In this document: positions 1 to 64,000 of the stretch, one piece after another
How positions within the stretch are numbered: position 1 is the first letter of the stretch
Layout: every line of letters starts with the position of its first letter
Notes under the pieces: generated by a model
The model's database searches: none
What the model saw: the letters and a program-made list of their open reading frames with translations, nothing else
What the model was told of the DNA's origin: nothing
Source: a virus
Direction: 5' to 3' (one strand)
Length of the DNA: 64,000 nt
Virus record (IMG/VR): IMGVR_UViG_3300028275_000015
Span: 1 to 64,000 of that record
Made by a program: the position numbers and the translations under genes

Positions 1-1
1 C

Positions 2-100
2 TTGCGAGAAAATGGTATGAACCCAAGTTACACCCGTATGATTAATCAAGAATACGATAACGCAATGAAACGAGAGAATACACCGGCCGCAGAAGATTGA
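2..100 (+). CDS. 3' end of an unidentified CDS (partial)
   Basis: An open frame enters from the left edge and stops with TGA at 98-100. The visible 32 residues end in a polar tail (RENTPAAED). It lies directly upstream of the recombination genes on the same strand. In T4-like phages a sigma factor or nuclease gene often sits near gp47, but too little is visible to identify it. Its stop codon overlaps the -35 box of the promoter for the next gene. Confidence 0.55.
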   Translation: MRENGMNPSYTRMINQEYDNAMKRENTPAAED

Positions 101-126
101 CACGGCTGTTGTATTTTTGCTATAAT
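97..126 (+). promoter_or_regulatory. sigma70-type promoter upstream of gp47
   Basis: TTGACA at 97-102 and TATAAT at 121-126 are both exact consensus hexamers with an 18-bp spacer. A purine-rich ribosome site (AAAAAGGA, 131-138) and the gp47 ATG at 144 follow. Such a promoter would be read by host RNA polymerase early in infection, which suits recombination genes. It contrasts with the TAAATA late motifs in the structural regions. Confidence 0.75.
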
Positions 127-143
127 AACCAAAAAGGATTATA

Positions 144-1148
144 ATGTTTAAAAAAGTTGCGTGTTTTACAGACATACACTTTGGATTAAAATCGAACTCT
201 AGTACACATAATCAGGACTGCGAAGAATTCGTAGATTGGTTTATTGCTGAGGCTAAAAAGGAAGGATGTGATACTGGCATCTTCCTAGGCGATTGGCATC
301 ACAATCGAAACAGTCTTAATATGTTGACTATGCACAGTTCAATCCGCTGTTTAGAAAAACTGGGCAAGGCATTTGATCAGTTTTACTTCTTTCCAGGCAA
401 TCACGACTTATACTATAAGGATAAGCGTGATGTACACTCAGTTGACTGGGGCAGACATATTCCAGGAGTAACTGTTATCAGCGAAATTACTACCATAGAT
501 GATGTTACACTAGTTCCTTGGTTAGTAGGCGATGAGTGGAAAAAGATGGAAAAGTTAAAAAGTCGTTATGTGTTTGGACACTTTGAACTTCCGTTGTTTA
601 TGATGAACGCAATGGTGCAGATGCCGGACCACGGTGAGTTACAGGCCAGCAACTTTAAGAACCCTGAATATGTATTCAGCGGGCACTTTCATAAACGCCA
701 AGCAAAAGAAAATATTGTTTACATTGGTAATGCGTTTCCGCACAACTATGCAGATGCTTGGGACGACGACAGAGGCATGATGATTTTAGAACACGGAAAG
801 AAGCCTGTGTATAAAGTTTGGAACGATGCTCCTAAGTTTAAGACTGTAAAACTGAGTCAACTTATTGACGAATCCGAAACACTAATTCTTCCTAAAACAT
901 ATCTACGTGTAGGTATTGATATTGATATTAGTTTCGAAGAAGCCAGTTTTATTAAAGAAACATTTATGGCTCAGGAAAATATCAGAGAACTTACATTAAT
1001 TCCTGAGAAGAAAGACGTAGAAATTAACACTAACCTTGATGTCCAACAGTTTGAAAGTGTAGATCAAATTGTTAGTAATCAAATTGCCAGCATACAAAGC
1101 GACACATACGATCCTAAAGTATTACTCGCGATTTATAATAACCTATGA
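144..1148 (+). CDS. 47: gp47-like recombination endonuclease subunit (SbcD/Mre11 family)
   Basis: This is the nuclease subunit of the phage SbcCD/Mre11-Rad50-type complex, which resects DNA ends for recombination-dependent replication. Its 334 residues match T4 gp47 in size. Calcineurin-type metallophosphoesterase motifs appear in order: D10-x-H12, GD at 49-50, GNHD at 85-88, and a late GHFHK near 179-183. The start has a good ribosome site about 6 nt upstream and a consensus promoter. The stop overlaps the gp46 start in an ATGA arrangement, so the two subunits are probably translationally coupled. Confidence 0.93.
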   Translation: MFKKVACFTDIHFGLKSNSSTHNQDCEEFVDWFIAEAKKEGCDTGIFLGDWHHNRNSLNMLTMHSSIRCLEKLGKAFDQFYFFPGNHDLYYKDKRDVHSVDWGRHIPGVTVISEITTIDDVTLVPWLVGDEWKKMEKLKSRYVFGHFELPLFMMNAMVQMPDHGELQASNFKNPEYVFSGHFHKRQAKENIVYIGNAFPHNYADAWDDDRGMMILEHGKKPVYKVWNDAPKFKTVKLSQLIDESETLILPKTYLRVGIDIDISFEEASFIKETFMAQENIRELTLIPEKKDVEINTNLDVQQFESVDQIVSNQIASIQSDTYDPKVLLAIYNNL

Positions 1149-2926
1149 TTAGAATAAAAGACTTAACAGTTAAAAATTTCATGAGTGTAGGTAATGCTAC
1201 ACAGGCAGTAGATTTTGGTAAAGAACAACTTACCCTCGTCTTAGGCGAGAACTTGGACCAAGGAGGTGACGATTCCGGCTCTCGAAACGGCACGGGTAAG
1301 ACCACTATCGTAAATGCACTAAGTTATGGGCTTTACGGACAGGCGTTGACTAACATTAAGAAGGATAATCTTATTAACAAGATTAATTCTAAGAATATGT
1401 TAGTTACTGTTGAGTTTGAAAAAGACGGACGTTTATACAGAATCGAACGTGGGCGCAAACCTAACATATTAAAATTCTATGTCGACGAGCAAGAACAAGA
1501 AAATGCAGATGTAGATGACGAAGGTCAAGGCGATAGTCGAGAAACACAGAAAGATATTGATGAATTACTAGGCATGAGTCATGATATGTTCAAGCACATT
1601 GTTGCATTGAACACTTATACTGAGCCATTTCTTAGTATGCGGGCCAACGACCAGCGTGTAATTATTGAACAATTACTAGGTATTACACTTTTAAGTGAAA
1701 AAGCAGAAACTCTCAAAGAGCAAGTACGTATTACTAAAGAAGAAATTACACAGGAAAGTGCTAGAATTGATGCTGTAAAGAAAAGCAATGATAAAATTCA
1801 AGAAAGCATCGACAGTTTAAAATTAAAACAAGCGGCTTGGCAACGTAGTAAAGATGCAGACATTAGTAAAATACAAAAAGCCATAGATGAGCTGGCTGGC
1901 GTGGATATTGATGCAGAAATTGCACAGCATGAAAAGTTAAAAGTATATGACGAACAAGCGGCTAGAATTAAAAGTCTTAACAAAGAAAAGGCTACCTTAG
2001 AAACTGCTGTGATGCAGGCTGATAAAACTGTACGAAAGTATCAGAAAGAAGTAGAACGACTAGAACACAAGACTTGTCCTGCGTGTGAACAAGAACTGCA
2101 CGATCATAAACATGAAGAAATGATTAAAGCGGCAGAGAAAAATCTCGCTGATGCAGATACATACTTGTCCAAGGTAGCGGGAGATCTCGAGTTGATTATA
2201 AAGGAACTTGAGTCTATTGGAGACATCAACGGTCGTCCACAGACTTTCTATGACACACTAAACGAAGCCTATAATCATAGGTCTAATTTAGATAGCCTTG
2301 CTGTACAATTAAAAAATAAACAAGAAGAACGCGATACTTACCAAGAGCAGATTACTGAATTAGAGAATACTGCACTTCAAGAAGTAGCGTGGGACTCTGT
2401 TAACAGTTTAAATCTAATGAAAGAGCATCAAGAGTTTTTATTAAAACTGTTAACTTCAAAAGATTCGTTTATTCGTAAGAAGATTATAGATCAAAATCTT
2501 GCTTACTTGAATAACCGTCTGACTTATTACCTTGATAAGGTGGGTCTACCTCACACCGTTGTATTCCAAAATGACCTAACGGTAGAAATAACCCAACTCG
2601 GGCAGGACTTAGATTTTGATAACCTGTCACGAGGAGAAAGGAATCGCTTAATCTTAGGATTGTCGTGGGCGTTCCGCGATGTCTGGGAATCATTATACCA
2701 GAACATTAATCTCTTATTCATAGATGAACTTATCGATAGCGGTATGGACGCCAATGGCGTTGAAAACTCTCTGGGTGTTTTGAAGAAAATGGGCAGAGAA
2801 CGTAATAAGAACATCTATCTAATTTCTCATAGGGATGAATTAGTGGGTCGAGTGAACAACGTGCTCAAGGTAATAAAAGAAAACGGGTTCACAAGTTATG
2901 CTAACGACATAGAAGTTTATGACTGA
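1145..2926 (+). CDS. 46: gp46-like recombination ATPase subunit (SbcC/Rad50 family)
   Basis: This is the ABC/SMC-type ATPase partner of gp47. Seen in its 593 residues: a Walker A motif (SRNGTGKTT, about 46-54), a long central coiled coil (about 190-450) interrupted by a zinc-hook CPAC near 311, the ABC signature LSRGERNR near 493, and a Walker B segment (LLFIDE) near 523. Size and order match T4 gp46. It starts inside the gp47 stop, and its own end overlaps the next small gene by 8 nt, giving a compact operon. An Asp/Gly-rich insert (about 38-46) lies just before the P-loop. Confidence 0.94.
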   Translation: MIRIKDLTVKNFMSVGNATQAVDFGKEQLTLVLGENLDQGGDDSGSRNGTGKTTIVNALSYGLYGQALTNIKKDNLINKINSKNMLVTVEFEKDGRLYRIERGRKPNILKFYVDEQEQENADVDDEGQGDSRETQKDIDELLGMSHDMFKHIVALNTYTEPFLSMRANDQRVIIEQLLGITLLSEKAETLKEQVRITKEEITQESARIDAVKKSNDKIQESIDSLKLKQAAWQRSKDADISKIQKAIDELAGVDIDAEIAQHEKLKVYDEQAARIKSLNKEKATLETAVMQADKTVRKYQKEVERLEHKTCPACEQELHDHKHEEMIKAAEKNLADADTYLSKVAGDLELIIKELESIGDINGRPQTFYDTLNEAYNHRSNLDSLAVQLKNKQEERDTYQEQITELENTALQEVAWDSVNSLNLMKEHQEFLLKLLTSKDSFIRKKIIDQNLAYLNNRLTYYLDKVGLPHTVVFQNDLTVEITQLGQDLDFDNLSRGERNRLILGLSWAFRDVWESLYQNINLLFIDELIDSGMDANGVENSLGVLKKMGRERNKNIYLISHRDELVGRVNNVLKVIKENGFTSYANDIEVYD

Positions 2927-3146
2927 CGACATCAAAGACGACACTCACGACCAGTTAGTTAAAGCGTTTATCGAATATTCACGCTGGAACGAACGATTTG
3001 AACGTTATGGATACTTTGCATCCAGTCAACAGGCTCGCGAATATCTGCGAGACATACGCGATTTATGCACAAAAAGGCGAATGGAAATACAGGCACAGCG
3101 GCGATTAAACAAAAAGGCCAAAACGACACAAGATGATTCAGAGTAA
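2919..3146 (+). CDS. small conserved-type protein of unknown function
   Basis: This 75-aa protein overlaps the end of gp46 by 8 nt, so it is probably translated by coupling with the recombination operon. The sequence is charged, with an acidic N-terminus, a Lys/Arg-rich C-terminal half and predicted helix throughout (for example AREYLRDIRDLCTKRRMEIQ). There is no signal peptide or membrane segment. I do not recognise a family. A nucleic-acid-binding or recombination accessory role is a guess from context and charge. Confidence 0.7.
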   Translation: MTDDIKDDTHDQLVKAFIEYSRWNERFERYGYFASSQQAREYLRDIRDLCTKRRMEIQAQRRLNKKAKTTQDDSE

Positions 3147-3155
3147 CTGGTATAT

Positions 3156-3605
3156 ATGTGCATGTCGTGGCACTATCAAAATGTATTAGTTGAAGAAATA
3201 CCCGAAGGCGTTATAGGCTTTGTTTATCTCATCACTAACAACCAATCTGGACAGAAATATATAGGCAAAAAACTAGCACAGTTTAAGCGTACAAAACCAC
3301 CACTCAAAGGCAAAAAACTCAAAAGACGTAGCACAGTAGAAAGCGATTGGCGCGAATATTGGGGCTCATCTGAGAGATTACAAGCAGACGTCCACGCACT
3401 AGGTCCAGAAAAATTCACAAGAGAAATACTTTATTTTTGCAAATCCAAGGCAGAAATGTCTTATCTAGAGGCAAGAGAGCAGTTCGAACGTAGGGTTTTA
3501 GAAACTGACGACTACTATAACGGTATTATTAATGTTAGAGTAGGCGGATCAAATATACTAAGACAGCGTTTATTAGAACAAGCACAGGCAAAATCAAACG
3601 GTTAA
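3156..3605 (+). CDS. GIY-YIG domain protein, putative endonuclease
   Basis: The 149-aa product opens with a GIY-YIG-type block: VYLITN near residue 24 and KYIGKK near 34-39. A basic stretch and a Trp-rich W-(R)-EYWGSSE segment follow near 65-73. The family includes phage Seg-type homing nucleases and repair nucleases, all acting on DNA. Small GIY-YIG proteins of this shape are common in T4-like marine phages. No intron flanks it, so it is a free-standing gene. The start is uncertain: ATG 3156 and ATG 3162 are both possible and neither has a strong ribosome site. Confidence 0.75.
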   Translation: MCMSWHYQNVLVEEIPEGVIGFVYLITNNQSGQKYIGKKLAQFKRTKPPLKGKKLKRRSTVESDWREYWGSSERLQADVHALGPEKFTREILYFCKSKAEMSYLEAREQFERRVLETDDYYNGIINVRVGGSNILRQRLLEQAQAKSNG

Positions 3606-4048
3606 TGGCTAGCGCAGGCTAAATTCGTGCGCTCTATACCTGGACCTCGGGTCGCAGGGACGGAATTCTCTTGCCGTTAAGAGTACTCAGCAACTATCCT
3701 TAACAGGACGAGGATCGCAAATTGCCGCGGTTTTGCTGTTTTAAGAAGAAAAGGCTCAAGGAGAGGAGAAAAACCTCACGTAAGCAAGTATGATAGCGTA
3801 TATTTGTTTACCGCCGTTGTGATAAGACGGAGCTCGTGGTACCGGACAACCGCCACTGTAATGCTCTAACGCTGTGTGACATTGTGCAACTCGGATAATG
3901 TTTTTAACTTTGCCCTGTGCGGGCGAAGTGTGACTGAACAATCTGGATAATGCTAAAGTGCTTCGCACTTAATAATGCTCTATAATTAAAATAAAACAAA
4001 TAGTTCGAGCGAAGCGATGAACAGATGAACGCAGTGAATCTTGAAGTA
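3606..4048. other. non-coding, hairpin-rich intergenic region between convergent genes
   Basis: There is no credible gene over about 440 bp between the GIY-YIG gene and the oppositely oriented gp26-like gene. Inverted repeats include AGCGCA/TGCGCT (3611-3616 and 3628-3633), CCTGGACC pairing with GGTC-G-CAGG (3639-3658), CTCTT/AAGAG (3668-3683), GCCC/GGGC near 3912-3924, and AAGTGC-TTC-GCACTT near 3955-3969. The motif AATGCTCTA occurs twice (near 3859 and 3973), as does GGATAATG. It looks GC-richer than its neighbours. It could hold a structured RNA or terminators for both converging transcripts. Confidence 0.5.
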
Positions 4049-4279
4049 TTAGAAAAAGGGTAATCCTGATTTCTTAGTAGTTTCTAAATTCTCTTTGATA
4101 ATATTCGATATGATTTCACGATCTTCATAGGATAATGCAAATGCGTCATCTATGGTGATGCTACCTCTCATATACCAGCACAATTTAAACAATTCGGTTC
4201 TTATGGACTTTGCTTCTTTATCTAGCCCCTCAACTACTCTTAGTGCGTCTTCGAGTGTTAGGCTGAAGAGCTTTACGCG
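4049..4279 (-). CDS. -1 frame extension of the gp26-like gene (putative frameshift product)
   Basis: After the gp26-like stop, the -1 frame stays open for about 76 codons to a TAA at 4049-4051. It encodes a conserved-looking helical segment with CWYMRG and SGLPFF motifs. No ATG, GTG or TTG start precedes the likely N-terminus; the first in-frame ATG lies inside the CWYMRG motif. The frame joins the upstream gene exactly across a T TTT TTC slippery heptamer, so it is probably made as a fusion of about 363 aa. An unusual start codon is the alternative. Confidence 0.65.
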   Translation of the reverse strand, partial: RVKLFSLTLEDALRVVEGLDKEAKSIRTELFKLCWYMRGSITIDDAFALSYEDREIISNIIKENLETTKKSGLPFF

Positions 4280-5139
4280 AAAAAATTTGAAGCGTCTAGT
4301 CCTATAGGAGTTTCAAATTCAGCAGGAGCACCTTGAGCTTGCTCTTCTGCTGTAGTTTGAATTTTAAACGACGGCATTTGAAACTTAATGCGTTGTTTTT
4401 CCAAGTGATCGATGATTTTAGTATAAAATTCTTTGTCAGCATTATCGATAAACTCTTTAATAAATGCTGGATCACTTACTTCGCCTTCAGGCGTAACAAC
4501 TTTGACTAATCCATTGGCCACTGATCTCATGGTAATTTCAGTTAATGCTTTAAAACTCTTATTAAATTGAGCAATCTTTTGTTCTTCTGTTAGTTCTTGA
4601 CTGTTAACAATAGTAAAAATTCGTTGTTCTTCTAAACTTTTTAAAGAACTTTTAGTAAATTCTTCATAGGATAATGGACGTAAAAATGCAGTTAATTCAT
4701 CATTAATTCGAACTTCTGGATCAAATGTAGCATCTAACAGTTTATCTAACGCTAATCGTAGGTCAGTAGTATACGTTTTTGTTTCTGATATGTTTGGAAT
4801 AGCAATATCTACATCAATTTGTTCGCCATATGTTGCAATACGAATAGCAATTAATATAGCATCAATATCAATACTAGGAATTGCCCAGGCATTTTTAATA
4901 TTAGGCATACAACTTTGAATAACATCAACAGTACTTTGACCATTTAACAATGCGTCTGGTGTTTTAATAGAAATTTCATCTCTAGCAGTCATAGCATAAA
5001 CTGGAAACTCCATATTTTGTGTAGGTTCTAACGTGCCTGGTGGATAAAAATTACCAGAACTAGGCAAACGAACATAGAGCTTCGGTTGTCTAAAGTACTT
5101 CTTCAACGGGTTTTGCGGTACTGCTACTTGATTTTCCAT
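4273..5139 (-). CDS. gp26-like T4 baseplate/tail assembly protein
   Basis: This 288-aa protein has an N-terminal PxSGxFYPPG segment and a central region (about 50-130: YAMTARDEISIKTPD, then an IDAILIAIRIATYGE helix) of the kind found in the T4 base plate family (gp26-like, PF12322). A helical C-terminal half follows. It probably acts in baseplate hub or tail assembly. It reads away from the tape-measure gene and has its own late promoter (TATAAATA, 5181-5188). Its last codons form a slippery T TTT TTC, suggesting two products, as for the G/GT tail chaperones of lambda. The family call is from memory. Confidence 0.7.
   Translation of the reverse strand: MENQVAVPQNPLKKYFRQPKLYVRLPSSGNFYPPGTLEPTQNMEFPVYAMTARDEISIKTPDALLNGQSTVDVIQSCMPNIKNAWAIPSIDIDAILIAIRIATYGEQIDVDIAIPNISETKTYTTDLRLALDKLLDATFDPEVRINDELTAFLRPLSYEEFTKSSLKSLEEQRIFTIVNSQELTEEQKIAQFNKSFKALTEITMRSVANGLVKVVTPEGEVSDPAFIKEFIDNADKEFYTKIIDHLEKQRIKFQMPSFKIQTTAEEQAQGAPAEFETPIGLDASNFFA
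4279..4285 (-). other. slippery heptamer T TTT TTC, putative -1 programmed frameshift site
   Basis: Reading the minus strand, the gene ends AAT TTT TTC GCG TAA. The heptamer T TTT TTC fits the X XXY YYZ rule for simultaneous -1 slippage, and only one codon separates it from the stop. Slippage opens the downstream frame of about 76 codons, which otherwise lacks a start. Confidence 0.65.
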
Positions 5140-5154
5140 GTGTTTTTACTCCAA

Positions 5155-5162
5155 CTAAATAA
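5155..5162 (+). promoter_or_regulatory. late promoter motif CTAAATAA for the tape-measure gene
   Basis: CTAAATAA lies about 50 nt upstream of the ATG at 5213. The same TAAATA core precedes other virion genes in this window (10187, 14030, 20140, 33262). In T4 the late promoter is a TATAAATA box read with gp55 and gp33. Confidence 0.55.
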
Positions 5163-5180
5163 TATACTGCTGTGTCATTA

Positions 5181-5188
5181 TATTTATA
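5181..5188 (-). promoter_or_regulatory. late promoter TATAAATA for the gp26-like gene
   Basis: The minus strand reads TATAAATA exactly, the T4 late promoter consensus, about 42 nt upstream of the gp26-like ATG at 5139. It faces the opposite-strand late motif at 5155-5162, so the two transcripts would start within a few bases of each other and overlap slightly at their 5' ends. Confidence 0.65.
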
Positions 5189-5212
5189 TACGCAGTTTTT
5201 GACGGAAAAATT

Positions 5213-7582
5213 ATGTCAGTAAAAGCCATAGTTCCTGGAGTAGGAACAGTTATTGTAGAAAACGCTGCCGAAGACTCGACTCTTAGACAGATACTTGCGG
5301 CAATTAATAAAAGCGGAATACCTGCAGGCGGAAAACCTGGTGCCACGCCCGGCGGTGGCGGTGGCGCAGGAGACAATGATGCTCGGGCTGAGCAAATGCG
5401 AAAAGGTGCTGAAACTGAAAAAGAATATAAGGCACGAATGAAACTAGCAGGAGATGCTGTATCTCTTGGTGCAGACTCATTTGCTAAAACATTTTCAAAT
5501 ACTACTCCTACAATTAAAGATTTTTCTGGTGTACTGGCACAAATGCCCGGCGCAAACATCAAGGGCGTTAGCGATGTAGTTCAGCAATTTGGCGGAACAT
5601 TAGAAGATCAAATACAAATTTTTAGAACACTAAGTGGATCTGGTATTGACTTAGGTGATTCATTGTTACAAGCACAACTATCAGCAGGTGAAGCAAGACT
5701 TCCTTTAGAAATTTTTGGAAAAACTGTAAAAGAAAACAGCCAATCGCTGGCTATGGCGTTTGGATCTGCCACTGCTGGTGCTACTAAGTTTGCTGAAACA
5801 CAAGGCAAGTTTATGGCACAGAGCGGTCAAAAATTTGCCGCGCTTGGATTTAGTATGGATGAACTAGCAACATATAATGCTAGTTACATGGAACAACAAC
5901 AACGCAACGGTCGCTTGTCAAAGATGAGCACTGATGAAATTGTTGCAGGTCAAGAAAAATATAACGAAGAACTAGACAGACTATCAAAGGCAACAGGATT
6001 ATCTAGACAACAGATAGATGAAGCCAATAAATCATCTCAACGTGATGCTAGAATGAAATTAGCATTAGGCAAATTAGATGCAGACCAACAGGCGGCAGTT
6101 AATGCTAAAATTAAACAGTTAGAACAACTAGATCCAACTGGTAAAATGGCCGCAGGCTTTAAAGATATTATTGCTGGCGGTGGTGTTGCTGTAACTGCTG
6201 AAGCAAGACAATTTGCATTGACAATGCAAAGTGCAGGCGTTGATGCTAGTAAAATGGGCCGAGAAATTTTTAACGGATCTAAGTCTGCTGTCGACGATAT
6301 GAACGCTGGATTTAGTAAAGCCGCCAAAGCCAGCGAAAATATCAGCGAAGGCGAAAGAAGAACAGCCGCCGCAATGGCAACTATGGGTCAAATGACTCCA
6401 ATGTTAGGTAAAGCAGTATTACAAGGCATGGGCGACTCGCAAAAAGCAGCCGCAATGGCCAAGGAAGAACAAGAAAAACGTCTGGCTGCATCTAAGACAG
6501 ACCCAACAAGAGCAGTAGCAGGTTTAGATCAGACATTAACTAATGTACAAAATTCATTTAAGAAGTCATTTATTGAAAGTGGCGTACTAGATTTAACCGC
6601 AACTGGATTAAAATCGGCGGCAAGTGGTGCAGAAGCAGCCGCTGAAAAATTTGCTAAGTTAGATCCAGCCGCAAGAATTCCAGTATTGTTTGGAGCCGCA
6701 CTAGGTAAAGAGATTGCAGATGCTCTTATTAAGGCTGGTGTAGGTACTGCAATAGGTTATGCTGGTGCAAAAGCCGCTGGCATGGATTATAAAAAATATG
6801 AAGAAATGAAAAAAGGTGGCGGTGAACCTAAAGGTGGTGAACCTAAAACTCCTAAAGGAGAACCAGTTAAGCCAGGAGCAGCCGCAGAAGCCGCAGAAGA
6901 TGTTGCAAAAGCCGGAAAACTAGAAAAAATTGTTTCCACTATAAAGAATCCATGGGCCTGGGCAATAGCAACAACAGCAGGATTAATCATTTATAAAGAT
7001 GAAGTTGTTGATTTTCTAACTCCAGACTTTTTAAAGACAAAAACAAATGCGGCCGCTAATGCACAAACGGAAAATACTAAAAATACAGTACCTGGTGCAG
7101 AAATACCAAAAGCAAATGCACCAAAACCTCCAGAGACAAATGCTGCCGAACCTGTAGCAAAGTTAAATCAAGAAGTTAATGCACTTAAAACGGCATTAAA
7201 GGATGTAGATTATTCAAAATTAATGTTCCCAGAGGCAGTGGGTTCAAGTATCGATGCAGGTGTTATTAAATTAAAAAATCTTAGAGAAGAAATTACTACA
7301 ACAACTAGTGCATTTAAAGATTTGAATAACACTAATTTAGATCAACTGAATAATAACATTAATAAATTAAGCGAAACCATCAAGAGCTCTATGAAGTCTG
7401 AGCAAAAAGAAGGAGCACCTGGAAACGTAAAAGTATCCGATGCGTCCAGCAAAGAGATGGTAGACCTGTTAAATCAGTTAAATATGAATATGAGTCAATT
7501 AGTCTCACATCAATCAGACGCTGTGGATTATTTGAGCAAGACAGCCAAATACACTAGACAAACTTCAAATAATAGTGCATAA
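5213..7582 (+). CDS. tail tape-measure-like structural protein
   Basis: This 789-aa protein is Ala/Lys/Gln-rich and largely helical. It has a Gly/Pro-rich linker near 40-58, two hydrophobic segments (about 486-524 and 579-594), a Lys/Pro-rich stretch between them, and a C-terminal coiled-coil-like region (about 640-775). Length, composition and the hydrophobic patches suit a tape measure, which sets tail length and is ejected with the DNA; T4 gp29 fills that role with 590 aa. It sits next to the frameshifting gp26-like gene, as tape measures sit next to tail chaperones in many phages. The assignment is by architecture, not by a recognised motif. Confidence 0.65.
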   Translation: MSVKAIVPGVGTVIVENAAEDSTLRQILAAINKSGIPAGGKPGATPGGGGGAGDNDARAEQMRKGAETEKEYKARMKLAGDAVSLGADSFAKTFSNTTPTIKDFSGVLAQMPGANIKGVSDVVQQFGGTLEDQIQIFRTLSGSGIDLGDSLLQAQLSAGEARLPLEIFGKTVKENSQSLAMAFGSATAGATKFAETQGKFMAQSGQKFAALGFSMDELATYNASYMEQQQRNGRLSKMSTDEIVAGQEKYNEELDRLSKATGLSRQQIDEANKSSQRDARMKLALGKLDADQQAAVNAKIKQLEQLDPTGKMAAGFKDIIAGGGVAVTAEARQFALTMQSAGVDASKMGREIFNGSKSAVDDMNAGFSKAAKASENISEGERRTAAAMATMGQMTPMLGKAVLQGMGDSQKAAAMAKEEQEKRLAASKTDPTRAVAGLDQTLTNVQNSFKKSFIESGVLDLTATGLKSAASGAEAAAEKFAKLDPAARIPVLFGAALGKEIADALIKAGVGTAIGYAGAKAAGMDYKKYEEMKKGGGEPKGGEPKTPKGEPVKPGAAAEAAEDVAKAGKLEKIVSTIKNPWAWAIATTAGLIIYKDEVVDFLTPDFLKTKTNAAANAQTENTKNTVPGAEIPKANAPKPPETNAAEPVAKLNQEVNALKTALKDVDYSKLMFPEAVGSSIDAGVIKLKNLREEITTTTSAFKDLNNTNLDQLNNNINKLSETIKSSMKSEQKEGAPGNVKVSDASSKEMVDLLNQLNMNMSQLVSHQSDAVDYLSKTAKYTRQTSNNSA

Positions 7583-7594
7583 TAGGAATTAATA

Positions 7595-9304
7595 ATGAGT
7601 TGGAAAAGACATTTCTCTCCAGTAACAACAGGCAACGTTAGCCCGATATCCGGCGCAGGCGGAAAGCCTGGTCCTGCACGATCCAACTATAGTTCCTATC
7701 TTCCAGATGTTTACACTGGTAGTCCAAATCGTGTTGAGCGTTATATGCAGTACGACACCATGGATTGGGACAGCGAAGTTAATGCCGCATTGGACATTCT
7801 AGCAGAGTTTTGCACACAGAAAAATAAAGAAAACGGTACACCGTTTACATTACAATTTAGAAATCGTGCTACAAATTCTGAAATTAAAATTTTAAAGGAA
7901 TACCTACAACAGTGGACTAAGTTACAAAAACTTGATACACGTATGTTCCGTATTGCACGTAACTTGTTCAAATACGGCGACGGATTCTTTGTACGCGATC
8001 CAGAAACACAAAAATGGTATTACGTTGATCCGGGTAAAGTTGTAAAGATTATTGTTAACGAAAGCGAAGGCAAGAAGCCAGAACAATACGTTATCCGCGA
8101 CTTAAACATTAATTTACAGGATTTAGTTGTAACACAGATTAATCCTAATACACAAAATCAACAGCCTGGTGGTGCCGCTTATACACAAGGCGGCAGCGGT
8201 GCTCGCGGTATGACAGGATCATATCCTCAGCAGTCAGGAACACGTTTTAGCAAAAGTCAAAATGAATTTGCTATTGATGCTAAACACGTTGTACATCTTA
8301 GTCTAAGTGAAGGCTTAGACAACAATTATCCTTTTGGTAATTCGCTGTTAGAATCTGTTTTTAAAGTTTACAAACAGAAAGAATTACTGGAAGATGCTAT
8401 TATTATCTATCGTATTCAACGTGCTCCAGAGCGTAGAATTTTCTACATTGACGTAGGCAATATGCCTAGTCACTTGGCCATGAGCTTTGTTGAAAGAGTT
8501 AAAAATGAGATTCATCAAAGACGTATTCCTAGTAGTACAGGCGGTGGCAGTGCTATTGATAGTGCTTACAATCCGTTGTCTATCAATGAAGACTACTTCT
8601 TTCCACAGACAGCAGAAGGTCGTGGAAGTAAAGTTGAAACGCTACCGGGCGGTACTAACCTGGGCGAAATCGACGACTTAAAGTATTTTACTAACAAGTT
8701 AATGCGAGCTCTACGTATTCCTAGCAGTTACTTGCCTACAGGCGCAGATGACAGTCAAGCGGCATTTAATGATGGACGTGTAGGTACAGCATACATTCAA
8801 GAACTACGTTTTAACAAATATTGCGAGCGTTTACAAACGTTAATGATCAGTACATTTGATACAGAATTTAAATTATTCTTGTATAACAAAGGTGTAAACA
8901 TTGACTTTAGTTTGTTTGATATTCGTTTCCAAAGTCCACAAAACTTTGCCGCATATCGTCAAGCAGAGTTAGACAATCAACGTATCAGTACTTTTGCACA
9001 GGTAGTAGCATTGCCATTTATTGCTAAACGGTTTGCACTAAAACGTTTCTTAGGTATGACAGACGAAGACTTAGCAGAAAACGAACGTCTGTGGAAAGAA
9101 GAAAGCGGTATGGCCAAGTCTAACGCAATGGATGCCGCAGGAGAATTGCGTACAGCAGGTGTAAGCCCAACGGGCATTGCCGCAGATGCTAGTGCTATGG
9201 CAGGAGAAACACCAGCACCCGAAGGTATGGCACCTGAAGCAGGAGCAGAAGGCGGTGCGCCAGCACCAGGTGCCGCTCCCGCGCCAGCCGCTCCACCAGC
9301 ATAA
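7595..9304 (+). CDS. 20: gp20-like portal protein
   Basis: This is the dodecameric portal at the head vertex, through which DNA is packaged and ejected. The 569-aa protein has the T4-like gp20 layout: an early YMQYDTMDWDSEVNAALDIL helix, LFKYGDGFF near 124, a central KHVVHLSLSEG block, the FVERVKNEIHQRRIP segment, and a late region with RALRIPSSYLP and FNDGRVGTAYIQELRF. The C-terminus is an Ala/Pro/Gly-rich tail (about 520-569), longer than the core needs. It heads the head-assembly block and is 12 nt from the tape-measure gene. Confidence 0.95.
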   Translation: MSWKRHFSPVTTGNVSPISGAGGKPGPARSNYSSYLPDVYTGSPNRVERYMQYDTMDWDSEVNAALDILAEFCTQKNKENGTPFTLQFRNRATNSEIKILKEYLQQWTKLQKLDTRMFRIARNLFKYGDGFFVRDPETQKWYYVDPGKVVKIIVNESEGKKPEQYVIRDLNINLQDLVVTQINPNTQNQQPGGAAYTQGGSGARGMTGSYPQQSGTRFSKSQNEFAIDAKHVVHLSLSEGLDNNYPFGNSLLESVFKVYKQKELLEDAIIIYRIQRAPERRIFYIDVGNMPSHLAMSFVERVKNEIHQRRIPSSTGGGSAIDSAYNPLSINEDYFFPQTAEGRGSKVETLPGGTNLGEIDDLKYFTNKLMRALRIPSSYLPTGADDSQAAFNDGRVGTAYIQELRFNKYCERLQTLMISTFDTEFKLFLYNKGVNIDFSLFDIRFQSPQNFAAYRQAELDNQRISTFAQVVALPFIAKRFALKRFLGMTDEDLAENERLWKEESGMAKSNAMDAAGELRTAGVSPTGIAADASAMAGETPAPEGMAPEAGAEGGAPAPGAAPAPAAPPA

Positions 9305-9312
9305 ATAATAAT

Positions 9313-9552
9313 ATGATCCTACGCGAACTATTTTATTTTAATCGTGAAACTGCTGAACTAGAGCAGGACGACAAGTACATGGCTAAACGTGATACTGATG
9401 TCCTTAATGGTTTAGAAGACACACGCAAGACTCGTTTAACTCTTGGTCAAATCAACGAGTTACGTAGAGCATCCGACCAACACGTCAAAGAAACTCAAGC
9501 AGAGCTAGAATTTATCGCTCGAATGTACGCGGCACCTCCACCAGCCGCTTGA
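9313..9552 (+). CDS. small protein between portal and prohead genes
   Basis: This 79-aa, charged, helical protein begins MILRELFYFNRET and ends in a short Pro/Ala tail. It lies 8 nt after the portal stop, where T4 carries the small prohead core genes 67 and 68, so a head-assembly role is plausible. I see no catalytic motif and cannot name a family. A TAAATAATAA stretch before the ATG resembles a late box, but it is too close to the start codon to count as a promoter. Confidence 0.7.
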   Translation: MILRELFYFNRETAELEQDDKYMAKRDTDVLNGLEDTRKTRLTLGQINELRRASDQHVKETQAELEFIARMYAAPPPAA

Positions 9553-9563
9553 TAAATTAATAC

Positions 9564-10139
9564 ATGAATCACGCCTTTGTGTTAGGCAATGGTCGTAGCC
9601 GTATGGCCATTGAACCTAACAGACTAAAAGCTCTTGGCAAATTATACGGCTGTAACGCATTGTACAGGGACTGTGACCCAGATTATCTAGTGGCAGTAGA
9701 TGCCAAAATGGTATTGGAAATCACAGATAAAGCAGTACACAGGCGTATCCCAGTATGGACTAACGTCAATACAAAACTTAAAAATATCTACGATTTAAAC
9801 TTTTTTAACCCGTCAAAAGGCTGGAGTAGTGGGCCTACAGCACTATGGCTGGCCAGTACACACGGCTACGATACAATCTATATTCTAGGCTTTGACTATA
9901 AAGGAATCAACGATAAACTAAACAACGTTTACTCGGATACTCCTAACTACAGACGCAGTACAGAACCTGCTACATTTCATGGTAACTGGCAACGTCAAAC
10001 CGAATCTGTTATTAAAGAATTTACTGATACTAAATACATTAGAATTACTGAACCTGGTGCATTAGAGTTCGGGTGGCAGAAATACAAAAATTATAGTACA
10101 ATGACTTATGATGAGTTTAAGTCTGTGATATTTTATTAA
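9564..10139 (+). CDS. MptE/DUF115-like Rossmann-type protein
   Basis: This 191-aa protein begins with a nucleotide-binding-like loop (FVLGNGRSR, 5-13). YGCNALYRD (28-36) and PDYLVAVDAKM (39-49) follow, and later SSGPTALWLA and TIYILGFDYKG (about 90-115). This resembles the 6-hydroxymethylpterin pyrophosphokinase MptE-like/DUF115 group, whose members include enzymes acting on sugars or pterins. Its placement between portal and prohead core genes is unusual for a metabolic-type enzyme. A terminator follows at once, so it closes the gp20 transcript. The family call is tentative and the substrate unknown. Confidence 0.6.
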   Translation: MNHAFVLGNGRSRMAIEPNRLKALGKLYGCNALYRDCDPDYLVAVDAKMVLEITDKAVHRRIPVWTNVNTKLKNIYDLNFFNPSKGWSSGPTALWLASTHGYDTIYILGFDYKGINDKLNNVYSDTPNYRRSTEPATFHGNWQRQTESVIKEFTDTKYIRITEPGALEFGWQKYKNYSTMTYDEFKSVIFY

Positions 10140-10153
10140 AATTTCGTATTTTG

Positions 10154-10176
10154 AACCGGTTTGCACCGGTTTTTTT
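10154..10176 (+). terminator. rho-independent terminator after the gp20 transcription unit
   Basis: A perfect 7-bp stem, AACCGGT (10154-10160) with ACCGGTT (10165-10171), and a TTGC loop are followed by a run of T. It separates the portal unit from the prohead unit, which has its own late promoter just downstream. Confidence 0.85.
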
Positions 10177-10186
10177 ATATACATAG

Positions 10187-10244
10187 TAAATACATCGACA
10201 GCCTTGCGGGTGAATAACCCCATCACATATATAGGAGAACATAA
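10187..10244 (+). promoter_or_regulatory. late promoter TAAATAC and leader for the prohead genes
   Basis: TAAATAC at 10187-10193 directly follows the terminator. The leader of about 50 nt holds a small hairpin (GGGT-gaata-ACCC, 10208-10220) and ends in a strong ribosome site (AGGAG) before the ATG at 10245. Confidence 0.6.
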
Positions 10245-11027
10245 ATGACTGATCGCGCAAAGTTCGAGCAGATGCTTGAATATCTAATTAATGAAGACAA
10301 ACAAAAAGCCGAAGAATTGTTCCACGAACTAGTGGTAGCAAAATCTCGCGAAATTTACGAAAACTTGTTGGACGATGATCTACAATTTGATCAACCAGCA
10401 GAAGAAGCATTTGGTTTAGAAGCTCAAGACGAGCCAGCAGCCGATTTACTAAGCGATATCGATGCCGATGAACCAGAAGATGACATGGACGGTGGCGAAG
10501 GTGGCGATGAAGAGCCAGCAACTGTAGGCGACCTAGACCTAATGAAACAAGACATTATCGATGCACTAACCGCAGAATTTGAACAAATGATGGGTGGTGA
10601 CAAAGGTGAAGAAGGCGGCGACGAATTCCCAGCAGGTGGATCAGAAGAAGGTCCAGAAGCACCTGAAGGCGAAGAAGGCGGCGAAGAAGAAGAAACTAAA
10701 GAAGACTACGTTGTAGAATACGTAGAAAAAGTAAGTGCTCCAAAGCACGGTGACAACGGTGCTAACACTAAGTCAATCGTAGCCGGTAAGAACGATATGG
10801 GTGGCACAGTTGCTAATATCGCTAAAGGCGGCGAAAGCAACAAAGGTGGTACACAAGGTGGTTTAGCAAATCCATCAACAAAGGATTTGAATTCAGGTAA
10901 CGTTAATGTGCCTGGTTCAAAAAATGCGACAAAACTTAATGCTCAAAGCAAAGGTCATGGCGCAGAGAAGAAAGGCGCAGGCGAAAGCGGCGCTGATACC
11001 AAGAGTATCATTGGTAGCAAAGGTTAA
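10245..11027 (+). CDS. prohead core (scaffold) protein
   Basis: The 260-aa protein has three zones. Residues 1-45 are helical (EYLINEDKQKAEELFHELVV). Residues about 50-155 are very acidic and Gly/Glu-rich. Residues about 165-260 are Gly/Lys/Asn/Ser-rich and carry two related motifs, NTKSIVAGK and DTKSIIGSK. This fits prohead core proteins of marine T4-like phages, which fill the prohead and are destroyed by the gp21 protease. It heads a late operon with gp21, gp22 and gp23. It is much longer than T4 gp67. Confidence 0.75.
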   Translation: MTDRAKFEQMLEYLINEDKQKAEELFHELVVAKSREIYENLLDDDLQFDQPAEEAFGLEAQDEPAADLLSDIDADEPEDDMDGGEGGDEEPATVGDLDLMKQDIIDALTAEFEQMMGGDKGEEGGDEFPAGGSEEGPEAPEGEEGGEEEETKEDYVVEYVEKVSAPKHGDNGANTKSIVAGKNDMGGTVANIAKGGESNKGGTQGGLANPSTKDLNSGNVNVPGSKNATKLNAQSKGHGAEKKGAGESGADTKSIIGSKG

Positions 11028-11043
11028 TTAGGGTCTAATCTAG

Positions 11044-11676
11044 ATGAGTAATTTCTACTTACGTGAGAACCTAACATTCGACCAAGCCCGAATGGTTGTG
11101 GAGTCGGATGGCGACGGAGGCAAAAACCTTTATATGAAGGGTATTTGTATCCAGGGCGGCATTCGTAACGCAAATCAGCGTGTGTATCCTGTGAGCGAAA
11201 TCGGCAGGGCTGTCAAAACACTAAACGACCAGATCACTGGTGGATATTCAGTTCTTGGCGAAGTAGATCATCCAGACGACTTAAAAATTAACCTAGACCG
11301 TGTAAGCCATATGATTACAGAAATGTGGATGGATGGCCCAAATGGTTACGGTAAACTTAAGATTCTTCCAACCCCAATGGGACAATTAGTGAAAACTATG
11401 TTGGAAAGTGGTGTTAAGTTAGGAGTTAGTTCGCGCGGATCCGGAAACGTCAAAGAAGACGGATCCGGTGAAGTGTCAGATTTCGAGATTATTACAGTTG
11501 ATGTAGTAGCTCAACCATCAGCCCCGGGTGCGTATCCAACGCCCATTTATGAGCATCTCATGAATAGTAAGGGCGGATATAAGGCACTAAGAATAGCACA
11601 AGAAGTACAAGGCGACGCAAAGGCACAGCAATACTTAAAAGAAAGCCTATTAAAAATAATAGGCGGACTCCAATAA
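11044..11676 (+). CDS. 21: gp21-like prohead core protease
   Basis: This is the serine protease that degrades the scaffold and trims capsid proteins during head maturation. The 210-aa product carries the expected catalytic region: His76 in GEVDHPDD, Ser129/Ser130 in GVSSRGSG, and an acidic segment (SDFEIITVDVV, near 145-155). Size matches T4 gp21 (212 aa). It lies between the prohead core gene and the scaffold gene, as in T4, and is preceded by TAGGGT, a weak ribosome site, with the ATG at 11044. Confidence 0.93.
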   Translation: MSNFYLRENLTFDQARMVVESDGDGGKNLYMKGICIQGGIRNANQRVYPVSEIGRAVKTLNDQITGGYSVLGEVDHPDDLKINLDRVSHMITEMWMDGPNGYGKLKILPTPMGQLVKTMLESGVKLGVSSRGSGNVKEDGSGEVSDFEIITVDVVAQPSAPGAYPTPIYEHLMNSKGGYKALRIAQEVQGDAKAQQYLKESLLKIIGGLQ

Positions 11677-11691
11677 CAAGGGAGAATCACA

Positions 11692-12783
11692 ATGTTGGAT
11701 GCACTTAAATCATTATTTGAAAACAACGTGATTTCCGAAGAAATCAAAGCAGACATCGAGTCTGCTTGGAACGCCAGAATCGCTGAAAACCGCGAACAGG
11801 CTACTCAACAACTACGCGAAGAATTCGCGCAAAAATACGAACATGACAAACAAGTAATGGTCGACGCAATCAATAACATGATTGAAGATCGTTTATCTGT
11901 CGAAATCCAAGAGTTTACAGAAGATCGCGCACAACTAGCAGAGGCGAAAGCCAAGTATGCTGTTGCTATTCGCGAACACTCAAGTAAACTTAACGAGTTT
12001 GTATTGACTTCTCTTGCTAGAGAAATTTCTGAACTTCACGAAGATCAGAAAGTAATGGCTGAGAATTTTAGTAAGTTAGAGCAGTTTGTAGTCGAAGCAT
12101 TGGCTAAGGAAATTGCAGACTTCTATGATGACAAGAAAGACTTGGCAGAAACCAAAGTTAAACTTGTTAAAGAAGCAAAAGAACAATTTGCTCAACTTAA
12201 GAGCAAGTTTGTAAAGACTTCAGCAGAATTAGTTGAATCTGTTGTAAAACAAGGTCTTGAGAAAGAGATTACTCAACTTAAAGAAGATATCGACCAAGCT
12301 CGTCAAAACGACTTTGGACGTAAGATTTTTGAAGCATTTACAACTGAGTATCAATCTAGTTTGTTGAACGAGAAATCAGAGACAAGCAAGTTACTCAAAG
12401 TAATCGCAGAAAAAGAACAAAAACTCGCAGAAGCACAGAGCATTATTTCTGAAAAGCAACAGTTGGTAGAAAGCAAAGAGCAAGAAGTTGCTCGCGCACA
12501 AGAAGCCGCTGAACGTAAAGAAGTAATGAGTGAACTTCTAAATCCTCTAAACAAGGACCAAAAAGACATCATGAGCGAGTTACTAGAAAGTGTGCAAACT
12601 GCAAAACTACGTACTAGTTTCGACAAGTACTTACCAGCAGTATTGAGTGGTAGCACACCGGAGAAGAAGAAGGCTCTTGTAGAGGCAAAAGAAATCACAG
12701 GCAACAAAGAAACCCATAGCATTAGTAGTGCTAATAGCCAGGCCGATGTAATTGACATCCGTCGCCTTGCTGGATTAAAATAA
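11692..12783 (+). CDS. 22: gp22-like prohead scaffold protein
   Basis: This 363-aa, highly charged, almost wholly coiled-coil protein (about 25-290) is rich in Glu, Lys, Ala and Gln, as expected of the major scaffold around which gp23 assembles and which gp21 digests. It starts MLDALKSLFENNVISEE after a strong GGGAG ribosome site. It is longer than T4 gp22 (269 aa). The short C-terminal segment DVIDIRRLAGLK is separated from the coil and may contact capsid or protease. Confidence 0.88.
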   Translation: MLDALKSLFENNVISEEIKADIESAWNARIAENREQATQQLREEFAQKYEHDKQVMVDAINNMIEDRLSVEIQEFTEDRAQLAEAKAKYAVAIREHSSKLNEFVLTSLAREISELHEDQKVMAENFSKLEQFVVEALAKEIADFYDDKKDLAETKVKLVKEAKEQFAQLKSKFVKTSAELVESVVKQGLEKEITQLKEDIDQARQNDFGRKIFEAFTTEYQSSLLNEKSETSKLLKVIAEKEQKLAEAQSIISEKQQLVESKEQEVARAQEAAERKEVMSELLNPLNKDQKDIMSELLESVQTAKLRTSFDKYLPAVLSGSTPEKKKALVEAKEITGNKETHSISSANSQADVIDIRRLAGLK

Positions 12784-12794
12784 GGAGAATTTAA

Positions 12795-13970
12795 ATGTCA
12801 GAACTACTAGAAAGCCGCTGGCAAGAAACTAAAGAGGCACTATTAGAAGGCCTTCAAGGTACCAAGCGTAGCGTAATGGGAGTTACTTTAGAGAATACTC
12901 GTAAGTATCTTTCAGAATCTGCGTCAACTGGTGCTACTTCTGCCGGTAACGTCGCAACCCTTAACCGCGTGATCCTTCCAGTGATCCGTCGTGTTATGCC
13001 AACAGTTATTGCCAACGAATTAGTTGGTGTACAACCAATGACTGGTCCAGTTGGTCAAATCCATACTCTACGTGTTCGCTACAGCGATACACTAAGTGGT
13101 ACATATGGTGCTACCGCTGGTGAAGAGGCTCTAAGCCCATTCAAGATTGCAGAAGGTTATTCTGCAAATAACGGATCTGCTACTACAGCCGCCGCAACTG
13201 CCGCATTAGAAGGTGTTGCTGGTAAGCGTATGAGCATCCAAATCTTGAAGCAAACAGTTGAAGCCAAGACTCGTAAATTGTCTGCACGTTGGACATTCGA
13301 GGCTGCTCAAGATGCACAAGCCCAACAAGGTATTGACATCGAAGCAGAAATCATGGCTGCTCTTGCTCAAGAAATCACTGCTGAAATCGACCAAGAAGTT
13401 CTAGGTTCCCTAGCAACTCTTGCAACATCTAACGGTAACAACCAAGCATTTGACCAGGCAACAGTATCTGGTACAGCAACATTCGTTGGTGACGAACACG
13501 CCGCTTTGGCAGTTCTAATCAACCGTGCCGCTAACGTTATCGCACAACGTACACGTCGTGGTGCTGGTAACTGGGCCGTTGTTAGCCCATACGCATTAAC
13601 AATCCTTCAAAGTGCAACAACTTCTGCGTTCGCAAGAACAACAGAAGGTACTTTCGAAGCACCTACAAACACTAAGTTTGTTGGTACATTGAACAATGCT
13701 ATGAAGATCTATGTTAACACATACGCATCTGACAGCGCATCAGTATTAGTTGGTTACAAAGGTTCTAGCGAATCTGACGCAGCCGCTTTCTACTGCCCAT
13801 ACGTTCCATTGATGAGCTCTGGCGTTGTATTAGACCCAACATCATTCGAACCAGTCGTGTCTTTCATGACTCGTTATGGATATGTTGAGTTGAACAACAC
13901 AGCATCATCTCTTGGTAACGCGGCTGATTACTTAGGTACAGTTAGTATCTCTAACGCTACATTCCAGTAA
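12795..13970 (+). CDS. 23: gp23-like major capsid protein
   Basis: This major head protein has a HK97-like fold in T4 relatives. The 391-aa sequence shows gp23 signatures: an N-terminal prohead-core-contacting helix (1-45), NRVILPVIRRVMPTVIANEL (55-75), GVQPMTGPVGQIHTLRVRY, and VEAKTRKLSARWTFEAAQD followed by an acidic helical block. It is clearly shorter than T4 gp23 (521 aa), so insertion domains are reduced. Glu residues near 38-43 (ENTRKYLSE) are possible gp21 cleavage points. It ends the operon at a strong terminator. Codons look well adapted, in line with very high expression. Confidence 0.95.
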   Translation: MSELLESRWQETKEALLEGLQGTKRSVMGVTLENTRKYLSESASTGATSAGNVATLNRVILPVIRRVMPTVIANELVGVQPMTGPVGQIHTLRVRYSDTLSGTYGATAGEEALSPFKIAEGYSANNGSATTAAATAALEGVAGKRMSIQILKQTVEAKTRKLSARWTFEAAQDAQAQQGIDIEAEIMAALAQEITAEIDQEVLGSLATLATSNGNNQAFDQATVSGTATFVGDEHAALAVLINRAANVIAQRTRRGAGNWAVVSPYALTILQSATTSAFARTTEGTFEAPTNTKFVGTLNNAMKIYVNTYASDSASVLVGYKGSSESDAAAFYCPYVPLMSSGVVLDPTSFEPVVSFMTRYGYVELNNTASSLGNAADYLGTVSISNATFQ

Positions 13971-13994
13971 TCAACACTTAACAAGTGTAACAAG

Positions 13995-14019
13995 AAAAGG
14001 ACTCTTCGGAGTCCTTTTT
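13995..14019 (+). terminator. strong rho-independent terminator after gp23
   Basis: A 10-bp perfect stem (13995-14004 with 14009-14018) is capped by a stable TTCG tetraloop, and the T run continues past the stem. It ends the capsid transcript. Confidence 0.93.
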
Positions 14020-14029
14020 CTTTTGTGGC

Positions 14030-14119
14030 TAAATACAATGTCTAAATTATATTCGCATTAGCGAACTTATGCAGAATCCCTCTGCGTAGACCTAAAACGT
14101 CAACATAAGGAGAAAACAA
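14030..14119 (+). promoter_or_regulatory. late promoter TAAATAC and structured leader before the appendage genes
   Basis: TAAATAC at 14030-14036 follows the gp23 terminator. The leader of about 80 nt carries two tandem hairpins, TTCGC-atta-GCGAA (14052-14065) and GCAGA-atccc-TCTGC (14071-14085). It ends with AAGGAG before the ATG at 14120. The hairpins may stabilise the late mRNA 5' end. Confidence 0.6.
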
Positions 14120-14542
14120 ATGGGACGTCCATTAAAGAAAGATGTATACGGTACTAAAGTTACTCGTTCATTTACTACATCACAAGCAGGTATTTTAGTT
14201 CAAGGTTACTTCGGCGGTTCATTAGCCAGTGACTATCAAATTGTTAAACAACGTGGCAAGAGCACATACGTTGTTTTAAAAACATCCGATGATGCATTTA
14301 CTGAAGCAGAAAGCATCAGTTCTATTACAGGTACTAACTTAAAAGTTGGTAAACTAGTTTCTGGAACACCAGCAGCCAATGGTGAAATTCGTATTTTAGG
14401 TTCTACAACTGGTCAAACTCCTGGTACTACTGCTATTGCTAAATTAACTAAGCGCCTTGCTTATGACTTTAGCGGTAACAAGTACAAGTGGTATTTAGAT
14501 AACGATTCGTCAGCAGACGTATTAGTATTGATTGCAGTTTAA
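14120..14542 (+). CDS. virion structural protein, unknown (140 aa)
   Basis: This is a beta-rich 140-aa protein (for example STYVVLKTSDD and GEIRILGSTT) with no signal peptide or catalytic motif. The strong terminator and late promoter upstream place it first in the post-capsid late operon, and the strong ribosome site suggests high expression. A head decoration or neck/tail component is plausible. I do not recognise a named family. Confidence 0.75.
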   Translation: MGRPLKKDVYGTKVTRSFTTSQAGILVQGYFGGSLASDYQIVKQRGKSTYVVLKTSDDAFTEAESISSITGTNLKVGKLVSGTPAANGEIRILGSTTGQTPGTTAIAKLTKRLAYDFSGNKYKWYLDNDSSADVLVLIAV

Positions 14543-14577
14543 TATAAGGGACTTAGGTCCCTTATTAAGGATTACAC

Positions 14578-15594
14578 ATGGCAAGAATAGTTAAAGTACA
14601 AGACACCGATTATAAGATATCAGTTAATTCTGGCGGAACAATTACGCTGAATACTGGTGATCAAATTGGTACGGTTCTTGTCACCGGTGATTTAACTGTA
14701 TTAGGTAATACAACATCCATACAAACAGTCAACGTTGAAATAGAAGATAAAATTATTCTATTAAACAGAGGCGAAAGCGGCGCAGGTATTAGTCCAACAG
14801 GACTAGGAGAAGCGGGTATTCAAATATCTCGCGGATCAAGACCTGATGTTTTTTTAGTTTTTGATGAATCAAAAAACTGGTTAGATACACAATCTGGTAC
14901 AACACGTAGCGGACTGTTTGTTGCTAAAAATGAAACTGATGATTTAATTGGAATACAGACTAATTCCATTACTACTGCTGGATATAATTTAAACTTGTTA
15001 GGAACAGGAACGGCTGTAGTTAACGTTACTGGCACAGTAAACTATGAAGAACAAGTTTTAGATTATACAGCACCTGGCCTTCCTCCGATTGATCCAGATA
15101 TTATTCCTAACATTCAAGCAGTTACAGATTATGTAGGTAGTTACTTTACATTAAATCCGCCTTACAAATTACAAGATAGTGCTAAGATTGGCGGCGTAAC
15201 AGTATTGTATGATTCTTATTTGGAAATTAGTGACTTTGAAGCAGATGGTGGCCCAAGTAATTTAACATTAACTTTAGATAATGTAATTAATGCCGCTTGG
15301 TTTGTAGACAGATTTGAAGTACAGAATTTAAAGTTTTATAATGCTACTATTGAAAGTAGATTAAGTAACGAAGATTTAGTTTTACGCAGTGACGGTACAG
15401 GTTGCGTAGGTGTCGATGACCATTTTAAATTATACCTACAAACAGAAGATCCAGGAAGCGTAGCCGATGGTGTAAAACTTTATGCTAAGAATGAAGCCCA
15501 AGGTGGCACAGGATTGTTCTTTGTAAACTCAGAGAACAAGCAAGATGAATTAATAAGTAAACGTAAAGCAATCGTTTACAGTATGATATTTTAA
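14578..15594 (+). CDS. fibre-type structural protein (338 aa)
   Basis: The 338-aa protein starts with a repeated beta-strand pattern (GTVLVTGDLTVLGNTTSIQT, then VNVEIEDKIILLNRG) typical of phage fibre shafts in this block. The LTVLGNTT pattern recurs in the 1139- and 1404-aa fibres downstream. The C-terminal part ends with GTGLFFVNSENKQDELIS, a version of the tail seen at the ends of the giant proteins' shafts. It is probably a tail or baseplate appendage. The ATG follows a short AAGG ribosome site. Confidence 0.72.
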   Translation: MARIVKVQDTDYKISVNSGGTITLNTGDQIGTVLVTGDLTVLGNTTSIQTVNVEIEDKIILLNRGESGAGISPTGLGEAGIQISRGSRPDVFLVFDESKNWLDTQSGTTRSGLFVAKNETDDLIGIQTNSITTAGYNLNLLGTGTAVVNVTGTVNYEEQVLDYTAPGLPPIDPDIIPNIQAVTDYVGSYFTLNPPYKLQDSAKIGGVTVLYDSYLEISDFEADGGPSNLTLTLDNVINAAWFVDRFEVQNLKFYNATIESRLSNEDLVLRSDGTGCVGVDDHFKLYLQTEDPGSVADGVKLYAKNEAQGGTGLFFVNSENKQDELISKRKAIVYSMIF

Positions 15595-15603
15595 GGATAG
15601 AAC

Positions 15604-15939
15604 ATGGCAATCACAAGCAATTTAGTAACTACACTAGGCAGTGCAATTTATACTGCCCCTGGCACTGTTGGTTCTGATGACAGAGAATATGCTGTGACCT
15701 GCATGATGTTTTGCAATTATTCAACATCGGATGTTGTTTTAAATCTTTGGTTATTAGCACCTTTACCGGCTACTATTGCTAACACTACTAAAGTTATTCA
15801 TAACTTAACAATACCAGCAGGTGAAACATTTACATTTGATACAGAAAAAATTGTACTAGGTTCAGAAGAAAGAATTTGGGCAACAGCAGATGCAAATACA
15901 CGACTAAGTGTATCTCTAACTTCAATGAGAGTAAGTTAA
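15604..15939 (+). CDS. small beta-rich structural protein (111 aa)
   Basis: The 111-aa protein has alternating hydrophobic strands and a layout shared with two other small proteins here (24484-24813 and 44814-45140): an N-terminal T/S-rich strand, a central line on relations between neighbouring strands (VTCMMFCNYSTSDVVLNLWL), an IPAGETFTFD turn, and a final LSVSLTSMRVS strand. These look like paralogous adaptor or sheath-like units placed between fibre genes. The stop overlaps the next start (TAATG). Confidence 0.68.
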   Translation: MAITSNLVTTLGSAIYTAPGTVGSDDREYAVTCMMFCNYSTSDVVLNLWLLAPLPATIANTTKVIHNLTIPAGETFTFDTEKIVLGSEERIWATADANTRLSVSLTSMRVS

Positions 15940-16652
15940 TGAAGTTTTTAAAACGTAATCAATTAAACAGTCGTAATGTAAAAGACAATCGTATTGCGGT
16001 TGAAATTACAGACGAAGTTAAGTTAGATACTGAAAACGTATTGTTAATTCCCAACGGACCTACTACTAGTCGTCCTGGCGAATCTGGCACAGTAACTAGT
16101 CCAGTCGAAGGACATATTCGTTATAACACAACGGACCAAGAATTTGAAGGACGTCAAGGAACTCCAGCGGCATGGCGCAAATTTAGATTTAAAGAACCAG
16201 CACTAATTACACAACAAAATCTAGGTAACGGTGACGCTGCCGAAGTTTATTTTGGCCCGTTGGATTCGGGGTATGCTGATTATCCATATCCAGAACTAAC
16301 AAACCCACAGAACTTATTCGTATTAATTGAAAACGTTTATCAAATTTCTACAACAAACTACACACTAGTAGATGCGCCCGCAAGTACTATTTCTGTAGCA
16401 AAGACAGACGGAAACCCAACATTAATTACTTCAGAAGCCACTGACAGTATGATCGGTGCAACTGTATCTGGATCTGGTGTTTCTGGGACTGTAACAGGTG
16501 TAAGTCCTGGCGTAAGTTTAACACTAAACACAAATGCTAGCGGATCTGGAACTGTTAGCGTTACTGTAACAAGAGTTGGACGTTTTGTAGAGTTCACAAG
16601 TGCTGTTCCTTACGGTAAACCAGTCACTGTCATTCACGGCTTCGACCGTTAA
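15939..16652 (+). CDS. fibre-associated structural protein (237 aa)
   Basis: The start is taken at ATG 15939, which overlaps the previous stop (TAATG); an earlier in-frame start would overrun that gene by 63 nt. The 237-aa product holds a GHIRYNTTDQEFEG segment near 65, a motif also found near the C-termini of the long fibres (TRYN...). A Thr/Val/Ser-rich beta repeat follows near 160-225. It is probably a fibre-network component; no enzyme motif is seen. Confidence 0.68.
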   Translation: MKFLKRNQLNSRNVKDNRIAVEITDEVKLDTENVLLIPNGPTTSRPGESGTVTSPVEGHIRYNTTDQEFEGRQGTPAAWRKFRFKEPALITQQNLGNGDAAEVYFGPLDSGYADYPYPELTNPQNLFVLIENVYQISTTNYTLVDAPASTISVAKTDGNPTLITSEATDSMIGATVSGSGVSGTVTGVSPGVSLTLNTNASGSGTVSVTVTRVGRFVEFTSAVPYGKPVTVIHGFDR

Positions 16653-16678
16653 TCTCAACACTTTTAATAATTCAGGAT

Positions 16679-16697
16679 CCAATAAATATTATTGGAG
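16679..16697 (+). promoter_or_regulatory. late-box-like TAAATAT inside an inverted repeat over the ribosome site
   Basis: CCAATAA (16679-16685) pairs with TTATTGG (16689-16695) around ATA. The repeat holds TAAATAT (16683-16689) and overlaps the GGAG ribosome site (16694-16697) of the next gene. It could be a late promoter giving a very short leader, or in read-through RNA a small hairpin hiding the ribosome site. Confidence 0.35.
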
Positions 16698-16706
16698 ACT
16701 AATCAC

Positions 16707-19700
16707 ATGCCTGTAGATATTGGCCGAATTTCCGGTGGAATGCTTAAAGACAACCTGTTGCGAGACGGTGTTGATCTTTCCTTTGAAACCGATTTAATAT
16801 ACTTCGATGTTGGCACTAGCCGCTTGGGCATTAAAACTAATTCTCCCAACACAGAATTAGAAGTATTAGGTACAACACGCAGTACCAATACACTATCAAC
16901 AAATTTTACTAATAACGATATTACTGTAGATTTCTCTAGAATTACTACAGCATTAGGATCGTTAAACATTACCGCAGTTAATCGTGTAGTTGCATCTGCT
17001 ATATCTACAGACGATATTTTTATTAACAATAATATTATTGCCACTACTAGCAGTATTTTATTAGATCAATTAGACGGTGGTCCAGCCAGCGGCGGACAGG
17101 ATTTCTTCTTAGACTTAGGACTAGCATCTACAACAACATTTGATGATGTTATCGATTTGGGCGATGCCGCCTTGACAGCAAGTTCATCTAATACTAACTT
17201 AGAAATTAGACCAAACGGATCAGGCACGTTAGAAGTTTACAACGAGTTTAATATTACTGGTAATTTACACTCTACCGGCGATATTACCTTAGACGGCACG
17301 ATTACATTTGGTTCAGATCAAAACGATGCTGTAGATTTTAATGCAGACATAGCCAGTAACATTGTTCCAGATACAGATGCATTTTATAGTTTAGGAACAT
17401 CATCATCTAATAGATGGAACGGCCTGTACACAAATCTAGTCAACGGGCAACAAGTAACTACTAGCAGTTTATCAACTCCTAGTGGAGTTAACTATGCTCT
17501 TCGTCCGGGCAAAACATGGTTTGTTGCTGAAAATGGCGATAACTTAAATCAAGGTAATCACGAAAACGCACCGTATGCTACTATTGAAAAAGCATTAAGC
17601 GTGGCCACTGCCGGTGACACAATTAAAATATATCCAGGAACTTATGCAGAACTATTACCATTAGTTGTTCCGGCAGGTGTTGCTGTAAGTGGATTAGAAT
17701 TAAGAAGCGTTACCATTGTTCCAGACACAGCCAGTCAAAGCGAAGACGTATTTCATTTAAATGGTGAAACCACAGTTAATAACTTAACAATCAAAGACTT
17801 TTACTATGACAGTATTAACGACAAAGGTTATGCTTTCCGTTTTGCTCCAAATGCGCAGGTAACTAGTCGCAGTCCTTACATTCAAAATGTATCAGTTATA
17901 ACACAAGGTACAACAACTACAGCCGATGATCCAAGAGGTTTTGCCAGTGGCGATGCGGGTAAAGGTGCCCTAGTAGACGGTAGTGAAACAAACTACTTAA
18001 CTAAAGAAGCAAGTATGTTGTTCCATGCTGTGACATTTATCACACCTGGTGTAGATGCATTGACAATGACCAACGGTGTGCGTGTTGAATGGTTAAATTC
18101 ATTTACATATTTTGCTAATAGAGCTCTATATGCTATACAAGGCACAGGTAGATTAACTGAAGATGGTAGCACACTGGCCTATGGTGCAGAAGTTCGTAGT
18201 ATTGGTTCAGCAAACGTTTACGGAAATTATGGAGCAGTAGCAGACGGTGCAGATACATTAATGTATCTAATTCAGCACAACTTTGCCTATATAGGTACAG
18301 GCAAAGATGCTACTAATGATGACACACTAGTTGTACAAACTAACGAAACAGTAGAATTAAACAGCGGTAGAGTTTACTATCAAAGTCAGGATCACAAAGG
18401 TACATTCCGTGTAGGCGATCAATTTTATGTCGATTTTGAAAATGGTACAGTTAGTTTTGACGCCAGCGGATTAGCATCAACAGGTGCAACTGGTTTGACT
18501 ATTACCACGGGCGCAGACGTAACAACAATTACAAAAGATTTTGTTAATACAGGCAATTTAAAAATAGCAGGAAATACAATTGAATCTTTATTTGGCGAAG
18601 TAAACATTTTATCAGCCAGCGGAGAAACTAACCTAACTTTAGATGTTAATGTTGCTAAGAATTTAGATATCACCGGAGATTTTAGTCTAGGTGGACAATT
18701 AATTTTAGGTAATCAAACAGTAGATACCGTAACATTCAAACAAACATTAAATCAAAATTTTGAACCAGATGTAACAGAAACCTACAACTTAGGTTCAAGT
18801 ACAAAAGTATGGCGAGATACTTATACATCAGAAGCAAATATTAACGATATTAGAATTAGAGGAAATGTAATAGAAACTACTGTGTCAAACAGTGACTTAG
18901 AACTACGTGCTAATTCTGCAGGAATCGTAAACTTAAAAGATTATGCGGCGTTCGACCAAAATCTTACTGTCAGCGGATTAACTACTGTAAAATCTGTAAA
19001 TGTTATAGGAACTTTAAATCATACCGGTGCAGTAGTACTCGCTGGTGATAAATCTAACACAGGATTTTTAGACATTAGCGGAACATTAACTGTAGGATCT
19101 AGCGCATATTTTGACAATGTTCAGATAGTTAATAATAGAATTTTCACCAGTGATTCAAACAGTGATTTAGAACTAAGCGCACACGCTTCCGGCATTATAC
19201 AAATTCCAGTAGATAATGTTAGCATTACACGAAGTCTTAGCATTTCTGGTGATTATTACACAACAAATATCACAGCCAGCAATAGATATACTGCTGAAGA
19301 ATTTTATAATGCAGATATCTTAATCAAAGACAACTACATTTCTACAACTACCAGTAACTCAAATTTAGAATTAAGAGGAAACTCTGCAGGCGGAGTATTT
19401 TTAGAAACTACAAAATTTACTGGAAGTACTGTTTCTAATGCAGATGACATTGTACTACAGCCCAACACTGGTAAAAATTTAAAATTTGATACTACTGCGG
19501 CATTAATAGTTCCAAAAGGTACCACGGCAAATCGCCCAACATTCCAACAAGGTGATGTTAGATTTAATACCACAACTGGAATTTTTGAAGGCTATGGCGC
19601 GGCATTTGGCGGAGTATATTCAGCAGATAGACAAACATCTGTAACTGCTGGTTCTAGTGAAGAAATAAACTTTAAAGCAGATAATATCCTAACAATGGAT

Positions 19701-20126
19701 ATTACTTCCACAAGATTACGTACTAACGGATTACTAGTAGACAATACATTATTTGATGTTAACACAGTTACTACAACTAACAATGATCTAACATTTGCAC
19801 CCAATGGAACCGGACTTAATAGAATTGAAAATATTACCCCAGATGGATCTGATATTAGAAACGAGTTAAATTCTGCAATAACACTTGGATCTACAGGGCT
19901 AGGATATATTAAATTTACTGGAACTAATGGTCTAGTAATTCCCTACGGAACTACAGCAGAACAACCTTCATCCCCAGAAGTCGGTGAAACTAGATACAAC
20001 ATTGAAGAAAGTGTTGTTGAAGTGTGGACTGGTACAAAATGGGGTAATGCTGGCGGTGAGGGCGAAACTGTTACGCAACAATATATGGAAGACATTTCCT
20101 ATCTTTGGAACCTAATACTAGGTTAA
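16707..20126 (+). CDS. long tail fibre protein with beta-helix (1139 aa)
   Basis: The start is taken at ATG 16707 (MPVDIGRISGGML), 9 nt after GGAG; an upstream TTG at 16692 is less likely. Domains: an N-terminal attachment block shared with the next gene (GRISG..LK.NLLR.GVDL.FETDL), shaft repeats with NLELR.NG.G motifs, a parallel beta-helix near 267-420 (KTWFVAENGD, IKIYPGTYAE), more shaft repeats, and a C-terminal RYNIEESVVEVWTGTKWG block ending WNLILG. The fold is that of a receptor-binding or connecting fibre. It is a paralogue of the 1404-aa protein, which has an extra lectin-like insert. Confidence 0.82.
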   Translation: MPVDIGRISGGMLKDNLLRDGVDLSFETDLIYFDVGTSRLGIKTNSPNTELEVLGTTRSTNTLSTNFTNNDITVDFSRITTALGSLNITAVNRVVASAISTDDIFINNNIIATTSSILLDQLDGGPASGGQDFFLDLGLASTTTFDDVIDLGDAALTASSSNTNLEIRPNGSGTLEVYNEFNITGNLHSTGDITLDGTITFGSDQNDAVDFNADIASNIVPDTDAFYSLGTSSSNRWNGLYTNLVNGQQVTTSSLSTPSGVNYALRPGKTWFVAENGDNLNQGNHENAPYATIEKALSVATAGDTIKIYPGTYAELLPLVVPAGVAVSGLELRSVTIVPDTASQSEDVFHLNGETTVNNLTIKDFYYDSINDKGYAFRFAPNAQVTSRSPYIQNVSVITQGTTTTADDPRGFASGDAGKGALVDGSETNYLTKEASMLFHAVTFITPGVDALTMTNGVRVEWLNSFTYFANRALYAIQGTGRLTEDGSTLAYGAEVRSIGSANVYGNYGAVADGADTLMYLIQHNFAYIGTGKDATNDDTLVVQTNETVELNSGRVYYQSQDHKGTFRVGDQFYVDFENGTVSFDASGLASTGATGLTITTGADVTTITKDFVNTGNLKIAGNTIESLFGEVNILSASGETNLTLDVNVAKNLDITGDFSLGGQLILGNQTVDTVTFKQTLNQNFEPDVTETYNLGSSTKVWRDTYTSEANINDIRIRGNVIETTVSNSDLELRANSAGIVNLKDYAAFDQNLTVSGLTTVKSVNVIGTLNHTGAVVLAGDKSNTGFLDISGTLTVGSSAYFDNVQIVNNRIFTSDSNSDLELSAHASGIIQIPVDNVSITRSLSISGDYYTTNITASNRYTAEEFYNADILIKDNYISTTTSNSNLELRGNSAGGVFLETTKFTGSTVSNADDIVLQPNTGKNLKFDTTAALIVPKGTTANRPTFQQGDVRFNTTTGIFEGYGAAFGGVYSADRQTSVTAGSSEEINFKADNILTMDITSTRLRTNGLLVDNTLFDVNTVTTTNNDLTFAPNGTGLNRIENITPDGSDIRNELNSAITLGSTGLGYIKFTGTNGLVIPYGTTAEQPSSPEVGETRYNIEESVVEVWTGTKWGNAGGEGETVTQQYMEDISYLWNLILG

Positions 20127-20139
20127 AAATACAAACGGC

Positions 20140-20264
20140 TAAATACTACTGATTACAAGGAACGACCAATTTCTTGTATGATTAAACTGTGGTAAACCAG
20201 CAAAGAGCCCGCAAGGGATGAGAACTTGGTTAACCGTGAAACACGGGGTTATCAGGAGTGATAT
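20140..20264 (+). promoter_or_regulatory. late promoter TAAATAC and long leader of the 1404-aa fibre gene
   Basis: TAAATAC at 20140-20146 is followed by a leader of about 118 nt without a gene. It contains a CCGTG-aaa-CACGG hairpin (20234-20246) and an AGGAG ribosome site (20254-20258) ahead of the ATG. Long structured leaders recur after late boxes in this genome. Confidence 0.55.
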
Positions 20265-23200
20265 ATGGCCGTTGGTCGAATTTCCGGTCCGCTCTTAAAG
20301 GCCAACCTTCTACGCCAGGGTGTGGATTTAGCCTTTGAGACTGACCTTGTTTACTTAAAAGTTACTGATCCAGACTCCGCCAACCACAGAGTTGGTATAA
20401 AGACTAACGACCCTACACATACTTTACACGTAAATGGTACAACTAGAACTACTAACTTACTAGTAGATACTCTAGCAGAAATTGCAGACATTAGCATTTC
20501 TGCTACAACAATTTCCACAACACAAGATGTATTATCCTTGCTACCTAGCGGTGCAAGTCCAGTAGTATATCAAGCAAAATTACGTGTTGACGACATTGAC
20601 ATAGAAAACAATGTTATCAGCACAAACAGCACAAACACCAATCTTGAACTACGTCCAAATGGCACAGGCACAGTAGAAGTATTTGCCGACACTAATGTTT
20701 ACGGAAATATTCATGCTACTGGAAATATCACAGCAGACGGCAATATTACATTAGGTGATGCCAATACAGATAATATTACTTTTGCCGCAGATGTAGCCAG
20801 CAACATTGTTCCAGATCAAGACGATACTTACACATTAGGTGAAAGTGGCAAACGTTGGGCAGACGTATGGACTAACAACTTATTTGCTGATGTAATCGAT
20901 ACTGGTGATTTAGTTGTAGATAACATTAACTTAAACCTACGTCAGGGGAACATTTGGTACGTTGCTGTAAACGGCAGTGACAGTTACAGCGGCACACACC
21001 AAAACGATCCGTTCTTAACAATCAAACATGCTCTTAGCCAAGCAACTACAGGCGATACTGTTTATGTGTACCCTGGCGATTACGAAGAAATTTTTCCACT
21101 AACAGTACCACAGGGCGTTGCGATTGTTGGTGCTAACCTGCGTTCTGTAACAATTCGTCCTACAGCGGCAACACGTCAACAAGACTGTTTCAAGATGAAT
21201 GGCGAAACTACCATTCAAGACTTTACAATTACAGGTTTTGAGCACGAGCCAATTGGCAACACTGGACACGCATTTACATTTGCTCCAGGTATGACTGTTA
21301 GTACACGCAGTCCTTATGTAAAAAATATTACAGTTTTAACCTTTGGTAGTAGTGTAAGACTGGGTACAGCCACAGCAGATGACCCTCGCGGATATGCCGC
21401 AGGTGATGCAGGTCACGGTGCATTCTTAGACGGTAGCATTGTCAATGCAAACAGCATTGAAGCGGCCATGTTATTCCACGCAGTGACATTTATCACACCA
21501 GCGGCTGAAACATTAATTGCTACAAACGGTGCAAGAATTGAATGGTTAAACTCGTTTACATACTTTGCTGATAAAGGTATGTATTTGTACAGCAGTAGCG
21601 AAGGATTTGCTGGACAGGGTAGAACAGAAGTTAGAGTTACTGGCAACTCCGGTACATTTGCTGTGGGCAACACACTAAGTTACTATGACACAGACGGAGT
21701 TACTGTTCTAGGCTCAGGTACAATCGACGAAGTTGGTACAGACGGTAAAATTTATCTAACAGGTAAAGTTACAGGATTAGAAACACAGTCAGAACGTGGC
21801 GGTAAAACTATTACAGCCAATGGAGATGCACAACTTAAAACAGCACAGAAAAAATTTGGAACTGCTAGTCTGTATCTAGACGGTACAGGCGATTATGTAA
21901 CTGTAAACAGTTTAACTGACTTTGTATTCGATGCAGATTTCGCATTAGAAGGTTGGTTCTATCCAACAAACGTAACTGGCACATTTTCATTGTTTACCAT
22001 CGGTGGTGAAGCAGCCGACAGATACACCACAATGATTGAAAACGGTACACTAAAAGGAAACTTTTACGGAAGCAGTACTGTTACTTTTGGCGGCACAATA
22101 TCTATTAACACATGGACACACATCGCATTTACACGAAGTGGTTCAACTATCAGAGCATTTGTCAACGGAACTTTATTAGGAACAACTGATACTGTTGCAG
22201 GAGATGTAGGCAATAATGGTTCATTTAGAATAGGTTCTGATGGTAGCGGATCTGCAAATTTTGTTGGATATGTAGACGATGTCCGAGTGAGCAAAGGAAC
22301 TGCTAGACACACTAGTTCGTTTACTGCTCCTTCTTCTGCACTACCAAACGATTCTTACAGCGTATTGTTAGCGCACTTTGACGGCGCAGATACTTCTACA
22401 GTTTTTGTAGACGATGTTCTATTGCCACAGGACATTAGAACTAATGCAGGAGGCACAGCCACAGCATTTAGTCTAGTTGATTATTCAGACTTTGGTGCAG
22501 AAGTTCGTAGTATTGGATCTGCCGCAGTTTATGGTAACTATGGTATCTATGGCGACGGACTAGGTGTTGTTGCTTACTTAATTGGACAGAACTTAGCCTA
22601 TATTGGTGTACTACACAGAACAGATAATGATGTAACGTATGTAGTACAGGCTAACGAAGTTGTTGAACTAAACGGTGCAAAGATTTATTATTCCAGCGTC
22701 GACCATAAAGGTGACTTTAGAGTTGGCGACTTATTTTATGTTAACCAGGCCTCTGGTACAGTAGAATTTACCACAACAAGTTTTAACATTAGTTCTTTAA
22801 CTGGTGTAACATTTACTGATGGCGTAAACACAACTTATATTGATGGTACAGAAGTTAGCACTGGTAATATTAAAATCAGTGGCAACACTATTGAAAGCAC
22901 TACCGGTGTAGTTAACGTTCTAAGTGCCAACGATGAAATTAATCTACAAAATAATGTAAACATTACTGGTAATTTAGATGTTACTGGTAACGTAACAGTT
23001 GGCGGAAATATTACACTAGGTGATCAGCCCACTGACACTATTAGCATTGTTGCCGGTATTACCAGCAATATCACTCCAGGCGTAACAGAAACTTATACAC
23101 TAGGAACTAACGGACTACAGTGGGCAAATTTATACACTGGTAATTTACACGTTGACAGTATTAATATCGACGGCAATGTAATTAAAACCGTTGACTCAAA

Positions 23201-24479
23201 TGCTGACTTAGAATTACGTGCTAACGGCACAGGAAGAATTTATGTACCTAGTGACAATGTTTTAATTAACAACGACCTAACAGTACTAGGAACATCTACA
23301 TTAGGTAATACAAATATTACCGGAACAGTTACCTACACTGGTAATATTATTCAAACTGGTAACGTAACACAGACTGGTAACTACAGCGTTTCGGGCACAT
23401 TAACAGTTGGCAGCGATGCACAATTTCAAAATATTAAAATTGCTGGCAACACAATTAAAACAACACTTTCTAACAGTAATTTAGAATTAAGCGCAGCCGG
23501 TACAGGCATTATTACAATGCCATATAACAACGTTTCATTGGGACAGAATTTAACTGTCAGCGGAAACGTCAGTTCAACAAACGCATTGGCCAGTAACAGA
23601 GTTACAGCAGAAGAATTTTATACAGGTGACATAATTGTCAAAGACAATTACATTGCCACAACAGTATCCAACAGTAATTTAGAACTACGTGCTAATGGCA
23701 CAGGCTACATTGTTCTAGAAGAATTTAATGTTAACGCAAACGTTATCAGCAGTAATTCTGCCAGCGACATTGTAATCCAACCAGGAACTAATAAACTAGT
23801 AAGCATTAATTCAAATCAAAGTTTAATAATTCCTGTGGGTAACACAGCAGAGCGTCCAACAGCACAGTCTGGTATGATTCGTTTCAATAGCCAGATGGGT
23901 CGTTATGAAGGCTATGACGGAGTTAACTGGATTAAACTAAGTGGTGTCGGCGACTTGGATGATACAACACGTATCACAGCAGAACTAACACCTGGCGCAA
24001 ATGATGATACTATTAGATTTTACAACAATAATGTTGTAACAGCAGATTTAACCAGTGCTAGATTACAAGTGCCACGTGTTGAAGTTGACAACATTATTAT
24101 TGACGGCAATACAATTAGCAGTACAACAAACACAGACATTATTTTTAATGCCACAGGTACAGGCAGTATCAAACTGGCCAACTTTGCTATTAAAGATAAT
24201 ACTATAACAAACACAGTTTCTGGAGCAATAACAACAATTACTCAGTCCGGAACTGGATATTTTAAAATTGCAGGTACAAATGGTTTCGTAGTTCCAACAG
24301 GTATTAGCTCAGAACGTCCAGCATACGCTGTAGTCGGTATGACACGTTACAACTCAGAACTAAAACAGTTAGAAATTTTTAATGGAACTACTTGGGACTC
24401 TGCCGCAGGTGCTGGTGGTGGTATTAATGCGGCCACTGCTGAAGATATTGCAATCACCTACGCACTGATATTAGGATAA
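20265..24479 (+). CDS. long tail fibre protein with beta-helix and LamG-like insert (1404 aa)
   Basis: This is a paralogue of the preceding 1139-aa fibre. The N-terminal block (GRISGPLLKANLLRQGVDLA), the beta-helix near 228-400 (NIWYVAVNGSD, VYVYPGDYEE), the AEVRSIGSAAVYGNYG segment and the C-terminal block ending ALILG all match. It differs by a concanavalin/LamG-like domain at about 520-715 (KFGTASLYLDGTGDYV, WTHIAFTRSGSTIRAFVNG, YVDDVRVSKGTARH), inserted where the shorter paralogue is continuous. LamG-type domains often bind glycans, so the insert probably adds a receptor-binding function. Confidence 0.85.
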   Translation: MAVGRISGPLLKANLLRQGVDLAFETDLVYLKVTDPDSANHRVGIKTNDPTHTLHVNGTTRTTNLLVDTLAEIADISISATTISTTQDVLSLLPSGASPVVYQAKLRVDDIDIENNVISTNSTNTNLELRPNGTGTVEVFADTNVYGNIHATGNITADGNITLGDANTDNITFAADVASNIVPDQDDTYTLGESGKRWADVWTNNLFADVIDTGDLVVDNINLNLRQGNIWYVAVNGSDSYSGTHQNDPFLTIKHALSQATTGDTVYVYPGDYEEIFPLTVPQGVAIVGANLRSVTIRPTAATRQQDCFKMNGETTIQDFTITGFEHEPIGNTGHAFTFAPGMTVSTRSPYVKNITVLTFGSSVRLGTATADDPRGYAAGDAGHGAFLDGSIVNANSIEAAMLFHAVTFITPAAETLIATNGARIEWLNSFTYFADKGMYLYSSSEGFAGQGRTEVRVTGNSGTFAVGNTLSYYDTDGVTVLGSGTIDEVGTDGKIYLTGKVTGLETQSERGGKTITANGDAQLKTAQKKFGTASLYLDGTGDYVTVNSLTDFVFDADFALEGWFYPTNVTGTFSLFTIGGEAADRYTTMIENGTLKGNFYGSSTVTFGGTISINTWTHIAFTRSGSTIRAFVNGTLLGTTDTVAGDVGNNGSFRIGSDGSGSANFVGYVDDVRVSKGTARHTSSFTAPSSALPNDSYSVLLAHFDGADTSTVFVDDVLLPQDIRTNAGGTATAFSLVDYSDFGAEVRSIGSAAVYGNYGIYGDGLGVVAYLIGQNLAYIGVLHRTDNDVTYVVQANEVVELNGAKIYYSSVDHKGDFRVGDLFYVNQASGTVEFTTTSFNISSLTGVTFTDGVNTTYIDGTEVSTGNIKISGNTIESTTGVVNVLSANDEINLQNNVNITGNLDVTGNVTVGGNITLGDQPTDTISIVAGITSNITPGVTETYTLGTNGLQWANLYTGNLHVDSINIDGNVIKTVDSNADLELRANGTGRIYVPSDNVLINNDLTVLGTSTLGNTNITGTVTYTGNIIQTGNVTQTGNYSVSGTLTVGSDAQFQNIKIAGNTIKTTLSNSNLELSAAGTGIITMPYNNVSLGQNLTVSGNVSSTNALASNRVTAEEFYTGDIIVKDNYIATTVSNSNLELRANGTGYIVLEEFNVNANVISSNSASDIVIQPGTNKLVSINSNQSLIIPVGNTAERPTAQSGMIRFNSQMGRYEGYDGVNWIKLSGVGDLDDTTRITAELTPGANDDTIRFYNNNVVTADLTSARLQVPRVEVDNIIIDGNTISSTTNTDIIFNATGTGSIKLANFAIKDNTITNTVSGAITTITQSGTGYFKIAGTNGFVVPTGISSERPAYAVVGMTRYNSELKQLEIFNGTTWDSAAGAGGGINAATAEDIAITYALILG

Positions 24480-24483
24480 GAAC

Positions 24484-24813
24484 ATGGCAAACTTTTTTAA
24501 GAACAAAGTAGTTAACGAAATAGGAACAACTCCTATACAAGTTTTAGAATTTGGACCAAGTACCAGAGGTACAGTCATTGGTTTAAGTCTGGCAAATTTA
24601 ACAGGCAGTAATATTTTAGCCAGTATTACCGTTACAGACGATGCTAGTACTGTAGGTTATTTTATTAAAGATATTATTATAGCACCAAATTCAAGTTTAC
24701 GTGTTGTTAACGGTGGCGAAAAATTAATTTTAGCACCAAATAACGCAATTCATATTTCTGCTAGCCAAGAAGCGGCATTAGACTGCATCATGAGTTATGT
24801 TGAAATATCATAA
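24484..24813 (+). CDS. small beta-rich structural protein (109 aa)
   Basis: The 109-aa protein begins MANFFKNKVVNEIGTTPIQV and ends with a MSYVEIS strand. The strand-and-turn layout (IIIAPNSSLRVVNGGEKLIL) matches the small proteins at 15604 and 44814, suggesting a repeated adaptor type. It lies 4 nt after the fibre stop, so translation is likely coupled. Confidence 0.68.
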   Translation: MANFFKNKVVNEIGTTPIQVLEFGPSTRGTVIGLSLANLTGSNILASITVTDDASTVGYFIKDIIIAPNSSLRVVNGGEKLILAPNNAIHISASQEAALDCIMSYVEIS

Positions 24814-24823
24814 GGAATAGATA

Positions 24824-25189
24824 ATGACATACTATATTGGAACACAACCATCAGACCTAGCAGGTGACCTTAGCATACGTTTTTTCTACGGGCTAAGAAG
24901 AGATGACAACGGAATGCTTTATTTTATTAAAGTTGACGGTTTAAAAGATGAAGACGATATTACTATCAACAATCCAGGTTTAACAGAAAACGACTTTACG
25001 GATTTTCAATACGGTGTTGATTTCTTTGAAGGTAGATTAGAACTCGACCATAGTCGTCCTTACTCAAATTTAGAGTGGGATCAGTATAGATGGGACAGCA
25101 GAAGTATGTTTTACTATATCAACGACAACGGCGAATTTGTTGTACGTCTAAACAAAGAATATGTTTATCCAGTCGATTCTATAGTGTGA
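24824..25189 (+). CDS. structural protein of unknown function (121 aa)
   Basis: This 121-aa acidic, aromatic-rich protein (DFQYGVDFFEGRLELDH, LEWDQYRWDSRSMFYYIND) has no enzyme motif. It sits between a small beta protein and the giant fibre genes in the same late operon. Many Asp/Tyr/Phe residues suggest a folded beta domain. I do not know its role; a fibre chaperone or adaptor fits the position. Confidence 0.66.
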   Translation: MTYYIGTQPSDLAGDLSIRFFYGLRRDDNGMLYFIKVDGLKDEDDITINNPGLTENDFTDFQYGVDFFEGRLELDHSRPYSNLEWDQYRWDSRSMFYYINDNGEFVVRLNKEYVYPVDSIV

Positions 25190-25226
25190 TAAGTACATGA
25201 GTTTAATGATAATTTAAGGATTAAAA

Positions 25227-28200
25227 ATGGCGGCAGAATTTAAAATTGGTAGATTAAGATATACCTGGAAAGGACAATGGAACGATGGCGTGTTCTACAA
25301 CAGAGACGCTGTATCTCAATACGAAGGTAAAACTTACGTATGTAAAGAGCCGCACACATCCTCTAGTAATTTCTACGACGACTTATATTATGTAACAGGC
25401 GGTGGCGCAAGCACTCCTCGCTGGGAACTAATGATTGATGGTCGAGCATGGAGAGAAGAATGGACACCGAGCACATTTTATTCAATCGGCAATATCATTA
25501 GATTTGGTGGTGTTGTTTATATTTGTACCGAGGCACATACCAGTGGATTAACAACCATTGACCTAACCAAATGGGACACATACGCACAGTTCGATAACTG
25601 GAATACTGCTTGGGCTATTTCTACTGTCTATGGTTTTGGAGATATTGTAAAATATGGCGGTATAGTTTATCGTTGCGTTGAAGATCATACATCTGCTGAC
25701 AATATTACAGACGGCCGCGAAGCAGACAACTACAAATGGGAAGTAGTAAACAATGGTATCGAATACAAAGGTGCTTGGACTGCATCGACAAGATATAAAT
25801 TAAACGACCTTGTTAAACTAGGAGCAGATGTTTATATTTGTACAGAAGGACATACTTCTACTACTACATTTGATACAACTACATTTAATGTTTGGCTACC
25901 AGGTACACAATTTGAAAATGGCTGGACCAGTTCAGCATTGTATCAAAAAGGCGACATTGTTATCTATGGCGGTTACACTTACGTAAGTTTAATCAACAAT
26001 AACTTAAATATCATTCCTTCAGTTAATGCTGAAGACTCGTCATCTGCTTGGGAACTAATAACCCAAGGTTATAGAATGATGAACGAGTGGAGTTCGGGTG
26101 CTCAATATAGAGTCGGTGATGTTGTACGCAGAGGCGGACAATTATTCACAGCCGTGATAGATAGCGCAGGCCAAGATCCAACAAGTTATGCAGTAACTGG
26201 TTCTTATGTGGACACAGGAAGTTCTGGAACAACTTTAAAAGTAGTTTCAACGGCTGGCATTACAAAGGGCATGGTTTTAGTTAACCCATCATTTACGCAA
26301 GGCCAGACTGTGGTATCTGTAAATGACAGTACAACATTGATTATCAGCGAAGTTCCTAACGGTTCATTGACCAATGGGGACAATATTGACTTTGTAGGTG
26401 TCAATTATCTTAAATGGAAGTTGGTTGTTCCATCAGTTAGATGGACTAATTTCTGGACTAACACCACAAATTATATTATCGGCGACTTAGTAATCTGGGA
26501 AAACTGCACATATCGTTGTATTAGAAATCATACATCTAGTTCGTTCTTTAGACCTGACCTAGATGTTGCTAACGCATTCTGGGTAGTATATGTAGTTCAT
26601 GCAAAAGAAAACGCAGGTAATACTCAAGGCGACATTGTTACATTTGACGGAACATCAACTGTTGCTGTTCCAATTATTCCACAAGGCGGTGCTGCCGGAG
26701 ATACAGAAGATTATCACTTCCACATTTCTAACGGACAACCAAACTGGAAAAAAATGTTTGTTATTCCAGATCTGTACTACGTATCTAACGACGGTGTAGA
26801 CGATGCAGATCACGGTCAGACATGGGATAAACCTTGGAAAACTATTGCGTATGCTTGTCAACAAGTTGAGAACGGATTTTATTTCCAGAATGCCAATACA
26901 TTATTAACTGAGAACAAAGATTTCTTAGTTGAAGAAATGTATCAGTGGATGCTATATCAAAAAGCAAATAGTAATTCTCCATTTAGCCCAACATCGGAAT
27001 TCCAAGAATACTCGACTAGACGAGATGCAGAATTAATTATTGACGCACTTTCTTATGACATTACTAGAGCTAGTAATAGTAGAACAGTAATTGCTACTAA
27101 GGCATTCTTTGCTGAAGGTAGCACTACTACTTTCTTTAACACAGAAACAGATGCGGCACAGCCATATATTGTTGCCGCACTTGAACGACTATTAGTTTTG
27201 ATTGGTTATGTCTATCAAAACTCTAACCCAGATGTTAACTATCAAGTTGAAAATATTGTTTGGGACGCTACAGAAACTTATGTCACTAACGACATTGTCT
27301 ATTGGAACGAAATATTTTATAAGAGTTTAATTGATGGCAATATCGATAACAATCCAGAAACCGTTGGAAATCAAAATTGGGAAGTAATAGCAGACCCGAC
27401 AGTACAACAGTATATCAACAATGGATTAACTTTAGAGTCTGGTGCGTATCTTGAAATTACCAGCCTGATGAACATTGTAATCGATGCAATACAAAATGCC
27501 AGCACAGAAAATGTTCCTTTAATTAATCAAGGTCAGACAACTTCTATCATGATTAAAACAGGAACATATTCTGAAGAACTACCGATCATAGTTGCAGATA
27601 ATACTGCTCTAATCGGTGACGAACTTCGTGGAACTGTGGTACAACCTAAAGTAACTGTTTATACATCAACTTCTAGCTCAAGTAGCTCAACTAATAGATT
27701 TACACTGAGATCTATTAAAAATGTCACAGTTAATATGCCTATTCAATTTTCTGCGGCAACAACAAATGATGATTTTGGTGGAGTTACTCTAGGACAAACA
27801 TATTATGTTAAAGAAATAGTAGGCAGTCAAATTACTATTTCAGAAACAGTAGGAGGTTCAGTAGTTGCACTAACAACTGGCACAGGATTTATGACAGTGT
27901 ATGCTGGAGACTGTTTGAAAGATATGTTCTATGTACGTAATGCTACAGGCATTCGTAACATGACATTAACAGGTCTAGCAGGATCTTTAACAAGTCCAAA
28001 CGGCTTTGGCACACGCAGACCAACGGGTGGTGCCTATGTAAGTCTAGATCCAGGTAATGGTCCTGACGATACTAGAACTTGGATTATTCGTCGAAGCCCT
28101 TACATTCAAAACGTTACCAACTTTGGTGTCGGTTGCACCGGATTAAAAATCGATGGAACACTACACAACGGCGGCAATCGTTCAATAACTTGTAATGACT

Positions 28201-31200
28201 TTACACAAATCATCAGTGATGGTATTGGTGTATGGTGTACTGGTTCTAATTCATTAACTGAGTGCGTGTCAGTATTCGGTTACTACAATTATGCTGGATA
28301 TTTTGCCGAAGACGGCGGTAGAATCCGTGCTACCAACGGTAACAGCTCATATGGTACATATGGTGTTATTGCTGAAGGTTACGATAATACAGAAGTTCCT
28401 ATCTCAGGAAAAATTGACAACAGATCTAGCCAAGTACAGGCCAGTGTACAAAGTGCATTTGGTACTAATGCTGAATTATTAGCAATACAATTTAGTAATG
28501 CTGGCTCTAACTACGTTGCAGACACAACAAACTTATTACAATACAGTAATAAATTTTCAACTAGTCCATGGACTACAGACGGTAATGTTACTATTCAGAA
28601 GAATACAACATCTCCATTTGGACAATCAGATGCATGGACACTGACAGGTGCAACATCTGGTAGCGATTCAAGTTATATCTATCAAAATATTTCTGTATTA
28701 CCTCCTGGTAAAGTTTACACAGCAGTAGAAACAGTTAATGTGACTGGTTCAGGTAATAGTGCTACATTCGATATTACTGTGGGTGCTACAGGTTACTCAG
28801 CAGTAGTCAATGCTGGAGGTAGCGGCTACGTTACTGGTAACGAATTAAGAATTCCAGGTAGCTCGTTGGGCGGCGAAGACGGAACAAATGATTGCTTCTT
28901 AACTGTAGCAACTCTATCGGGAAGTTCTATTTTATCCGCCACTGTTTCAGGAGTTGTTCCAACAAACAGCGATTTAAATTACACATTTAGCATCTACGCA
29001 AAACAAGGATCATCTGCAACATTTGACATCGCCGCAATATACAGTGGTTCATCAACAGTATATTCTTATTTAGAATTTACATTTAGCACTAAAGGTCTTG
29101 CAGTATCTACAGCATCTGGCGGCGCAGTTCCAGTTTCATACGGTAAACTAGAGTTAACTGAAGGTTGGTATAGAATATGGATGACTGTGTACGACAATGT
29201 TGGATTGAATAATAATCTTCAATTTAGAATTTATCCAAGAGGTCGAGCAGGTCTAAGCGGAAATACACGCTTCTACGGAGCACAAGTTCAGATTAATTCT
29301 GATCCTACGTTCTACCTTGAGACAGAGAATGATCAATATACTGCCTATGCAAATTATTCTATAGTAGGTGCAGGTACTAATGCTCGCTTAATTGGAGACG
29401 AAATTAGATCCAACGCAGTATTCCAGGCACGTATTACAGATACAGGTAGTGCAGTTGGCGGAAGAAATTACTTAGTGTCATCTAATAATGCTCAAGCAGG
29501 AGACGAAGAAACTATTACTTTAGCAGGATCAGATACAAAAACTGCAAGTAACTACATTGGTATGAGAGTGTTCCTTAACAGCGGAACAGGAGCAGGACAA
29601 TACGGATATATTTCGTCATATGACGAGGGCACTAAAGTAGCACAGATTCTTAAAGAATCTTTTGAACCGTTGAACATTATTTCTACAAATAACAGTACAG
29701 GAATACTTACTTTAGACGGAGACTATACCACAGATACATTGTATTTGAATCAACCAGTACAATTTATTCCTACATATTACAGTACCACTGTAACTAATAC
29801 TTCTGTTGATTTCGTCAACGTTGTTGAAACAATTGGCGGATCAACTAATACGTTAACGTTGGCTAGTACTGCAAAATTAAGTGTTAATATGCAAGTTAAG
29901 TTTGGCGGCGCAGTTTTTGGCGGCGTTACCGACTCTTACACTTATTACATTAAAGAAATTATCGATGGTACGACAATAACTATCAGTACTGAACCTTTTG
30001 GAACAGCATGGCTGTTAAATTCTGACACAGGTGCAATGACTATGTCGTTCCCAGGTTATAACAGTTATGTATTAGGTCAAACTAATGATATGAAAATTAA
30101 CATGCCTGTTCAGTTTACTGGAACCTCAATAGGAGACATTGCAGTAGGTACAACATATTATGTTAATGATGTTATTTCAGCATCCAAATTTACAATATCG
30201 ACAACATTAGTAAGTATAACTGCCACAGCAACTACTGCGGCTACAAATTACATTACAACATCTTCAACAGCATCGCTAGTGCCATTAAATCCAATAGAAT
30301 TTACAGGCGTTGTGTTTGGAGGAATTGTTGCTGGAACAAAGTATTATGTTAATAAGATTGTTAACTCTTCAACATTTACAGTTACAGATACAGTTATTTC
30401 TGTAACTGTAACAGAAACAGAAACTTTAACAAACTTAATTACTGTTGACTCAACAGCAGGATTTGTTGCAAACAATCCAATTAAGTTTACAGGAAATACA
30501 TTTGGCGGTATTGTCAACGAAACAACATATTATATTCTAGCCGTTAATGATGCAACAACATTTACAATTAGTTCTTCTCCTGGAGGTAGTGCGCTAAACC
30601 TTTCAACTGCTACCGGAGAAGTATTGGGTAAAACAACAGCGGCAGCATTTACATTGTCTACAGCATCAGGATCGATGACAGGAACAACTACAAATGCAAA
30701 ATCGACACTAACCATTGGTTACGGTTCGATGAACGGTACATATTCGACTAATTTGTTTGGAGATGTATCTGCTGGAACAACATATTATGTCAAGACGATC
30801 GATAGTACTTCAACATTTACAGTCAGCGGTACACCTGGCGGCACTGCAAGTACATTAAAAACAGATACCGGATCTATGAACATTGCGGCAGTAGGTTGGG
30901 ATCATATGAATCCAGGAACTACTATAGAAGCGTTATTAGATAATTCAACCGTTTACTATGTTGAACCAAGAGTTACAATATCTGCTCCTAGTTTGACACA
31001 AACAGCATCGACAACTAATACATTGGCTCCGGGCACTAGTTGGATAGGATTAGCCTATGGCGATGGCACATTTATTGCTCTACCAAGTGGTAATGCTATT
31101 GCTGGAAAATCGACAGACGGTGGCGCAACCTGGGACGCAATACCTTTGCCAAGTCCAAAAACTTGGACAGATATTGCCTACGGTAACAATCGCTGGGTTG

Positions 31201-33239
31201 TAATTTCCAGCGGTGGCGCCCTTGGAGATCCAGGTTCAGTTGCACTATATTCTATTAACAACGGAGAAGGTTGGAGAACAACTACATTGCCTTCGTTGAC
31301 TACTTGGAGTAAAGTTGCGTACGGCAACGGAAAATTTGTCGCTATAGCCGCTGAAACTACTAGCTCTGCATACAGTTCAAACTATGGCGGTACATGGTCT
31401 AGCGGTACAGGACTAGTTGCAAGAAGTTGGACTGGACTAACGTTTGGTAACGGAAAATTTGTTGCAGTATCCGATGGAACTACCTATACAGGTGTTACAT
31501 CGTCTACTACTTCAGGCGGTGGATCTGGGGCAACATTTAATGTAACCGCTAGAAGCAGTGGCTATACAGTAACAGTTAATAGTGGTGGTTCTAGTTATAC
31601 AACATCTAGTATAGTTAGTGTTTTAGGTACAGCAGTTGGCGGAGCAACCACAGCAAACGATATTACAATTACTGTAACAGGCGTAGCGGCTATTGGCGGC
31701 GCTATTACATCATTTACTGTTTCAGGAACTGCTAGTTCAACAGTAAGTACTACTGCATCTTACAGTTCAAACGGAACAAGTTGGTCATCAGCAACATTAC
31801 CTAGCTCTACAACATGGAGCGACGTTGCTTATGGTAATGGCTTGTTTGTTGCAGTTTCTAGCAGTAGTGCTAAACCTGCTTACAGTAGAGATGGTATAAC
31901 ATGGACACAATCTCCATATACTATCTCAGGTGTAAACAAAATTGAATATGGTCAGGGTGTATTTTTAGCTCTATCTAGCACTGCTGGAGTTGCATATACA
32001 TCAGAAGACGGCTACGCATGGACAGAACGCACAGTATCGGATGACGGATATGGTGCTATTAAATTTGCGTTTGTAGGCACAAACAACGACCAAGGAAAAT
32101 TTGTTACAGTGGCGGCTCAAACTGTTGGTAGTATTATTGAAACAGGTTGCAGAACTAAAGGTCGTGCAGTTATTACTTCAGGAACTATTACATCTATTAG
32201 TTTATGGGAGCCAGGGTCAGGTTATACCAGTACTCCATTATTAACTTTTAGAGATCCAAACGTTACTGTGTCTGCAACTACTTCATTAAGAATTAGCAAC
32301 GGTACACTAGGAAATCCAACTTTTGTAAACAGAGGACAAGATTATAATACTAACTCTACAATTATTACAATTAATGGCAGTGGCTATGCTGATACATTCC
32401 AAACCGGATTAACATTAATAGTTAAGAATTTATCTAAACTACCTGCTCCTGGTGATAACTTGGTTATTTCAGGAAACAGTAAAATTTATAAAGTAACAAA
32501 TGCTACCCCTGTGTATGGAACAACAGCACCAAATATTGAAGCAAATATTGAAATTTCTCCAGATATGACCGTGGAATTAAGTCCAGCACACGAAGCAAAT
32601 ATTATTATTAGAACAAAATACAGCCAGGCAAGATTAACAGGACACGATTTCTTAAATGTGGGCTACGGAAACGCTATTCAAAGTAACTATCCTAACCTAC
32701 CAGAAGATACAGTTCTTGCTCCACAGGATCAGGCAGTTGAAGTTAACTTTGGTCGTGTGTTCTATACTAGTACTGACCAAGACGGTAACTTTAAAGTTGG
32801 TGATTTGTTTGGTGTTGAACAAGCAACTGGTATTGTTACTTTAAGTGCTACACAATTCGGACTAACAGGTCTAGAAACACTATCACTGGGCGGTATTGCA
32901 GTTGGTGGATCAAGTGTGGTTATTAGACAGTTTAGCACAGACGAAACATTTATTGCTAACAGTAATAATATTATTCCAACACAGAGAGCAATTAAGGCAT
33001 ACTTAACTGGACGTTTGAGTCAAGGTGGTGCTAATACATTTACTGGACAGTTGATTGCTGGTACAGTTTTAGTAGGTGGCGCAGACAGAATTGCCAGCAC
33101 TATTCCGGAAGGCTTAACAGGCGCAGTGGTTAATATGCCAACAAAGGTAACAGTTGACGGACAATTTGGCGGGTGGGACGGTGACGGTATGGCGTATTCT
33201 TACTTTGTTAACACATGGAACCGCCCAGGAGCAATATAA
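25227..33239 (+). CDS. giant multidomain fibre/adhesin protein (2670 aa)
   Basis: One uninterrupted frame of 2670 codons. Domains in order: seven or eight W...Y..GD.V.Y.G..Y.C...HTS repeats (about 1-430), resembling carbohydrate-binding module 5/12; a beta-helix entry (about 515-580); a block with TRRPTGGAYVSLDPG and NVTNFGVGCTGLKIDG (about 920-975); a jelly-roll-like carbohydrate-binding region (about 1105-1370); about five to six tandem beta modules (1535-1888); a W..IAYGNG.FVA propeller-like repeat (1935-2298); and a C-terminal block with YTSTDQDGNFKVGDLFG (about 2505-2520) shared with the next gene. It is probably a very long host-contact fibre. Confidence 0.85.
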   Translation: MAAEFKIGRLRYTWKGQWNDGVFYNRDAVSQYEGKTYVCKEPHTSSSNFYDDLYYVTGGGASTPRWELMIDGRAWREEWTPSTFYSIGNIIRFGGVVYICTEAHTSGLTTIDLTKWDTYAQFDNWNTAWAISTVYGFGDIVKYGGIVYRCVEDHTSADNITDGREADNYKWEVVNNGIEYKGAWTASTRYKLNDLVKLGADVYICTEGHTSTTTFDTTTFNVWLPGTQFENGWTSSALYQKGDIVIYGGYTYVSLINNNLNIIPSVNAEDSSSAWELITQGYRMMNEWSSGAQYRVGDVVRRGGQLFTAVIDSAGQDPTSYAVTGSYVDTGSSGTTLKVVSTAGITKGMVLVNPSFTQGQTVVSVNDSTTLIISEVPNGSLTNGDNIDFVGVNYLKWKLVVPSVRWTNFWTNTTNYIIGDLVIWENCTYRCIRNHTSSSFFRPDLDVANAFWVVYVVHAKENAGNTQGDIVTFDGTSTVAVPIIPQGGAAGDTEDYHFHISNGQPNWKKMFVIPDLYYVSNDGVDDADHGQTWDKPWKTIAYACQQVENGFYFQNANTLLTENKDFLVEEMYQWMLYQKANSNSPFSPTSEFQEYSTRRDAELIIDALSYDITRASNSRTVIATKAFFAEGSTTTFFNTETDAAQPYIVAALERLLVLIGYVYQNSNPDVNYQVENIVWDATETYVTNDIVYWNEIFYKSLIDGNIDNNPETVGNQNWEVIADPTVQQYINNGLTLESGAYLEITSLMNIVIDAIQNASTENVPLINQGQTTSIMIKTGTYSEELPIIVADNTALIGDELRGTVVQPKVTVYTSTSSSSSSTNRFTLRSIKNVTVNMPIQFSAATTNDDFGGVTLGQTYYVKEIVGSQITISETVGGSVVALTTGTGFMTVYAGDCLKDMFYVRNATGIRNMTLTGLAGSLTSPNGFGTRRPTGGAYVSLDPGNGPDDTRTWIIRRSPYIQNVTNFGVGCTGLKIDGTLHNGGNRSITCNDFTQIISDGIGVWCTGSNSLTECVSVFGYYNYAGYFAEDGGRIRATNGNSSYGTYGVIAEGYDNTEVPISGKIDNRSSQVQASVQSAFGTNAELLAIQFSNAGSNYVADTTNLLQYSNKFSTSPWTTDGNVTIQKNTTSPFGQSDAWTLTGATSGSDSSYIYQNISVLPPGKVYTAVETVNVTGSGNSATFDITVGATGYSAVVNAGGSGYVTGNELRIPGSSLGGEDGTNDCFLTVATLSGSSILSATVSGVVPTNSDLNYTFSIYAKQGSSATFDIAAIYSGSSTVYSYLEFTFSTKGLAVSTASGGAVPVSYGKLELTEGWYRIWMTVYDNVGLNNNLQFRIYPRGRAGLSGNTRFYGAQVQINSDPTFYLETENDQYTAYANYSIVGAGTNARLIGDEIRSNAVFQARITDTGSAVGGRNYLVSSNNAQAGDEETITLAGSDTKTASNYIGMRVFLNSGTGAGQYGYISSYDEGTKVAQILKESFEPLNIISTNNSTGILTLDGDYTTDTLYLNQPVQFIPTYYSTTVTNTSVDFVNVVETIGGSTNTLTLASTAKLSVNMQVKFGGAVFGGVTDSYTYYIKEIIDGTTITISTEPFGTAWLLNSDTGAMTMSFPGYNSYVLGQTNDMKINMPVQFTGTSIGDIAVGTTYYVNDVISASKFTISTTLVSITATATTAATNYITTSSTASLVPLNPIEFTGVVFGGIVAGTKYYVNKIVNSSTFTVTDTVISVTVTETETLTNLITVDSTAGFVANNPIKFTGNTFGGIVNETTYYILAVNDATTFTISSSPGGSALNLSTATGEVLGKTTAAAFTLSTASGSMTGTTTNAKSTLTIGYGSMNGTYSTNLFGDVSAGTTYYVKTIDSTSTFTVSGTPGGTASTLKTDTGSMNIAAVGWDHMNPGTTIEALLDNSTVYYVEPRVTISAPSLTQTASTTNTLAPGTSWIGLAYGDGTFIALPSGNAIAGKSTDGGATWDAIPLPSPKTWTDIAYGNNRWVVISSGGALGDPGSVALYSINNGEGWRTTTLPSLTTWSKVAYGNGKFVAIAAETTSSAYSSNYGGTWSSGTGLVARSWTGLTFGNGKFVAVSDGTTYTGVTSSTTSGGGSGATFNVTARSSGYTVTVNSGGSSYTTSSIVSVLGTAVGGATTANDITITVTGVAAIGGAITSFTVSGTASSTVSTTASYSSNGTSWSSATLPSSTTWSDVAYGNGLFVAVSSSSAKPAYSRDGITWTQSPYTISGVNKIEYGQGVFLALSSTAGVAYTSEDGYAWTERTVSDDGYGAIKFAFVGTNNDQGKFVTVAAQTVGSIIETGCRTKGRAVITSGTITSISLWEPGSGYTSTPLLTFRDPNVTVSATTSLRISNGTLGNPTFVNRGQDYNTNSTIITINGSGYADTFQTGLTLIVKNLSKLPAPGDNLVISGNSKIYKVTNATPVYGTTAPNIEANIEISPDMTVELSPAHEANIIIRTKYSQARLTGHDFLNVGYGNAIQSNYPNLPEDTVLAPQDQAVEVNFGRVFYTSTDQDGNFKVGDLFGVEQATGIVTLSATQFGLTGLETLSLGGIAVGGSSVVIRQFSTDETFIANSNNIIPTQRAIKAYLTGRLSQGGANTFTGQLIAGTVLVGGADRIASTIPEGLTGAVVNMPTKVTVDGQFGGWDGDGMAYSYFVNTWNRPGAI
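25250..26560 (+). repeat. tandem CBM5/12-like repeats at the N-terminus of the 2670-aa protein
   Basis: At least seven copies of a 50-75 codon unit share the pattern W-x(4,5)-Y-x(3)-D-x-V-x(2)-G-x(3)-Y-x-C-x(3)-HTS. Aromatic residues fall at fixed places, as in small chitin- or cellulose-binding modules. Confidence 0.7.
28314..28379 (+). repeat. 66-bp near-identical patch shared with 41085-41150
   Basis: This 66-bp stretch, coding for GRIRATNGNSSYGTYGVIAE, matches the equivalent part of the 3835-aa gene with only two differences, both silent third-position T/C changes. Flanking sequence is much more diverged. Confidence 0.8.
29830..30890 (+). repeat. tandem beta modules in the 2670-aa protein
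   Basis: About five to six units of 55-75 codons follow the pattern (P)-I-x-F-x-G-x-x-F-G-G-I-x(5)-YYV-x(6)-FTIS, often closed by L-x-T-x-TGxM. Single copies of the same module occur across the 3835-aa protein. Confidence 0.7.
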
Positions 33240-33261
33240 AATCCCATTTTTTGGGTTTAGA

Positions 33262-33268
33262 TAAATAC
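33262..33268 (+). promoter_or_regulatory. late promoter TAAATAC before the 3835-aa gene
   Basis: TAAATAC lies 20 nt before the ATG at 33288, with an AGAGGA ribosome site between. A weak CCCA-TTTT-TGGG hairpin just upstream (about 33243-33256) lacks a clean T tail and is not called as a terminator. Confidence 0.5.
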
Positions 33269-33287
33269 TATCAGAGGATGATATAAA

Positions 33288-36200
33288 ATGGCAGAATTTA
33301 GATTAGGTAGAATTAAATTTGTTTGGAAAGGTGATTGGACACCAAGTACTTCTTACGTAGTTGACGACGTAGTCAACATCGGTGGTAAGAGTTATATTTG
33401 TGTTATAAATCATACTTCAGCAAGTTTATTTGTCACTGATAGTGACGCAAATCCACCAAAATGGAATCTAGTCAGTGACGGTACTAGTTGGCAGGGCGAC
33501 TGGGACGTTTCTACTTATTATAATAAAGGCGACCAAGTTAAGTACGGCGGCTTAGTTTATATTTGTTTAACTTCTCATACATCTGCGGCAACCACAACAC
33601 TGGGCTTAGAAGCAGATCAAAGCAAGTGGGAAGCATTTGCAGAATCGTTTTACTGGACAGGCGAGTGGGCAACCTCGACTCGTTACCGCGTATATGACTT
33701 TGTTTCGTATGGCGGTATTACATATATTTGTAATACAGCACACACATCTGCTGCCACAGCATCATTAGGTCTCGAAGCAGACCAAAGTAAGTGGACTGTA
33801 TTCAACAGTGGCTTAGAATATCTAGGTGTATGGAATTCTTCTGTACGCTACAAAATTAATGATATCGTTAAGTACGGCGCCAACACTTGGATCTGTACAA
33901 CACAACACACTTCCAGCACAACTTTTGATGATACTAAGTGGGGAGTATTTGTTGAAGGTCTTCAATTTGAAGATTCTTGGAGTTCTTCTACAGTCTACCA
34001 AGAAGGCGATGTGGTAACATATGGTGGTTATTCATATATTGCCACACAAAATCATACAAATCAAAATCCAAGTACAGCGACAGCATACTGGGACGTCTAT
34101 ACTACTGGATTTAATTTTAACGGTGATTGGGTTTCGTCTACTGCTTATAAAGTAGGCGATGTTGTAAGATTAGGAAGTTATACTTACCTGGCAATAGCAG
34201 ACAACACAAATCAAGAGCCACCAAATTTAACTTATTGGAACAGATTAAACACAGGTATTAAGTGGACCAATGTGTCAACAACATATACTGGAGTATCTGG
34301 AACATCAGTTAGCCCAAGCATTGGCTCGGCCGCAACTTTCGATATTACACGTACAGGAACTGTTTATACAGTTGTTAAAAACAACACAGGAACAAATTAT
34401 TCAGACGGAGATCAAATTGTTATCTCTGGTACAAGCGTCGGTGGTATTAGCCCAGCCAACGATTTAACATTGACAGTAGACGGAGTAACTGCTGGCGCAA
34501 TTGATAATATTATTATTGAAAGCGGTTATTCTGTAACATGGACAGTGAATCATGATTATGTACAAGGCGATGCAGTATTCTTTGGTGCAAACAGTTATAT
34601 CTGTGTATTAGAGCATACAGCAAGTTTATTAAACAGACCAGATGCAGACACAACCGCAACATATTGGAATTTATTGGCTGCTGGTAGTGAATCAGCAGTT
34701 CTAACCACAGCAGGCGACACATATTACTACGGTACAACAGGACCAACAAGACTGCCAGTGGGCACAGAAGGTCAAATATTGCGTGTTAGCGGTGGCTATC
34801 CTACATGGGCGTACTACGGTGTTATTAATAACCTAGTATATGTTGCTCCACTGGGAACAGATAGTCTTGAAGATGGCCAAGGTCTTACAATTGATAAGCC
34901 TTGGAAGACTGTGCGTTATGCTTGTGAACAAATTGAAAAAGGTTACAGAAATAGACAAGCAACAGAATTGTTGGCAAAGAACAAACAATTCATTATGAAA
35001 GAAGTTAGTAACTGGGTTACTAACACATATTCTGTAGCAATTACAGCAAGTTCTGCGGCAACTAATGAATTTACAGCAGACGACACAACAAACTTAACAG
35101 CAAATATGCCTATTGAGTTCTCAGGAACAGTTGGCGGTGTAACTGCTGGAACAAAATATTTTGTTAAAACAGTTGTAGACGGCTCACACTTTACAATTAG
35201 TTCTACACAAGGTGGTACAGTTTCTACACTAACAACACAAACAGCATCAATGACTGGATCATTATCCTACGATTATGATTTCTGCCAACGCGATGTTGGC
35301 CTGTTAGTAGACGCACTAATTTATGATATCGGCCACGGTGGTAATGAAGAAGCAACTAAAGCAGCCAAGGCCTATTATACCACTGCTGGTAGTGCATATA
35401 TTAACAGCAACTTTGGACAACAGATTACTCAAACTGTTGCCGCATACAATTACATGAAAGATTTAGTGGAAGATGTTTTAAACAACAACCCACCAGAAAT
35501 TAATTATCAATTGGCTAACGGTGTTGCTTTAAACACAGCAGTAGCTCAGATTATTGACAGTACATTAACTGCGGAAGCAGACACAGTAACTACAGCACAA
35601 TCATTATTGACTATTGTTACTGACGGTATCCTAGCAGGAACATCCACAGCAATTCCAGCGGCAGTATTTTCAAACACAACAATCAGCGTTAAGACTGGTA
35701 CATTCTACGAAGTGTTGCCAATCGTTCTTCCAAAGAATACCGCAGTTGTTGGTGATGAACTACGTTCAACTGTTATCAGTCCTAAGCCTGCTATTGCAAA
35801 TTTAGTTAATGACAAGCCAAAAACTATTTCTGCACTAGAAAGAATTAAGGCAGTTGCACCAAACTTAGTAGCAAACAACTCTATTGTGCCAACAGAAGGC
35901 AACACAGCAACACAAGAGTTTATGTTTAATGTCACAGAAACTATTGCATTAGATTCTGTAACAACTAATATTGCATCAATCAAAGCAATTTTAGAAAACG
36001 GCCTAAGTTCTGTTCCAGCATTTGTATACCCAACACCAACTGGTGGAACAGGTAATGCTTATGATGCAGATTATTACAATGCCGCAAGATTAATTCTTGC
36101 TAACAAATCATTTATTCAGTCTGAAGTTAGTGCATGGATTAATGCACAGATTTCTGGAAACATCTCTCCATTCGTTGGATTTACATACGGCGGCGCAGGA

Positions 36201-39200
36201 CAAACAGCCTGCGAACGAGATGTTGGTTATATTGTAGACGCATTGGTATATGACTTAACCTACGGTGGCAATTTAGCAACACAGGTAGCCGCACGTTCTT
36301 ACTACAGCAAGGGCATTTTTGTTGAAACAGGCGAAAAAGATCAAGCATTGGCTGTTCAAACAAGAATTAAATCGTTTATCGACAATATTGCTGTAGGTAA
36401 TACAGCAGGATGGACAAAAACAACTTCATCTTCACAGGTAACTTCTGGAACACCAGGCGGTGCAGCCGCAGGAACATTTGCACAAGCACGTATCCAAGAA
36501 ATGTACGACACAATCAATACAGGCACAGAGCCAACAACTATTGCTCCAAGCACAAGTTGGGTTCGTCCAAGATTGTTAACAGCATTTAACGCTATTGTTG
36601 CAGATAAAACAAATATTCAAATAGGTGCTATTGCTTGGATTAATGCAAATTATCCAACATTAGATTACGACCAAGCATTATGTTCACGTGATGTTGGCTA
36701 TATGGTTGATGCACTAGCATACGATGTTATGTTTGGCAGTAACTTTATGTCTGCAAAAGCAGGTATGGCATATCAACGAGGCCTTGCATCAACCGGAGTT
36801 GTTTTAGCAGATCAATTACCACAGACTTTAGGTACTGTAGATTTTGTTAAGAATGCAGTATTAAAAGCCAGCGCAGGTACAGATACAATTACATCAAATA
36901 TTGGTGTAATGACAGACATTCTGTCAACAGGACTAACCGCAGTTCCTACCTTTGACCTACCAACACCAACTGGTGGTAGTAGCAACGCTTATACTTCTGG
37001 ATACTTCCATGCCGCAAGATTAATTCTTGCTAACAAAGCATTCTTAAAAGCAGAAGTTACAGCATGGATTAATGTACAAATTGCAGGTTCTGTCTCTCCG
37101 TTCAGCGGATTTATCTACGATGCAACAACTTGCGAACGTGACGTTGGCTACATTGTAGACGCACTAACTTTTGACTTAACATATGGTGGCAACCTAGCAA
37201 CACAAATTGCCGCACGTTCTTACTATAGCAACGGTGTGTTAGTTGAAGTAGGTGAAAAATCTCAAGCATTGGCACTATGGGCTTATGTAAAAACTATTAT
37301 CGATGATATTGCAAAAGGTCTTGCAATTACACCTAGCTCAGGAAACGTTGTAAGTCAAGTAACTAGCGGCACAGCCGGTAGTGCTGGCGCCGCAACAGAT
37401 GCACAAACACGTATTCAAGAATTGTACGACACAATCAATACAGGAACAGAGCCAACAACAGTTGCTCCAGATATTACTTGGGTAGCAAGTGATCTTACAA
37501 CTAAGAATACTAATATTCAAGCGGCAAAAACAAGAATTAAATCAGCCGCAATCAACTGGATCAATGCAACATATCCAGATTTAATCTATACAGCATCTAC
37601 ATGCTCACGAGATGTGGGTTATATTATTGATGCATTATGCTACGACCTAATGTTTGGTAGTAACTTCCTAAGTTCATGGAACGCAATGAGCTATTACAGA
37701 GGAATTACATCAACACAGACAGTAATTGCACAACAGTTATTGCCAACAATAGGTGTAATCGGCTTTATTGGAGCATCAGTAAAAGAAATTACTACTGGTG
37801 TTACAGGTTCAGTGGGTAATTCCGTAGCAATTGATAGAATTGAACTAAGTGCTAACACAGCCTACGACATTCTAAACAACGGTTTGGATGCTGTCCCAGC
37901 AGAAGTTATCACAGATCCAACTAATCTTGATGTAGATTTCTTAAATGCAAGAACACAGATTGCAAATAACTATGCTTTCATTAAAGCAGATGTTAGCCGA
38001 TACATTCAAAACAACTATGCTGTTGTTTGGACAGCACTTGGCGCAACAGGACAAGCCGCTTGCCAACGCGATATTGGCTACATCCTTGACGCAATTCGTT
38101 ACGATTTAACCTACGGTGGTAACACACAGACTTTAATTGCCGGTAGTGCATATTACAGTGGTTTAAATCTAACTATTAGTTCTAGCGAAACAGCCGCAAC
38201 AGTGGCCGCATACACATTCTTAAAGAGCATTATCGACGATGTTGCACAAAGAATTTCTGTAACTCCACAGTCTGGTAACACAACACCTCAGGTAACATCT
38301 GGAACAGGCGGTGATGCAACTGCGGCAGCATTTGCACAGGCTCGTGTACAAGATATTATAGATTGGATTAACAACGGCGAAGCAGGAACTGCTATAGCAC
38401 CAGATACAAGTTGGGTTGATCCAGCATTAGTAGCAGGATTTAACATTTTACAAGATCGTAAATCTGAAATTCAACTAGATGGTACTGGTTATGTACAGAA
38501 ATTCCATCACTATCTATCCTACGACGAAACAACTTGCAGTCGAGACATTGGATACATGGTAGATGGTATCGGCTACGACATGATGTTTGGCAGTAATTTT
38601 GCCGCAATCACTATTGGACGTAGTTATCATAGAGCAATATCTTCGACAGCAATCGTGCTGGCAAACCAGTTAAGTGCAAGTCTTGGACTAATTAAGTTCT
38701 TAAAATACAAATTAAAAGGCTATGCAGTTGGCGGTGCAGTTGCACAAATTGGTACAATCGTTGACGATATCGTTGGTACAATTGACGGAGGAGCAGTTCC
38801 TCGCTTCTTATGGCCAGACTTTACTGGTGTAGATGCAGAGAACTATGCGGCGGCAAAGTTAATCTATGATAACAAAGATTTTATCACAGCAGAAACATTA
38901 AAGTATATCAATACAAACTATCCAGCGATTGTGTACAGCAAGAGTGCGTGTGCTAGAGATACTGGTTACATTATCGATGCACTACGCTATGACTTAACCT
39001 ACGGTGGTCATTTTGCAAGTAAGCAAGCAGGTATTGCATACTACTCACGTTTAACTTCTGCACTACAGATTGATAGCGGAGATAAAACAGCAACATTAGC
39101 GGCCTATGCTAATATGAAATCTATTGTGACAGACATTGCTAACGGAGGTTTAAGCTCTTATTCAGCACTACAAACTAACGTAAGTTATGTTACAGGCACA

Positions 39201-42200
39201 GGCGGCGATGCTACAAGTTCTACAAGAGTTGGCGCATTAATGGATGTTATTACAAACATCATTGATACTGGTTTAACAACTGGTGTGCCACGTATTACAA
39301 TTACAACTATTGCTAGTGGCACAACATTTACCAGCACAGCACACGGTTTATCTGTAGGCGATGAAGTAATCGCACAAACCACAGCCAACGGATTAGTTGC
39401 TGGTACTACATATTATGTTAAGACAACACCATTGACATCGACATTTACATTGGCAGCAACCTACGACGGCACAGAATTAACAAGTTTCACCAACGGAACT
39501 GGATTATCTATTGCTGTAGAAATTACTAACTTGCCAAGTACAAGTTGGGTAGATACTAATGTAGCAACACAGGCAAAAGTGTTGTCAACAGACAAAGCAT
39601 CAATTCAGAGTGCAGTAACACTTTACATTGACACTAACTATCCAAACTTAGACTACAATTCTGCTACTTGTGCTAGAGACGTGGGTTATATTTTAGATGC
39701 TCTACGTTACGATATTCTAATGGGCAGTAACTTCCGCTCAATCAAAGCAGGTATGAGTTACTATCAAGCACAGGCATCACTAGTAATCGGTGATCAGAAG
39801 CGAGCAACTTTGAATGCTTACAGATATCTAAGAGATGCTGTTAATCTTAAAGTTGAAAGTAATGCTACAGCACTAGCATCTGCTAAAGCAAACATGGACA
39901 CTATTATTGCAATATTAGACAAGGGTGTTGGAGAAACTCCAGACGTTGTGGGTACAACAACATACCATAACGATCCAGGACATATTGCTGCCGCAGAAAT
40001 CTTACGTGCTAATAAGACATTCTTAGAAAACGAAGCAACTGCTTGGATTTCTTATAACTTCGGCGGACCAACATCAGGTACAAGTTCTAGTGGCAACGTT
40101 ATTACAACAACCAGAGCACACAACTTGTCTGTGGGCGATCCAGTTAAGTTCTTGGCAAATCAAGTATCGACTGTGGCCACAGACACAACTGCAACTGGAA
40201 ACATTGTTACAGTTCTATCTACAACAGGAATGACAGTAGGTTCTAAGATTACATTTACCGGAACTGGTATTGGTAACATTGTATCTGGTGTTACATATTA
40301 TATTTTAACTGTTGAAAGTGACACAGAAATAACAATTAGTGCAAGTTATAATGGTTCTGTGTTTAGCGTAGGCACCGGCACAGGCGAAATGACTGTAGTA
40401 GCCGGAGCAGTAATTGGCGGGTTGGCTGAAAATACACAATACTACGTATTAACAGTTCCATCTACTACAACATTTACAATTGGTACAACAGCAGGATCCA
40501 TTACTCCGACATCTGTAAGTACAGATACAGGAACTTGTACAGCAGTTTACTCATACGACGAAGCATCATGCAAGCGTGATATGGGCGAGTACATTGATTC
40601 TATCATTTACGATATTAATTTACCAGGTAACTACAAAGGAACACGCTCTGCCGTATTGTACAACAATGCAGTTGCAGGTTCTGAATTGTCAGATATGTTC
40701 CAAGTAAGTAACGCTTCTGGTTTACGTAACTGTACTCTAAGCGGATTGAATGGCGACTTAACTGCTGAAAACGACTATGGTACAAAACGCCCAACTGGTG
40801 GAGCATACGTAGCCCTTAACCCAGGATTTGGTCCATGGGATAGCAAAGTATGGGTAACAAGTCGCTCACACTACTCACAGAACGTTACAATGTTTGGTGT
40901 AGGCTGTACAGGTGCTAAGATCGATGCGGCTCTACATGCCCGTGGTAATAAGTCAATGGTTAAAAACGACTTTACTACAATTATGTCAGACGGTATTGGT
41001 GTATGGTGTACTGGTAGTGACTCATTAACAGAACTTGTTTCTGTGTTTAACTACTACGGCTATGCAGGTTACCTAGCAGAACTAGGCGGTAGAATCCGTG
41101 CTACCAACGGCAACAGCTCATATGGTACATATGGTGTTATTGCCGAAGGTGTGGATGTTAGCGAAGTACCATTATATGGTACGGTTGACAACCAAGCATA
41201 TCAGGCACAAATTACAAATACTGTAACAGATGCATTATCAGAAGTGCTTCGTTTAGAATTTGGTAATGCTGGTACAAATTATACAAATACAACATATACA
41301 ATTAGCGGTTCAGGATATAACATCGACGCAATCGGCGACGAATTCCGTGACAATACTGTATTTGAATCAAGAATTATTGACTTAGATGATGACAACGGTG
41401 TTGGAGGTACAAGTTATGTAACAGCCAGCAACGCGGCTCAGAGTGGTGATAAAGTCAGCATTACTATTGCGGCCACTGATACTGCACTAAGCGCGGCATA
41501 TACTGGCATGAGAATTCAATTAACTGCCGGTACTGGTGTTGGTCAATATGCTAACATCTTAACATACCAAACTGGCAGCAAGATTGCACAGGTATACAAA
41601 GACAGTTTCACACCGTTAACAGCAACAAATACCACAGTAACTACAAACTTAATTACAGTGGCAAGTACTGTAACCTTGTATGATAACATGCCAGTTTACT
41701 TTAGCGGTACAACATTTGGCGGAGTTTCTGCAAATACTGCCTACTATGTAATTGGTTCGACTATTACAAGTACACAATTTAAAGTTGCGGCAACATCAGG
41801 AAGTTCTACACCAATTACATTGTCTACAGCATCTGGCTCTATGACTATGTATGAAGCAGGTTGGGACCATACTGTACCTGGTAAGACTATTGAAAACACA
41901 CTAGACTTAACAACTCAGTACATCATTGAACCAAGAATTAGTTATACAGCACCTGGTTATACAGCAACAGCAAGAACTTTAAGTGCAACTGCTACATGGA
42001 AAGAACTAACCTATGGTGATAGCAAGTATGTTGCCATAGCAAGTAGCGGAACAACTACATCGTATAGTGCAAACGGCACAACTTGGGCTACAGCAGGCGC
42101 ATTGTCCGCTAGTGCAAGTTGGGTAGATGTTGTATATGGTGGTGGCGAAGGAGCAAGAGCAACTGCAATTATTGGCGGCTTAGGCGGTCAAGGCGCTGTA

Positions 42201-44795
42201 TTTGAAGCAGTTCTAGGTGTAGCAAATACAACTGGTGCGGCCACAGCGGATCAAGTTGCCAGTGTTAATATTATCAGCGGCGGACAAGGTTATACAACAC
42301 CACCGGTTATTGTGTTTACTCCAGTAAGTGGCGGAACAGGCGCAGTAGCGACTTGTGCAGTTCTTGACGGTGAGATTGTTAGCGTAACTGTTACAATTCC
42401 AGGAACAGGATACACAGTTCCTCCAACAGTAAGTGCAGCCACTGACAGACTGACTCAGGTAACTGTTAATAGTTGGGGAAGAAACTATACAGGTGCACCA
42501 AGTGTAACTGTATCAGATCCATTTACTGGTTCAGCATGGAGCTCAGGAGGTACAGTTACAACTGGAGTTTACATTTATTATGTTGATTCTGGAGATAAGA
42601 ACTGGTATTATGTAACAAGTGGCGGAACATTTACAACATCTGGCCCAATACATACCAGCGGATCTGCCGCAAACGGTACAGTAACATTAACTTATGCTGG
42701 TACAACAGCAGTCCTAACACCAACAAGAACTAACGAAGGTGTTAGCGGATTTACTGTTACAGATACTGGTAAAGGTTACACAACAACACCTACTATTTCT
42801 ATATTAGATACAGGTGCAAGATATGTGGCAATTGCTACAAGTACAGGCGATAACTGCTATACAACTAGTGCAGGCATACTAGCAGGTTCTACATGGACCG
42901 CAGGAACAAGTACTGGTAAGACAGACTTAGCAGGATTGGCCTATGGTGGTGGCGTTTATGTTGCAGTTGGCGGAACAGCCAGTGCAGTATCTAGCACCAG
43001 CGGTAGTTTATGGACTAGCAGAACTATTCCTACATTAGGTTCAGGTACTTACTCATCAGTAGCCTACGGTGCTGAAATGTTTGTTGCAATTTCTACAGGA
43101 AACCTAGCAACAGCATATTCTTCAAACGGAACAAGTTGGACCGCAGGCGGAAACTTACCAGCAAGTTTATCATGGACCAGTGTTGCCTATGGTAATGGAC
43201 GCTTTGTTGCTATCGCTAGCGGTAGTAAGAGAGTTGCCTACAGTATTGACAGAGGAACTACTTGGTTAGAAAGCCCAGCAGGTCTACCAGCAAGTACAAC
43301 TTGGAGTAAAATTTCTTATGGACAAGGTTTATTCTTTGCAGTAGCCACAGGCGGAACAACAGCCGCAACAAGTCCAGACGGTGTAACTTGGACTTTACGT
43401 GCAATGCCAAGCAGTTCTAACTGGACAGCAGTACAATTTGGTAACATTTCAAGTAACCCATTATGGGTTGCGGCATCTGCAACATCAGGTACAGTGGCCG
43501 CAAGCATTAGAACAGGTGCTCAAGCAACAGGTCGTGCTAAAGTAGCCAGCGGTGTAGTAACAGAGATTCGTATGTTAGAACCTGGATCAGGTTATCCAAA
43601 AGGAACTGTAACTGCAACTACTGTTACAACTAACTTGATTACAGTTGACAACACTACAAACTTAGTAGATAGTCAGCCAATTGAGTTCTACGGCACTAGC
43701 GCAGGCGGATTAGTTGAAGAACAGACTTACTATGTAATCGGTTCAACAATTACCAGCACACAATTTAAGGTAAGTGCTACACAAGGAAGCGCAACTCCTG
43801 TAACATTGTCTACTGCTACAGTTAGTGGAATGACATATCGTGCAGGACCAATCTATACATTGACAGATCCTAACAAGGTTAAGGTAGCAAGTCTACGTAT
43901 TAGAATGGCAGACGGCGCACTAGGTAACCCAAGTTTTGTAAATCGTGGAGCAGATAATACAACTGCTACTTCTGAAACACAAGGTGACGGATACAGCGAT
44001 TTGTATCAACCAAGCAACTTTATTAATATTGCAGGGTTGTACGACATTCCTGAAGCAGGTGCTAACGTTGAATTTGACAGCCTACCAGGCGTTTACTTCA
44101 AACTGGTTGTGGTAACTAATGAGTTAGGTGAATTGGGTGACAAAACTGCTCAATTCCAGATTAACCCAGCATTAACAGTACTACAAGCACCACGTCACGG
44201 CGACAGAGTAACAACACGAATCAAGTACAGTCAAGTACGTCTAACTGGACACGACTTCTTGTACATCGGTACTGGTAATAAAGAACAAACTAACTATCCA
44301 AATGTGGATATTTCAACTGCTAACGTAGCAAATCAGGCTCAGTTCTCAGCAGGTGGACGAGTGTTCTTTACAAGTACTGACCAAGATGGTAACTTTAACG
44401 TTGGTAACTTGTTCGGAGTACAACAGGCAACTGGTACTGCTACATTGAACGCTAGTGCGTTTAACCTAAGCGGATTGAACAGTTTGCAGTTGGGCTCAGT
44501 AGAATTAGGTATTGGATCTGCGATTATTACACAATTCAGTACAGATCCGTTCTTTACAGCAGATTCGGACAGCGTAGTACCAACTCAAAGAGCTATTAAA
44601 GCGTACATTACTGCACAAATCGGTGGTGGACAGAGCTCGTTGAACGTAAATACATTGACTTCGGGTATTGTGTATATTGCTGGCAACAGCATTAGCACAA
44701 CAACAGGGGAAGGTATTAAAGTAACTTCTAAGATGAATTTTACAGGCGGCATAGACGGGGCTCCCGTTGCCCTTGGATTCTTTATGCAAAGATAA
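33288..44795 (+). CDS. giant multidomain fibre/adhesin protein with CxRDxGY repeats (3835 aa)
   Basis: This is the largest gene here and a relative of the 2670-aa protein. Order: seven CBM5/12-like repeats (about 1-455); a block starting YVAPLGTDSLEDG (about 515); ten copies of C-x-RD-x-GY-x(2)-DA-x(2)-YD-x(3)-G-x-N (Cys at 666, 975, 1132, 1282, 1439, 1592, 1750, 1888, 2128, 2428); the KRPTGGAYVALNPG and VGCTGAKID block (about 2490-2550); scattered beta modules; a propeller-like AYGNGRFVA region (about 2900-3405); and the shared C-terminal block (about 3643-3775). It has no enzyme motif. It is probably a very long receptor-binding or virion-surface fibre. Confidence 0.85.
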   Translation: MAEFRLGRIKFVWKGDWTPSTSYVVDDVVNIGGKSYICVINHTSASLFVTDSDANPPKWNLVSDGTSWQGDWDVSTYYNKGDQVKYGGLVYICLTSHTSAATTTLGLEADQSKWEAFAESFYWTGEWATSTRYRVYDFVSYGGITYICNTAHTSAATASLGLEADQSKWTVFNSGLEYLGVWNSSVRYKINDIVKYGANTWICTTQHTSSTTFDDTKWGVFVEGLQFEDSWSSSTVYQEGDVVTYGGYSYIATQNHTNQNPSTATAYWDVYTTGFNFNGDWVSSTAYKVGDVVRLGSYTYLAIADNTNQEPPNLTYWNRLNTGIKWTNVSTTYTGVSGTSVSPSIGSAATFDITRTGTVYTVVKNNTGTNYSDGDQIVISGTSVGGISPANDLTLTVDGVTAGAIDNIIIESGYSVTWTVNHDYVQGDAVFFGANSYICVLEHTASLLNRPDADTTATYWNLLAAGSESAVLTTAGDTYYYGTTGPTRLPVGTEGQILRVSGGYPTWAYYGVINNLVYVAPLGTDSLEDGQGLTIDKPWKTVRYACEQIEKGYRNRQATELLAKNKQFIMKEVSNWVTNTYSVAITASSAATNEFTADDTTNLTANMPIEFSGTVGGVTAGTKYFVKTVVDGSHFTISSTQGGTVSTLTTQTASMTGSLSYDYDFCQRDVGLLVDALIYDIGHGGNEEATKAAKAYYTTAGSAYINSNFGQQITQTVAAYNYMKDLVEDVLNNNPPEINYQLANGVALNTAVAQIIDSTLTAEADTVTTAQSLLTIVTDGILAGTSTAIPAAVFSNTTISVKTGTFYEVLPIVLPKNTAVVGDELRSTVISPKPAIANLVNDKPKTISALERIKAVAPNLVANNSIVPTEGNTATQEFMFNVTETIALDSVTTNIASIKAILENGLSSVPAFVYPTPTGGTGNAYDADYYNAARLILANKSFIQSEVSAWINAQISGNISPFVGFTYGGAGQTACERDVGYIVDALVYDLTYGGNLATQVAARSYYSKGIFVETGEKDQALAVQTRIKSFIDNIAVGNTAGWTKTTSSSQVTSGTPGGAAAGTFAQARIQEMYDTINTGTEPTTIAPSTSWVRPRLLTAFNAIVADKTNIQIGAIAWINANYPTLDYDQALCSRDVGYMVDALAYDVMFGSNFMSAKAGMAYQRGLASTGVVLADQLPQTLGTVDFVKNAVLKASAGTDTITSNIGVMTDILSTGLTAVPTFDLPTPTGGSSNAYTSGYFHAARLILANKAFLKAEVTAWINVQIAGSVSPFSGFIYDATTCERDVGYIVDALTFDLTYGGNLATQIAARSYYSNGVLVEVGEKSQALALWAYVKTIIDDIAKGLAITPSSGNVVSQVTSGTAGSAGAATDAQTRIQELYDTINTGTEPTTVAPDITWVASDLTTKNTNIQAAKTRIKSAAINWINATYPDLIYTASTCSRDVGYIIDALCYDLMFGSNFLSSWNAMSYYRGITSTQTVIAQQLLPTIGVIGFIGASVKEITTGVTGSVGNSVAIDRIELSANTAYDILNNGLDAVPAEVITDPTNLDVDFLNARTQIANNYAFIKADVSRYIQNNYAVVWTALGATGQAACQRDIGYILDAIRYDLTYGGNTQTLIAGSAYYSGLNLTISSSETAATVAAYTFLKSIIDDVAQRISVTPQSGNTTPQVTSGTGGDATAAAFAQARVQDIIDWINNGEAGTAIAPDTSWVDPALVAGFNILQDRKSEIQLDGTGYVQKFHHYLSYDETTCSRDIGYMVDGIGYDMMFGSNFAAITIGRSYHRAISSTAIVLANQLSASLGLIKFLKYKLKGYAVGGAVAQIGTIVDDIVGTIDGGAVPRFLWPDFTGVDAENYAAAKLIYDNKDFITAETLKYINTNYPAIVYSKSACARDTGYIIDALRYDLTYGGHFASKQAGIAYYSRLTSALQIDSGDKTATLAAYANMKSIVTDIANGGLSSYSALQTNVSYVTGTGGDATSSTRVGALMDVITNIIDTGLTTGVPRITITTIASGTTFTSTAHGLSVGDEVIAQTTANGLVAGTTYYVKTTPLTSTFTLAATYDGTELTSFTNGTGLSIAVEITNLPSTSWVDTNVATQAKVLSTDKASIQSAVTLYIDTNYPNLDYNSATCARDVGYILDALRYDILMGSNFRSIKAGMSYYQAQASLVIGDQKRATLNAYRYLRDAVNLKVESNATALASAKANMDTIIAILDKGVGETPDVVGTTTYHNDPGHIAAAEILRANKTFLENEATAWISYNFGGPTSGTSSSGNVITTTRAHNLSVGDPVKFLANQVSTVATDTTATGNIVTVLSTTGMTVGSKITFTGTGIGNIVSGVTYYILTVESDTEITISASYNGSVFSVGTGTGEMTVVAGAVIGGLAENTQYYVLTVPSTTTFTIGTTAGSITPTSVSTDTGTCTAVYSYDEASCKRDMGEYIDSIIYDINLPGNYKGTRSAVLYNNAVAGSELSDMFQVSNASGLRNCTLSGLNGDLTAENDYGTKRPTGGAYVALNPGFGPWDSKVWVTSRSHYSQNVTMFGVGCTGAKIDAALHARGNKSMVKNDFTTIMSDGIGVWCTGSDSLTELVSVFNYYGYAGYLAELGGRIRATNGNSSYGTYGVIAEGVDVSEVPLYGTVDNQAYQAQITNTVTDALSEVLRLEFGNAGTNYTNTTYTISGSGYNIDAIGDEFRDNTVFESRIIDLDDDNGVGGTSYVTASNAAQSGDKVSITIAATDTALSAAYTGMRIQLTAGTGVGQYANILTYQTGSKIAQVYKDSFTPLTATNTTVTTNLITVASTVTLYDNMPVYFSGTTFGGVSANTAYYVIGSTITSTQFKVAATSGSSTPITLSTASGSMTMYEAGWDHTVPGKTIENTLDLTTQYIIEPRISYTAPGYTATARTLSATATWKELTYGDSKYVAIASSGTTTSYSANGTTWATAGALSASASWVDVVYGGGEGARATAIIGGLGGQGAVFEAVLGVANTTGAATADQVASVNIISGGQGYTTPPVIVFTPVSGGTGAVATCAVLDGEIVSVTVTIPGTGYTVPPTVSAATDRLTQVTVNSWGRNYTGAPSVTVSDPFTGSAWSSGGTVTTGVYIYYVDSGDKNWYYVTSGGTFTTSGPIHTSGSAANGTVTLTYAGTTAVLTPTRTNEGVSGFTVTDTGKGYTTTPTISILDTGARYVAIATSTGDNCYTTSAGILAGSTWTAGTSTGKTDLAGLAYGGGVYVAVGGTASAVSSTSGSLWTSRTIPTLGSGTYSSVAYGAEMFVAISTGNLATAYSSNGTSWTAGGNLPASLSWTSVAYGNGRFVAIASGSKRVAYSIDRGTTWLESPAGLPASTTWSKISYGQGLFFAVATGGTTAATSPDGVTWTLRAMPSSSNWTAVQFGNISSNPLWVAASATSGTVAASIRTGAQATGRAKVASGVVTEIRMLEPGSGYPKGTVTATTVTTNLITVDNTTNLVDSQPIEFYGTSAGGLVEEQTYYVIGSTITSTQFKVSATQGSATPVTLSTATVSGMTYRAGPIYTLTDPNKVKVASLRIRMADGALGNPSFVNRGADNTTATSETQGDGYSDLYQPSNFINIAGLYDIPEAGANVEFDSLPGVYFKLVVVTNELGELGDKTAQFQINPALTVLQAPRHGDRVTTRIKYSQVRLTGHDFLYIGTGNKEQTNYPNVDISTANVANQAQFSAGGRVFFTSTDQDGNFNVGNLFGVQQATGTATLNASAFNLSGLNSLQLGSVELGIGSAIITQFSTDPFFTADSDSVVPTQRAIKAYITAQIGGGQSSLNVNTLTSGIVYIAGNSISTTTGEGIKVTSKMNFTGGIDGAPVALGFFMQR
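33300..34650 (+). repeat. tandem CBM5/12-like repeats at the N-terminus of the 3835-aa protein
   Basis: Seven copies of the same W...Y..GD.V.YGG..YIC...HTS unit found in the 2670-aa gene lie in tandem, which suggests both giants arose from one ancestral fibre. Confidence 0.7.
35283..40620 (+). repeat. ten-copy CxRDxGY...DAxxYD repeat with alternating A and B types
   Basis: Cys codons start at 35283, 36210, 36681, 37131, 37602, 38061, 38535, 38949, 39669 and 40569, all in frame. Copies 2, 4, 6 and 8 end in TYGGN/H. Copies 3, 5, 7 and 9 end in FGSN or MGSN. Copies 2 to 9 thus form an A-B-A-B array with a two-domain period of about 300-310 codons. Confidence 0.82.
41085..41150 (+). repeat. 66-bp near-identical patch shared with 28314-28379
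   Basis: This is the second copy of the patch described at 28314. Both copies lie directly after a beta-helix block in the two giant genes. Confidence 0.8.
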
Positions 44796-44813
44796 TAATG
44801 GAGAAATTATAAC

Positions 44814-45140
44814 ATGGCAACAGGAAGATTAGCAACGCCAGCACAACTGGCAGCAACCACAAGCACCACAGTTTACACCGTACCTATCGGTTATTACTCA
44901 GTGTTTAACGTTTCATTTACAAATACAGGTGCATCATCTGTAACAATTCGATTAGCACTGGCTACAACTGGAACTCCAGGTACAGCAGAATGGATCGAAT
45001 ACGATACAGTAGTTGTATCTAAGGGCGTGTTTGAAAGAACAGGTCTAGTCGGCGGCCCAGGCTTAAACGTTGTAGCCTGGACTAACACAGGATCTGCTGT
45101 TAACGTTACTGTGTATGGCATTGAAACATCAACAGCATAA
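44814..45140 (+). CDS. small beta-rich structural protein (108 aa)
   Basis: The 108-aa protein has a YSVFNVSFTNTGASSVTIRL strand pattern and resembles the small proteins at 15604 and 24484 in size and layout. It sits 18 nt after the 3835-aa gene, so a small beta protein follows three of the main fibre blocks. An adaptor or capping role for the fibre is an inference. Confidence 0.7.
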   Translation: MATGRLATPAQLAATTSTTVYTVPIGYYSVFNVSFTNTGASSVTIRLALATTGTPGTAEWIEYDTVVVSKGVFERTGLVGGPGLNVVAWTNTGSAVNVTVYGIETSTA

Positions 45141-45155
45141 CAGGAGATTTTAAAA

Positions 45156-45776
45156 ATGGCACGTTATAATACCATAACACCAACAACTTCAACGACTGGT
45201 GCCGCATCTATTTCTGCACCAGCGCAGGGTCTAGTAACAACATTTACTGGATCTGCTCCGTATACTGTTACATTAGCCAGCCCTGTATTGTATATTGGTG
45301 TACAACAGAGTTTTTACAATGCTACTAGTGGTACAGTTACCATTAGTACACCTAGCGGTCAAATTAAAGGTCCAGGGTTTACTGCGGCAACTAGCCAAGC
45401 AGTTCCAACAACCTCAACCTATACTGTGGTGTCCGATGGCACAGATTACATAATTATTAATAACGAAGGTGGTCCACAGTATTCCACAAGCGGTACATTT
45501 ACTGGTACACTAACTGCTCAAAGTACAGTAGCAATGAGTCCAGCAAATGCTAACGTAACAATTAGTCCATCAGGAACGGGTACAGTAACAATGGCTCCTG
45601 CCACTGCTGGTACAATTAATAATATTGCTATTGGCGGAACTACAAGAGCCGCAGGTAGTTTTACTACGTTAGATGCCAACGGAAACGTTACATTGGGCGA
45701 TGCAACCGGTGACACTATAACATTAAATGGCACTATGAGTGGCGGACTTGGTACTGTTGACGGCGGAACATATTAA
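45156..45776 (+). CDS. Thr/Ser/Gly-rich structural protein (206 aa)
   Basis: The 206-aa protein is low in charge and rich in Thr, Ser, Gly and Ala, with two parts: a beta domain (about 20-105) and a shaft-like repeat (about 115-200: NVTISPSGTGTVTMAPAT, then GSFTTLDANGNVTLGD). The second half matches shaft repeats of other fibres. It is probably a fibre segment placed before the adhesin genes. Confidence 0.7.
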   Translation: MARYNTITPTTSTTGAASISAPAQGLVTTFTGSAPYTVTLASPVLYIGVQQSFYNATSGTVTISTPSGQIKGPGFTAATSQAVPTTSTYTVVSDGTDYIIINNEGGPQYSTSGTFTGTLTAQSTVAMSPANANVTISPSGTGTVTMAPATAGTINNIAIGGTTRAAGSFTTLDANGNVTLGDATGDTITLNGTMSGGLGTVDGGTY

Positions 45777-45789
45777 TAAGGTAAATTAA

Positions 45790-46731
45790 ATGCCAAAGAT
45801 AAAATTTAAATCTAGCACCACAGCAAGTTCTGTACCAGGCTCCTTAGCCGATGGCGAAGTTGCTGTCAATACTACTGATGCTAAAATGTATATCGGTAAT
45901 GCTGGTGTTAGAAAAATTATTGGCTCGTTTGGTAATCAAGAATCTAACAGCGTAAGCATTACTGGCGGAACAATTACAGGAACTACACAGTCTAGTGGTA
46001 CACTGACTACATCAAACTTACAACTTAACGGCGGACAAACTGCTACAGGAGTTAGTACCAGTACTAGTTTAGGTACTAGTAACTCGTTAATTCCTACACA
46101 AAACGCAGTTACTTCTTATGTGTCTAGTAAAAAAGGTTCTTTAAAGAACATTTATACCTGGACATCTAATGGAACTTATACTAAAAGCGGATCAGATGTA
46201 CAAAGAATTCGTGTAATTTGTATTGGCGCAGGCGGTGGTGGACGTGGCTACGGTGAAAGTGGCGGCAGTGGTGGCATGTCTGAATTAATTTTAGACGCTA
46301 CTGGTATATCAACTGTAGCAGTTACAGTAGGCGGTGGATCAGGCGGTGGCCAATATTTTGGTTTTAGTGGACAGGGTGGCACAACTAGTTTTGGCGGATA
46401 TTGTTCTGCTACCGGTGGTTATGGTGCTAATCAAAACTATCAACACAGTGGAGGCCACGGCGGTGTTGGCTCTGGCGGTAACATGAACATTCACGGTGGC
46501 GGTGGCTCAGGACACAAAAATTGTCACAGCGCATCGTATCACAATCCAGGACACGGTGGACAAAGTTTCTTTGGTGGCGCTAATTCAGGACATCACTATA
46601 GCGAAAGATGGGCTCAAAACCTTGGCGCACCTGGAACAGGTGGCGCAGGACATAACAGTTACGGTCAAGGTACGTGGTCAGCAGGCTACGACGGGACCTA
46701 TGGAATTTGTGTAGTATATGAATATAGGTAA
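45790..46731 (+). CDS. glycine-rich adhesin-like fibre tip protein 1 (313 aa)
   Basis: The N-terminus (1-55, with ADGEVAVNTTDAKMYIGNA) is a common phage fibre attachment domain. After a short linker (SLIPTQNAVTSYVSSKKG) and a beta strand region, residues about 145-305 are packed with GGG and G-x-G runs (GAGGGGRGYGESGGSGG), ending GICVVYEYR. This fits polyglycine-II adhesin tips such as gp38 of T-even phages, whose loops bind the receptor. It is the first of three tandem paralogues. Confidence 0.8.
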   Translation: MPKIKFKSSTTASSVPGSLADGEVAVNTTDAKMYIGNAGVRKIIGSFGNQESNSVSITGGTITGTTQSSGTLTTSNLQLNGGQTATGVSTSTSLGTSNSLIPTQNAVTSYVSSKKGSLKNIYTWTSNGTYTKSGSDVQRIRVICIGAGGGGRGYGESGGSGGMSELILDATGISTVAVTVGGGSGGGQYFGFSGQGGTTSFGGYCSATGGYGANQNYQHSGGHGGVGSGGNMNIHGGGGSGHKNCHSASYHNPGHGGQSFFGGANSGHHYSERWAQNLGAPGTGGAGHNSYGQGTWSAGYDGTYGICVVYEYR

Positions 46732-46737
46732 AATAGA

Positions 46738-48219
46738 ATGCCAGTAATTAAAGTAAAACGTGGAACAACAACACCATCTTCATTGGTACAAGGCGAGGTA
46801 GCATATAATACCAGCGCCAACCAAATGTGGATTGGTAATGCATCAAACACTCCAGTAAAAATTATTGGATCTGCAGGTGCTATGGAAAGTAACAGCGTGG
46901 CAATCACCGGGGGTACGATGTCCGGTGTAACTACAACTGCTACTAGTGTAAACTTAACATCATTAACTCTTAATGCTGGCGAACGTTTGTACTACGATGA
47001 AGGCGGTAACGCTAGTGCCTATACAGGAAACTGGAACTACACAGAAACATATAACATGACAGACTGTGCTGGACTAGGAAACGTAACAGTACACGGCTGG
47101 GGCGGTAGTGCAAGAACTTATCAGTTGACACTAACAGGTGTACCGACTCATACAGAAATTAAATTTGAATGTTTGATTCATCAAGTAGACTCATGGGACG
47201 CTGAACAAAACGTAATTTATTTACAAAACTCTTCAGGCGCAGATGTTACAATGGCATCTTGGAATAAACAATATTCAACTGCGCCATATAATGTGGCCAC
47301 ATATAATAGCACTGAACATACATGGTTCGGTGGTCGTTGGTATTCTTACTTACCCTGGGGTGGTAATCAATCAGAAAACTCTGCAAGATTTAACGGTTAT
47401 TCAAAAGTTACCACAGGATGGTTTGGACATACTACATCTACAATCATTGCTAAGATGTATACAGGATTGGATCAAGCACAAAGTGACGAAGCATTTTACA
47501 TTAGTCACGTTAAAGTATGGATCAGAGGCGGAAACTCTCAGGTAACTGGAGTAACTACAAGTACTTCTCTCAGCGGAAACAGTAACTCTACGCTACCAAC
47601 AGAAGCGGCTGTCAAAGGATATGCTGACCAGTACAACGGTACATTAAAGAACTTATACAGTTATACTGGAAACAGTACCTATACTAAGAGCGGATCCGAT
47701 GTACAACGCTTACGTGTTATCTGTGTAGGCGGTGGCGGCGGCGGCCGTGGCTATCACGAAAGTGGTGGTGGTGGCGGATATGCCGAGCGTTGGATTGACG
47801 CTACAAATATTTCCAGTGTTTCTATCACAGTAGGCGGCGGATCTGGTGGCGGTTATTACTTTGGATTCAGTGGACAGGGTGGCACAACTAGTTTTGGTAG
47901 TTATGTAAGTGCATCTGGAGGCTACGGTGCTAATCAAAATAAGAGCCACTGCGGTGGCCACGGCGGCATCGGTTCAGGCGGTCAAATTAATACATACGGA
48001 GGCGGCGGCGGCGGACACGCACCGGGCTATAATAACCAACAAGGCGGTATGAGCGGCGAAGGTGGCGCAACGTTCTTTGGAGGTGGCGGAGCAGGGCGTC
48101 ACGGAGGCAACAGTTTTAACCCTGTGGCAGCACCTGGAGGTGGCGGACCTGGTGGCGCAGGTAACCACAACGGCTCAGACGGATATGCCGGAATTTGTTT
48201 AGTTTACGAGTACAGATAA
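46738..48219 (+). CDS. glycine-rich adhesin-like fibre tip protein 2 (493 aa)
   Basis: It has the same N-terminal attachment domain and glycine-rich C-terminal domain (ending GICLVYEYR) as its neighbours. An extra beta domain of about 180 aa (residues about 75-260, with YYDEGGNASAYTGNWNY and HTEIKFECLIHQVDSWD) is inserted between them and is absent from the other two. The insert looks like a compact ligand-binding or jelly-roll domain, but I cannot name it. The gene lies 6 nt after adhesin 1. Confidence 0.8.
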   Translation: MPVIKVKRGTTTPSSLVQGEVAYNTSANQMWIGNASNTPVKIIGSAGAMESNSVAITGGTMSGVTTTATSVNLTSLTLNAGERLYYDEGGNASAYTGNWNYTETYNMTDCAGLGNVTVHGWGGSARTYQLTLTGVPTHTEIKFECLIHQVDSWDAEQNVIYLQNSSGADVTMASWNKQYSTAPYNVATYNSTEHTWFGGRWYSYLPWGGNQSENSARFNGYSKVTTGWFGHTTSTIIAKMYTGLDQAQSDEAFYISHVKVWIRGGNSQVTGVTTSTSLSGNSNSTLPTEAAVKGYADQYNGTLKNLYSYTGNSTYTKSGSDVQRLRVICVGGGGGGRGYHESGGGGGYAERWIDATNISSVSITVGGGSGGGYYFGFSGQGGTTSFGSYVSASGGYGANQNKSHCGGHGGIGSGGQINTYGGGGGGHAPGYNNQQGGMSGEGGATFFGGGGAGRHGGNSFNPVAAPGGGGPGGAGNHNGSDGYAGICLVYEYR

Positions 48220-48220
48220 T

Positions 48221-49177
48221 ATGCCAACAATTAAATTTAAAAATAGTGTAACTTCTAGTAGTGTACCAGGATCAGGAACATTACAACCTGGAGAACCAGC
48301 ATTTAATATTGCTGATCAACGTGCTTGGGCAGGTAATGCCTCTAATAACCCAGTTAAAATTATTGGTAATGTTGCACAACAAGAAAGTAATGCAGTAAGT
48401 ATTTCAGGCGGTACAGTTACCGTCAGCACTTATTCTTCATCAGCAGTTACTGGTAGCCAGTTAACACTAGGTGGTACAGCAGTAACACAAAGTACAGGCG
48501 CATGGGACGGCACGTCTAACTCAGTGTTAGTTAGCGAAGCCGGCGCCAAGTATATGACCGATAACAGATTAAAAGATAGATTGGTTGGTGTTTATGTTTA
48601 TTCAGGATCAGGTACATACACTTATACTAAGAGTGGGCCAGAAGTACAAACATTACACGTTCTGTTATGTGGTGGGGGCGGTGGAGCCCGTGCATATTCA
48701 GAGTGTGGAGGTGGAGGTGGCTTTAGCGAAGGTATTATTACCGCTACGAGTATAACAACAGTAACAGTTACTATCGGCGGTGGCGGGTCCGGCGGAGCAT
48801 ATTTTGGATTTAGTCCTGATGGTGGTACAACTAGTTTTGGTGCTTATCTATCAGCAGGCGGCGGTTACGGCGCAAATAGAAATACACAGCACAGCGGTGG
48901 ACATGGTGGAATAGGTTATGGCGGTAGTATAAATACCTATGGAGGTATGGGAGGCAGTCATAATAATATGGACCAATATTCCACATCAAACGCTTCGGGC
49001 GGAATTGGTGGCGGAACATATTTTGGTGGTTGTTTGCAAGGCGATAGACCTGACTGGAGTACTTCAAGTAGTACGGCAGCACCAGGTACAGGCGGAGTAG
49101 CCATTGCACCGAACCATAACGGACAAGGTGGCAGAAGCGGCCAGTCTGGAATTTGTATAGTTTATGAATATAGATAA
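48221..49177 (+). CDS. glycine-rich adhesin-like fibre tip protein 3 (318 aa)
   Basis: This is the third paralogue, with an N-terminal domain (GEPAFNIADQRAWAGNA) and a glycine-rich C-terminal domain (CGGGGGARAYSECGGGGG) ending GICIVYEYR. It starts 1 nt after the adhesin 2 stop. The shared C-terminal motif and varied loops suggest a set of alternative or co-displayed receptor-binding tips. Confidence 0.8.
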   Translation: MPTIKFKNSVTSSSVPGSGTLQPGEPAFNIADQRAWAGNASNNPVKIIGNVAQQESNAVSISGGTVTVSTYSSSAVTGSQLTLGGTAVTQSTGAWDGTSNSVLVSEAGAKYMTDNRLKDRLVGVYVYSGSGTYTYTKSGPEVQTLHVLLCGGGGGARAYSECGGGGGFSEGIITATSITTVTVTIGGGGSGGAYFGFSPDGGTTSFGAYLSAGGGYGANRNTQHSGGHGGIGYGGSINTYGGMGGSHNNMDQYSTSNASGGIGGGTYFGGCLQGDRPDWSTSSSTAAPGTGGVAIAPNHNGQGGRSGQSGICIVYEYR

Positions 49178-49185
49178 GGATTATT

Positions 49186-49827
49186 ATGAAACGAGCACTA
49201 ATTGATAGCAACAACTCTAGAGTAATTCAGATTGTTAACATCGGAGAAGAATTTGAAGTACACTCAGCATTGTATTGGGTAGATTGTCCCGATGATGCTG
49301 ACACATACTACCTGTATGATCCAGAAGAGTTAACATTTGAAGACCCACATGCGGCATCTAAAGACGAATTTGGAAATCCTGTAGAGCCATTTACTATGCA
49401 ACGTCAACGTGCATACCCTCCAGCAGGCGATCAAATGGATATGTTATGGAAAGAAATTAGAGATACTGGTGGTATTTCAGCAGACGGTGCTTGGTTCCAA
49501 TCTATACTAGCCGTAAAAGAATCAATTCCTAAGCCTGTAGCCTACGATCCAGCAAACCCTATTGCTTCTACAACTACACAATGGTATACATCTGATGGAC
49601 AGTTTGTTCAGTTATTTTCAGAAGTTAGCGGAACAGGTGGCAAAGGATCTGGTGCTAAGTTTAAAGTAAGAAAAGCAGGCGATGTGTATCAGGTTATTGC
49701 TACAACTGGCGGCACAGGATACAAAGCCAACGATGTAATTACATTGTCAGGTAATGATTATAATTGTGCTGTTACAGTATCTGAAGTAGATAATACAGGT
49801 AGCATTGTTACAGTATCTGTGAATTAA
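49186..49827 (+). CDS. tail fibre-associated protein with a C-terminal beta module (213 aa)
   Basis: The N-terminal part (1-100: RVIQIVNIGEEFEVHSALYW, AYPPAGDQMDMLWKEI) resembles proteins at the ends of phage fibre operons. The C-terminal part (about 145-213: GKGSGAKFKVRKAGDVYQV, GGTGYKANDVITLSG) is a copy of a module also seen inside both giant proteins. It is the last gene of the plus-strand block. Its TAA overlaps the stop of the convergent oxygenase gene within TTAA at 49824-49827. Confidence 0.75.
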   Translation: MKRALIDSNNSRVIQIVNIGEEFEVHSALYWVDCPDDADTYYLYDPEELTFEDPHAASKDEFGNPVEPFTMQRQRAYPPAGDQMDMLWKEIRDTGGISADGAWFQSILAVKESIPKPVAYDPANPIASTTTQWYTSDGQFVQLFSEVSGTGGKGSGAKFKVRKAGDVYQVIATTGGTGYKANDVITLSGNDYNCAVTVSEVDNTGSIVTVSVN

Positions 49828-50399
49828 ACACAGACACTATTAAACGCAATTAATATTCTTCTATCTTTTCCCAAGTATGGTTTTGCATAATGCAACATTA
49901 TACTTGGGAATATTATTAAGCGTCCAGGAATAAATTCTGCAGAGAAATTTTCATCAAAAAATTCTAGCCCGGGACGTTCGGGCAACTTAAACATATTAAA
50001 CCATATATTATTTCCGCTCTGCGGCTCATCGGCATCTATATAAAATATACCACTCCAGGTAGAGTCTGGGTGTCTATGTGGTTCATGCTGACCCAATGGA
50101 CGAGTAACGTGTGCCCAACTTTCTGTAATTGCTATATGATAATCCGATTTGTTTACAGCATTAACAAAGTCTCTAGTAGTACTGTTTAACCAAGTATCAA
50201 GAGCTTTTAACTCTGAATGTTGCTGTAAGAAACTAAAATTAGATTCCCATAAGTTTGTTTTAACCTTAGGTGCAATATTAGATTCTATGACATTAGGTTT
50301 TTCTTCTCTAAGGCATAGATCAACAATCGCATCTTTGTGATCGGTAAATTCTTTCCATTCAAATATTCCTACAGGAATAGCACCAACTGATATTATCAT
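49824..50399 (-). CDS. 2-oxoglutarate/Fe(II) oxygenase-like protein (PF13759-like)
   Basis: The start is taken at ATG 50399 (MIISVG, 191 aa), overlapping the upstream stop as ATGA; a GTG at 50408 is possible. Conserved positions fit the TIGR02466/PF13759-like 2OG-Fe(II) fold: HRHPDSTWSGIFYI (H108, H110, D112), then RLIIFPSIMLH (distal H170), then RRILIAFN (Arg for 2-oxoglutarate). Such enzymes hydroxylate or otherwise oxidise C-H bonds. It is the last gene of the cassette, and its 3' end holds a long inverted repeat. Confidence 0.75.
   Translation of the reverse strand: MIISVGAIPVGIFEWKEFTDHKDAIVDLCLREEKPNVIESNIAPKVKTNLWESNFSFLQQHSELKALDTWLNSTTRDFVNAVNKSDYHIAITESWAHVTRPLGQHEPHRHPDSTWSGIFYIDADEPQSGNNIWFNMFKLPERPGLEFFDENFSAEFIPGRLIIFPSIMLHYAKPYLGKDRRILIAFNSVCV
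49870..49908 (-). other. long inverted repeat in the 3' end of the last oxygenase gene
   Basis: CCCAAGTAT (49870-49878) pairs perfectly with ATACTTGGG (49900-49908). Two G-T pairs extend the stem, and an inner TTGCAT/ATGCAA repeat lies in the loop. There is no T tail on either side, so it is not a standard terminator. It could act as an RNA 3' barrier where the two convergent transcription units meet. Confidence 0.5.
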
Positions 50400-51070
50400 C
50401 TTACACACGTATTAACAACTAAACGGTGACCGCTATTGCATCTAGCCGCACTATGATACCTTGCACCGTTGAATATTGCTACCCTTCCCTTTTTTGGAGT
50501 TACTCTTTTAATAACACTAAAATTAGTCTTATCAACTTGACTATCGATCAATTCCAGAATAGTTTGATCATAAAATGTTAGATCTTTGCCCTCTAATTGG
50601 GCCTTTATTTCCTGCGTTTCTAAAATATCCTTTACTGTTTTATCAAAAAATACAGTATCGCCGCCATCGCTGTCGCTGGCATAATATAAACACACCATAT
50701 GATCTTCAGGAGTGTCTACATGAATATGATCAAAGTCGTTAGGACCGCATCCAGGCACAGGAAATGTTAAAAAACTTCTTGAAAACAATACATTATCAAA
50801 TGGCAGATTTGCCTTATGAAAAGATTCAAACACCATAGGTAAAATCATAGGATACAAATCACTAGTAGATCCAGTTCTTACACTATAAAACGATTTTGCA
50901 AAACCAGGTTTAGTTTTTAAATCTAGTTTGTCAATCACGTTGTCTGCTAATGCAACATCTCGAGAAAACTGCCAAGTACTAGACGGAGATAATAACCAAT
51001 TTTCTATCATATCCTGATACTGCGGACAGATAACATCATCTAATACTAAAATTTCATTTATATCTATCAT
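50396..51070 (-). CDS. prolyl-4-hydroxylase-like 2OG/Fe(II) oxygenase (A)
   Basis: The start is taken at ATG 51070 (MIDINEILV, 224 aa), with GGA 5 nt upstream and only 1 nt after the upstream stop; ATG 51082 and TTG 51085 are weaker. It carries HVD (H117, D119) in FDHIHVDTPEDHMVCLYY, GGDTVFF, then KKGRVAIFNGARYHSA (distal H206) and HRLVVN (R216). These form the double-stranded beta-helix metal site of P4H-like oxygenases. It is a close paralogue of the next gene upstream (RVTPKKGRV and FLTFP/FLQFP shared). Confidence 0.82.
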   Translation of the reverse strand: MIDINEILVLDDVICPQYQDMIENWLLSPSSTWQFSRDVALADNVIDKLDLKTKPGFAKSFYSVRTGSTSDLYPMILPMVFESFHKANLPFDNVLFSRSFLTFPVPGCGPNDFDHIHVDTPEDHMVCLYYASDSDGGDTVFFDKTVKDILETQEIKAQLEGKDLTFYDQTILELIDSQVDKTNFSVIKRVTPKKGRVAIFNGARYHSAARCNSGHRLVVNTCVR

Positions 51071-51071
51071 T

Positions 51072-51710
51072 TTATTCCACATCAAAATTTATAATACAAC
51101 GTCTTCCTTGTGTAGGAGTACTACTGCTATGATAATGTTTTCCGTTAAACAATACTACTCGTCCTTTTTTGGGAGTTACTCGTTGTTTGATAGTAAACAC
51201 TTCTTCATTAATGCCAGGAACATTGGGCACAATATCTGTGGTTTGATCATATATTATTGTATCGCCATCGCTGTCATTGACATAATAAAGACAAACTATG
51301 TGCGGTATGTTGTCATCAACGTGCGGATTATTAATGCTGGTTTGTTCTGTGGGAAATTGTAAAAAAGATCTGGCTTGAATTATATTCGACAATTTAAAAT
51401 CAATTTTTGTCAATGCTTCATATAACAGCGGTAATAATAAATTATACACAGGACTCATGCCATTAAATGTTGGCACTATAGGATGCACTAGTCCAAGATT
51501 TTGTTTTTTAACTTTTCTAGTATTAGAGTATGTAATGTCGTCCAATAAAAACCAAGGAATACTCATTTCGCTTAATAGTGTTTTTTCAAGATCATCTTGA
51601 TACATGTGATTAATCACGTCGTCAATAACTATAATATCATCGAATGATATCTGAGGTTTTAAAGAATCTTGAAATTTAAAAAATTCTTTGGACTTAGCAC
51701 TACCAATCAT
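51072..51710 (-). CDS. prolyl-4-hydroxylase-like 2OG/Fe(II) oxygenase (B)
   Basis: This 212-aa protein is a paralogue of the neighbouring oxygenase. The metal site is H130-V-D132 in NNPHVDDNIPHIVCLYY, with distal H194 in KHYHSSS and R203/R204 in GRRCIINF for 2-oxoglutarate. It opens with DDIIVIDDVI, a usual N-terminal strand-helix of the family. The ATG overlaps the upstream stop (ATGA). Two side-by-side copies suggest duplication with division of substrate. Confidence 0.82.
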   Translation of the reverse strand: MIGSAKSKEFFKFQDSLKPQISFDDIIVIDDVINHMYQDDLEKTLLSEMSIPWFLLDDITYSNTRKVKKQNLGLVHPIVPTFNGMSPVYNLLLPLLYEALTKIDFKLSNIIQARSFLQFPTEQTSINNPHVDDNIPHIVCLYYVNDSDGDTIIYDQTTDIVPNVPGINEEVFTIKQRVTPKKGRVVLFNGKHYHSSSTPTQGRRCIINFDVE

Positions 51711-52441
51711 AAGTCTAAATCTTTCCTATCTAATAGATAATTAACTTTATTTTTTATAAATTGTCTCCAGCCATATCTGCTTAACTGTCCTAGTCCCAAC
51801 AAGGAGTCTTTTCTTTTAGCATCAGATTCGTTATATTCTCTGCTAACGGCGGTAATAGTTTCCTTCTTAAATGGAATAACTTGAACTAACGGATCGCCCA
51901 TTTTAATTAATGTGTCCTTGGGTTCGAACAACATGATATTAATTGGATTATGATTTGGCACTCTGTCAGAATCTACAATAGCAGGTACTGCTTGATAATT
52001 TGCATTATGAAACCACATAGGCATCCACATTAAACTATACCCAGGTGCTGTATAGATACTCCACGGATTGTCAATTTTAATATCTGTTCTAAATTTAAAT
52101 CTATTAAACATCTCACCAAACTGTTCTTCAGGATGTGTTCTATGTTGATAGTTTAAATTACTGTAGTTTACATGATATTGGTCGTTTTGAAATTTTATTT
52201 CAATATCGCACCATGCCGGAATAACATACCCTGCCTGCAAATAATTGTTTACCGCAGGACATAATCTTACACTTAACAACGATGCAGAATTAAAATGATC
52301 AAACGGACAAATGTTTCCAGGATGCAATTCTTCATATTCTTTAGGCAAAAAGTTTCCAGCAGGCAACACAGGAGCGTGAGTCCTTATAGCCCACTCTCTA
52401 CAAGTAAATGTAATAATCGGTTCTTGTTTCTTTTTAAACAT
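51707..52441 (-). CDS. DUF6065-like protein (A), halogenase-associated
   Basis: This 244-aa soluble protein has segments typical of DUF6065-type proteins as I remember them: IPAWCDIEIKF, a WSIYTAPGYSLMWMPMWF core (about 130-147), PAIVDSDR, and a GDPLVQVIPFKKE strand (about 190-202). It shares this layout with the gene at 58443, and the two bracket the four halogenases. No catalytic residues are obvious. A jelly-roll-like binding domain presenting substrate to the halogenases is one possible role. The start overlaps the halogenase stop by 8 nt. Confidence 0.6.
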   Translation of the reverse strand: MFKKKQEPIITFTCREWAIRTHAPVLPAGNFLPKEYEELHPGNICPFDHFNSASLLSVRLCPAVNNYLQAGYVIPAWCDIEIKFQNDQYHVNYSNLNYQHRTHPEEQFGEMFNRFKFRTDIKIDNPWSIYTAPGYSLMWMPMWFHNANYQAVPAIVDSDRVPNHNPINIMLFEPKDTLIKMGDPLVQVIPFKKETITAVSREYNESDAKRKDSLLGLGQLSRYGWRQFIKNKVNYLLDRKDLDL

Positions 52442-54005
52442 TATACTTGTCTTTTAAGAACTGATATAAAGTAGGAGCGGCATCTGCAATCTTTTTCCAA
52501 TAAGTTTTATTTGACTCCCAAATATCAAATGAATCATTAACATAATCTAACCGTCTATTAAATTTAAATTCTGATCGTTTGATAACTGATTCTGTAATAG
52601 GGAAATAATTTAATCCAGCGGCAATGAAAAGTGCGCCACCTGTACTTGAGTCGTACATTGATTGAACATCTCTTTTAAAGATGGCATTATCAAATCCATA
52701 CCCTAAAAAGTCACCTGGAATTCTTTTTCCATTATTAAATTTACGCTCTCTAGCATCTCTCCAATATTGAGTGTCACTGCGTTGGCTTAATAAGTAGTGC
52801 ATACTTACAAACTCTGCAAACGCTCTGAAGTCTCCTCGATTTGCTTCGTTAAATCCAACTTTATCAATTAAACTTATATCATCGCGAGATAAAGTTTTAA
52901 CTAATCTATGCAAAAATTCGTGTACGGTGAACAAGCCATTAGACTCTAATGGTTCTATGAATCCTGCACTTAGTCCAATAGCACAAACATTTTTATGGAA
53001 GAGTTCTTCGTGAATACCTACACGCATTTTAATTAATTTAAATTCTAATGTGTCGATTAAATCTGCAGGATTATTTTCCTTCAAGTAACGTTTAAATTCT
53101 TCTAACGCATCTTCGTTGGATACATAAGCATCACTGAATACATAACCAGTACCAATTCTAGACCATAAGGGAATATTCCACACCCAGCCGTGTTCAATAG
53201 CAGTACAGTTAGTGTAAGGTTCCAACTGACTTTCTTTGTCTGTATAAGGCATTCTAGTTGCCCATGCGCTGTTATTGGGTAGTATGTCTGAATAACTCTC
53301 GAATGGCACACCTAGTGCTTTTCCTAGTAGTAGACTTTTCCAACCTGTGCAGTCGATGTATAAATCTGCTGTGATTTTTTCACCTGTAGTTAGCTCAACA
53401 CACTTAACACCTGCGCTATCAGTTTCGATATCTTCTTTGATAGTGCCTACAATATGCTGAACTCCTCGGGGCTTACAATATTCTTCACGTAGCCACATAC
53501 CAAACTTAGTAGCATCAAAGTGATAAGCCACATCGCTGTCGTAGCGCCAACCAGGTAGCTCATCATTTTCATTTTTAATAATTTTATTTTGATTAACTAA
53601 CTGCATAGCGGGAAAGAAACACTCTGCAAAATCTGTATTTGGAGTTCCAGGATACTTGGCCTTTTTAATAAACCAGTCGTTTACACCGAATACTGTTCCC
53701 ACATTCCAGGAGTCTCCGAAAGGATAATGAAATCCACCAGATCCTTTGCCTGCCCAGTCTGTGAATTTGATGCTCATCTTAAGACCAGCATCTGTGTATT
53801 TCATAAAATCGTCTTCTTTAATATCAAGTATGTGTAGCCATTCATTAATTTGACCTAATGTGCTTTCGCCCACCCCTACAGTAGGAACATCTGCACTTTC
53901 AATTAAAGAGATAGTTTTTTCTGGAAAGAATTTTATAAGAGTTGCGGCAGTCATCCAACCGGCGCTACCACCTCCGACTACAACTATGCTATTGATTTTT
54001 GACAT
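52434..54005 (-). CDS. flavin-dependent tryptophan halogenase family protein (1)
   Basis: FADH2-dependent halogenases make HOCl or HOBr at the flavin and pass it to a catalytic Lys. The 523-aa protein has GGGSAG (11-16), GVGESTLGQI (44-53), Lys76 in AGLKMSIKF (equivalent to PrnA Lys79), the halogenase motif WVWNIP near 277, and EPLESNGL near 333. All canonical residues are present, which makes it the best candidate for an active halogenase in the set. The substrate is unknown. It needs a flavin reductase, and none is visible here. Confidence 0.88.
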   Translation of the reverse strand: MSKINSIVVVGGGSAGWMTAATLIKFFPEKTISLIESADVPTVGVGESTLGQINEWLHILDIKEDDFMKYTDAGLKMSIKFTDWAGKGSGGFHYPFGDSWNVGTVFGVNDWFIKKAKYPGTPNTDFAECFFPAMQLVNQNKIIKNENDELPGWRYDSDVAYHFDATKFGMWLREEYCKPRGVQHIVGTIKEDIETDSAGVKCVELTTGEKITADLYIDCTGWKSLLLGKALGVPFESYSDILPNNSAWATRMPYTDKESQLEPYTNCTAIEHGWVWNIPLWSRIGTGYVFSDAYVSNEDALEEFKRYLKENNPADLIDTLEFKLIKMRVGIHEELFHKNVCAIGLSAGFIEPLESNGLFTVHEFLHRLVKTLSRDDISLIDKVGFNEANRGDFRAFAEFVSMHYLLSQRSDTQYWRDARERKFNNGKRIPGDFLGYGFDNAIFKRDVQSMYDSSTGGALFIAAGLNYFPITESVIKRSEFKFNRRLDYVNDSFDIWESNKTYWKKIADAAPTLYQFLKDKYNV

Positions 54006-54006
54006 T

Positions 54007-55503
54007 TTATTTTCCTAAGGCTTTATTATAATTACCTATAAATTTTTCAAGACCTACTTTATGTGGAATATGAGGTAATGTATTTTCTAAATGTTTTTGT
54101 TCGTCGACAATCCTATCACAATGCTGTCTAATTTCCGGAGTCAGCATCATATATTCATGTTTGACACGTTCTGGATTTAAGAGATTTAATCCGTGTAATG
54201 TAACTATCCAATTATCAGCAGTAAACAGTACATACTTTTGATCAAATTCTAATACCAATGGCAGTCGTTTGCTCCACTTTTCTAAATTATCTTTTAATCT
54301 TTTAGGTACCCAGGTGTCTCTGTTATTTTTAAGATCCTTCCAGAATGCTGTATCTTCTCTGGGTACGTAGTAATGTACTGCAATAAAATCTAAAATATTT
54401 TCGCAGATGTCGTCTACTCGTTTATTGTATATTCCGGCCACTTCGTCTGGACTGTTGGTCCAACTAGGCAATAAATTCATAATTAAAAAAGTCTGCAAAA
54501 TAGTTTGACTAATGGCACTACTTTCTAGTGGCTCTACAAAACTAGAACATAAGCCGATACTAGCGCAGTTTTTAATCCAAGTGCGGTCAAGTTTACCTGC
54601 ATCAAACTTGATTTTCTTTGCTATGTTTATTTTTCTACCTAACTTTGCTTCGACTTCTGCCTGCGCCTGGTCGAAATCTATGTACTTGTCACTGAACACA
54701 TAGCCGTTGCCCCATCGACCATGTACGGGAGTATTCCACATCCAACCATAATCCATACCGGTTGCGCTGGTGTAAATTGGATATTCGTCTGTATCTTCTG
54801 TAGGAAATGCAATAGCACTATTAACCCAAAGATTATCTTTATAACTTTCCCACTTTGCTCCAAGTTTTTTCATTATCACTTTGGCAAAACCAGAACAGTC
54901 AACAAAGAAATCTGCCGAGTGTACGGCATTTTCTCCAATTAGTTCTTTAACATATCCGTTGTCGTCTAAGATTACATCTACAATTTTATCATCTATTGTA
55001 GGAATGTTTCTTTCTTTACACAACTTATGTAAGTAGTCGTTGGTGGAAAATGTATTGAAATGAAATTGATTAACAGGGCAAGGAACATTAAGATTTACCC
55101 AATCTTCGGGTACTGTGCTATCGATTGTACGTTTTTGAATAATGTCTAAAGGACCAGCACCTTCTGCAATTAATTTAGCGTAAACTGCTAGATAATCTCC
55201 AGCGGGTCTTGCATAAGGTTCACAGGTAGCATGCCAGTAATCAGGCACACCCCAATTACTAAATTTTATTCCTGTTTTAAGAGTAGCATCGCAGGCAACC
55301 AGCGTATCTTCTAACCTAACACCTATAGTTTCGCAGAAGTATCTCCAATGTTCTGTAGCGCCTTCCCCTACACCTATAACTCCAACGGAAGAACTTTCGA
55401 TAACTTTAATATCTAAATGTTCATGTTGCCTTTTTAACATCAAGGCAGTAATTAATCCGCTGGTGCCGCCACCTAATACTATTATACTTTTAATTGTTTT
55501 CAT
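54007..55503 (-). CDS. flavin-dependent tryptophan halogenase family protein (2)
   Basis: The 498-aa protein has GGGTSG (11-16), GVGEGATEHW (44-53), Lys76 in ATLKTGIKFSNW and EPLESSAI. The WxWxIP motif reads WMWNTP, with Thr for Ile. It is closest to halogenase 4: both have VGEG(A/S)TEHW. Its start overlaps the upstream halogenase stop by 14 nt. Substitution at the motif does not rule out halogenation, but activity is less certain. Confidence 0.86.
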   Translation of the reverse strand: MKTIKSIIVLGGGTSGLITALMLKRQHEHLDIKVIESSSVGVIGVGEGATEHWRYFCETIGVRLEDTLVACDATLKTGIKFSNWGVPDYWHATCEPYARPAGDYLAVYAKLIAEGAGPLDIIQKRTIDSTVPEDWVNLNVPCPVNQFHFNTFSTNDYLHKLCKERNIPTIDDKIVDVILDDNGYVKELIGENAVHSADFFVDCSGFAKVIMKKLGAKWESYKDNLWVNSAIAFPTEDTDEYPIYTSATGMDYGWMWNTPVHGRWGNGYVFSDKYIDFDQAQAEVEAKLGRKINIAKKIKFDAGKLDRTWIKNCASIGLCSSFVEPLESSAISQTILQTFLIMNLLPSWTNSPDEVAGIYNKRVDDICENILDFIAVHYYVPREDTAFWKDLKNNRDTWVPKRLKDNLEKWSKRLPLVLEFDQKYVLFTADNWIVTLHGLNLLNPERVKHEYMMLTPEIRQHCDRIVDEQKHLENTLPHIPHKVGLEKFIGNYNKALGK

Positions 55504-56989
55504 AAACCAATTTTACCCATTCTTCTAAAGTATAGCAGATTGATGTTATGTTGTCAACATCGTTAGATAATTTTTGGTATGATTGGTGAAAGTCTTCAAA
55601 TATAGTTGACCGTTTGGATAATAGACGTTGTCTAAGTTTGTCTTTATTGATTAAATCCAGTCCTTGGATAACAACTGCATAATTTTCTAAAGCATATACT
55701 TCTGTATTGTCGATACCTAATGATCCAGATTTCCATAGATCTAATTTATGCTGTAATGACGCCGATATACGCTGTGGATTAGAGTTATGATCCTGCCAAA
55801 AATCGGAATCATTTCTGTGTCCTCGATAATGTAGTGAAAGGAAATCGCTGATATCAAACATTATTTTTTGATATTTGTCATTAAATGATTTTTGTTCATA
55901 CACGGTATTACTGTCGGGAGACCAAAATTCTGACAATATTTTTAATTGTTCAGCAACAGATGCTAGTCCGTTCGACTCCAACGGCTCTAAAAATCCCGAA
56001 CTAATTCCAACGGCAATTACATTATTTTTCCAAGAATTTAAAAACAACCCAGGTGTAAATTTTAAATTAGCCACCGGATCTATCTTTATATTAAAATATT
56101 TTTCTGCTTCGTCTATTGCCTGATCCGCAGTAATTCTGTCGGGGTCGTAAATGTATCCATTACCTGCCCTATGTTTTAAATTAATATTCCAAGACCATCC
56201 ATTTTTCAATGCTGTCATTTCGGTATAATTTTTAAGTACAGGCTCGTTCCACCATGCTACAACTGCCCTAGCAGGAAAATATTCGCTTAAATCCTTAAAA
56301 GGTTCATTTAATTCTTTTTGTAGAAGTAGTCTGGCGAATCCGGAGCAATCAAAAAACCAATCTGCATTTATTTGATCCCTAGTATCTAATGTAATAGAAT
56401 CAATGTCACCGTTGAGTGCTTTATTAGATTTAATATACTTGCCTTCGATTAGTTTAATCCCCTTGCTTATGCCGCGACGTTTCATATAGTCGGCATTGGC
56501 GCGGCTGTCGAAGTGCCACATAGGTAGTGTAATAACATTAAATTTACCTACACTACTAGGACTGATAGGCAATTTATTCACACGCTGTAACGATCCGTTG
56601 TAGAATATTTTTTCAGTAGGTATGCCTTCCGCCAATGAACAGGCTAAAAAATCATTACCCAATCCAAACTCTGGAAACTTAGCATTAAAGTCTAATCTAT
56701 ACCAGTCTGGTATAAGCCCATGAACAAACTCTGTTCCTATTCCGTTCCAATTTACAAATTTGCCGCCGAGTTTAGGCATGGCATTTACAGACACTATCCA
56801 GTCATCAAACGGAATTTCTAAAAAGTTGAATAGTTTATTAAGGGATGCGGAACCACTTTCTCCAGCAATAATAGGTGGAGTATTAGGGTCTTCTATTACT
56901 GTCACATCGCAGGCAGGCCACACTTGTTTAACAAACAAAGCAGTTAACCAGCCAGCACTTCCTCCGCCTAATATTGCGATGGTTTTCAT
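55490..56989 (-). CDS. flavin-dependent tryptophan halogenase family protein (3)
   Basis: The 499-aa protein has GGGSAG (8-13), AGESGSASLN (42-51; the usual VGE reads AGE), Lys73 in AMPKLGGKFVNW, and EPLESNGL. The WxWxIP site reads WSWNIN, losing the final Pro. It is the most divergent of the four. The His/Asn-rich segment near 395-420 (SLHYRGHRNDSDFWQDH) is common to the family here. It could be a halogenase with altered substrate or a related flavin oxidase. Confidence 0.84.
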   Translation of the reverse strand: MKTIAILGGGSAGWLTALFVKQVWPACDVTVIEDPNTPPIIAGESGSASLNKLFNFLEIPFDDWIVSVNAMPKLGGKFVNWNGIGTEFVHGLIPDWYRLDFNAKFPEFGLGNDFLACSLAEGIPTEKIFYNGSLQRVNKLPISPSSVGKFNVITLPMWHFDSRANADYMKRRGISKGIKLIEGKYIKSNKALNGDIDSITLDTRDQINADWFFDCSGFARLLLQKELNEPFKDLSEYFPARAVVAWWNEPVLKNYTEMTALKNGWSWNINLKHRAGNGYIYDPDRITADQAIDEAEKYFNIKIDPVANLKFTPGLFLNSWKNNVIAVGISSGFLEPLESNGLASVAEQLKILSEFWSPDSNTVYEQKSFNDKYQKIMFDISDFLSLHYRGHRNDSDFWQDHNSNPQRISASLQHKLDLWKSGSLGIDNTEVYALENYAVVIQGLDLINKDKLRQRLLSKRSTIFEDFHQSYQKLSNDVDNITSICYTLEEWVKLVYENN

Positions 56990-58446
56990 CGTTTCACTTC
57001 TTTTGCTAAGAATTCAATTGCGCCTCTGTGATTAAATTTAAGAGCATCGCGTTGGTATAATAATATATTGTCGTATATTTTATCTGTTTCAGTAATAACA
57101 GAGGGATCCTGAGACATCCATATTTGTTTTATTTTTTCTATATCAAATAATTTTAAACCGTGTAATACTTGTAACCAGTTCTGTTCTGTAAATAACACCC
57201 AGTGACTGGGAAAATATGCTCTACTTGGCACAACTGTTTTAAAGTGTTCCAGTGTATCTTTATTAAACTCGGTCAACTTTAAATCTTTGCAACTACGCCA
57301 GAATGGTGTATCGTTACGTTGAGTGATGTAATGTAACTGTACAAAGTCAATAATGTTTTTAGCAACTGCTTCAAATTGTTGATTATATTTGTCCGCTATT
57401 TTTTCGTTGCCTTTAGTCCAAGATGCCAGTGCTGATCCTAGTGCAAACGCCTGTTGAATACTAGTTCCTATGCTAGTAGCCTCGAGAGGTTCAACAAAAC
57501 TTCCAGCAAGACCTACTGCAACACAATTTTTAATCCAGAATTTATCAACATAACCTGCACTAAACTTAAAACTTTTACCTACTTGTATAGGATCTTTATA
57601 GTACTGTTGCATTTCAGACAATGCTTGATCGTCGGATAAAAATTCACTGGAATAAACGTAACCGTTGCCATAGCGTTCTTGCGTTGGTATTCTCCATGAC
57701 CATCCGCTGGATAATGCACGACTCAGGGTCCAACTTGGAAACTCGTCGTCACTGGGTGTAGGAAAAGCAAACGCTCTGTCCATGGGTAAATATTCTTTAC
57801 AATCATTCCACTTTGCGCCAAGTTTAGAACTAATGACTCTTCTGAACCCAGAAGAATCTACAAAGAAATCTGCTGTATATTTGACACCGTCTTTGTTAAT
57901 TAAAGAACTAATGTATCCTTGACTGTCAATTTCAACGTCGTCTATATCATCTTCAACAACAACTACTCCGCGTTCGATACATTTCTTGTGTAAAAATTTA
58001 TTAAGTTTAAACGTATCAAAATGATATTGATTTACACTGGCATCGATAGGAAAGTAATGTATGGAATTAATGACATTATCTGGATATAAGTGCGGCTGAT
58101 CTTCAGAAATTAATTTGACCATTACTCCTGGCAACCCGTTACCCATTAGTTGCGTATAATCGGCATGTAGAGCGTGCATATAAAATGTGCCGTCACCATT
58201 CCAATTTTCAAATCTAATACCTGCTTTGAAAGTAGCACCAGTTTCTAACATTAATTCTTGTAGAGTAATCCCTACAGTATTAATAAACTGTTTCCAATGT
58301 TCTGTACTACCTTCTCCGACGCCGACAATACCTATAGTGGGAGACTCGATAATTTTAATATCCATGGTAGGATACCACTTATTGAGTACTAGTGCCGTTA
58401 TTAGTCCGCTAGTACCTCCACCTAATATGCAAACGGACTTGATCAT
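56986..58446 (-). CDS. flavin-dependent tryptophan halogenase family protein (4)
   Basis: The 486-aa protein is the first-transcribed halogenase. It has GGGTSG (9-14), GVGEGSTEHW (42-51), Lys74 in ATFKAGIRFENW, a canonical WSWRIP motif, and EPLEATSI. The catalytic Lys and WxWxIP are intact. Its ATG lies within the A-run that ends the upstream DUF6065-like gene, giving an ATGA overlap and a possible -1 fusion. The next halogenase overlaps it by 4 nt. Confidence 0.88.
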   Translation of the reverse strand: MIKSVCILGGGTSGLITALVLNKWYPTMDIKIIESPTIGIVGVGEGSTEHWKQFINTVGITLQELMLETGATFKAGIRFENWNGDGTFYMHALHADYTQLMGNGLPGVMVKLISEDQPHLYPDNVINSIHYFPIDASVNQYHFDTFKLNKFLHKKCIERGVVVVEDDIDDVEIDSQGYISSLINKDGVKYTADFFVDSSGFRRVISSKLGAKWNDCKEYLPMDRAFAFPTPSDDEFPSWTLSRALSSGWSWRIPTQERYGNGYVYSSEFLSDDQALSEMQQYYKDPIQVGKSFKFSAGYVDKFWIKNCVAVGLAGSFVEPLEATSIGTSIQQAFALGSALASWTKGNEKIADKYNQQFEAVAKNIIDFVQLHYITQRNDTPFWRSCKDLKLTEFNKDTLEHFKTVVPSRAYFPSHWVLFTEQNWLQVLHGLKLFDIEKIKQIWMSQDPSVITETDKIYDNILLYQRDALKFNHRGAIEFLAKEVKR

Positions 58447-59204
58447 TTTTTTAAGATCCTTCTAAAGAATCTACAAATCCAAGGTTCTGATTTTACTAAT
58501 TTCTTTGGACGTAATCTATTTGGAATGACCCCCGACACAATTTTCCAACTTAAATTGTTTTGATATGATTTAAGAGACACAGAAGAATTTACAATATGAT
58601 CGAGTTCTTCTGTTCTTGGTTGTTTGTTTAATTGAAACATTGCCTGTGGGTCTCTTGCTCTAAATCTTACATAGGCTAACGGCTGTCCTCTCTTAAATTC
58701 AATTCTGTCATTGAGCATTTCAAAAGTAGGAACCAGCGGACGTTGCCAATTACAAATATTAAAACTGCCAGGCATCAATCTCCATCTTAAATCGATATGA
58801 TTATAAGGAGGTAAAAAGTCTACCCATACTTCTTCGTCTGCATAGAACAGCATGGCGCTGTTTAATGCAACTATAGGTTTATCAACTTCAGGATTAAAAT
58901 CTCCCCAGTGAACTTTGACCATAGCATCGTGTGCAAGACTTGGAAGATTACTGCTTAAAACTTTATTATATTTGTCCCAGTGCAATTCTACATCAATTAA
59001 AGAACGTATTACCCATGTTTGTTCGTTATACTTTACAAATGCAGGGCATTTCATAAATCCTACTTTTGAATCTTTCCATGTGTCTAACTTTTCTAAATCA
59101 AAATGAATAATTTCGTTCCAGCCGTAATAATTTAGCGGACCCAGTCCGCTAGTATTTGGAGATTTTTCAAACCATGGAGTATATCCTACTTTTACAACTG
59201 ACAT
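58443..59204 (-). CDS. DUF6065-like protein (B), halogenase-associated
   Basis: The 253-aa protein has the same layout as the gene at 51707: PAFVKYNEQTWVIRSLIDVE, then a WVDFLPPYNHIDLRWRLMPG core (about 132-151), then a KRGQPLAYVRF strand (about 177-187). It ends with a basic tail (FFRRILKK). Its last codons are TTA AAA AAA TGA, a slippery A-run that would open the halogenase 4 frame after -1 slippage. It directly precedes the halogenases, which fits a partner or substrate-holding role. Confidence 0.6.
   Translation of the reverse strand: MSVVKVGYTPWFEKSPNTSGLGPLNYYGWNEIIHFDLEKLDTWKDSKVGFMKCPAFVKYNEQTWVIRSLIDVELHWDKYNKVLSSNLPSLAHDAMVKVHWGDFNPEVDKPIVALNSAMLFYADEEVWVDFLPPYNHIDLRWRLMPGSFNICNWQRPLVPTFEMLNDRIEFKRGQPLAYVRFRARDPQAMFQLNKQPRTEELDHIVNSSVSLKSYQNNLSWKIVSGVIPNRLRPKKLVKSEPWICRFFRRILKK
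58446..58452 (-). other. A AAA AAA run before TGA at the DUF6065-like/halogenase junction
   Basis: On the minus strand seven A residues (A AAA AAA) end the DUF6065-like gene and touch its TGA. A -1 slip reads on through ATG into halogenase 4. Ordinary stop-start coupling at ATGA is the simpler explanation. Confidence 0.35.
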
Positions 59205-59470
59205 TATTCGTCCTTAAAATTATCATTAAAACTATACCAACTAGTCCATTTACCATAAGGACAACTTTGTGATTTATTTCTTACGGTCTTGGGCATAAAA
59301 TATCCAGTAATAGTACAGCCGTAATTTTCATACGACTTACAGTTATTGCATATTTCTAAACGTTTTTGTTCTACTTCTCTTGGGACTAGTAAAATTTTTT
59401 CGTTGAAGTGAACTCTACGTTGCGATGTATCAAGGTTTCTTATAACACGAGGTACTTTTTTATCTTCCAT
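59204..59470 (-). CDS. small Cys-containing protein (88 aa)
   Basis: The 88-aa protein has a C-x2-C (ICNNC, about 40-44) and two further Cys (GCTI, SCPYGKW, about 51 and 69), matching small zinc-binding-like proteins of marine phages. One Cys expected in related C-x2-C...C-x2-C patterns is missing, as GYFMP replaces a CGCFMP-type segment. It sits between an oxygenase and the DUF6065-like gene, overlapping both. It has a strong GGAGG ribosome site. Function unknown. Confidence 0.65.
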   Translation of the reverse strand: MEDKKVPRVIRNLDTSQRRVHFNEKILLVPREVEQKRLEICNNCKSYENYGCTITGYFMPKTVRNKSQSCPYGKWTSWYSFNDNFKDE

Positions 59471-60233
59471 CAGCGCCTCCAGTGAGCATTGCTTTTAATT
59501 GATTTATAATAATTTCCTGAGTATGTAACTTATTAAACAAATAATCCATGGTACTGTTATTCGATTCCACTATTACGGGAGTTGAAAAATTATCAGGCAT
59601 TGTAGTTTCTTTAACGACCGGATATGGTTGTTGAGAATCTAAGTATACTCCGCTGTATCTTAAATTAAATGTGATTACTATACGTTCATCATCAGTGTGA
59701 CTTACTTCAGTTTTATGTCTCAACCATCCAGGAAACATTAACACATCGCCTGATTTAATATGAATTGTGGTATTAATTTTTTCTTCTACAGGACGATTGT
59801 AAGGAATGTGTGTAATACTGTATTCCATAGGATTAGTAAACACTATTCCTCCACTACGTTCAGGAGCACTTAGATAAAAACTTACAACAATAGGGTGCAT
59901 ACTATGAGAATGCCAGTCAGTAAAACTACCGTTAACGTGTTTATTAGACCAGCACTCGTCTATTGCAGGGCGCAGACCGTCGTTGATATCCAGGACTTTC
60001 CAATATAAATTTGCATGATACAAAATTAAATCGCACAATGCTTTAAATTCTGGTACTTCATGCAAATTTCTATTAGTGCCGTAGGTACTTATACCGCCAT
60101 TTTTTTCCAACCCAACATGAAATTTTATTTCCTTGTATTGTTGTTCAAGCGTAGACCTTATGACTCCAAAGTCTATATCAGAGTCAAAAATATTAGTTTT
60201 GTAGATAGGTAACGCAAATAAATTTTGAATCAT
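59460..60233 (-). CDS. 2OG/Fe(II) oxygenase-like protein (PF13759-like, 257 aa)
   Basis: The metal-site pattern is DWHSHSMHPIVVSFYL (H108, H110), with distal H173 in MFPGWLRHKTEV and R184 in ERIVITFN. The H-x-H form is usual in the TIGR02466/PF13759 group. A C-terminal extension (about 200-257) ends in a helix (EIIINQLKAML), which may be for oligomers or docking. ATGA links it to the upstream oxygenase. It is related to the terminal gene at 49824. Confidence 0.78.
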   Translation of the reverse strand: MIQNLFALPIYKTNIFDSDIDFGVIRSTLEQQYKEIKFHVGLEKNGGISTYGTNRNLHEVPEFKALCDLILYHANLYWKVLDINDGLRPAIDECWSNKHVNGSFTDWHSHSMHPIVVSFYLSAPERSGGIVFTNPMEYSITHIPYNRPVEEKINTTIHIKSGDVLMFPGWLRHKTEVSHTDDERIVITFNLRYSGVYLDSQQPYPVVKETTMPDNFSTPVIVESNNSTMDYLFNKLHTQEIIINQLKAMLTGGADGR

Positions 60234-60841
60234 TTAACTTCGGCTTCAATATCGCCACTAAAATCAAACTTATTAACAAACGTCTTAAAAGAAATATATT
60301 TTCTTAATTCTGTACAATTTCTGTTAGGAGCAAGGCCTCTGTGAGGAATGTTACTGTCAAATACAATACAAGTATTAGGCATTGGATAATAACTGGCTAT
60401 AATATTTCCTTGATTGTCAAAAAATTGCAGTTCACCGCCCCATTCCGGGCTCCATTCTTTATTAGGAAAATAACACATTGTCATATAACCGTCGCCGTTT
60501 GAATTAAATTCAAACTCTCTGTCAACGTGTATATTTCCGTCTAGGCCAAATGTTTTGCCGCCGGCAACAACGTCAAGACTTTTAAAGTTATAACCTTTGA
60601 CTCTAGGATCTAGTGCTTCGAGTTTGTCAATAATATCCTGAAATAATACTTCTGTCCAACGATTTTTAACCATATCTACAGACCAAAAGTTTGCGTTATC
60701 TTCGATATCAAAGCCAGCGGCATTAATTTTTATAACACCGTATTTCCAAACTCCGTCGTTTAAATCTGCAATAATGTTAGCAAAAACATCTTGCTTTGCA
60801 ACGTTTTCGAGATAAAAAATTTCTGGTAATTTGTTAGACAT
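60230..60841 (-). CDS. prolyl-4-hydroxylase-like 2OG/Fe(II) oxygenase (C)
   Basis: The 203-aa protein has H105-V-D107 (GNIHVDREF), a WGGELQFF strand near 134-141, distal H167 in SNIPHRGL and R180 in LRKYISF. It is the first gene after a late-type promoter (60867-60874) and has AAGGAG 8 nt upstream, so translation should be strong. It is likely the lead gene of the 11-kb transcript that contains the halogenases. Confidence 0.82.
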   Translation of the reverse strand: MSNKLPEIFYLENVAKQDVFANIIADLNDGVWKYGVIKINAAGFDIEDNANFWSVDMVKNRWTEVLFQDIIDKLEALDPRVKGYNFKSLDVVAGGKTFGLDGNIHVDREFEFNSNGDGYMTMCYFPNKEWSPEWGGELQFFDNQGNIIASYYPMPNTCIVFDSNIPHRGLAPNRNCTELRKYISFKTFVNKFDFSGDIEAEVK

Positions 60842-60866
60842 ATATGTAATTCTCCTTAATTCGACA

Positions 60867-60874
60867 ATATTTAG
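60867..60874 (-). promoter_or_regulatory. late promoter motif CTAAATAT inside the oxygenase cassette
   Basis: The minus strand reads CTAAATAT about 26 nt before the ATG at 60841, in the only gap of the cassette (about 50 nt). The form matches CTAAATA(C/A) boxes before tape measure, capsid and fibre genes. It would place the halogenase block in the late programme. Confidence 0.55.
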
Positions 60875-60891
60875 TGGGGTATTTTTGTGAT

Positions 60892-61530
60892 TTACTTAGA
60901 TCCGGCTTGGATAGCAATATTACCTGCTACGGAAATCCTGTAATCGTCGGACGTATAAAATGGGTGTACTTCGTGCATACATTCTGCTGGAAACAACAAC
61001 ATTTTCCCTTCCCATGTCTTATCCATGAATATAGGATTTTTAGTTATTTTACCAAACGAATTTACATAGAAAAATTCAAATGCTGATGCTAGATTTTTAT
61101 TAGAGTTTACCCCAGGACTTGCAGCCAACTCTTCATTGAGGTCATATGGAATTTGTAAGTATATTACAAAACTATATAGACCTAGATGTGTATGCGCTGG
61201 ATTGAATTCATATTTTTTCTGAAAATTAACCCATAGTGTGTCTACAGCGAAATCTAATCGCCCTGGTTTAAACACGCTGATATTAGAATTATATTTGAAC
61301 AGCTCGTTATAAGTTTCGGCTACATTAAATGCAAATGGCTCTACTACCGAAATGGAGTCTTTTAATGAATATTCTCTCTGAATATTACCAGCCAACGTGT
61401 GGTTAGTAGCAGAAGCATGGTCAAAGTCTTTTTGTATTTCTTTAACTTCCTTCCACAAAGTGTCCATAATTTCTTTAGGAACGTCTTCAATAATATAGCC
61501 AAACGAATTAAATGTTTGATAATAACTCAT
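60892..61530 (-). CDS. 2OG/Fe(II) oxygenase-like protein (212 aa)
   Basis: The fold pattern is NPAHTHLGLYSFVIYL (H113, H115), then GKMLLFPAECMHEVHPF (distal H186 or H189) and DDYRISVAGN (R198). A variable loop (about 130-170) separates the halves. It overlaps the upstream gene as ATGA. This is a separate subfamily from the P4H-like pair. Substrate unknown. Confidence 0.75.
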   Translation of the reverse strand: MSYYQTFNSFGYIIEDVPKEIMDTLWKEVKEIQKDFDHASATNHTLAGNIQREYSLKDSISVVEPFAFNVAETYNELFKYNSNISVFKPGRLDFAVDTLWVNFQKKYEFNPAHTHLGLYSFVIYLQIPYDLNEELAASPGVNSNKNLASAFEFFYVNSFGKITKNPIFMDKTWEGKMLLFPAECMHEVHPFYTSDDYRISVAGNIAIQAGSK

Positions 61531-62126
61531 ATAATAATTGGAATAAATCCCATGTTATCAAAAATTCTATCTCGATGCTCTAAGTCAAATCCAAATGTAA
61601 TTCGTTCACCCTCGTACGGTTCTAAAATTTCTACATGATGAAATCTACTACCAGGGCCTATGTAAAACTGTCCTACTTTGTTTTCAACTCTGTACAACTC
61701 TTTGCCGTTAGGCTTATCTGTAAACACAGTATGACTTTTCTTAGGATCTATAGCCATAAATCCGTGTAAAGGCCAATCATGATTATGTGTTTTAAGAACC
61801 TGTCCATTTTTATGACTGTTAATCCAAGCCTGCAACCATAGTTGTTTTGGCTTTTCGATACCCGCTAGTTCGTGATATTGTCTAATTCCGTCGATTAAAC
61901 TTGTATAGATATCATAGAACCATTGATTACAAGAACAAAGACCAAACACATTATAGTTAGCAAACTGCCAGGTAATGTTGTCTGTGCCAACAGCATAATT
62001 ACGTGCATTAAATTTTCTTTTAAATTTATCAATACCTATGTCTGTCATGCGTTGAATGTCTGCAATATTTTCAACAACATGCGGAACATCAAATGTCATG
62101 TATTGATATTCACTGTTGTAATACAT
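61527..62126 (-). CDS. 2OG/Fe(II) oxygenase-like protein (199 aa)
   Basis: A compact cupin-like/2OG pattern: KTHNHDWPLHGFMAI (H114, H116), then GQFYIGPGSRFHHVE (H163/H164) and GERITFGFDL (R175). A Trp/Tyr-rich front half (WFYDIYTSLI, LWLQAWINSH) may form the substrate pocket. It starts 17 nt inside the upstream gene with GGAGAAG as ribosome site. Oxygenase activity is inferred from the residue pattern. Confidence 0.72.
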   Translation of the reverse strand: MYYNSEYQYMTFDVPHVVENIADIQRMTDIGIDKFKRKFNARNYAVGTDNITWQFANYNVFGLCSCNQWFYDIYTSLIDGIRQYHELAGIEKPKQLWLQAWINSHKNGQVLKTHNHDWPLHGFMAIDPKKSHTVFTDKPNGKELYRVENKVGQFYIGPGSRFHHVEILEPYEGERITFGFDLEHRDRIFDNMGFIPIII

Positions 62127-62691
62127 TTCTTCTCCTAATTACTTCGTCTATTACTTCTTGTGTGGACGCAAAACTATGTCGTCCGTCAAATCTTCTATCA
62201 GAATAAGGACCCTGCTTATCTACATAATGGAAAAACCCCTGATAGTGAAAATCATTTTCTAACGCATGCCGCCAGTGTAGATTTTTAACACCTTTATAAA
62301 TTAAGATATCTCCAACGTCTAATAAAATTTCATGCCCTCTATTGCCAGACTGAACATAAATGGGCCATATATTTTTATCGTATTTTAAAGTAAGTGTAAA
62401 ACTATATTCGCACTCAAACCTATCGATATGTGGATTTAACGCTTCATTTTTTGTATAAATCCTTGAGTAAGTGTATGTTGGAAATAACTTCTTTTCCACT
62501 AGTTCTTCTATTTTAGGTAACCACAATTTTGATTCGTCATTAAAAATTCCATAAAAAGTAGGACTAGACGGACACTGATTATCCGGCGGCAAGTTATAAC
62601 CTTTTTTATAAAAGTCGTCTAATTTTTCAACCATACGATTGCAAGTATCTGCATCTGCAAATCCTTTGATAACTTTGTAATCTTCCTTCAT
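62110..62691 (-). CDS. prolyl-4-hydroxylase-like 2OG/Fe(II) oxygenase (D)
   Basis: The start is taken at ATG 62691 (MKEDYKVIKG, 193 aa) behind GGAAAT; an earlier ATG would extend it 14 residues into the upstream gene. The metal site is H88-I-D90 (LNPHIDRFECEYSFTLTL), with distal H139 or H142 in GVKNLHWRHALE. The GDILIYKG strand is typical. It differs from the other P4H-like proteins in lacking an obvious RxxxxN after the distal His. Confidence 0.75.
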   Translation of the reverse strand: MKEDYKVIKGFADADTCNRMVEKLDDFYKKGYNLPPDNQCPSSPTFYGIFNDESKLWLPKIEELVEKKLFPTYTYSRIYTKNEALNPHIDRFECEYSFTLTLKYDKNIWPIYVQSGNRGHEILLDVGDILIYKGVKNLHWRHALENDFHYQGFFHYVDKQGPYSDRRFDGRHSFASTQEVIDEVIRRRNVLQQ

Positions 62692-62692
62692 A

Positions 62693-63343
62693 TTATTTCC
62701 AATAACATTCCATAGGATCCGCAGGTTGCACAAAATCTTCAGGATTTAATTTTAAAATTTGATCCTTATTATCAATAGCATTGATAATTTTGTTGTATAC
62801 CATAAGATTATTTTCTTTGGTTAAATGACATTTTCTGTTTTCATTGTTACCTGGATGATCTAGACCATAGAATTGTAATTCTAAATCAGCATAGTGGCAC
62901 AATGACCAAGAATTTAAATTAGGCAAACTTTCTAAAAATGCAGGGACAACTAACACATCCTGATACTGTAATATGTCATTAACCATAAAATTATGAAACG
63001 CAGTTTCTCGTTTGCTGGAATAAAAGTACCTAAAATACATTTCTCCAATGTTAATGCCATCCCATACTGGCCATGTACTAGGATTTAAATTCAAATGCTT
63101 ATTGTTATATTCTACATGAATTCTGCCCGGAACTGTTACCACAAATATTGCCAAATCGTAACTGGCGTGAGTTTCTAAAAATTTATCATAACTCCACCAC
63201 ATGCTAGAACCTGTAAGAGAATAATTTTTGACAGTGTATTTCTGTTCTAACATCTCAGGCCACGACAAATAGTCGTTTTGTACCCACGACGGATCTGAAA
63301 AACTATCCCCGTATATGGCTAATTTAGGTTTCTTGTTCATCAT
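62693..63343 (-). CDS. SGNH/GDSL-hydrolase-like protein (216 aa)
   Basis: The start is taken at ATG 63343 or 63340 (MNKKPKLAIYGDS), which overlaps the upstream stop; the longer 249-codon frame would overlap the neighbour far more. The N-terminal IYGDSFSDPSW has the block I Ser (near residue 14), and a late DHPGNNENRKCHLTKENN has a His that could complete the site. Members act on esters, including acyl and acetyl groups on glycans or lipids. A GxND-type block III is not clear, so activity is uncertain. It is the only hydrolase-like gene in the cassette. Confidence 0.65.
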   Translation of the reverse strand: MMNKKPKLAIYGDSFSDPSWVQNDYLSWPEMLEQKYTVKNYSLTGSSMWWSYDKFLETHASYDLAIFVVTVPGRIHVEYNNKHLNLNPSTWPVWDGINIGEMYFRYFYSSKRETAFHNFMVNDILQYQDVLVVPAFLESLPNLNSWSLCHYADLELQFYGLDHPGNNENRKCHLTKENNLMVYNKIINAIDNKDQILKLNPEDFVQPADPMECYWK

Positions 63344-63977
63344 ATATAAAATTAAGGTTACAGAAAAATGGTTGAAATAGTCTACCCGTCTCAGGCGTTG
63401 AACCAAAATACCTATCCGATTTGTGCCAAGCATTTGGTCCATAAATTATAGCACGATTATATACGTTAGGTATAGACATTGTCTGTTTAAAAAATTTATG
63501 AAATTCTTTGCTGTCCTGATCTCGATTTAATTTAAACCACAAATGATTATTACGTGCGGCATATTCTTCAAACTCTTGTCTGTGTTCTTCGTTAAATTTG
63601 TAAAACAAAGTTCCTGAATTATCAGGAGGATTTGGATGCAAATACACAACACCAACATGAGTACAATGCCACGTGGGCGTGTCGTAGTGTACCCAAGAAT
63701 CTCCATCGGATTCGTAGCACAGTTGAAAATTTGTTTCAATATATCCGCCGTATTTTATAGGATTATTTTCTAATAAATTTCCAAGAAACGCATTATGAAA
63801 TTCGTCGGACAATTCTTGATTAAGATTGTGTAAGAAACTTGTTCTTCGTCCAGGCCAGTTGCCTCCTGCATTGGCTTCTTTACAATTTTTAAATTCTTGA
63901 TTAAGAGCAAACTTTCGTATTTTGTCAGGATCTTTGTAAAAATTATCTATAATTAATATTTTGTCATTCATCCACAT
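63324..63977 (-). CDS. DUF6445-like 2OG/Fe(II) oxygenase-type protein (217 aa)
   Basis: This is the first cassette gene visible at the right edge. Its start at ATG 63977 has GGAG upstream; the codons from MNDKIL (63971) could also be used. It shows H97-Y-D99 (SWVHYDTPTWHCTHVGVVYL), distal H185 in YGPNAWHKSDRYFG and R199 in GRLFQPFF. This resembles DUF6445, a family I recall near tryptophan halogenase genes in bacteria. That makes it a useful context link, but the family call is from memory. Confidence 0.7.
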   Translation of the reverse strand: MWMNDKILIIDNFYKDPDKIRKFALNQEFKNCKEANAGGNWPGRRTSFLHNLNQELSDEFHNAFLGNLLENNPIKYGGYIETNFQLCYESDGDSWVHYDTPTWHCTHVGVVYLHPNPPDNSGTLFYKFNEEHRQEFEEYAARNNHLWFKLNRDQDSKEFHKFFKQTMSIPNVYNRAIIYGPNAWHKSDRYFGSTPETGRLFQPFFCNLNFIYDEQET

Positions 63978-64000
63978 GATTATTCTCCAAAGACTAGATC

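Follow-up and report, generated by a model that had tools for sequence, protein, structure and literature searches.

A halogenase and oxygenase cassette beside the tail-fibre genes of a T4-like phage, an enlarged form of a gene set known from cyanophages

Halogenases of viruses were first described years ago, and the consulted parts of earlier accounts explain them as antibiotic protection, metabolite halogenation or decoration of polysaccharides and secondary metabolites (PMC2984593, PMC9964418, PMC7824862). Among them is the iodinating enzyme VirX1 of cyanophage Syn10 (PDB 6QGM), which is identical to syn9 gp42 over 529 residues. VirX1 is placed with the group C enzymes, including the lanthipeptide halogenase MibH, in the consulted part of PMC8269204, and the consulted part of PMC8407142 describes a trimer with a large accessible active site and names no natural substrate.

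We analyzed a window of 64,000 nt that forms part of a 270-kb T4-like phage, in which 17 densely packed minus-strand genes occupy positions 49824-63977. All 17 open reading frames lie where an initial annotation had placed them, and Pfam and PHROG searches confirmed a content of four flavin-dependent halogenases, nine oxygenase-like genes and two DUF genes. The same annotation had described nearly all starts as overlapping the previous stop; indeed, 14 of the 16 junctions overlap and 15 lie at most 1 nt apart, compared with overlaps at 82 of 213 junctions between co-directional genes in the rest of the phage. For the two longest overlaps, of 41 and 119 nt, the start codon was probably called too far upstream. 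The run turned out not to be limited to 17 genes, as past the window end it continues with two further 2OG genes (O10 and O11), a NUDIX gene and two tail/virion genes, giving this lineage about eleven oxygenases, nine inside the window and two outside. The cassette adjoins the plus-strand genes fibW-Z convergently, with the block inverted relative to the fibres. The packing leaves no space for a precursor peptide gene and no NRPS or PKS was found among the 17 genes scanned in Pfam, in agreement with the earlier view that this is not an ordinary natural-product cluster; a PF01613 family search detected no flavin reductase in the 270-kb phage. No psbA-type gene was found in this phage either, and it may therefore infect something other than a cyanobacterium. 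The features are, in order:

45790..46731, plus: fibW, Gly-rich (23% Gly) tail-fibre/adhesin-like protein, candidate substrate (phrog_863 'tail fiber assembly', E 7e-45; composition); AlphaFold model unusable (pLDDT 57)
46738..48219, plus: fibX, Gly-rich adhesin paralogue, candidate substrate (60% identical to fibW, alignment A4)
48221..49177, plus: fibY, Gly-rich adhesin paralogue, candidate substrate (phrog_863, E 6e-35)
49186..49827, plus: fibZ, adhesin-neighbouring protein (phrog_1787, unknown function); 4-nt overlap with the last cassette gene
49824..50408, minus: O1, 2OG-Fe(II) oxygenase (PF13759, E 2e-15)
50396..51085, minus: O2, 2OG-Fe(II) oxygenase-like (sub-threshold PF13640; metal motif; phrog_274, apparently mislabelled 'DNA endonuclease V')
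51072..51710, minus: O3, 2OG-Fe(II) oxygenase-like (sub-threshold PF13640; metal motif)
51707..52441, minus: DUFa, predicted dUTPase-fold protein, halogenase partner (AlphaFold2, Foldseek, column count, adjacency)
52434..54005, minus: H1, VirX1-clade flavin-dependent halogenase (PF04820, E 4e-105; VirX1 top PDB match, E 9e-104; tree; motifs)
54007..55503, minus: H2, flavin-dependent halogenase (PF04820; motifs; WMWNTP replaces WxWxIP)
55490..56989, minus: H3, divergent flavin-dependent halogenase (PF04820; motifs; WSWNIN and IAGESG)
56986..58446, minus: H4, flavin-dependent halogenase (PF04820; motifs; WSWRIP)
58443..59204, minus: DUFb, remote DUFa-type protein (phrog_17480, E 7e-18; phrog_7084, DUFa's family, E 9e-4)
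59204..59470, minus: CYS, 88-aa Cys-rich protein, on reading perhaps a zinc ribbon (DUF6171 below cut-off; phrog_13558)
59460..60233, minus: O4, 2OG-Fe(II) oxygenase (PF13759, E 1e-14)
60230..60841, minus: O5, 2OG-Fe(II) oxygenase (PF13640, E 9e-9)
60892..61530, minus: O6, 2OG-Fe(II) oxygenase (PF13759, E 9e-11)
61527..62126, minus: O7, 2OG-Fe(II) oxygenase-like (phrog_2696, phrog_81; sub-threshold PF13759)
62110..62733, minus: O8, oxygenase-like (phrog_2954 and phrog_3531 only, the former's label 'ferrochelatase' looking wrong; HxD motif; no Pfam match); start probably later
62693..63442, minus: weak SGNH-like protein (PF16822, E 0.028, below cut-off); start probably later
63324..63977, minus: O9, oxygenase-like with HxD motif (DUF6445 = PF20043, E 3e-14; phrog_1644, labelled 'minor coat protein')

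All four halogenases pass the PF04820 (Trp_halogenase) model at 294-353 bits against a cut-off of 21, and all four align with VirX1 at the GxGxxG FAD motif, the catalytic Glu and the catalytic Lys, a residue whose absence the initial annotation had listed among the findings that would refute it. The WxWxIP motif is retained in H1 and H4 and altered in the other two. In a maximum-likelihood tree, only H1 (39% identical to VirX1) falls in the VirX1 clade, a grouping of 11 rows with support of 100/98, while H2, H3 and H4 belong to other clades; H3 is 43% identical to a protein in the corresponding cassette of a related genome (G003), and the second-best PDB match of H4 is BrvH (6frl). Orthologous halogenases show pN/pS values of 0.24-0.37, and those of the window and its sister lineages are under purifying selection. 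Among the oxygenases, 2OG Pfam models score above cut-off for O1, O4, O5, O6, O10 and O11 and only below it for O2, O3 and O7, with O9 passing DUF6445 instead and O8 recognized by PHROGs alone. A HxD/HxH...H...R metal site was found across O1-O11 by motif search and reading (several have HxH, not HxD), with the second His/Arg of O8 ambiguous; lack of a metal site was another refuting finding listed in the initial annotation, and O8 alone leaves doubt here.

The 'DUF6065-like' label proved weak, with PF19541 matching 2 of 23 DUFa family members (best E 0.0065) and not the window protein. An AlphaFold2 model of DUFa (pLDDT 73) matches the dUTPase fold in Foldseek (E 4e-5; VIA Z 11.9, 4.5 A over 127 residues), and Pfam dUTPase matches 5 of the 23 members (best E 1e-6); judging by the model, DUFa is better described as a predicted dUTPase-fold protein than as DUF6065-like. 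Using a profile alignment of the 23 members, we located a column that we take to be the catalytic Asp of dUTPase motif III, which holds D in 2, N in 12, H in 7, S in 1 and W in 1, such that the window's DUFa is one of two members keeping the Asp and 21 of 23 are without it. When DUFa proteins of other phages served as query, a halogenase lay directly upstream at 74 of 75 loci (20 of 21 distinct), and the same holds for 14 of 15 named records. Scanning genome contigs yielded one DUFa relative, on a 9-kb MAG contig with the order 2OG, halogenase, DUFa. The DUFa profile also reached DUFb (E 2e-4) and its counterparts in the related loci L388 (2e-8) and L389 (5e-6), in a scan of a handful of proteins. 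Other arrangements of DUFa were seen as well: G003-type loci carry it 3 kb off on the opposite strand, L389 one gene away from the halogenase, and in S-RIM4 the 11 kb around a distant DUFa relative contain no annotated halogenase.

Relatives in other phages exclude a one-off assembly error, which the initial annotation had raised. Two sister lineages retain three or all four halogenases, with H1 about 70% identical, and in G003/G004 the adhesins precede the halogenase on a shared strand, unlike in the window, L388 and L389, where the block is inverted; neighbours are kept despite a block inversion between G001 and G003/G004. The annotation had also counted a single known viral halogenase, yet 82 phage records match H4, S-RIM44 has three halogenases, and the supposed uniqueness of the set gives way to same-kind cassettes with one or two halogenases in T4-like cyanophages, including that of VirX1 itself.

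Scans with VirX1 as query found a same-strand Gly-rich gene within 3 kb at 21 of 22 distinct loci, relative to a baseline of 188 of 2591 genes (7%), and 2-4 genes upstream at 53 of 54 raw loci. In the VirX1-type loci compared, homologues of fibZ separate the halogenase from the adhesins. With H4 as query, 11 of 15 distinct loci had a Gly-rich neighbour and 4 did not (binomial p 4e-9 against a mean genome baseline of 9%). H1 as query gave a same-strand Gly-rich gene within 3 kb at 0 of 10 distinct loci and DUFa directly behind at only 1 of 10, some of these loci being the window's lineage with convergent fibres and others having different neighbours. A whole-genome rank test showed a moderate signal (Fisher p of 3e-4 with Gly set at 15% and of 0.007 with 12%), covering 11 of 17 blocks with six relatives excluded, including the third S-RIM44 copy (rank p 0.86); p-values here overstate the case because the compared proteins are related.

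The Gly-rich proteins themselves also differ in composition. Median His is 4.2% in 117 VirX1-linked Gly-rich proteins vs. 1.3% in 13 from six control cyanophages, where controls are any Gly-rich protein rather than matched adhesins, and pooled His within the same genomes is 3.5% near vs. 0.5% far from halogenases. The window's adhesins are modest in His (1.6-3.2%), and those of DSL-LC01 and S-SRM01 are not His-rich. Compared with the control cyanophages, Tyr showed no enrichment and Trp was lower.

A halogenase and oxygenase set beside fibre genes, repeated in related viruses, hints at phages altering the chemistry of the fibres they make. We give about an even chance to the cassette being a module that tailors the phage's own, often His-enriched, tail-tip adhesins, a reading based on the observed gene content, catalytic motifs, purifying selection, recurrent Gly-rich synteny in several phage groups, halogenase/dUTPase-fold pair and His trend, and favoured also by the placement of VirX1 with MibH and by its large accessible active site. 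Weighing against it are the scan with H1, the four H4-query loci lacking a Gly-rich neighbour, the merely moderate rank test, the halogenases found among photosynthesis genes or by the terminase, the DUFa genes lying apart from a halogenase, the Asp kept in the window's own DUFa, the adhesins with little or no His enrichment, and the Tyr and Trp values. The oxidative tailoring of proteins, peptides or surface molecules proposed initially fits, and position narrows it to Gly-rich tail-fibre adhesins. During virion assembly, the phage would produce Gly-rich, often His-enriched adhesins of the fibW/X/Y type; the halogenases would use host FADH2 and halide from the surroundings to add iodine or bromine to electron-rich side chains, with His and Tyr the prime candidates; the dUTPase-fold partner, its Asp lost in most relatives, would bind halogenase and/or substrate; and the 2OG-Fe(II) oxygenases would hydroxylate other side chains on the same fibres, leaving a hardened or diversified receptor-binding surface. 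The window lineage would have expanded this set, which there comprises four halogenases and eleven oxygenase-like genes and runs opposite to the fibres. The timing of expression, the complex, its substrate and product, and the gain for the phage are inferences.

The stiffest competition comes from a reading we consider improbable though not negligible, in which the enzymes build or modify a small molecule or a polysaccharide of the cell surface (a metabolite, capsule or LPS part bearing halogen and hydroxyl groups) and the infected host competes better or other phages are excluded. Such a role is published for the S-SSM6a jumbo cyanophage cluster of halogenase, 2OG enzymes and carbamoyl transferases (consulted part of PMC7824862), and S-SSM7 has the same mix; glycosyltransferases lie some kb from the halogenase and 2OG genes in S-SCSM2R and directly after the halogenase in DSL-LC01, one family-2 glycosyltransferase cluster recurs at 10 of 76 loci, mostly six genes downstream, and the window has its one weak SGNH-like gene. 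However, the 17 cassette genes scanned include no carbamoyl transferase, glycosyltransferase or peptide-synthesis gene, and the recurring neighbours at VirX1-type loci are fibre genes, DUFa and 2OG genes.

Nearly as probable, at roughly one chance in five, is that fibre adjacency reflects genome architecture, the fibre-neck interval being a cargo hot spot whose enzymes act on host proteins or metabolism. Cassettes of S-RIM44, Sf-CH11 and Sf-FP1 fall in this interval, 4-7 2OG genes are present even in the five control cyanophages that have no halogenase, and some halogenases are located elsewhere: the S-MbCM6 copy and the third S-RIM44 copy among psbA/hli/talC-type genes, and that of HTVC008M adjoining the terminase. 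This interval may be a general insertion site, making position an indirect pointer. Against this, the halogenase sits among adhesin genes in G002 (three fibW copies, H1-like, fibZ) and in S-SRM01 (tail fibre, halogenase, gp37-gp38 adhesin tip), both modules of G015 come with a separate Gly-rich pair, and contigs outside the VirX1 clade show similar halogenase/Gly-rich adjacency. In DSL-LC01, the halogenase follows collagen-like genes with one gene between.

A PrnA-like role, in which free tryptophan would be chlorinated to give the host antibiotic protection, was put forward in the consulted parts of PMC2984593 and PMC9964418 but is very improbable, given that the Trp4 pattern [YFH]YHG (built from group B rows of PMC8269204, without a PrnA/RebH positive control) is absent from H1-H4, VirX1 and syn9 gp41, and no pyrrolnitrin-type partner genes occur among the cassette genes scanned. 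Equally improbable are 2OG enzymes serving DNA repair, base modification or 2-oxoglutarate signalling unrelated to the halogenases (roles put forward for cyanophage 2OG genes in the consulted parts of PMC3037559 and PMC9146016), as the packed run of the window intersperses these genes with the halogenases, and at 18 of 22 VirX1-clade loci the two kinds of gene are no more than 6 kb apart.

Returning to fibre tailoring, synteny points to the phages' own adhesins as the VirX1-clade substrate and to the dUTPase-fold protein as an unstudied partner, so that what VirX1 acts on in nature can be tested in phages already isolated (syn9, Syn10). We put forward only tentatively the wider idea that several phage lineages carry a dedicated machine for halogenating and hydroxylating side chains, His above all, of their own receptor-binding adhesins, in which a dUTPase-fold adaptor would pair with a trimeric halogenase and guide it on a trimeric fibre. 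If true, viruses would use halogenated protein for adhesion, and VirX1 would act natively on a phage protein; halogenation would be one more chemical means of varying host recognition, and protein-level halogenases would become available to biotechnology.

Compared with known systems, the window enzymes resemble group C bacterial halogenases (BrvH, Xcc enzymes, MibH) in having no Trp4-type motif, by the same pattern without positive control. The S-SSM6a cluster is similar in combining a halogenase with several 2OG enzymes in a jumbo phage but, in the consulted part of PMC7824862, has carbamoyl transferases and sugar enzymes, none of which were found in the window cassette. The T4-like cyanophages syn9, S-RIM44, P-RSM6, Sf-FP1 and Sf-CH11 share its adhesins, halogenase and 2OG-family genes, and syn9, S-RIM44 and Sf-FP1 also DUFa, although such runs have one or two halogenases and about 4-9 oxygenase-family genes (label counts) on the fibres' strand. 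The VirX1/syn9 locus, which follows fibre/adhesin genes and leads into a DUFa gene and then a series of 2OG genes, is a smaller cassette of the same kind, from which the window differs in its four halogenases of separate clades, its additional oxygenases and its inversion relative to the fibres. The window cassette is a new and enlarged form of a gene set already known from cyanophages, and the substrate proposed for it can be put to the test.

All 17 minus-strand open reading frames (ORFs) that the initial annotation placed in the cassette were recovered when ORFs were called by a simple longest-first method, with 14 of the 16 junctions between them overlapping; in the rest of the phage, 82 of 213 co-directional junctions overlap. 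Each of the four tryptophan-halogenase-family genes reported there (H1-H4) gave a strong Pfam Trp_halogenase match. For the nine oxygenase-like genes reported (O1-O9), Pfam agreed in part: O1, O4, O5 and O6 scored above the 2OG-Fe(II) cut-off and O9 above that of DUF6445, while O2, O3 and O7 matched 2OG models below cut-off only and O8 had no Pfam match. The PHROG names attached to O2, O8 and O9 look like mislabels of oxygenase-like families, and GenBank cyanophage records use the same three names:

49824-63977, minus strand: cassette of 17 ORFs
50396-51085, minus strand: O2, PHROG label "DNA endonuclease V"
62110-62733, minus strand: O8, PHROG label "ferrochelatase"
63324-63977, minus strand: O9, PHROG label "minor coat protein"

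Separately, an ORF at 3156-3605 is labeled "NAD synthetase" (phrog_447) yet also matches three homing-endonuclease families, and this label looks wrong.

The window sits in an 84-kb record that coincides with a stretch of a 270-kb contig (2 mismatches in the 64 kb compared), whose phage is T4-like judging from its portal, major head, SbcC/SbcD-like and baseplate proteins. The gene run extends past the window end, where it takes in two further 2OG genes that pass the cut-off, a NUDIX gene, one tail-sheath/stabilizer-type gene and one gene for a virion structural protein. On the contig, 32 tRNAs and one tmRNA were called; a tRNA search of the window found none, and an Rfam scan of 44000-64000 gave no match. 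Outside the window, ARAGORN called a tRNA with anticodon CTA (L096:12503-12576, on the same contig) that is listed as tRNA-Pyl and is a possible amber-suppressor tRNA.

Alignment with VirX1, the iodinating viral halogenase of cyanophage Syn10, revealed that the FAD motif, catalytic Lys and catalytic Glu are kept in all four halogenases, so that the lack of a catalytic Lys that would have spoken against the initial reading is not seen; the WxWxIP motif is retained in H1 and H4 and changed in H2 and H3. A Trp4 pattern built, without a positive control, from the group B tryptophan halogenases in the excerpted text of PMC8269204 matched 0/4 window halogenases. The oxygenases likewise retained the HxD/HxH...H...R metal-site pattern, whose absence would also have spoken against that reading, with O8 ambiguous. 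Halogenase orthologues compared with those of sister lineages gave pN/pS of 0.24-0.37 where dS was saturated, and H4 compared with its counterpart in L388 (a sister-lineage locus) gave a dN/dS of 0.13, values that speak against decaying genes; the "H2" row for the other sister locus, L389, in this selection table is a non-orthologous best match at 37%. In the tree, H1 groups with VirX1 (an 11-row clade, support 100/98), and H2, H3 and H4 belong to other clades; given also the low identity among the four (24-26%, save H2/H4 at 40%), they are not recent tandem duplicates.

The cassette is also not an assembly artefact. The concern that it might be a one-off error with no relatives was dispelled by H4 at 100% identity in eight contigs (L001-L008), by the 270-kb contig match and by the sister lineages, which carry the cassette at about 70% H1 identity, with four halogenases in L388 and three in L389 (without H2). 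Both sister loci have an extra 2OG gene before H1 that is absent from the window, and they differ in the gain or loss of H2, so the tailoring enzymes turn over rapidly. Among cassette genes, O6 had no counterpart in either sister locus and the 88-aa Cys-rich gene had none in L388, and the best matches of O4 in the sister loci were weak (29-32% identity). In two phages further removed (G003 and G004), H4, H1 and H3 each have a counterpart (40-46% identity), and there is also a fourth halogenase that is divergent and shorter (385 aa). As in the window's phage, the block is flanked by fibre genes of this kind on one side and by the NUDIX and tail genes on the other; it shares the strand of the fibres there, but is inverted in the window.

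We next consider neighbouring Gly-rich genes (at least 15% Gly, 200 aa), for which the baseline in 16 phage genomes is 188/2591 genes (9% as a mean of genomes). Using VirX1 as query (80 of 90 relatives kept, giving 22 distinct loci), a same-strand Gly-rich gene lay within 3 kb at 21/22 distinct loci, a 2OG gene lay within 6 kb at 18/22, and DUFa, the dUTPase-fold protein found behind H1, directly followed the halogenase at 14/22. Among the 54 of 80 raw loci entering the position count, the nearest Gly-rich gene was 2-4 genes upstream in 53 and 3 genes downstream in one. With H4 as query, 15 loci of L009-L079 were left once 70% redundancy had been removed, a single locus kept per contig and sufficient flanks required, and 11 of these had a same-strand Gly-rich gene near the halogenase. 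With H1 as query the figure within 3 kb was 0/10 distinct loci (of 39 H1 loci), for which there are two partial causes: the inversion in the window's own lineage and, in other H1 relatives, different neighbours. A whole-genome rank test of fibre proximity on 11/17 halogenase blocks gave, at two different Gly thresholds, a Fisher p of 3e-4 and of 0.007, with both S-RIM44 blocks, G003, G004, G018 and G019 left out as relatives; the third copy in S-RIM44, which had a rank p of 0.86, was thereby excluded too.

Individual genomes varied in this respect. The halogenase lies amid adhesin genes in S-SRM01 and in G002, another phage contig; in actinophage DSL-LC01 one gene separates it from collagen-like genes; and the phage contig G015 has two modules with a Gly-rich pair in each. 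Photosynthesis-type genes surround the S-MbCM6 halogenase and the third copy in S-RIM44, the HTVC008M halogenase adjoins the terminase, and a glycosyltransferase cluster recurs at 10/76 loci. Locus L374 combines two halogenases with five 2OG genes and three consecutive DUFa-type genes, and within 3 kb no Gly-rich gene occurs on its strand. For fibW, one of the window's Gly-rich genes convergent with the cassette, the AlphaFold2 model was too poor for a fold search (pLDDT 57), phmmer against PDB found no match at E 0.1, and tblastn against phages found 2 records, probably owing to the low-complexity filter. In the excerpted text of PMC6224464, 20 S-TIM4 genes, mostly fibre/baseplate genes, carried mutations on new hosts, one of them being the 2OG gene ORF23; that of PMC9910659 names neither an oxygenase nor a halogenase.

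Gly-rich proteins near halogenases also tend to be rich in His, although these differences are trends because the compared proteins are related. Pooled His was 3.5% within 6 kb of a halogenase (n=32, some from near-identical phages) and 0.5% in proteins of these genomes encoded more than 15 kb from one (n=11). Median His was 4.2% in VirX1-linked Gly-rich proteins (n=117) vs. 1.3% in any Gly-rich protein (n=13) of six control cyanophages, for which "halogenase-less" is inexact, as they include S-ShM2 with a short divergent halogenase; Tyr was equal, and Trp and Asp were lower in the VirX1-linked proteins. The halogenase-side Gly-rich gene reaches 10-11% His in three phage contigs (G010, G015, G019), the window's three adhesins have 1.6-3.2%, and the enrichment is absent in S-SRM01 and DSL-LC01.

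DUFa proved to be a close partner of the halogenase. It directly followed the halogenase in 35/42 occurrences in our first locus set, which, like the G003-type loci (where it lies about 3 kb away on the opposite strand), was chosen by halogenase. In a DUFa-query scan of other phages' relatives, free of that choice (best 80 of 89 relatives; 75 usable, with 700 bp upstream required), a halogenase lay directly upstream at 74/75 usable loci (20/21 distinct). A similarly independent tblastn found DUFa in 15 named phage records (about eight distinct phages), directly behind the halogenase in 14 (about seven distinct phages), with gaps computed for eight and the remainder taken from feature tables; tblastn also recovered an S-RIM44 copy that the DUFa profile scan missed. 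The fifteenth record, S-RIM4, has no annotated halogenase in the surrounding 11 kb; its DUFa relative (L483, record 158324-159118) is distant (25.6% identity) and adjoins a transaldolase gene. In genome_contigs, DUFa was found on one contig, with close relatives only. A small ORF often follows DUFa in VirX1-type loci (L303-L382; 72-135 aa in those printed, "KLNPYG..IDFSKRQE"), and the Cys pattern of the Cys-rich protein in the window (CxxC and three Cys) occurs in 0/51 of them.

The AlphaFold2 model of DUFa (pLDDT 73) is dUTPase-like (E 4e-5 in Foldseek; Z 11.9 across 127 residues), and 5/23 members match Pfam dUTPase. The catalytic Asp position is D in only 2/23 members, so most are unlikely to be dUTPases; the window's protein is one of the two, so this residue cannot decide its status. 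dUTPases are usually trimers, and tail fibres are trimers. VirX1 is a trimer according to the excerpted text of PMC8407142, and the three-fold match of partner, halogenase and fibre is only a suggestion.

Based on these sequence comparisons, the best-supported reading, to which we give about an even chance, is that the cassette modifies the phage's own adhesins. Its substrate, product, timing and benefit we infer, where gene content, intactness, selection and synteny are observed directly: the adhesins would be halogenated by the FADH2-dependent enzymes, the dUTPase-fold partner would guide or hold this reaction, and the 2OG enzymes would hydroxylate the adhesins. No PF01613 flavin reductase was found in the 270-kb phage, so the reductant is perhaps host-supplied. 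The main rival, a decoration system for a small molecule or polysaccharide, has a published precedent in a different jumbo-phage cluster with carbamoyl transferases (excerpted text of PMC7824862), and we regard it as unlikely. A RiPP cluster was rejected, as a precursor gene would not fit. Going beyond adhesin modification as such, several phage lineages may possess a dedicated machine that halogenates and hydroxylates their own receptor-binding adhesins (His above all), with a dUTPase-fold adaptor guiding a trimeric halogenase on a trimeric fibre; this fuller version is tentative and somewhat doubtful, and we lowered its standing slightly because the window's DUFa keeps the Asp, the halogenase/DUFa pair holds together less tightly in its wider lineage and the Trp4 test lacked a positive control.

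Finally, the view that such a cassette is unique did not survive comparison with known phages, as cassettes of this kind occur in S-RIM44, Sf-CH11, syn9, P-RSM6 and Sf-FP1, where fibre genes, one or two halogenases and oxygenase-family genes under several names follow each other on one strand. A 9-kb contig in an actinobacterial MAG (L222), probably viral, has the order 2OG, halogenase, DUFa after a Gly-rich gene. Among the matches listed from the open-licence PMC literature, no proposal of tail-fibre halogenation was found by title and abstract start; within this literature, three elements appear to be new: a dUTPase-fold protein tightly paired with the halogenase, an association with fibres that is quantified and includes VirX1, and a concrete hypothesis on the native substrate. 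The VirX1 chain of PDB 6QGM is syn9 gp42, identical over 529 residues, and the characterised viral iodinase therefore itself belongs to such a cassette; the cassette studied here is an expanded, inverted variant of this known cyanophage gene arrangement.
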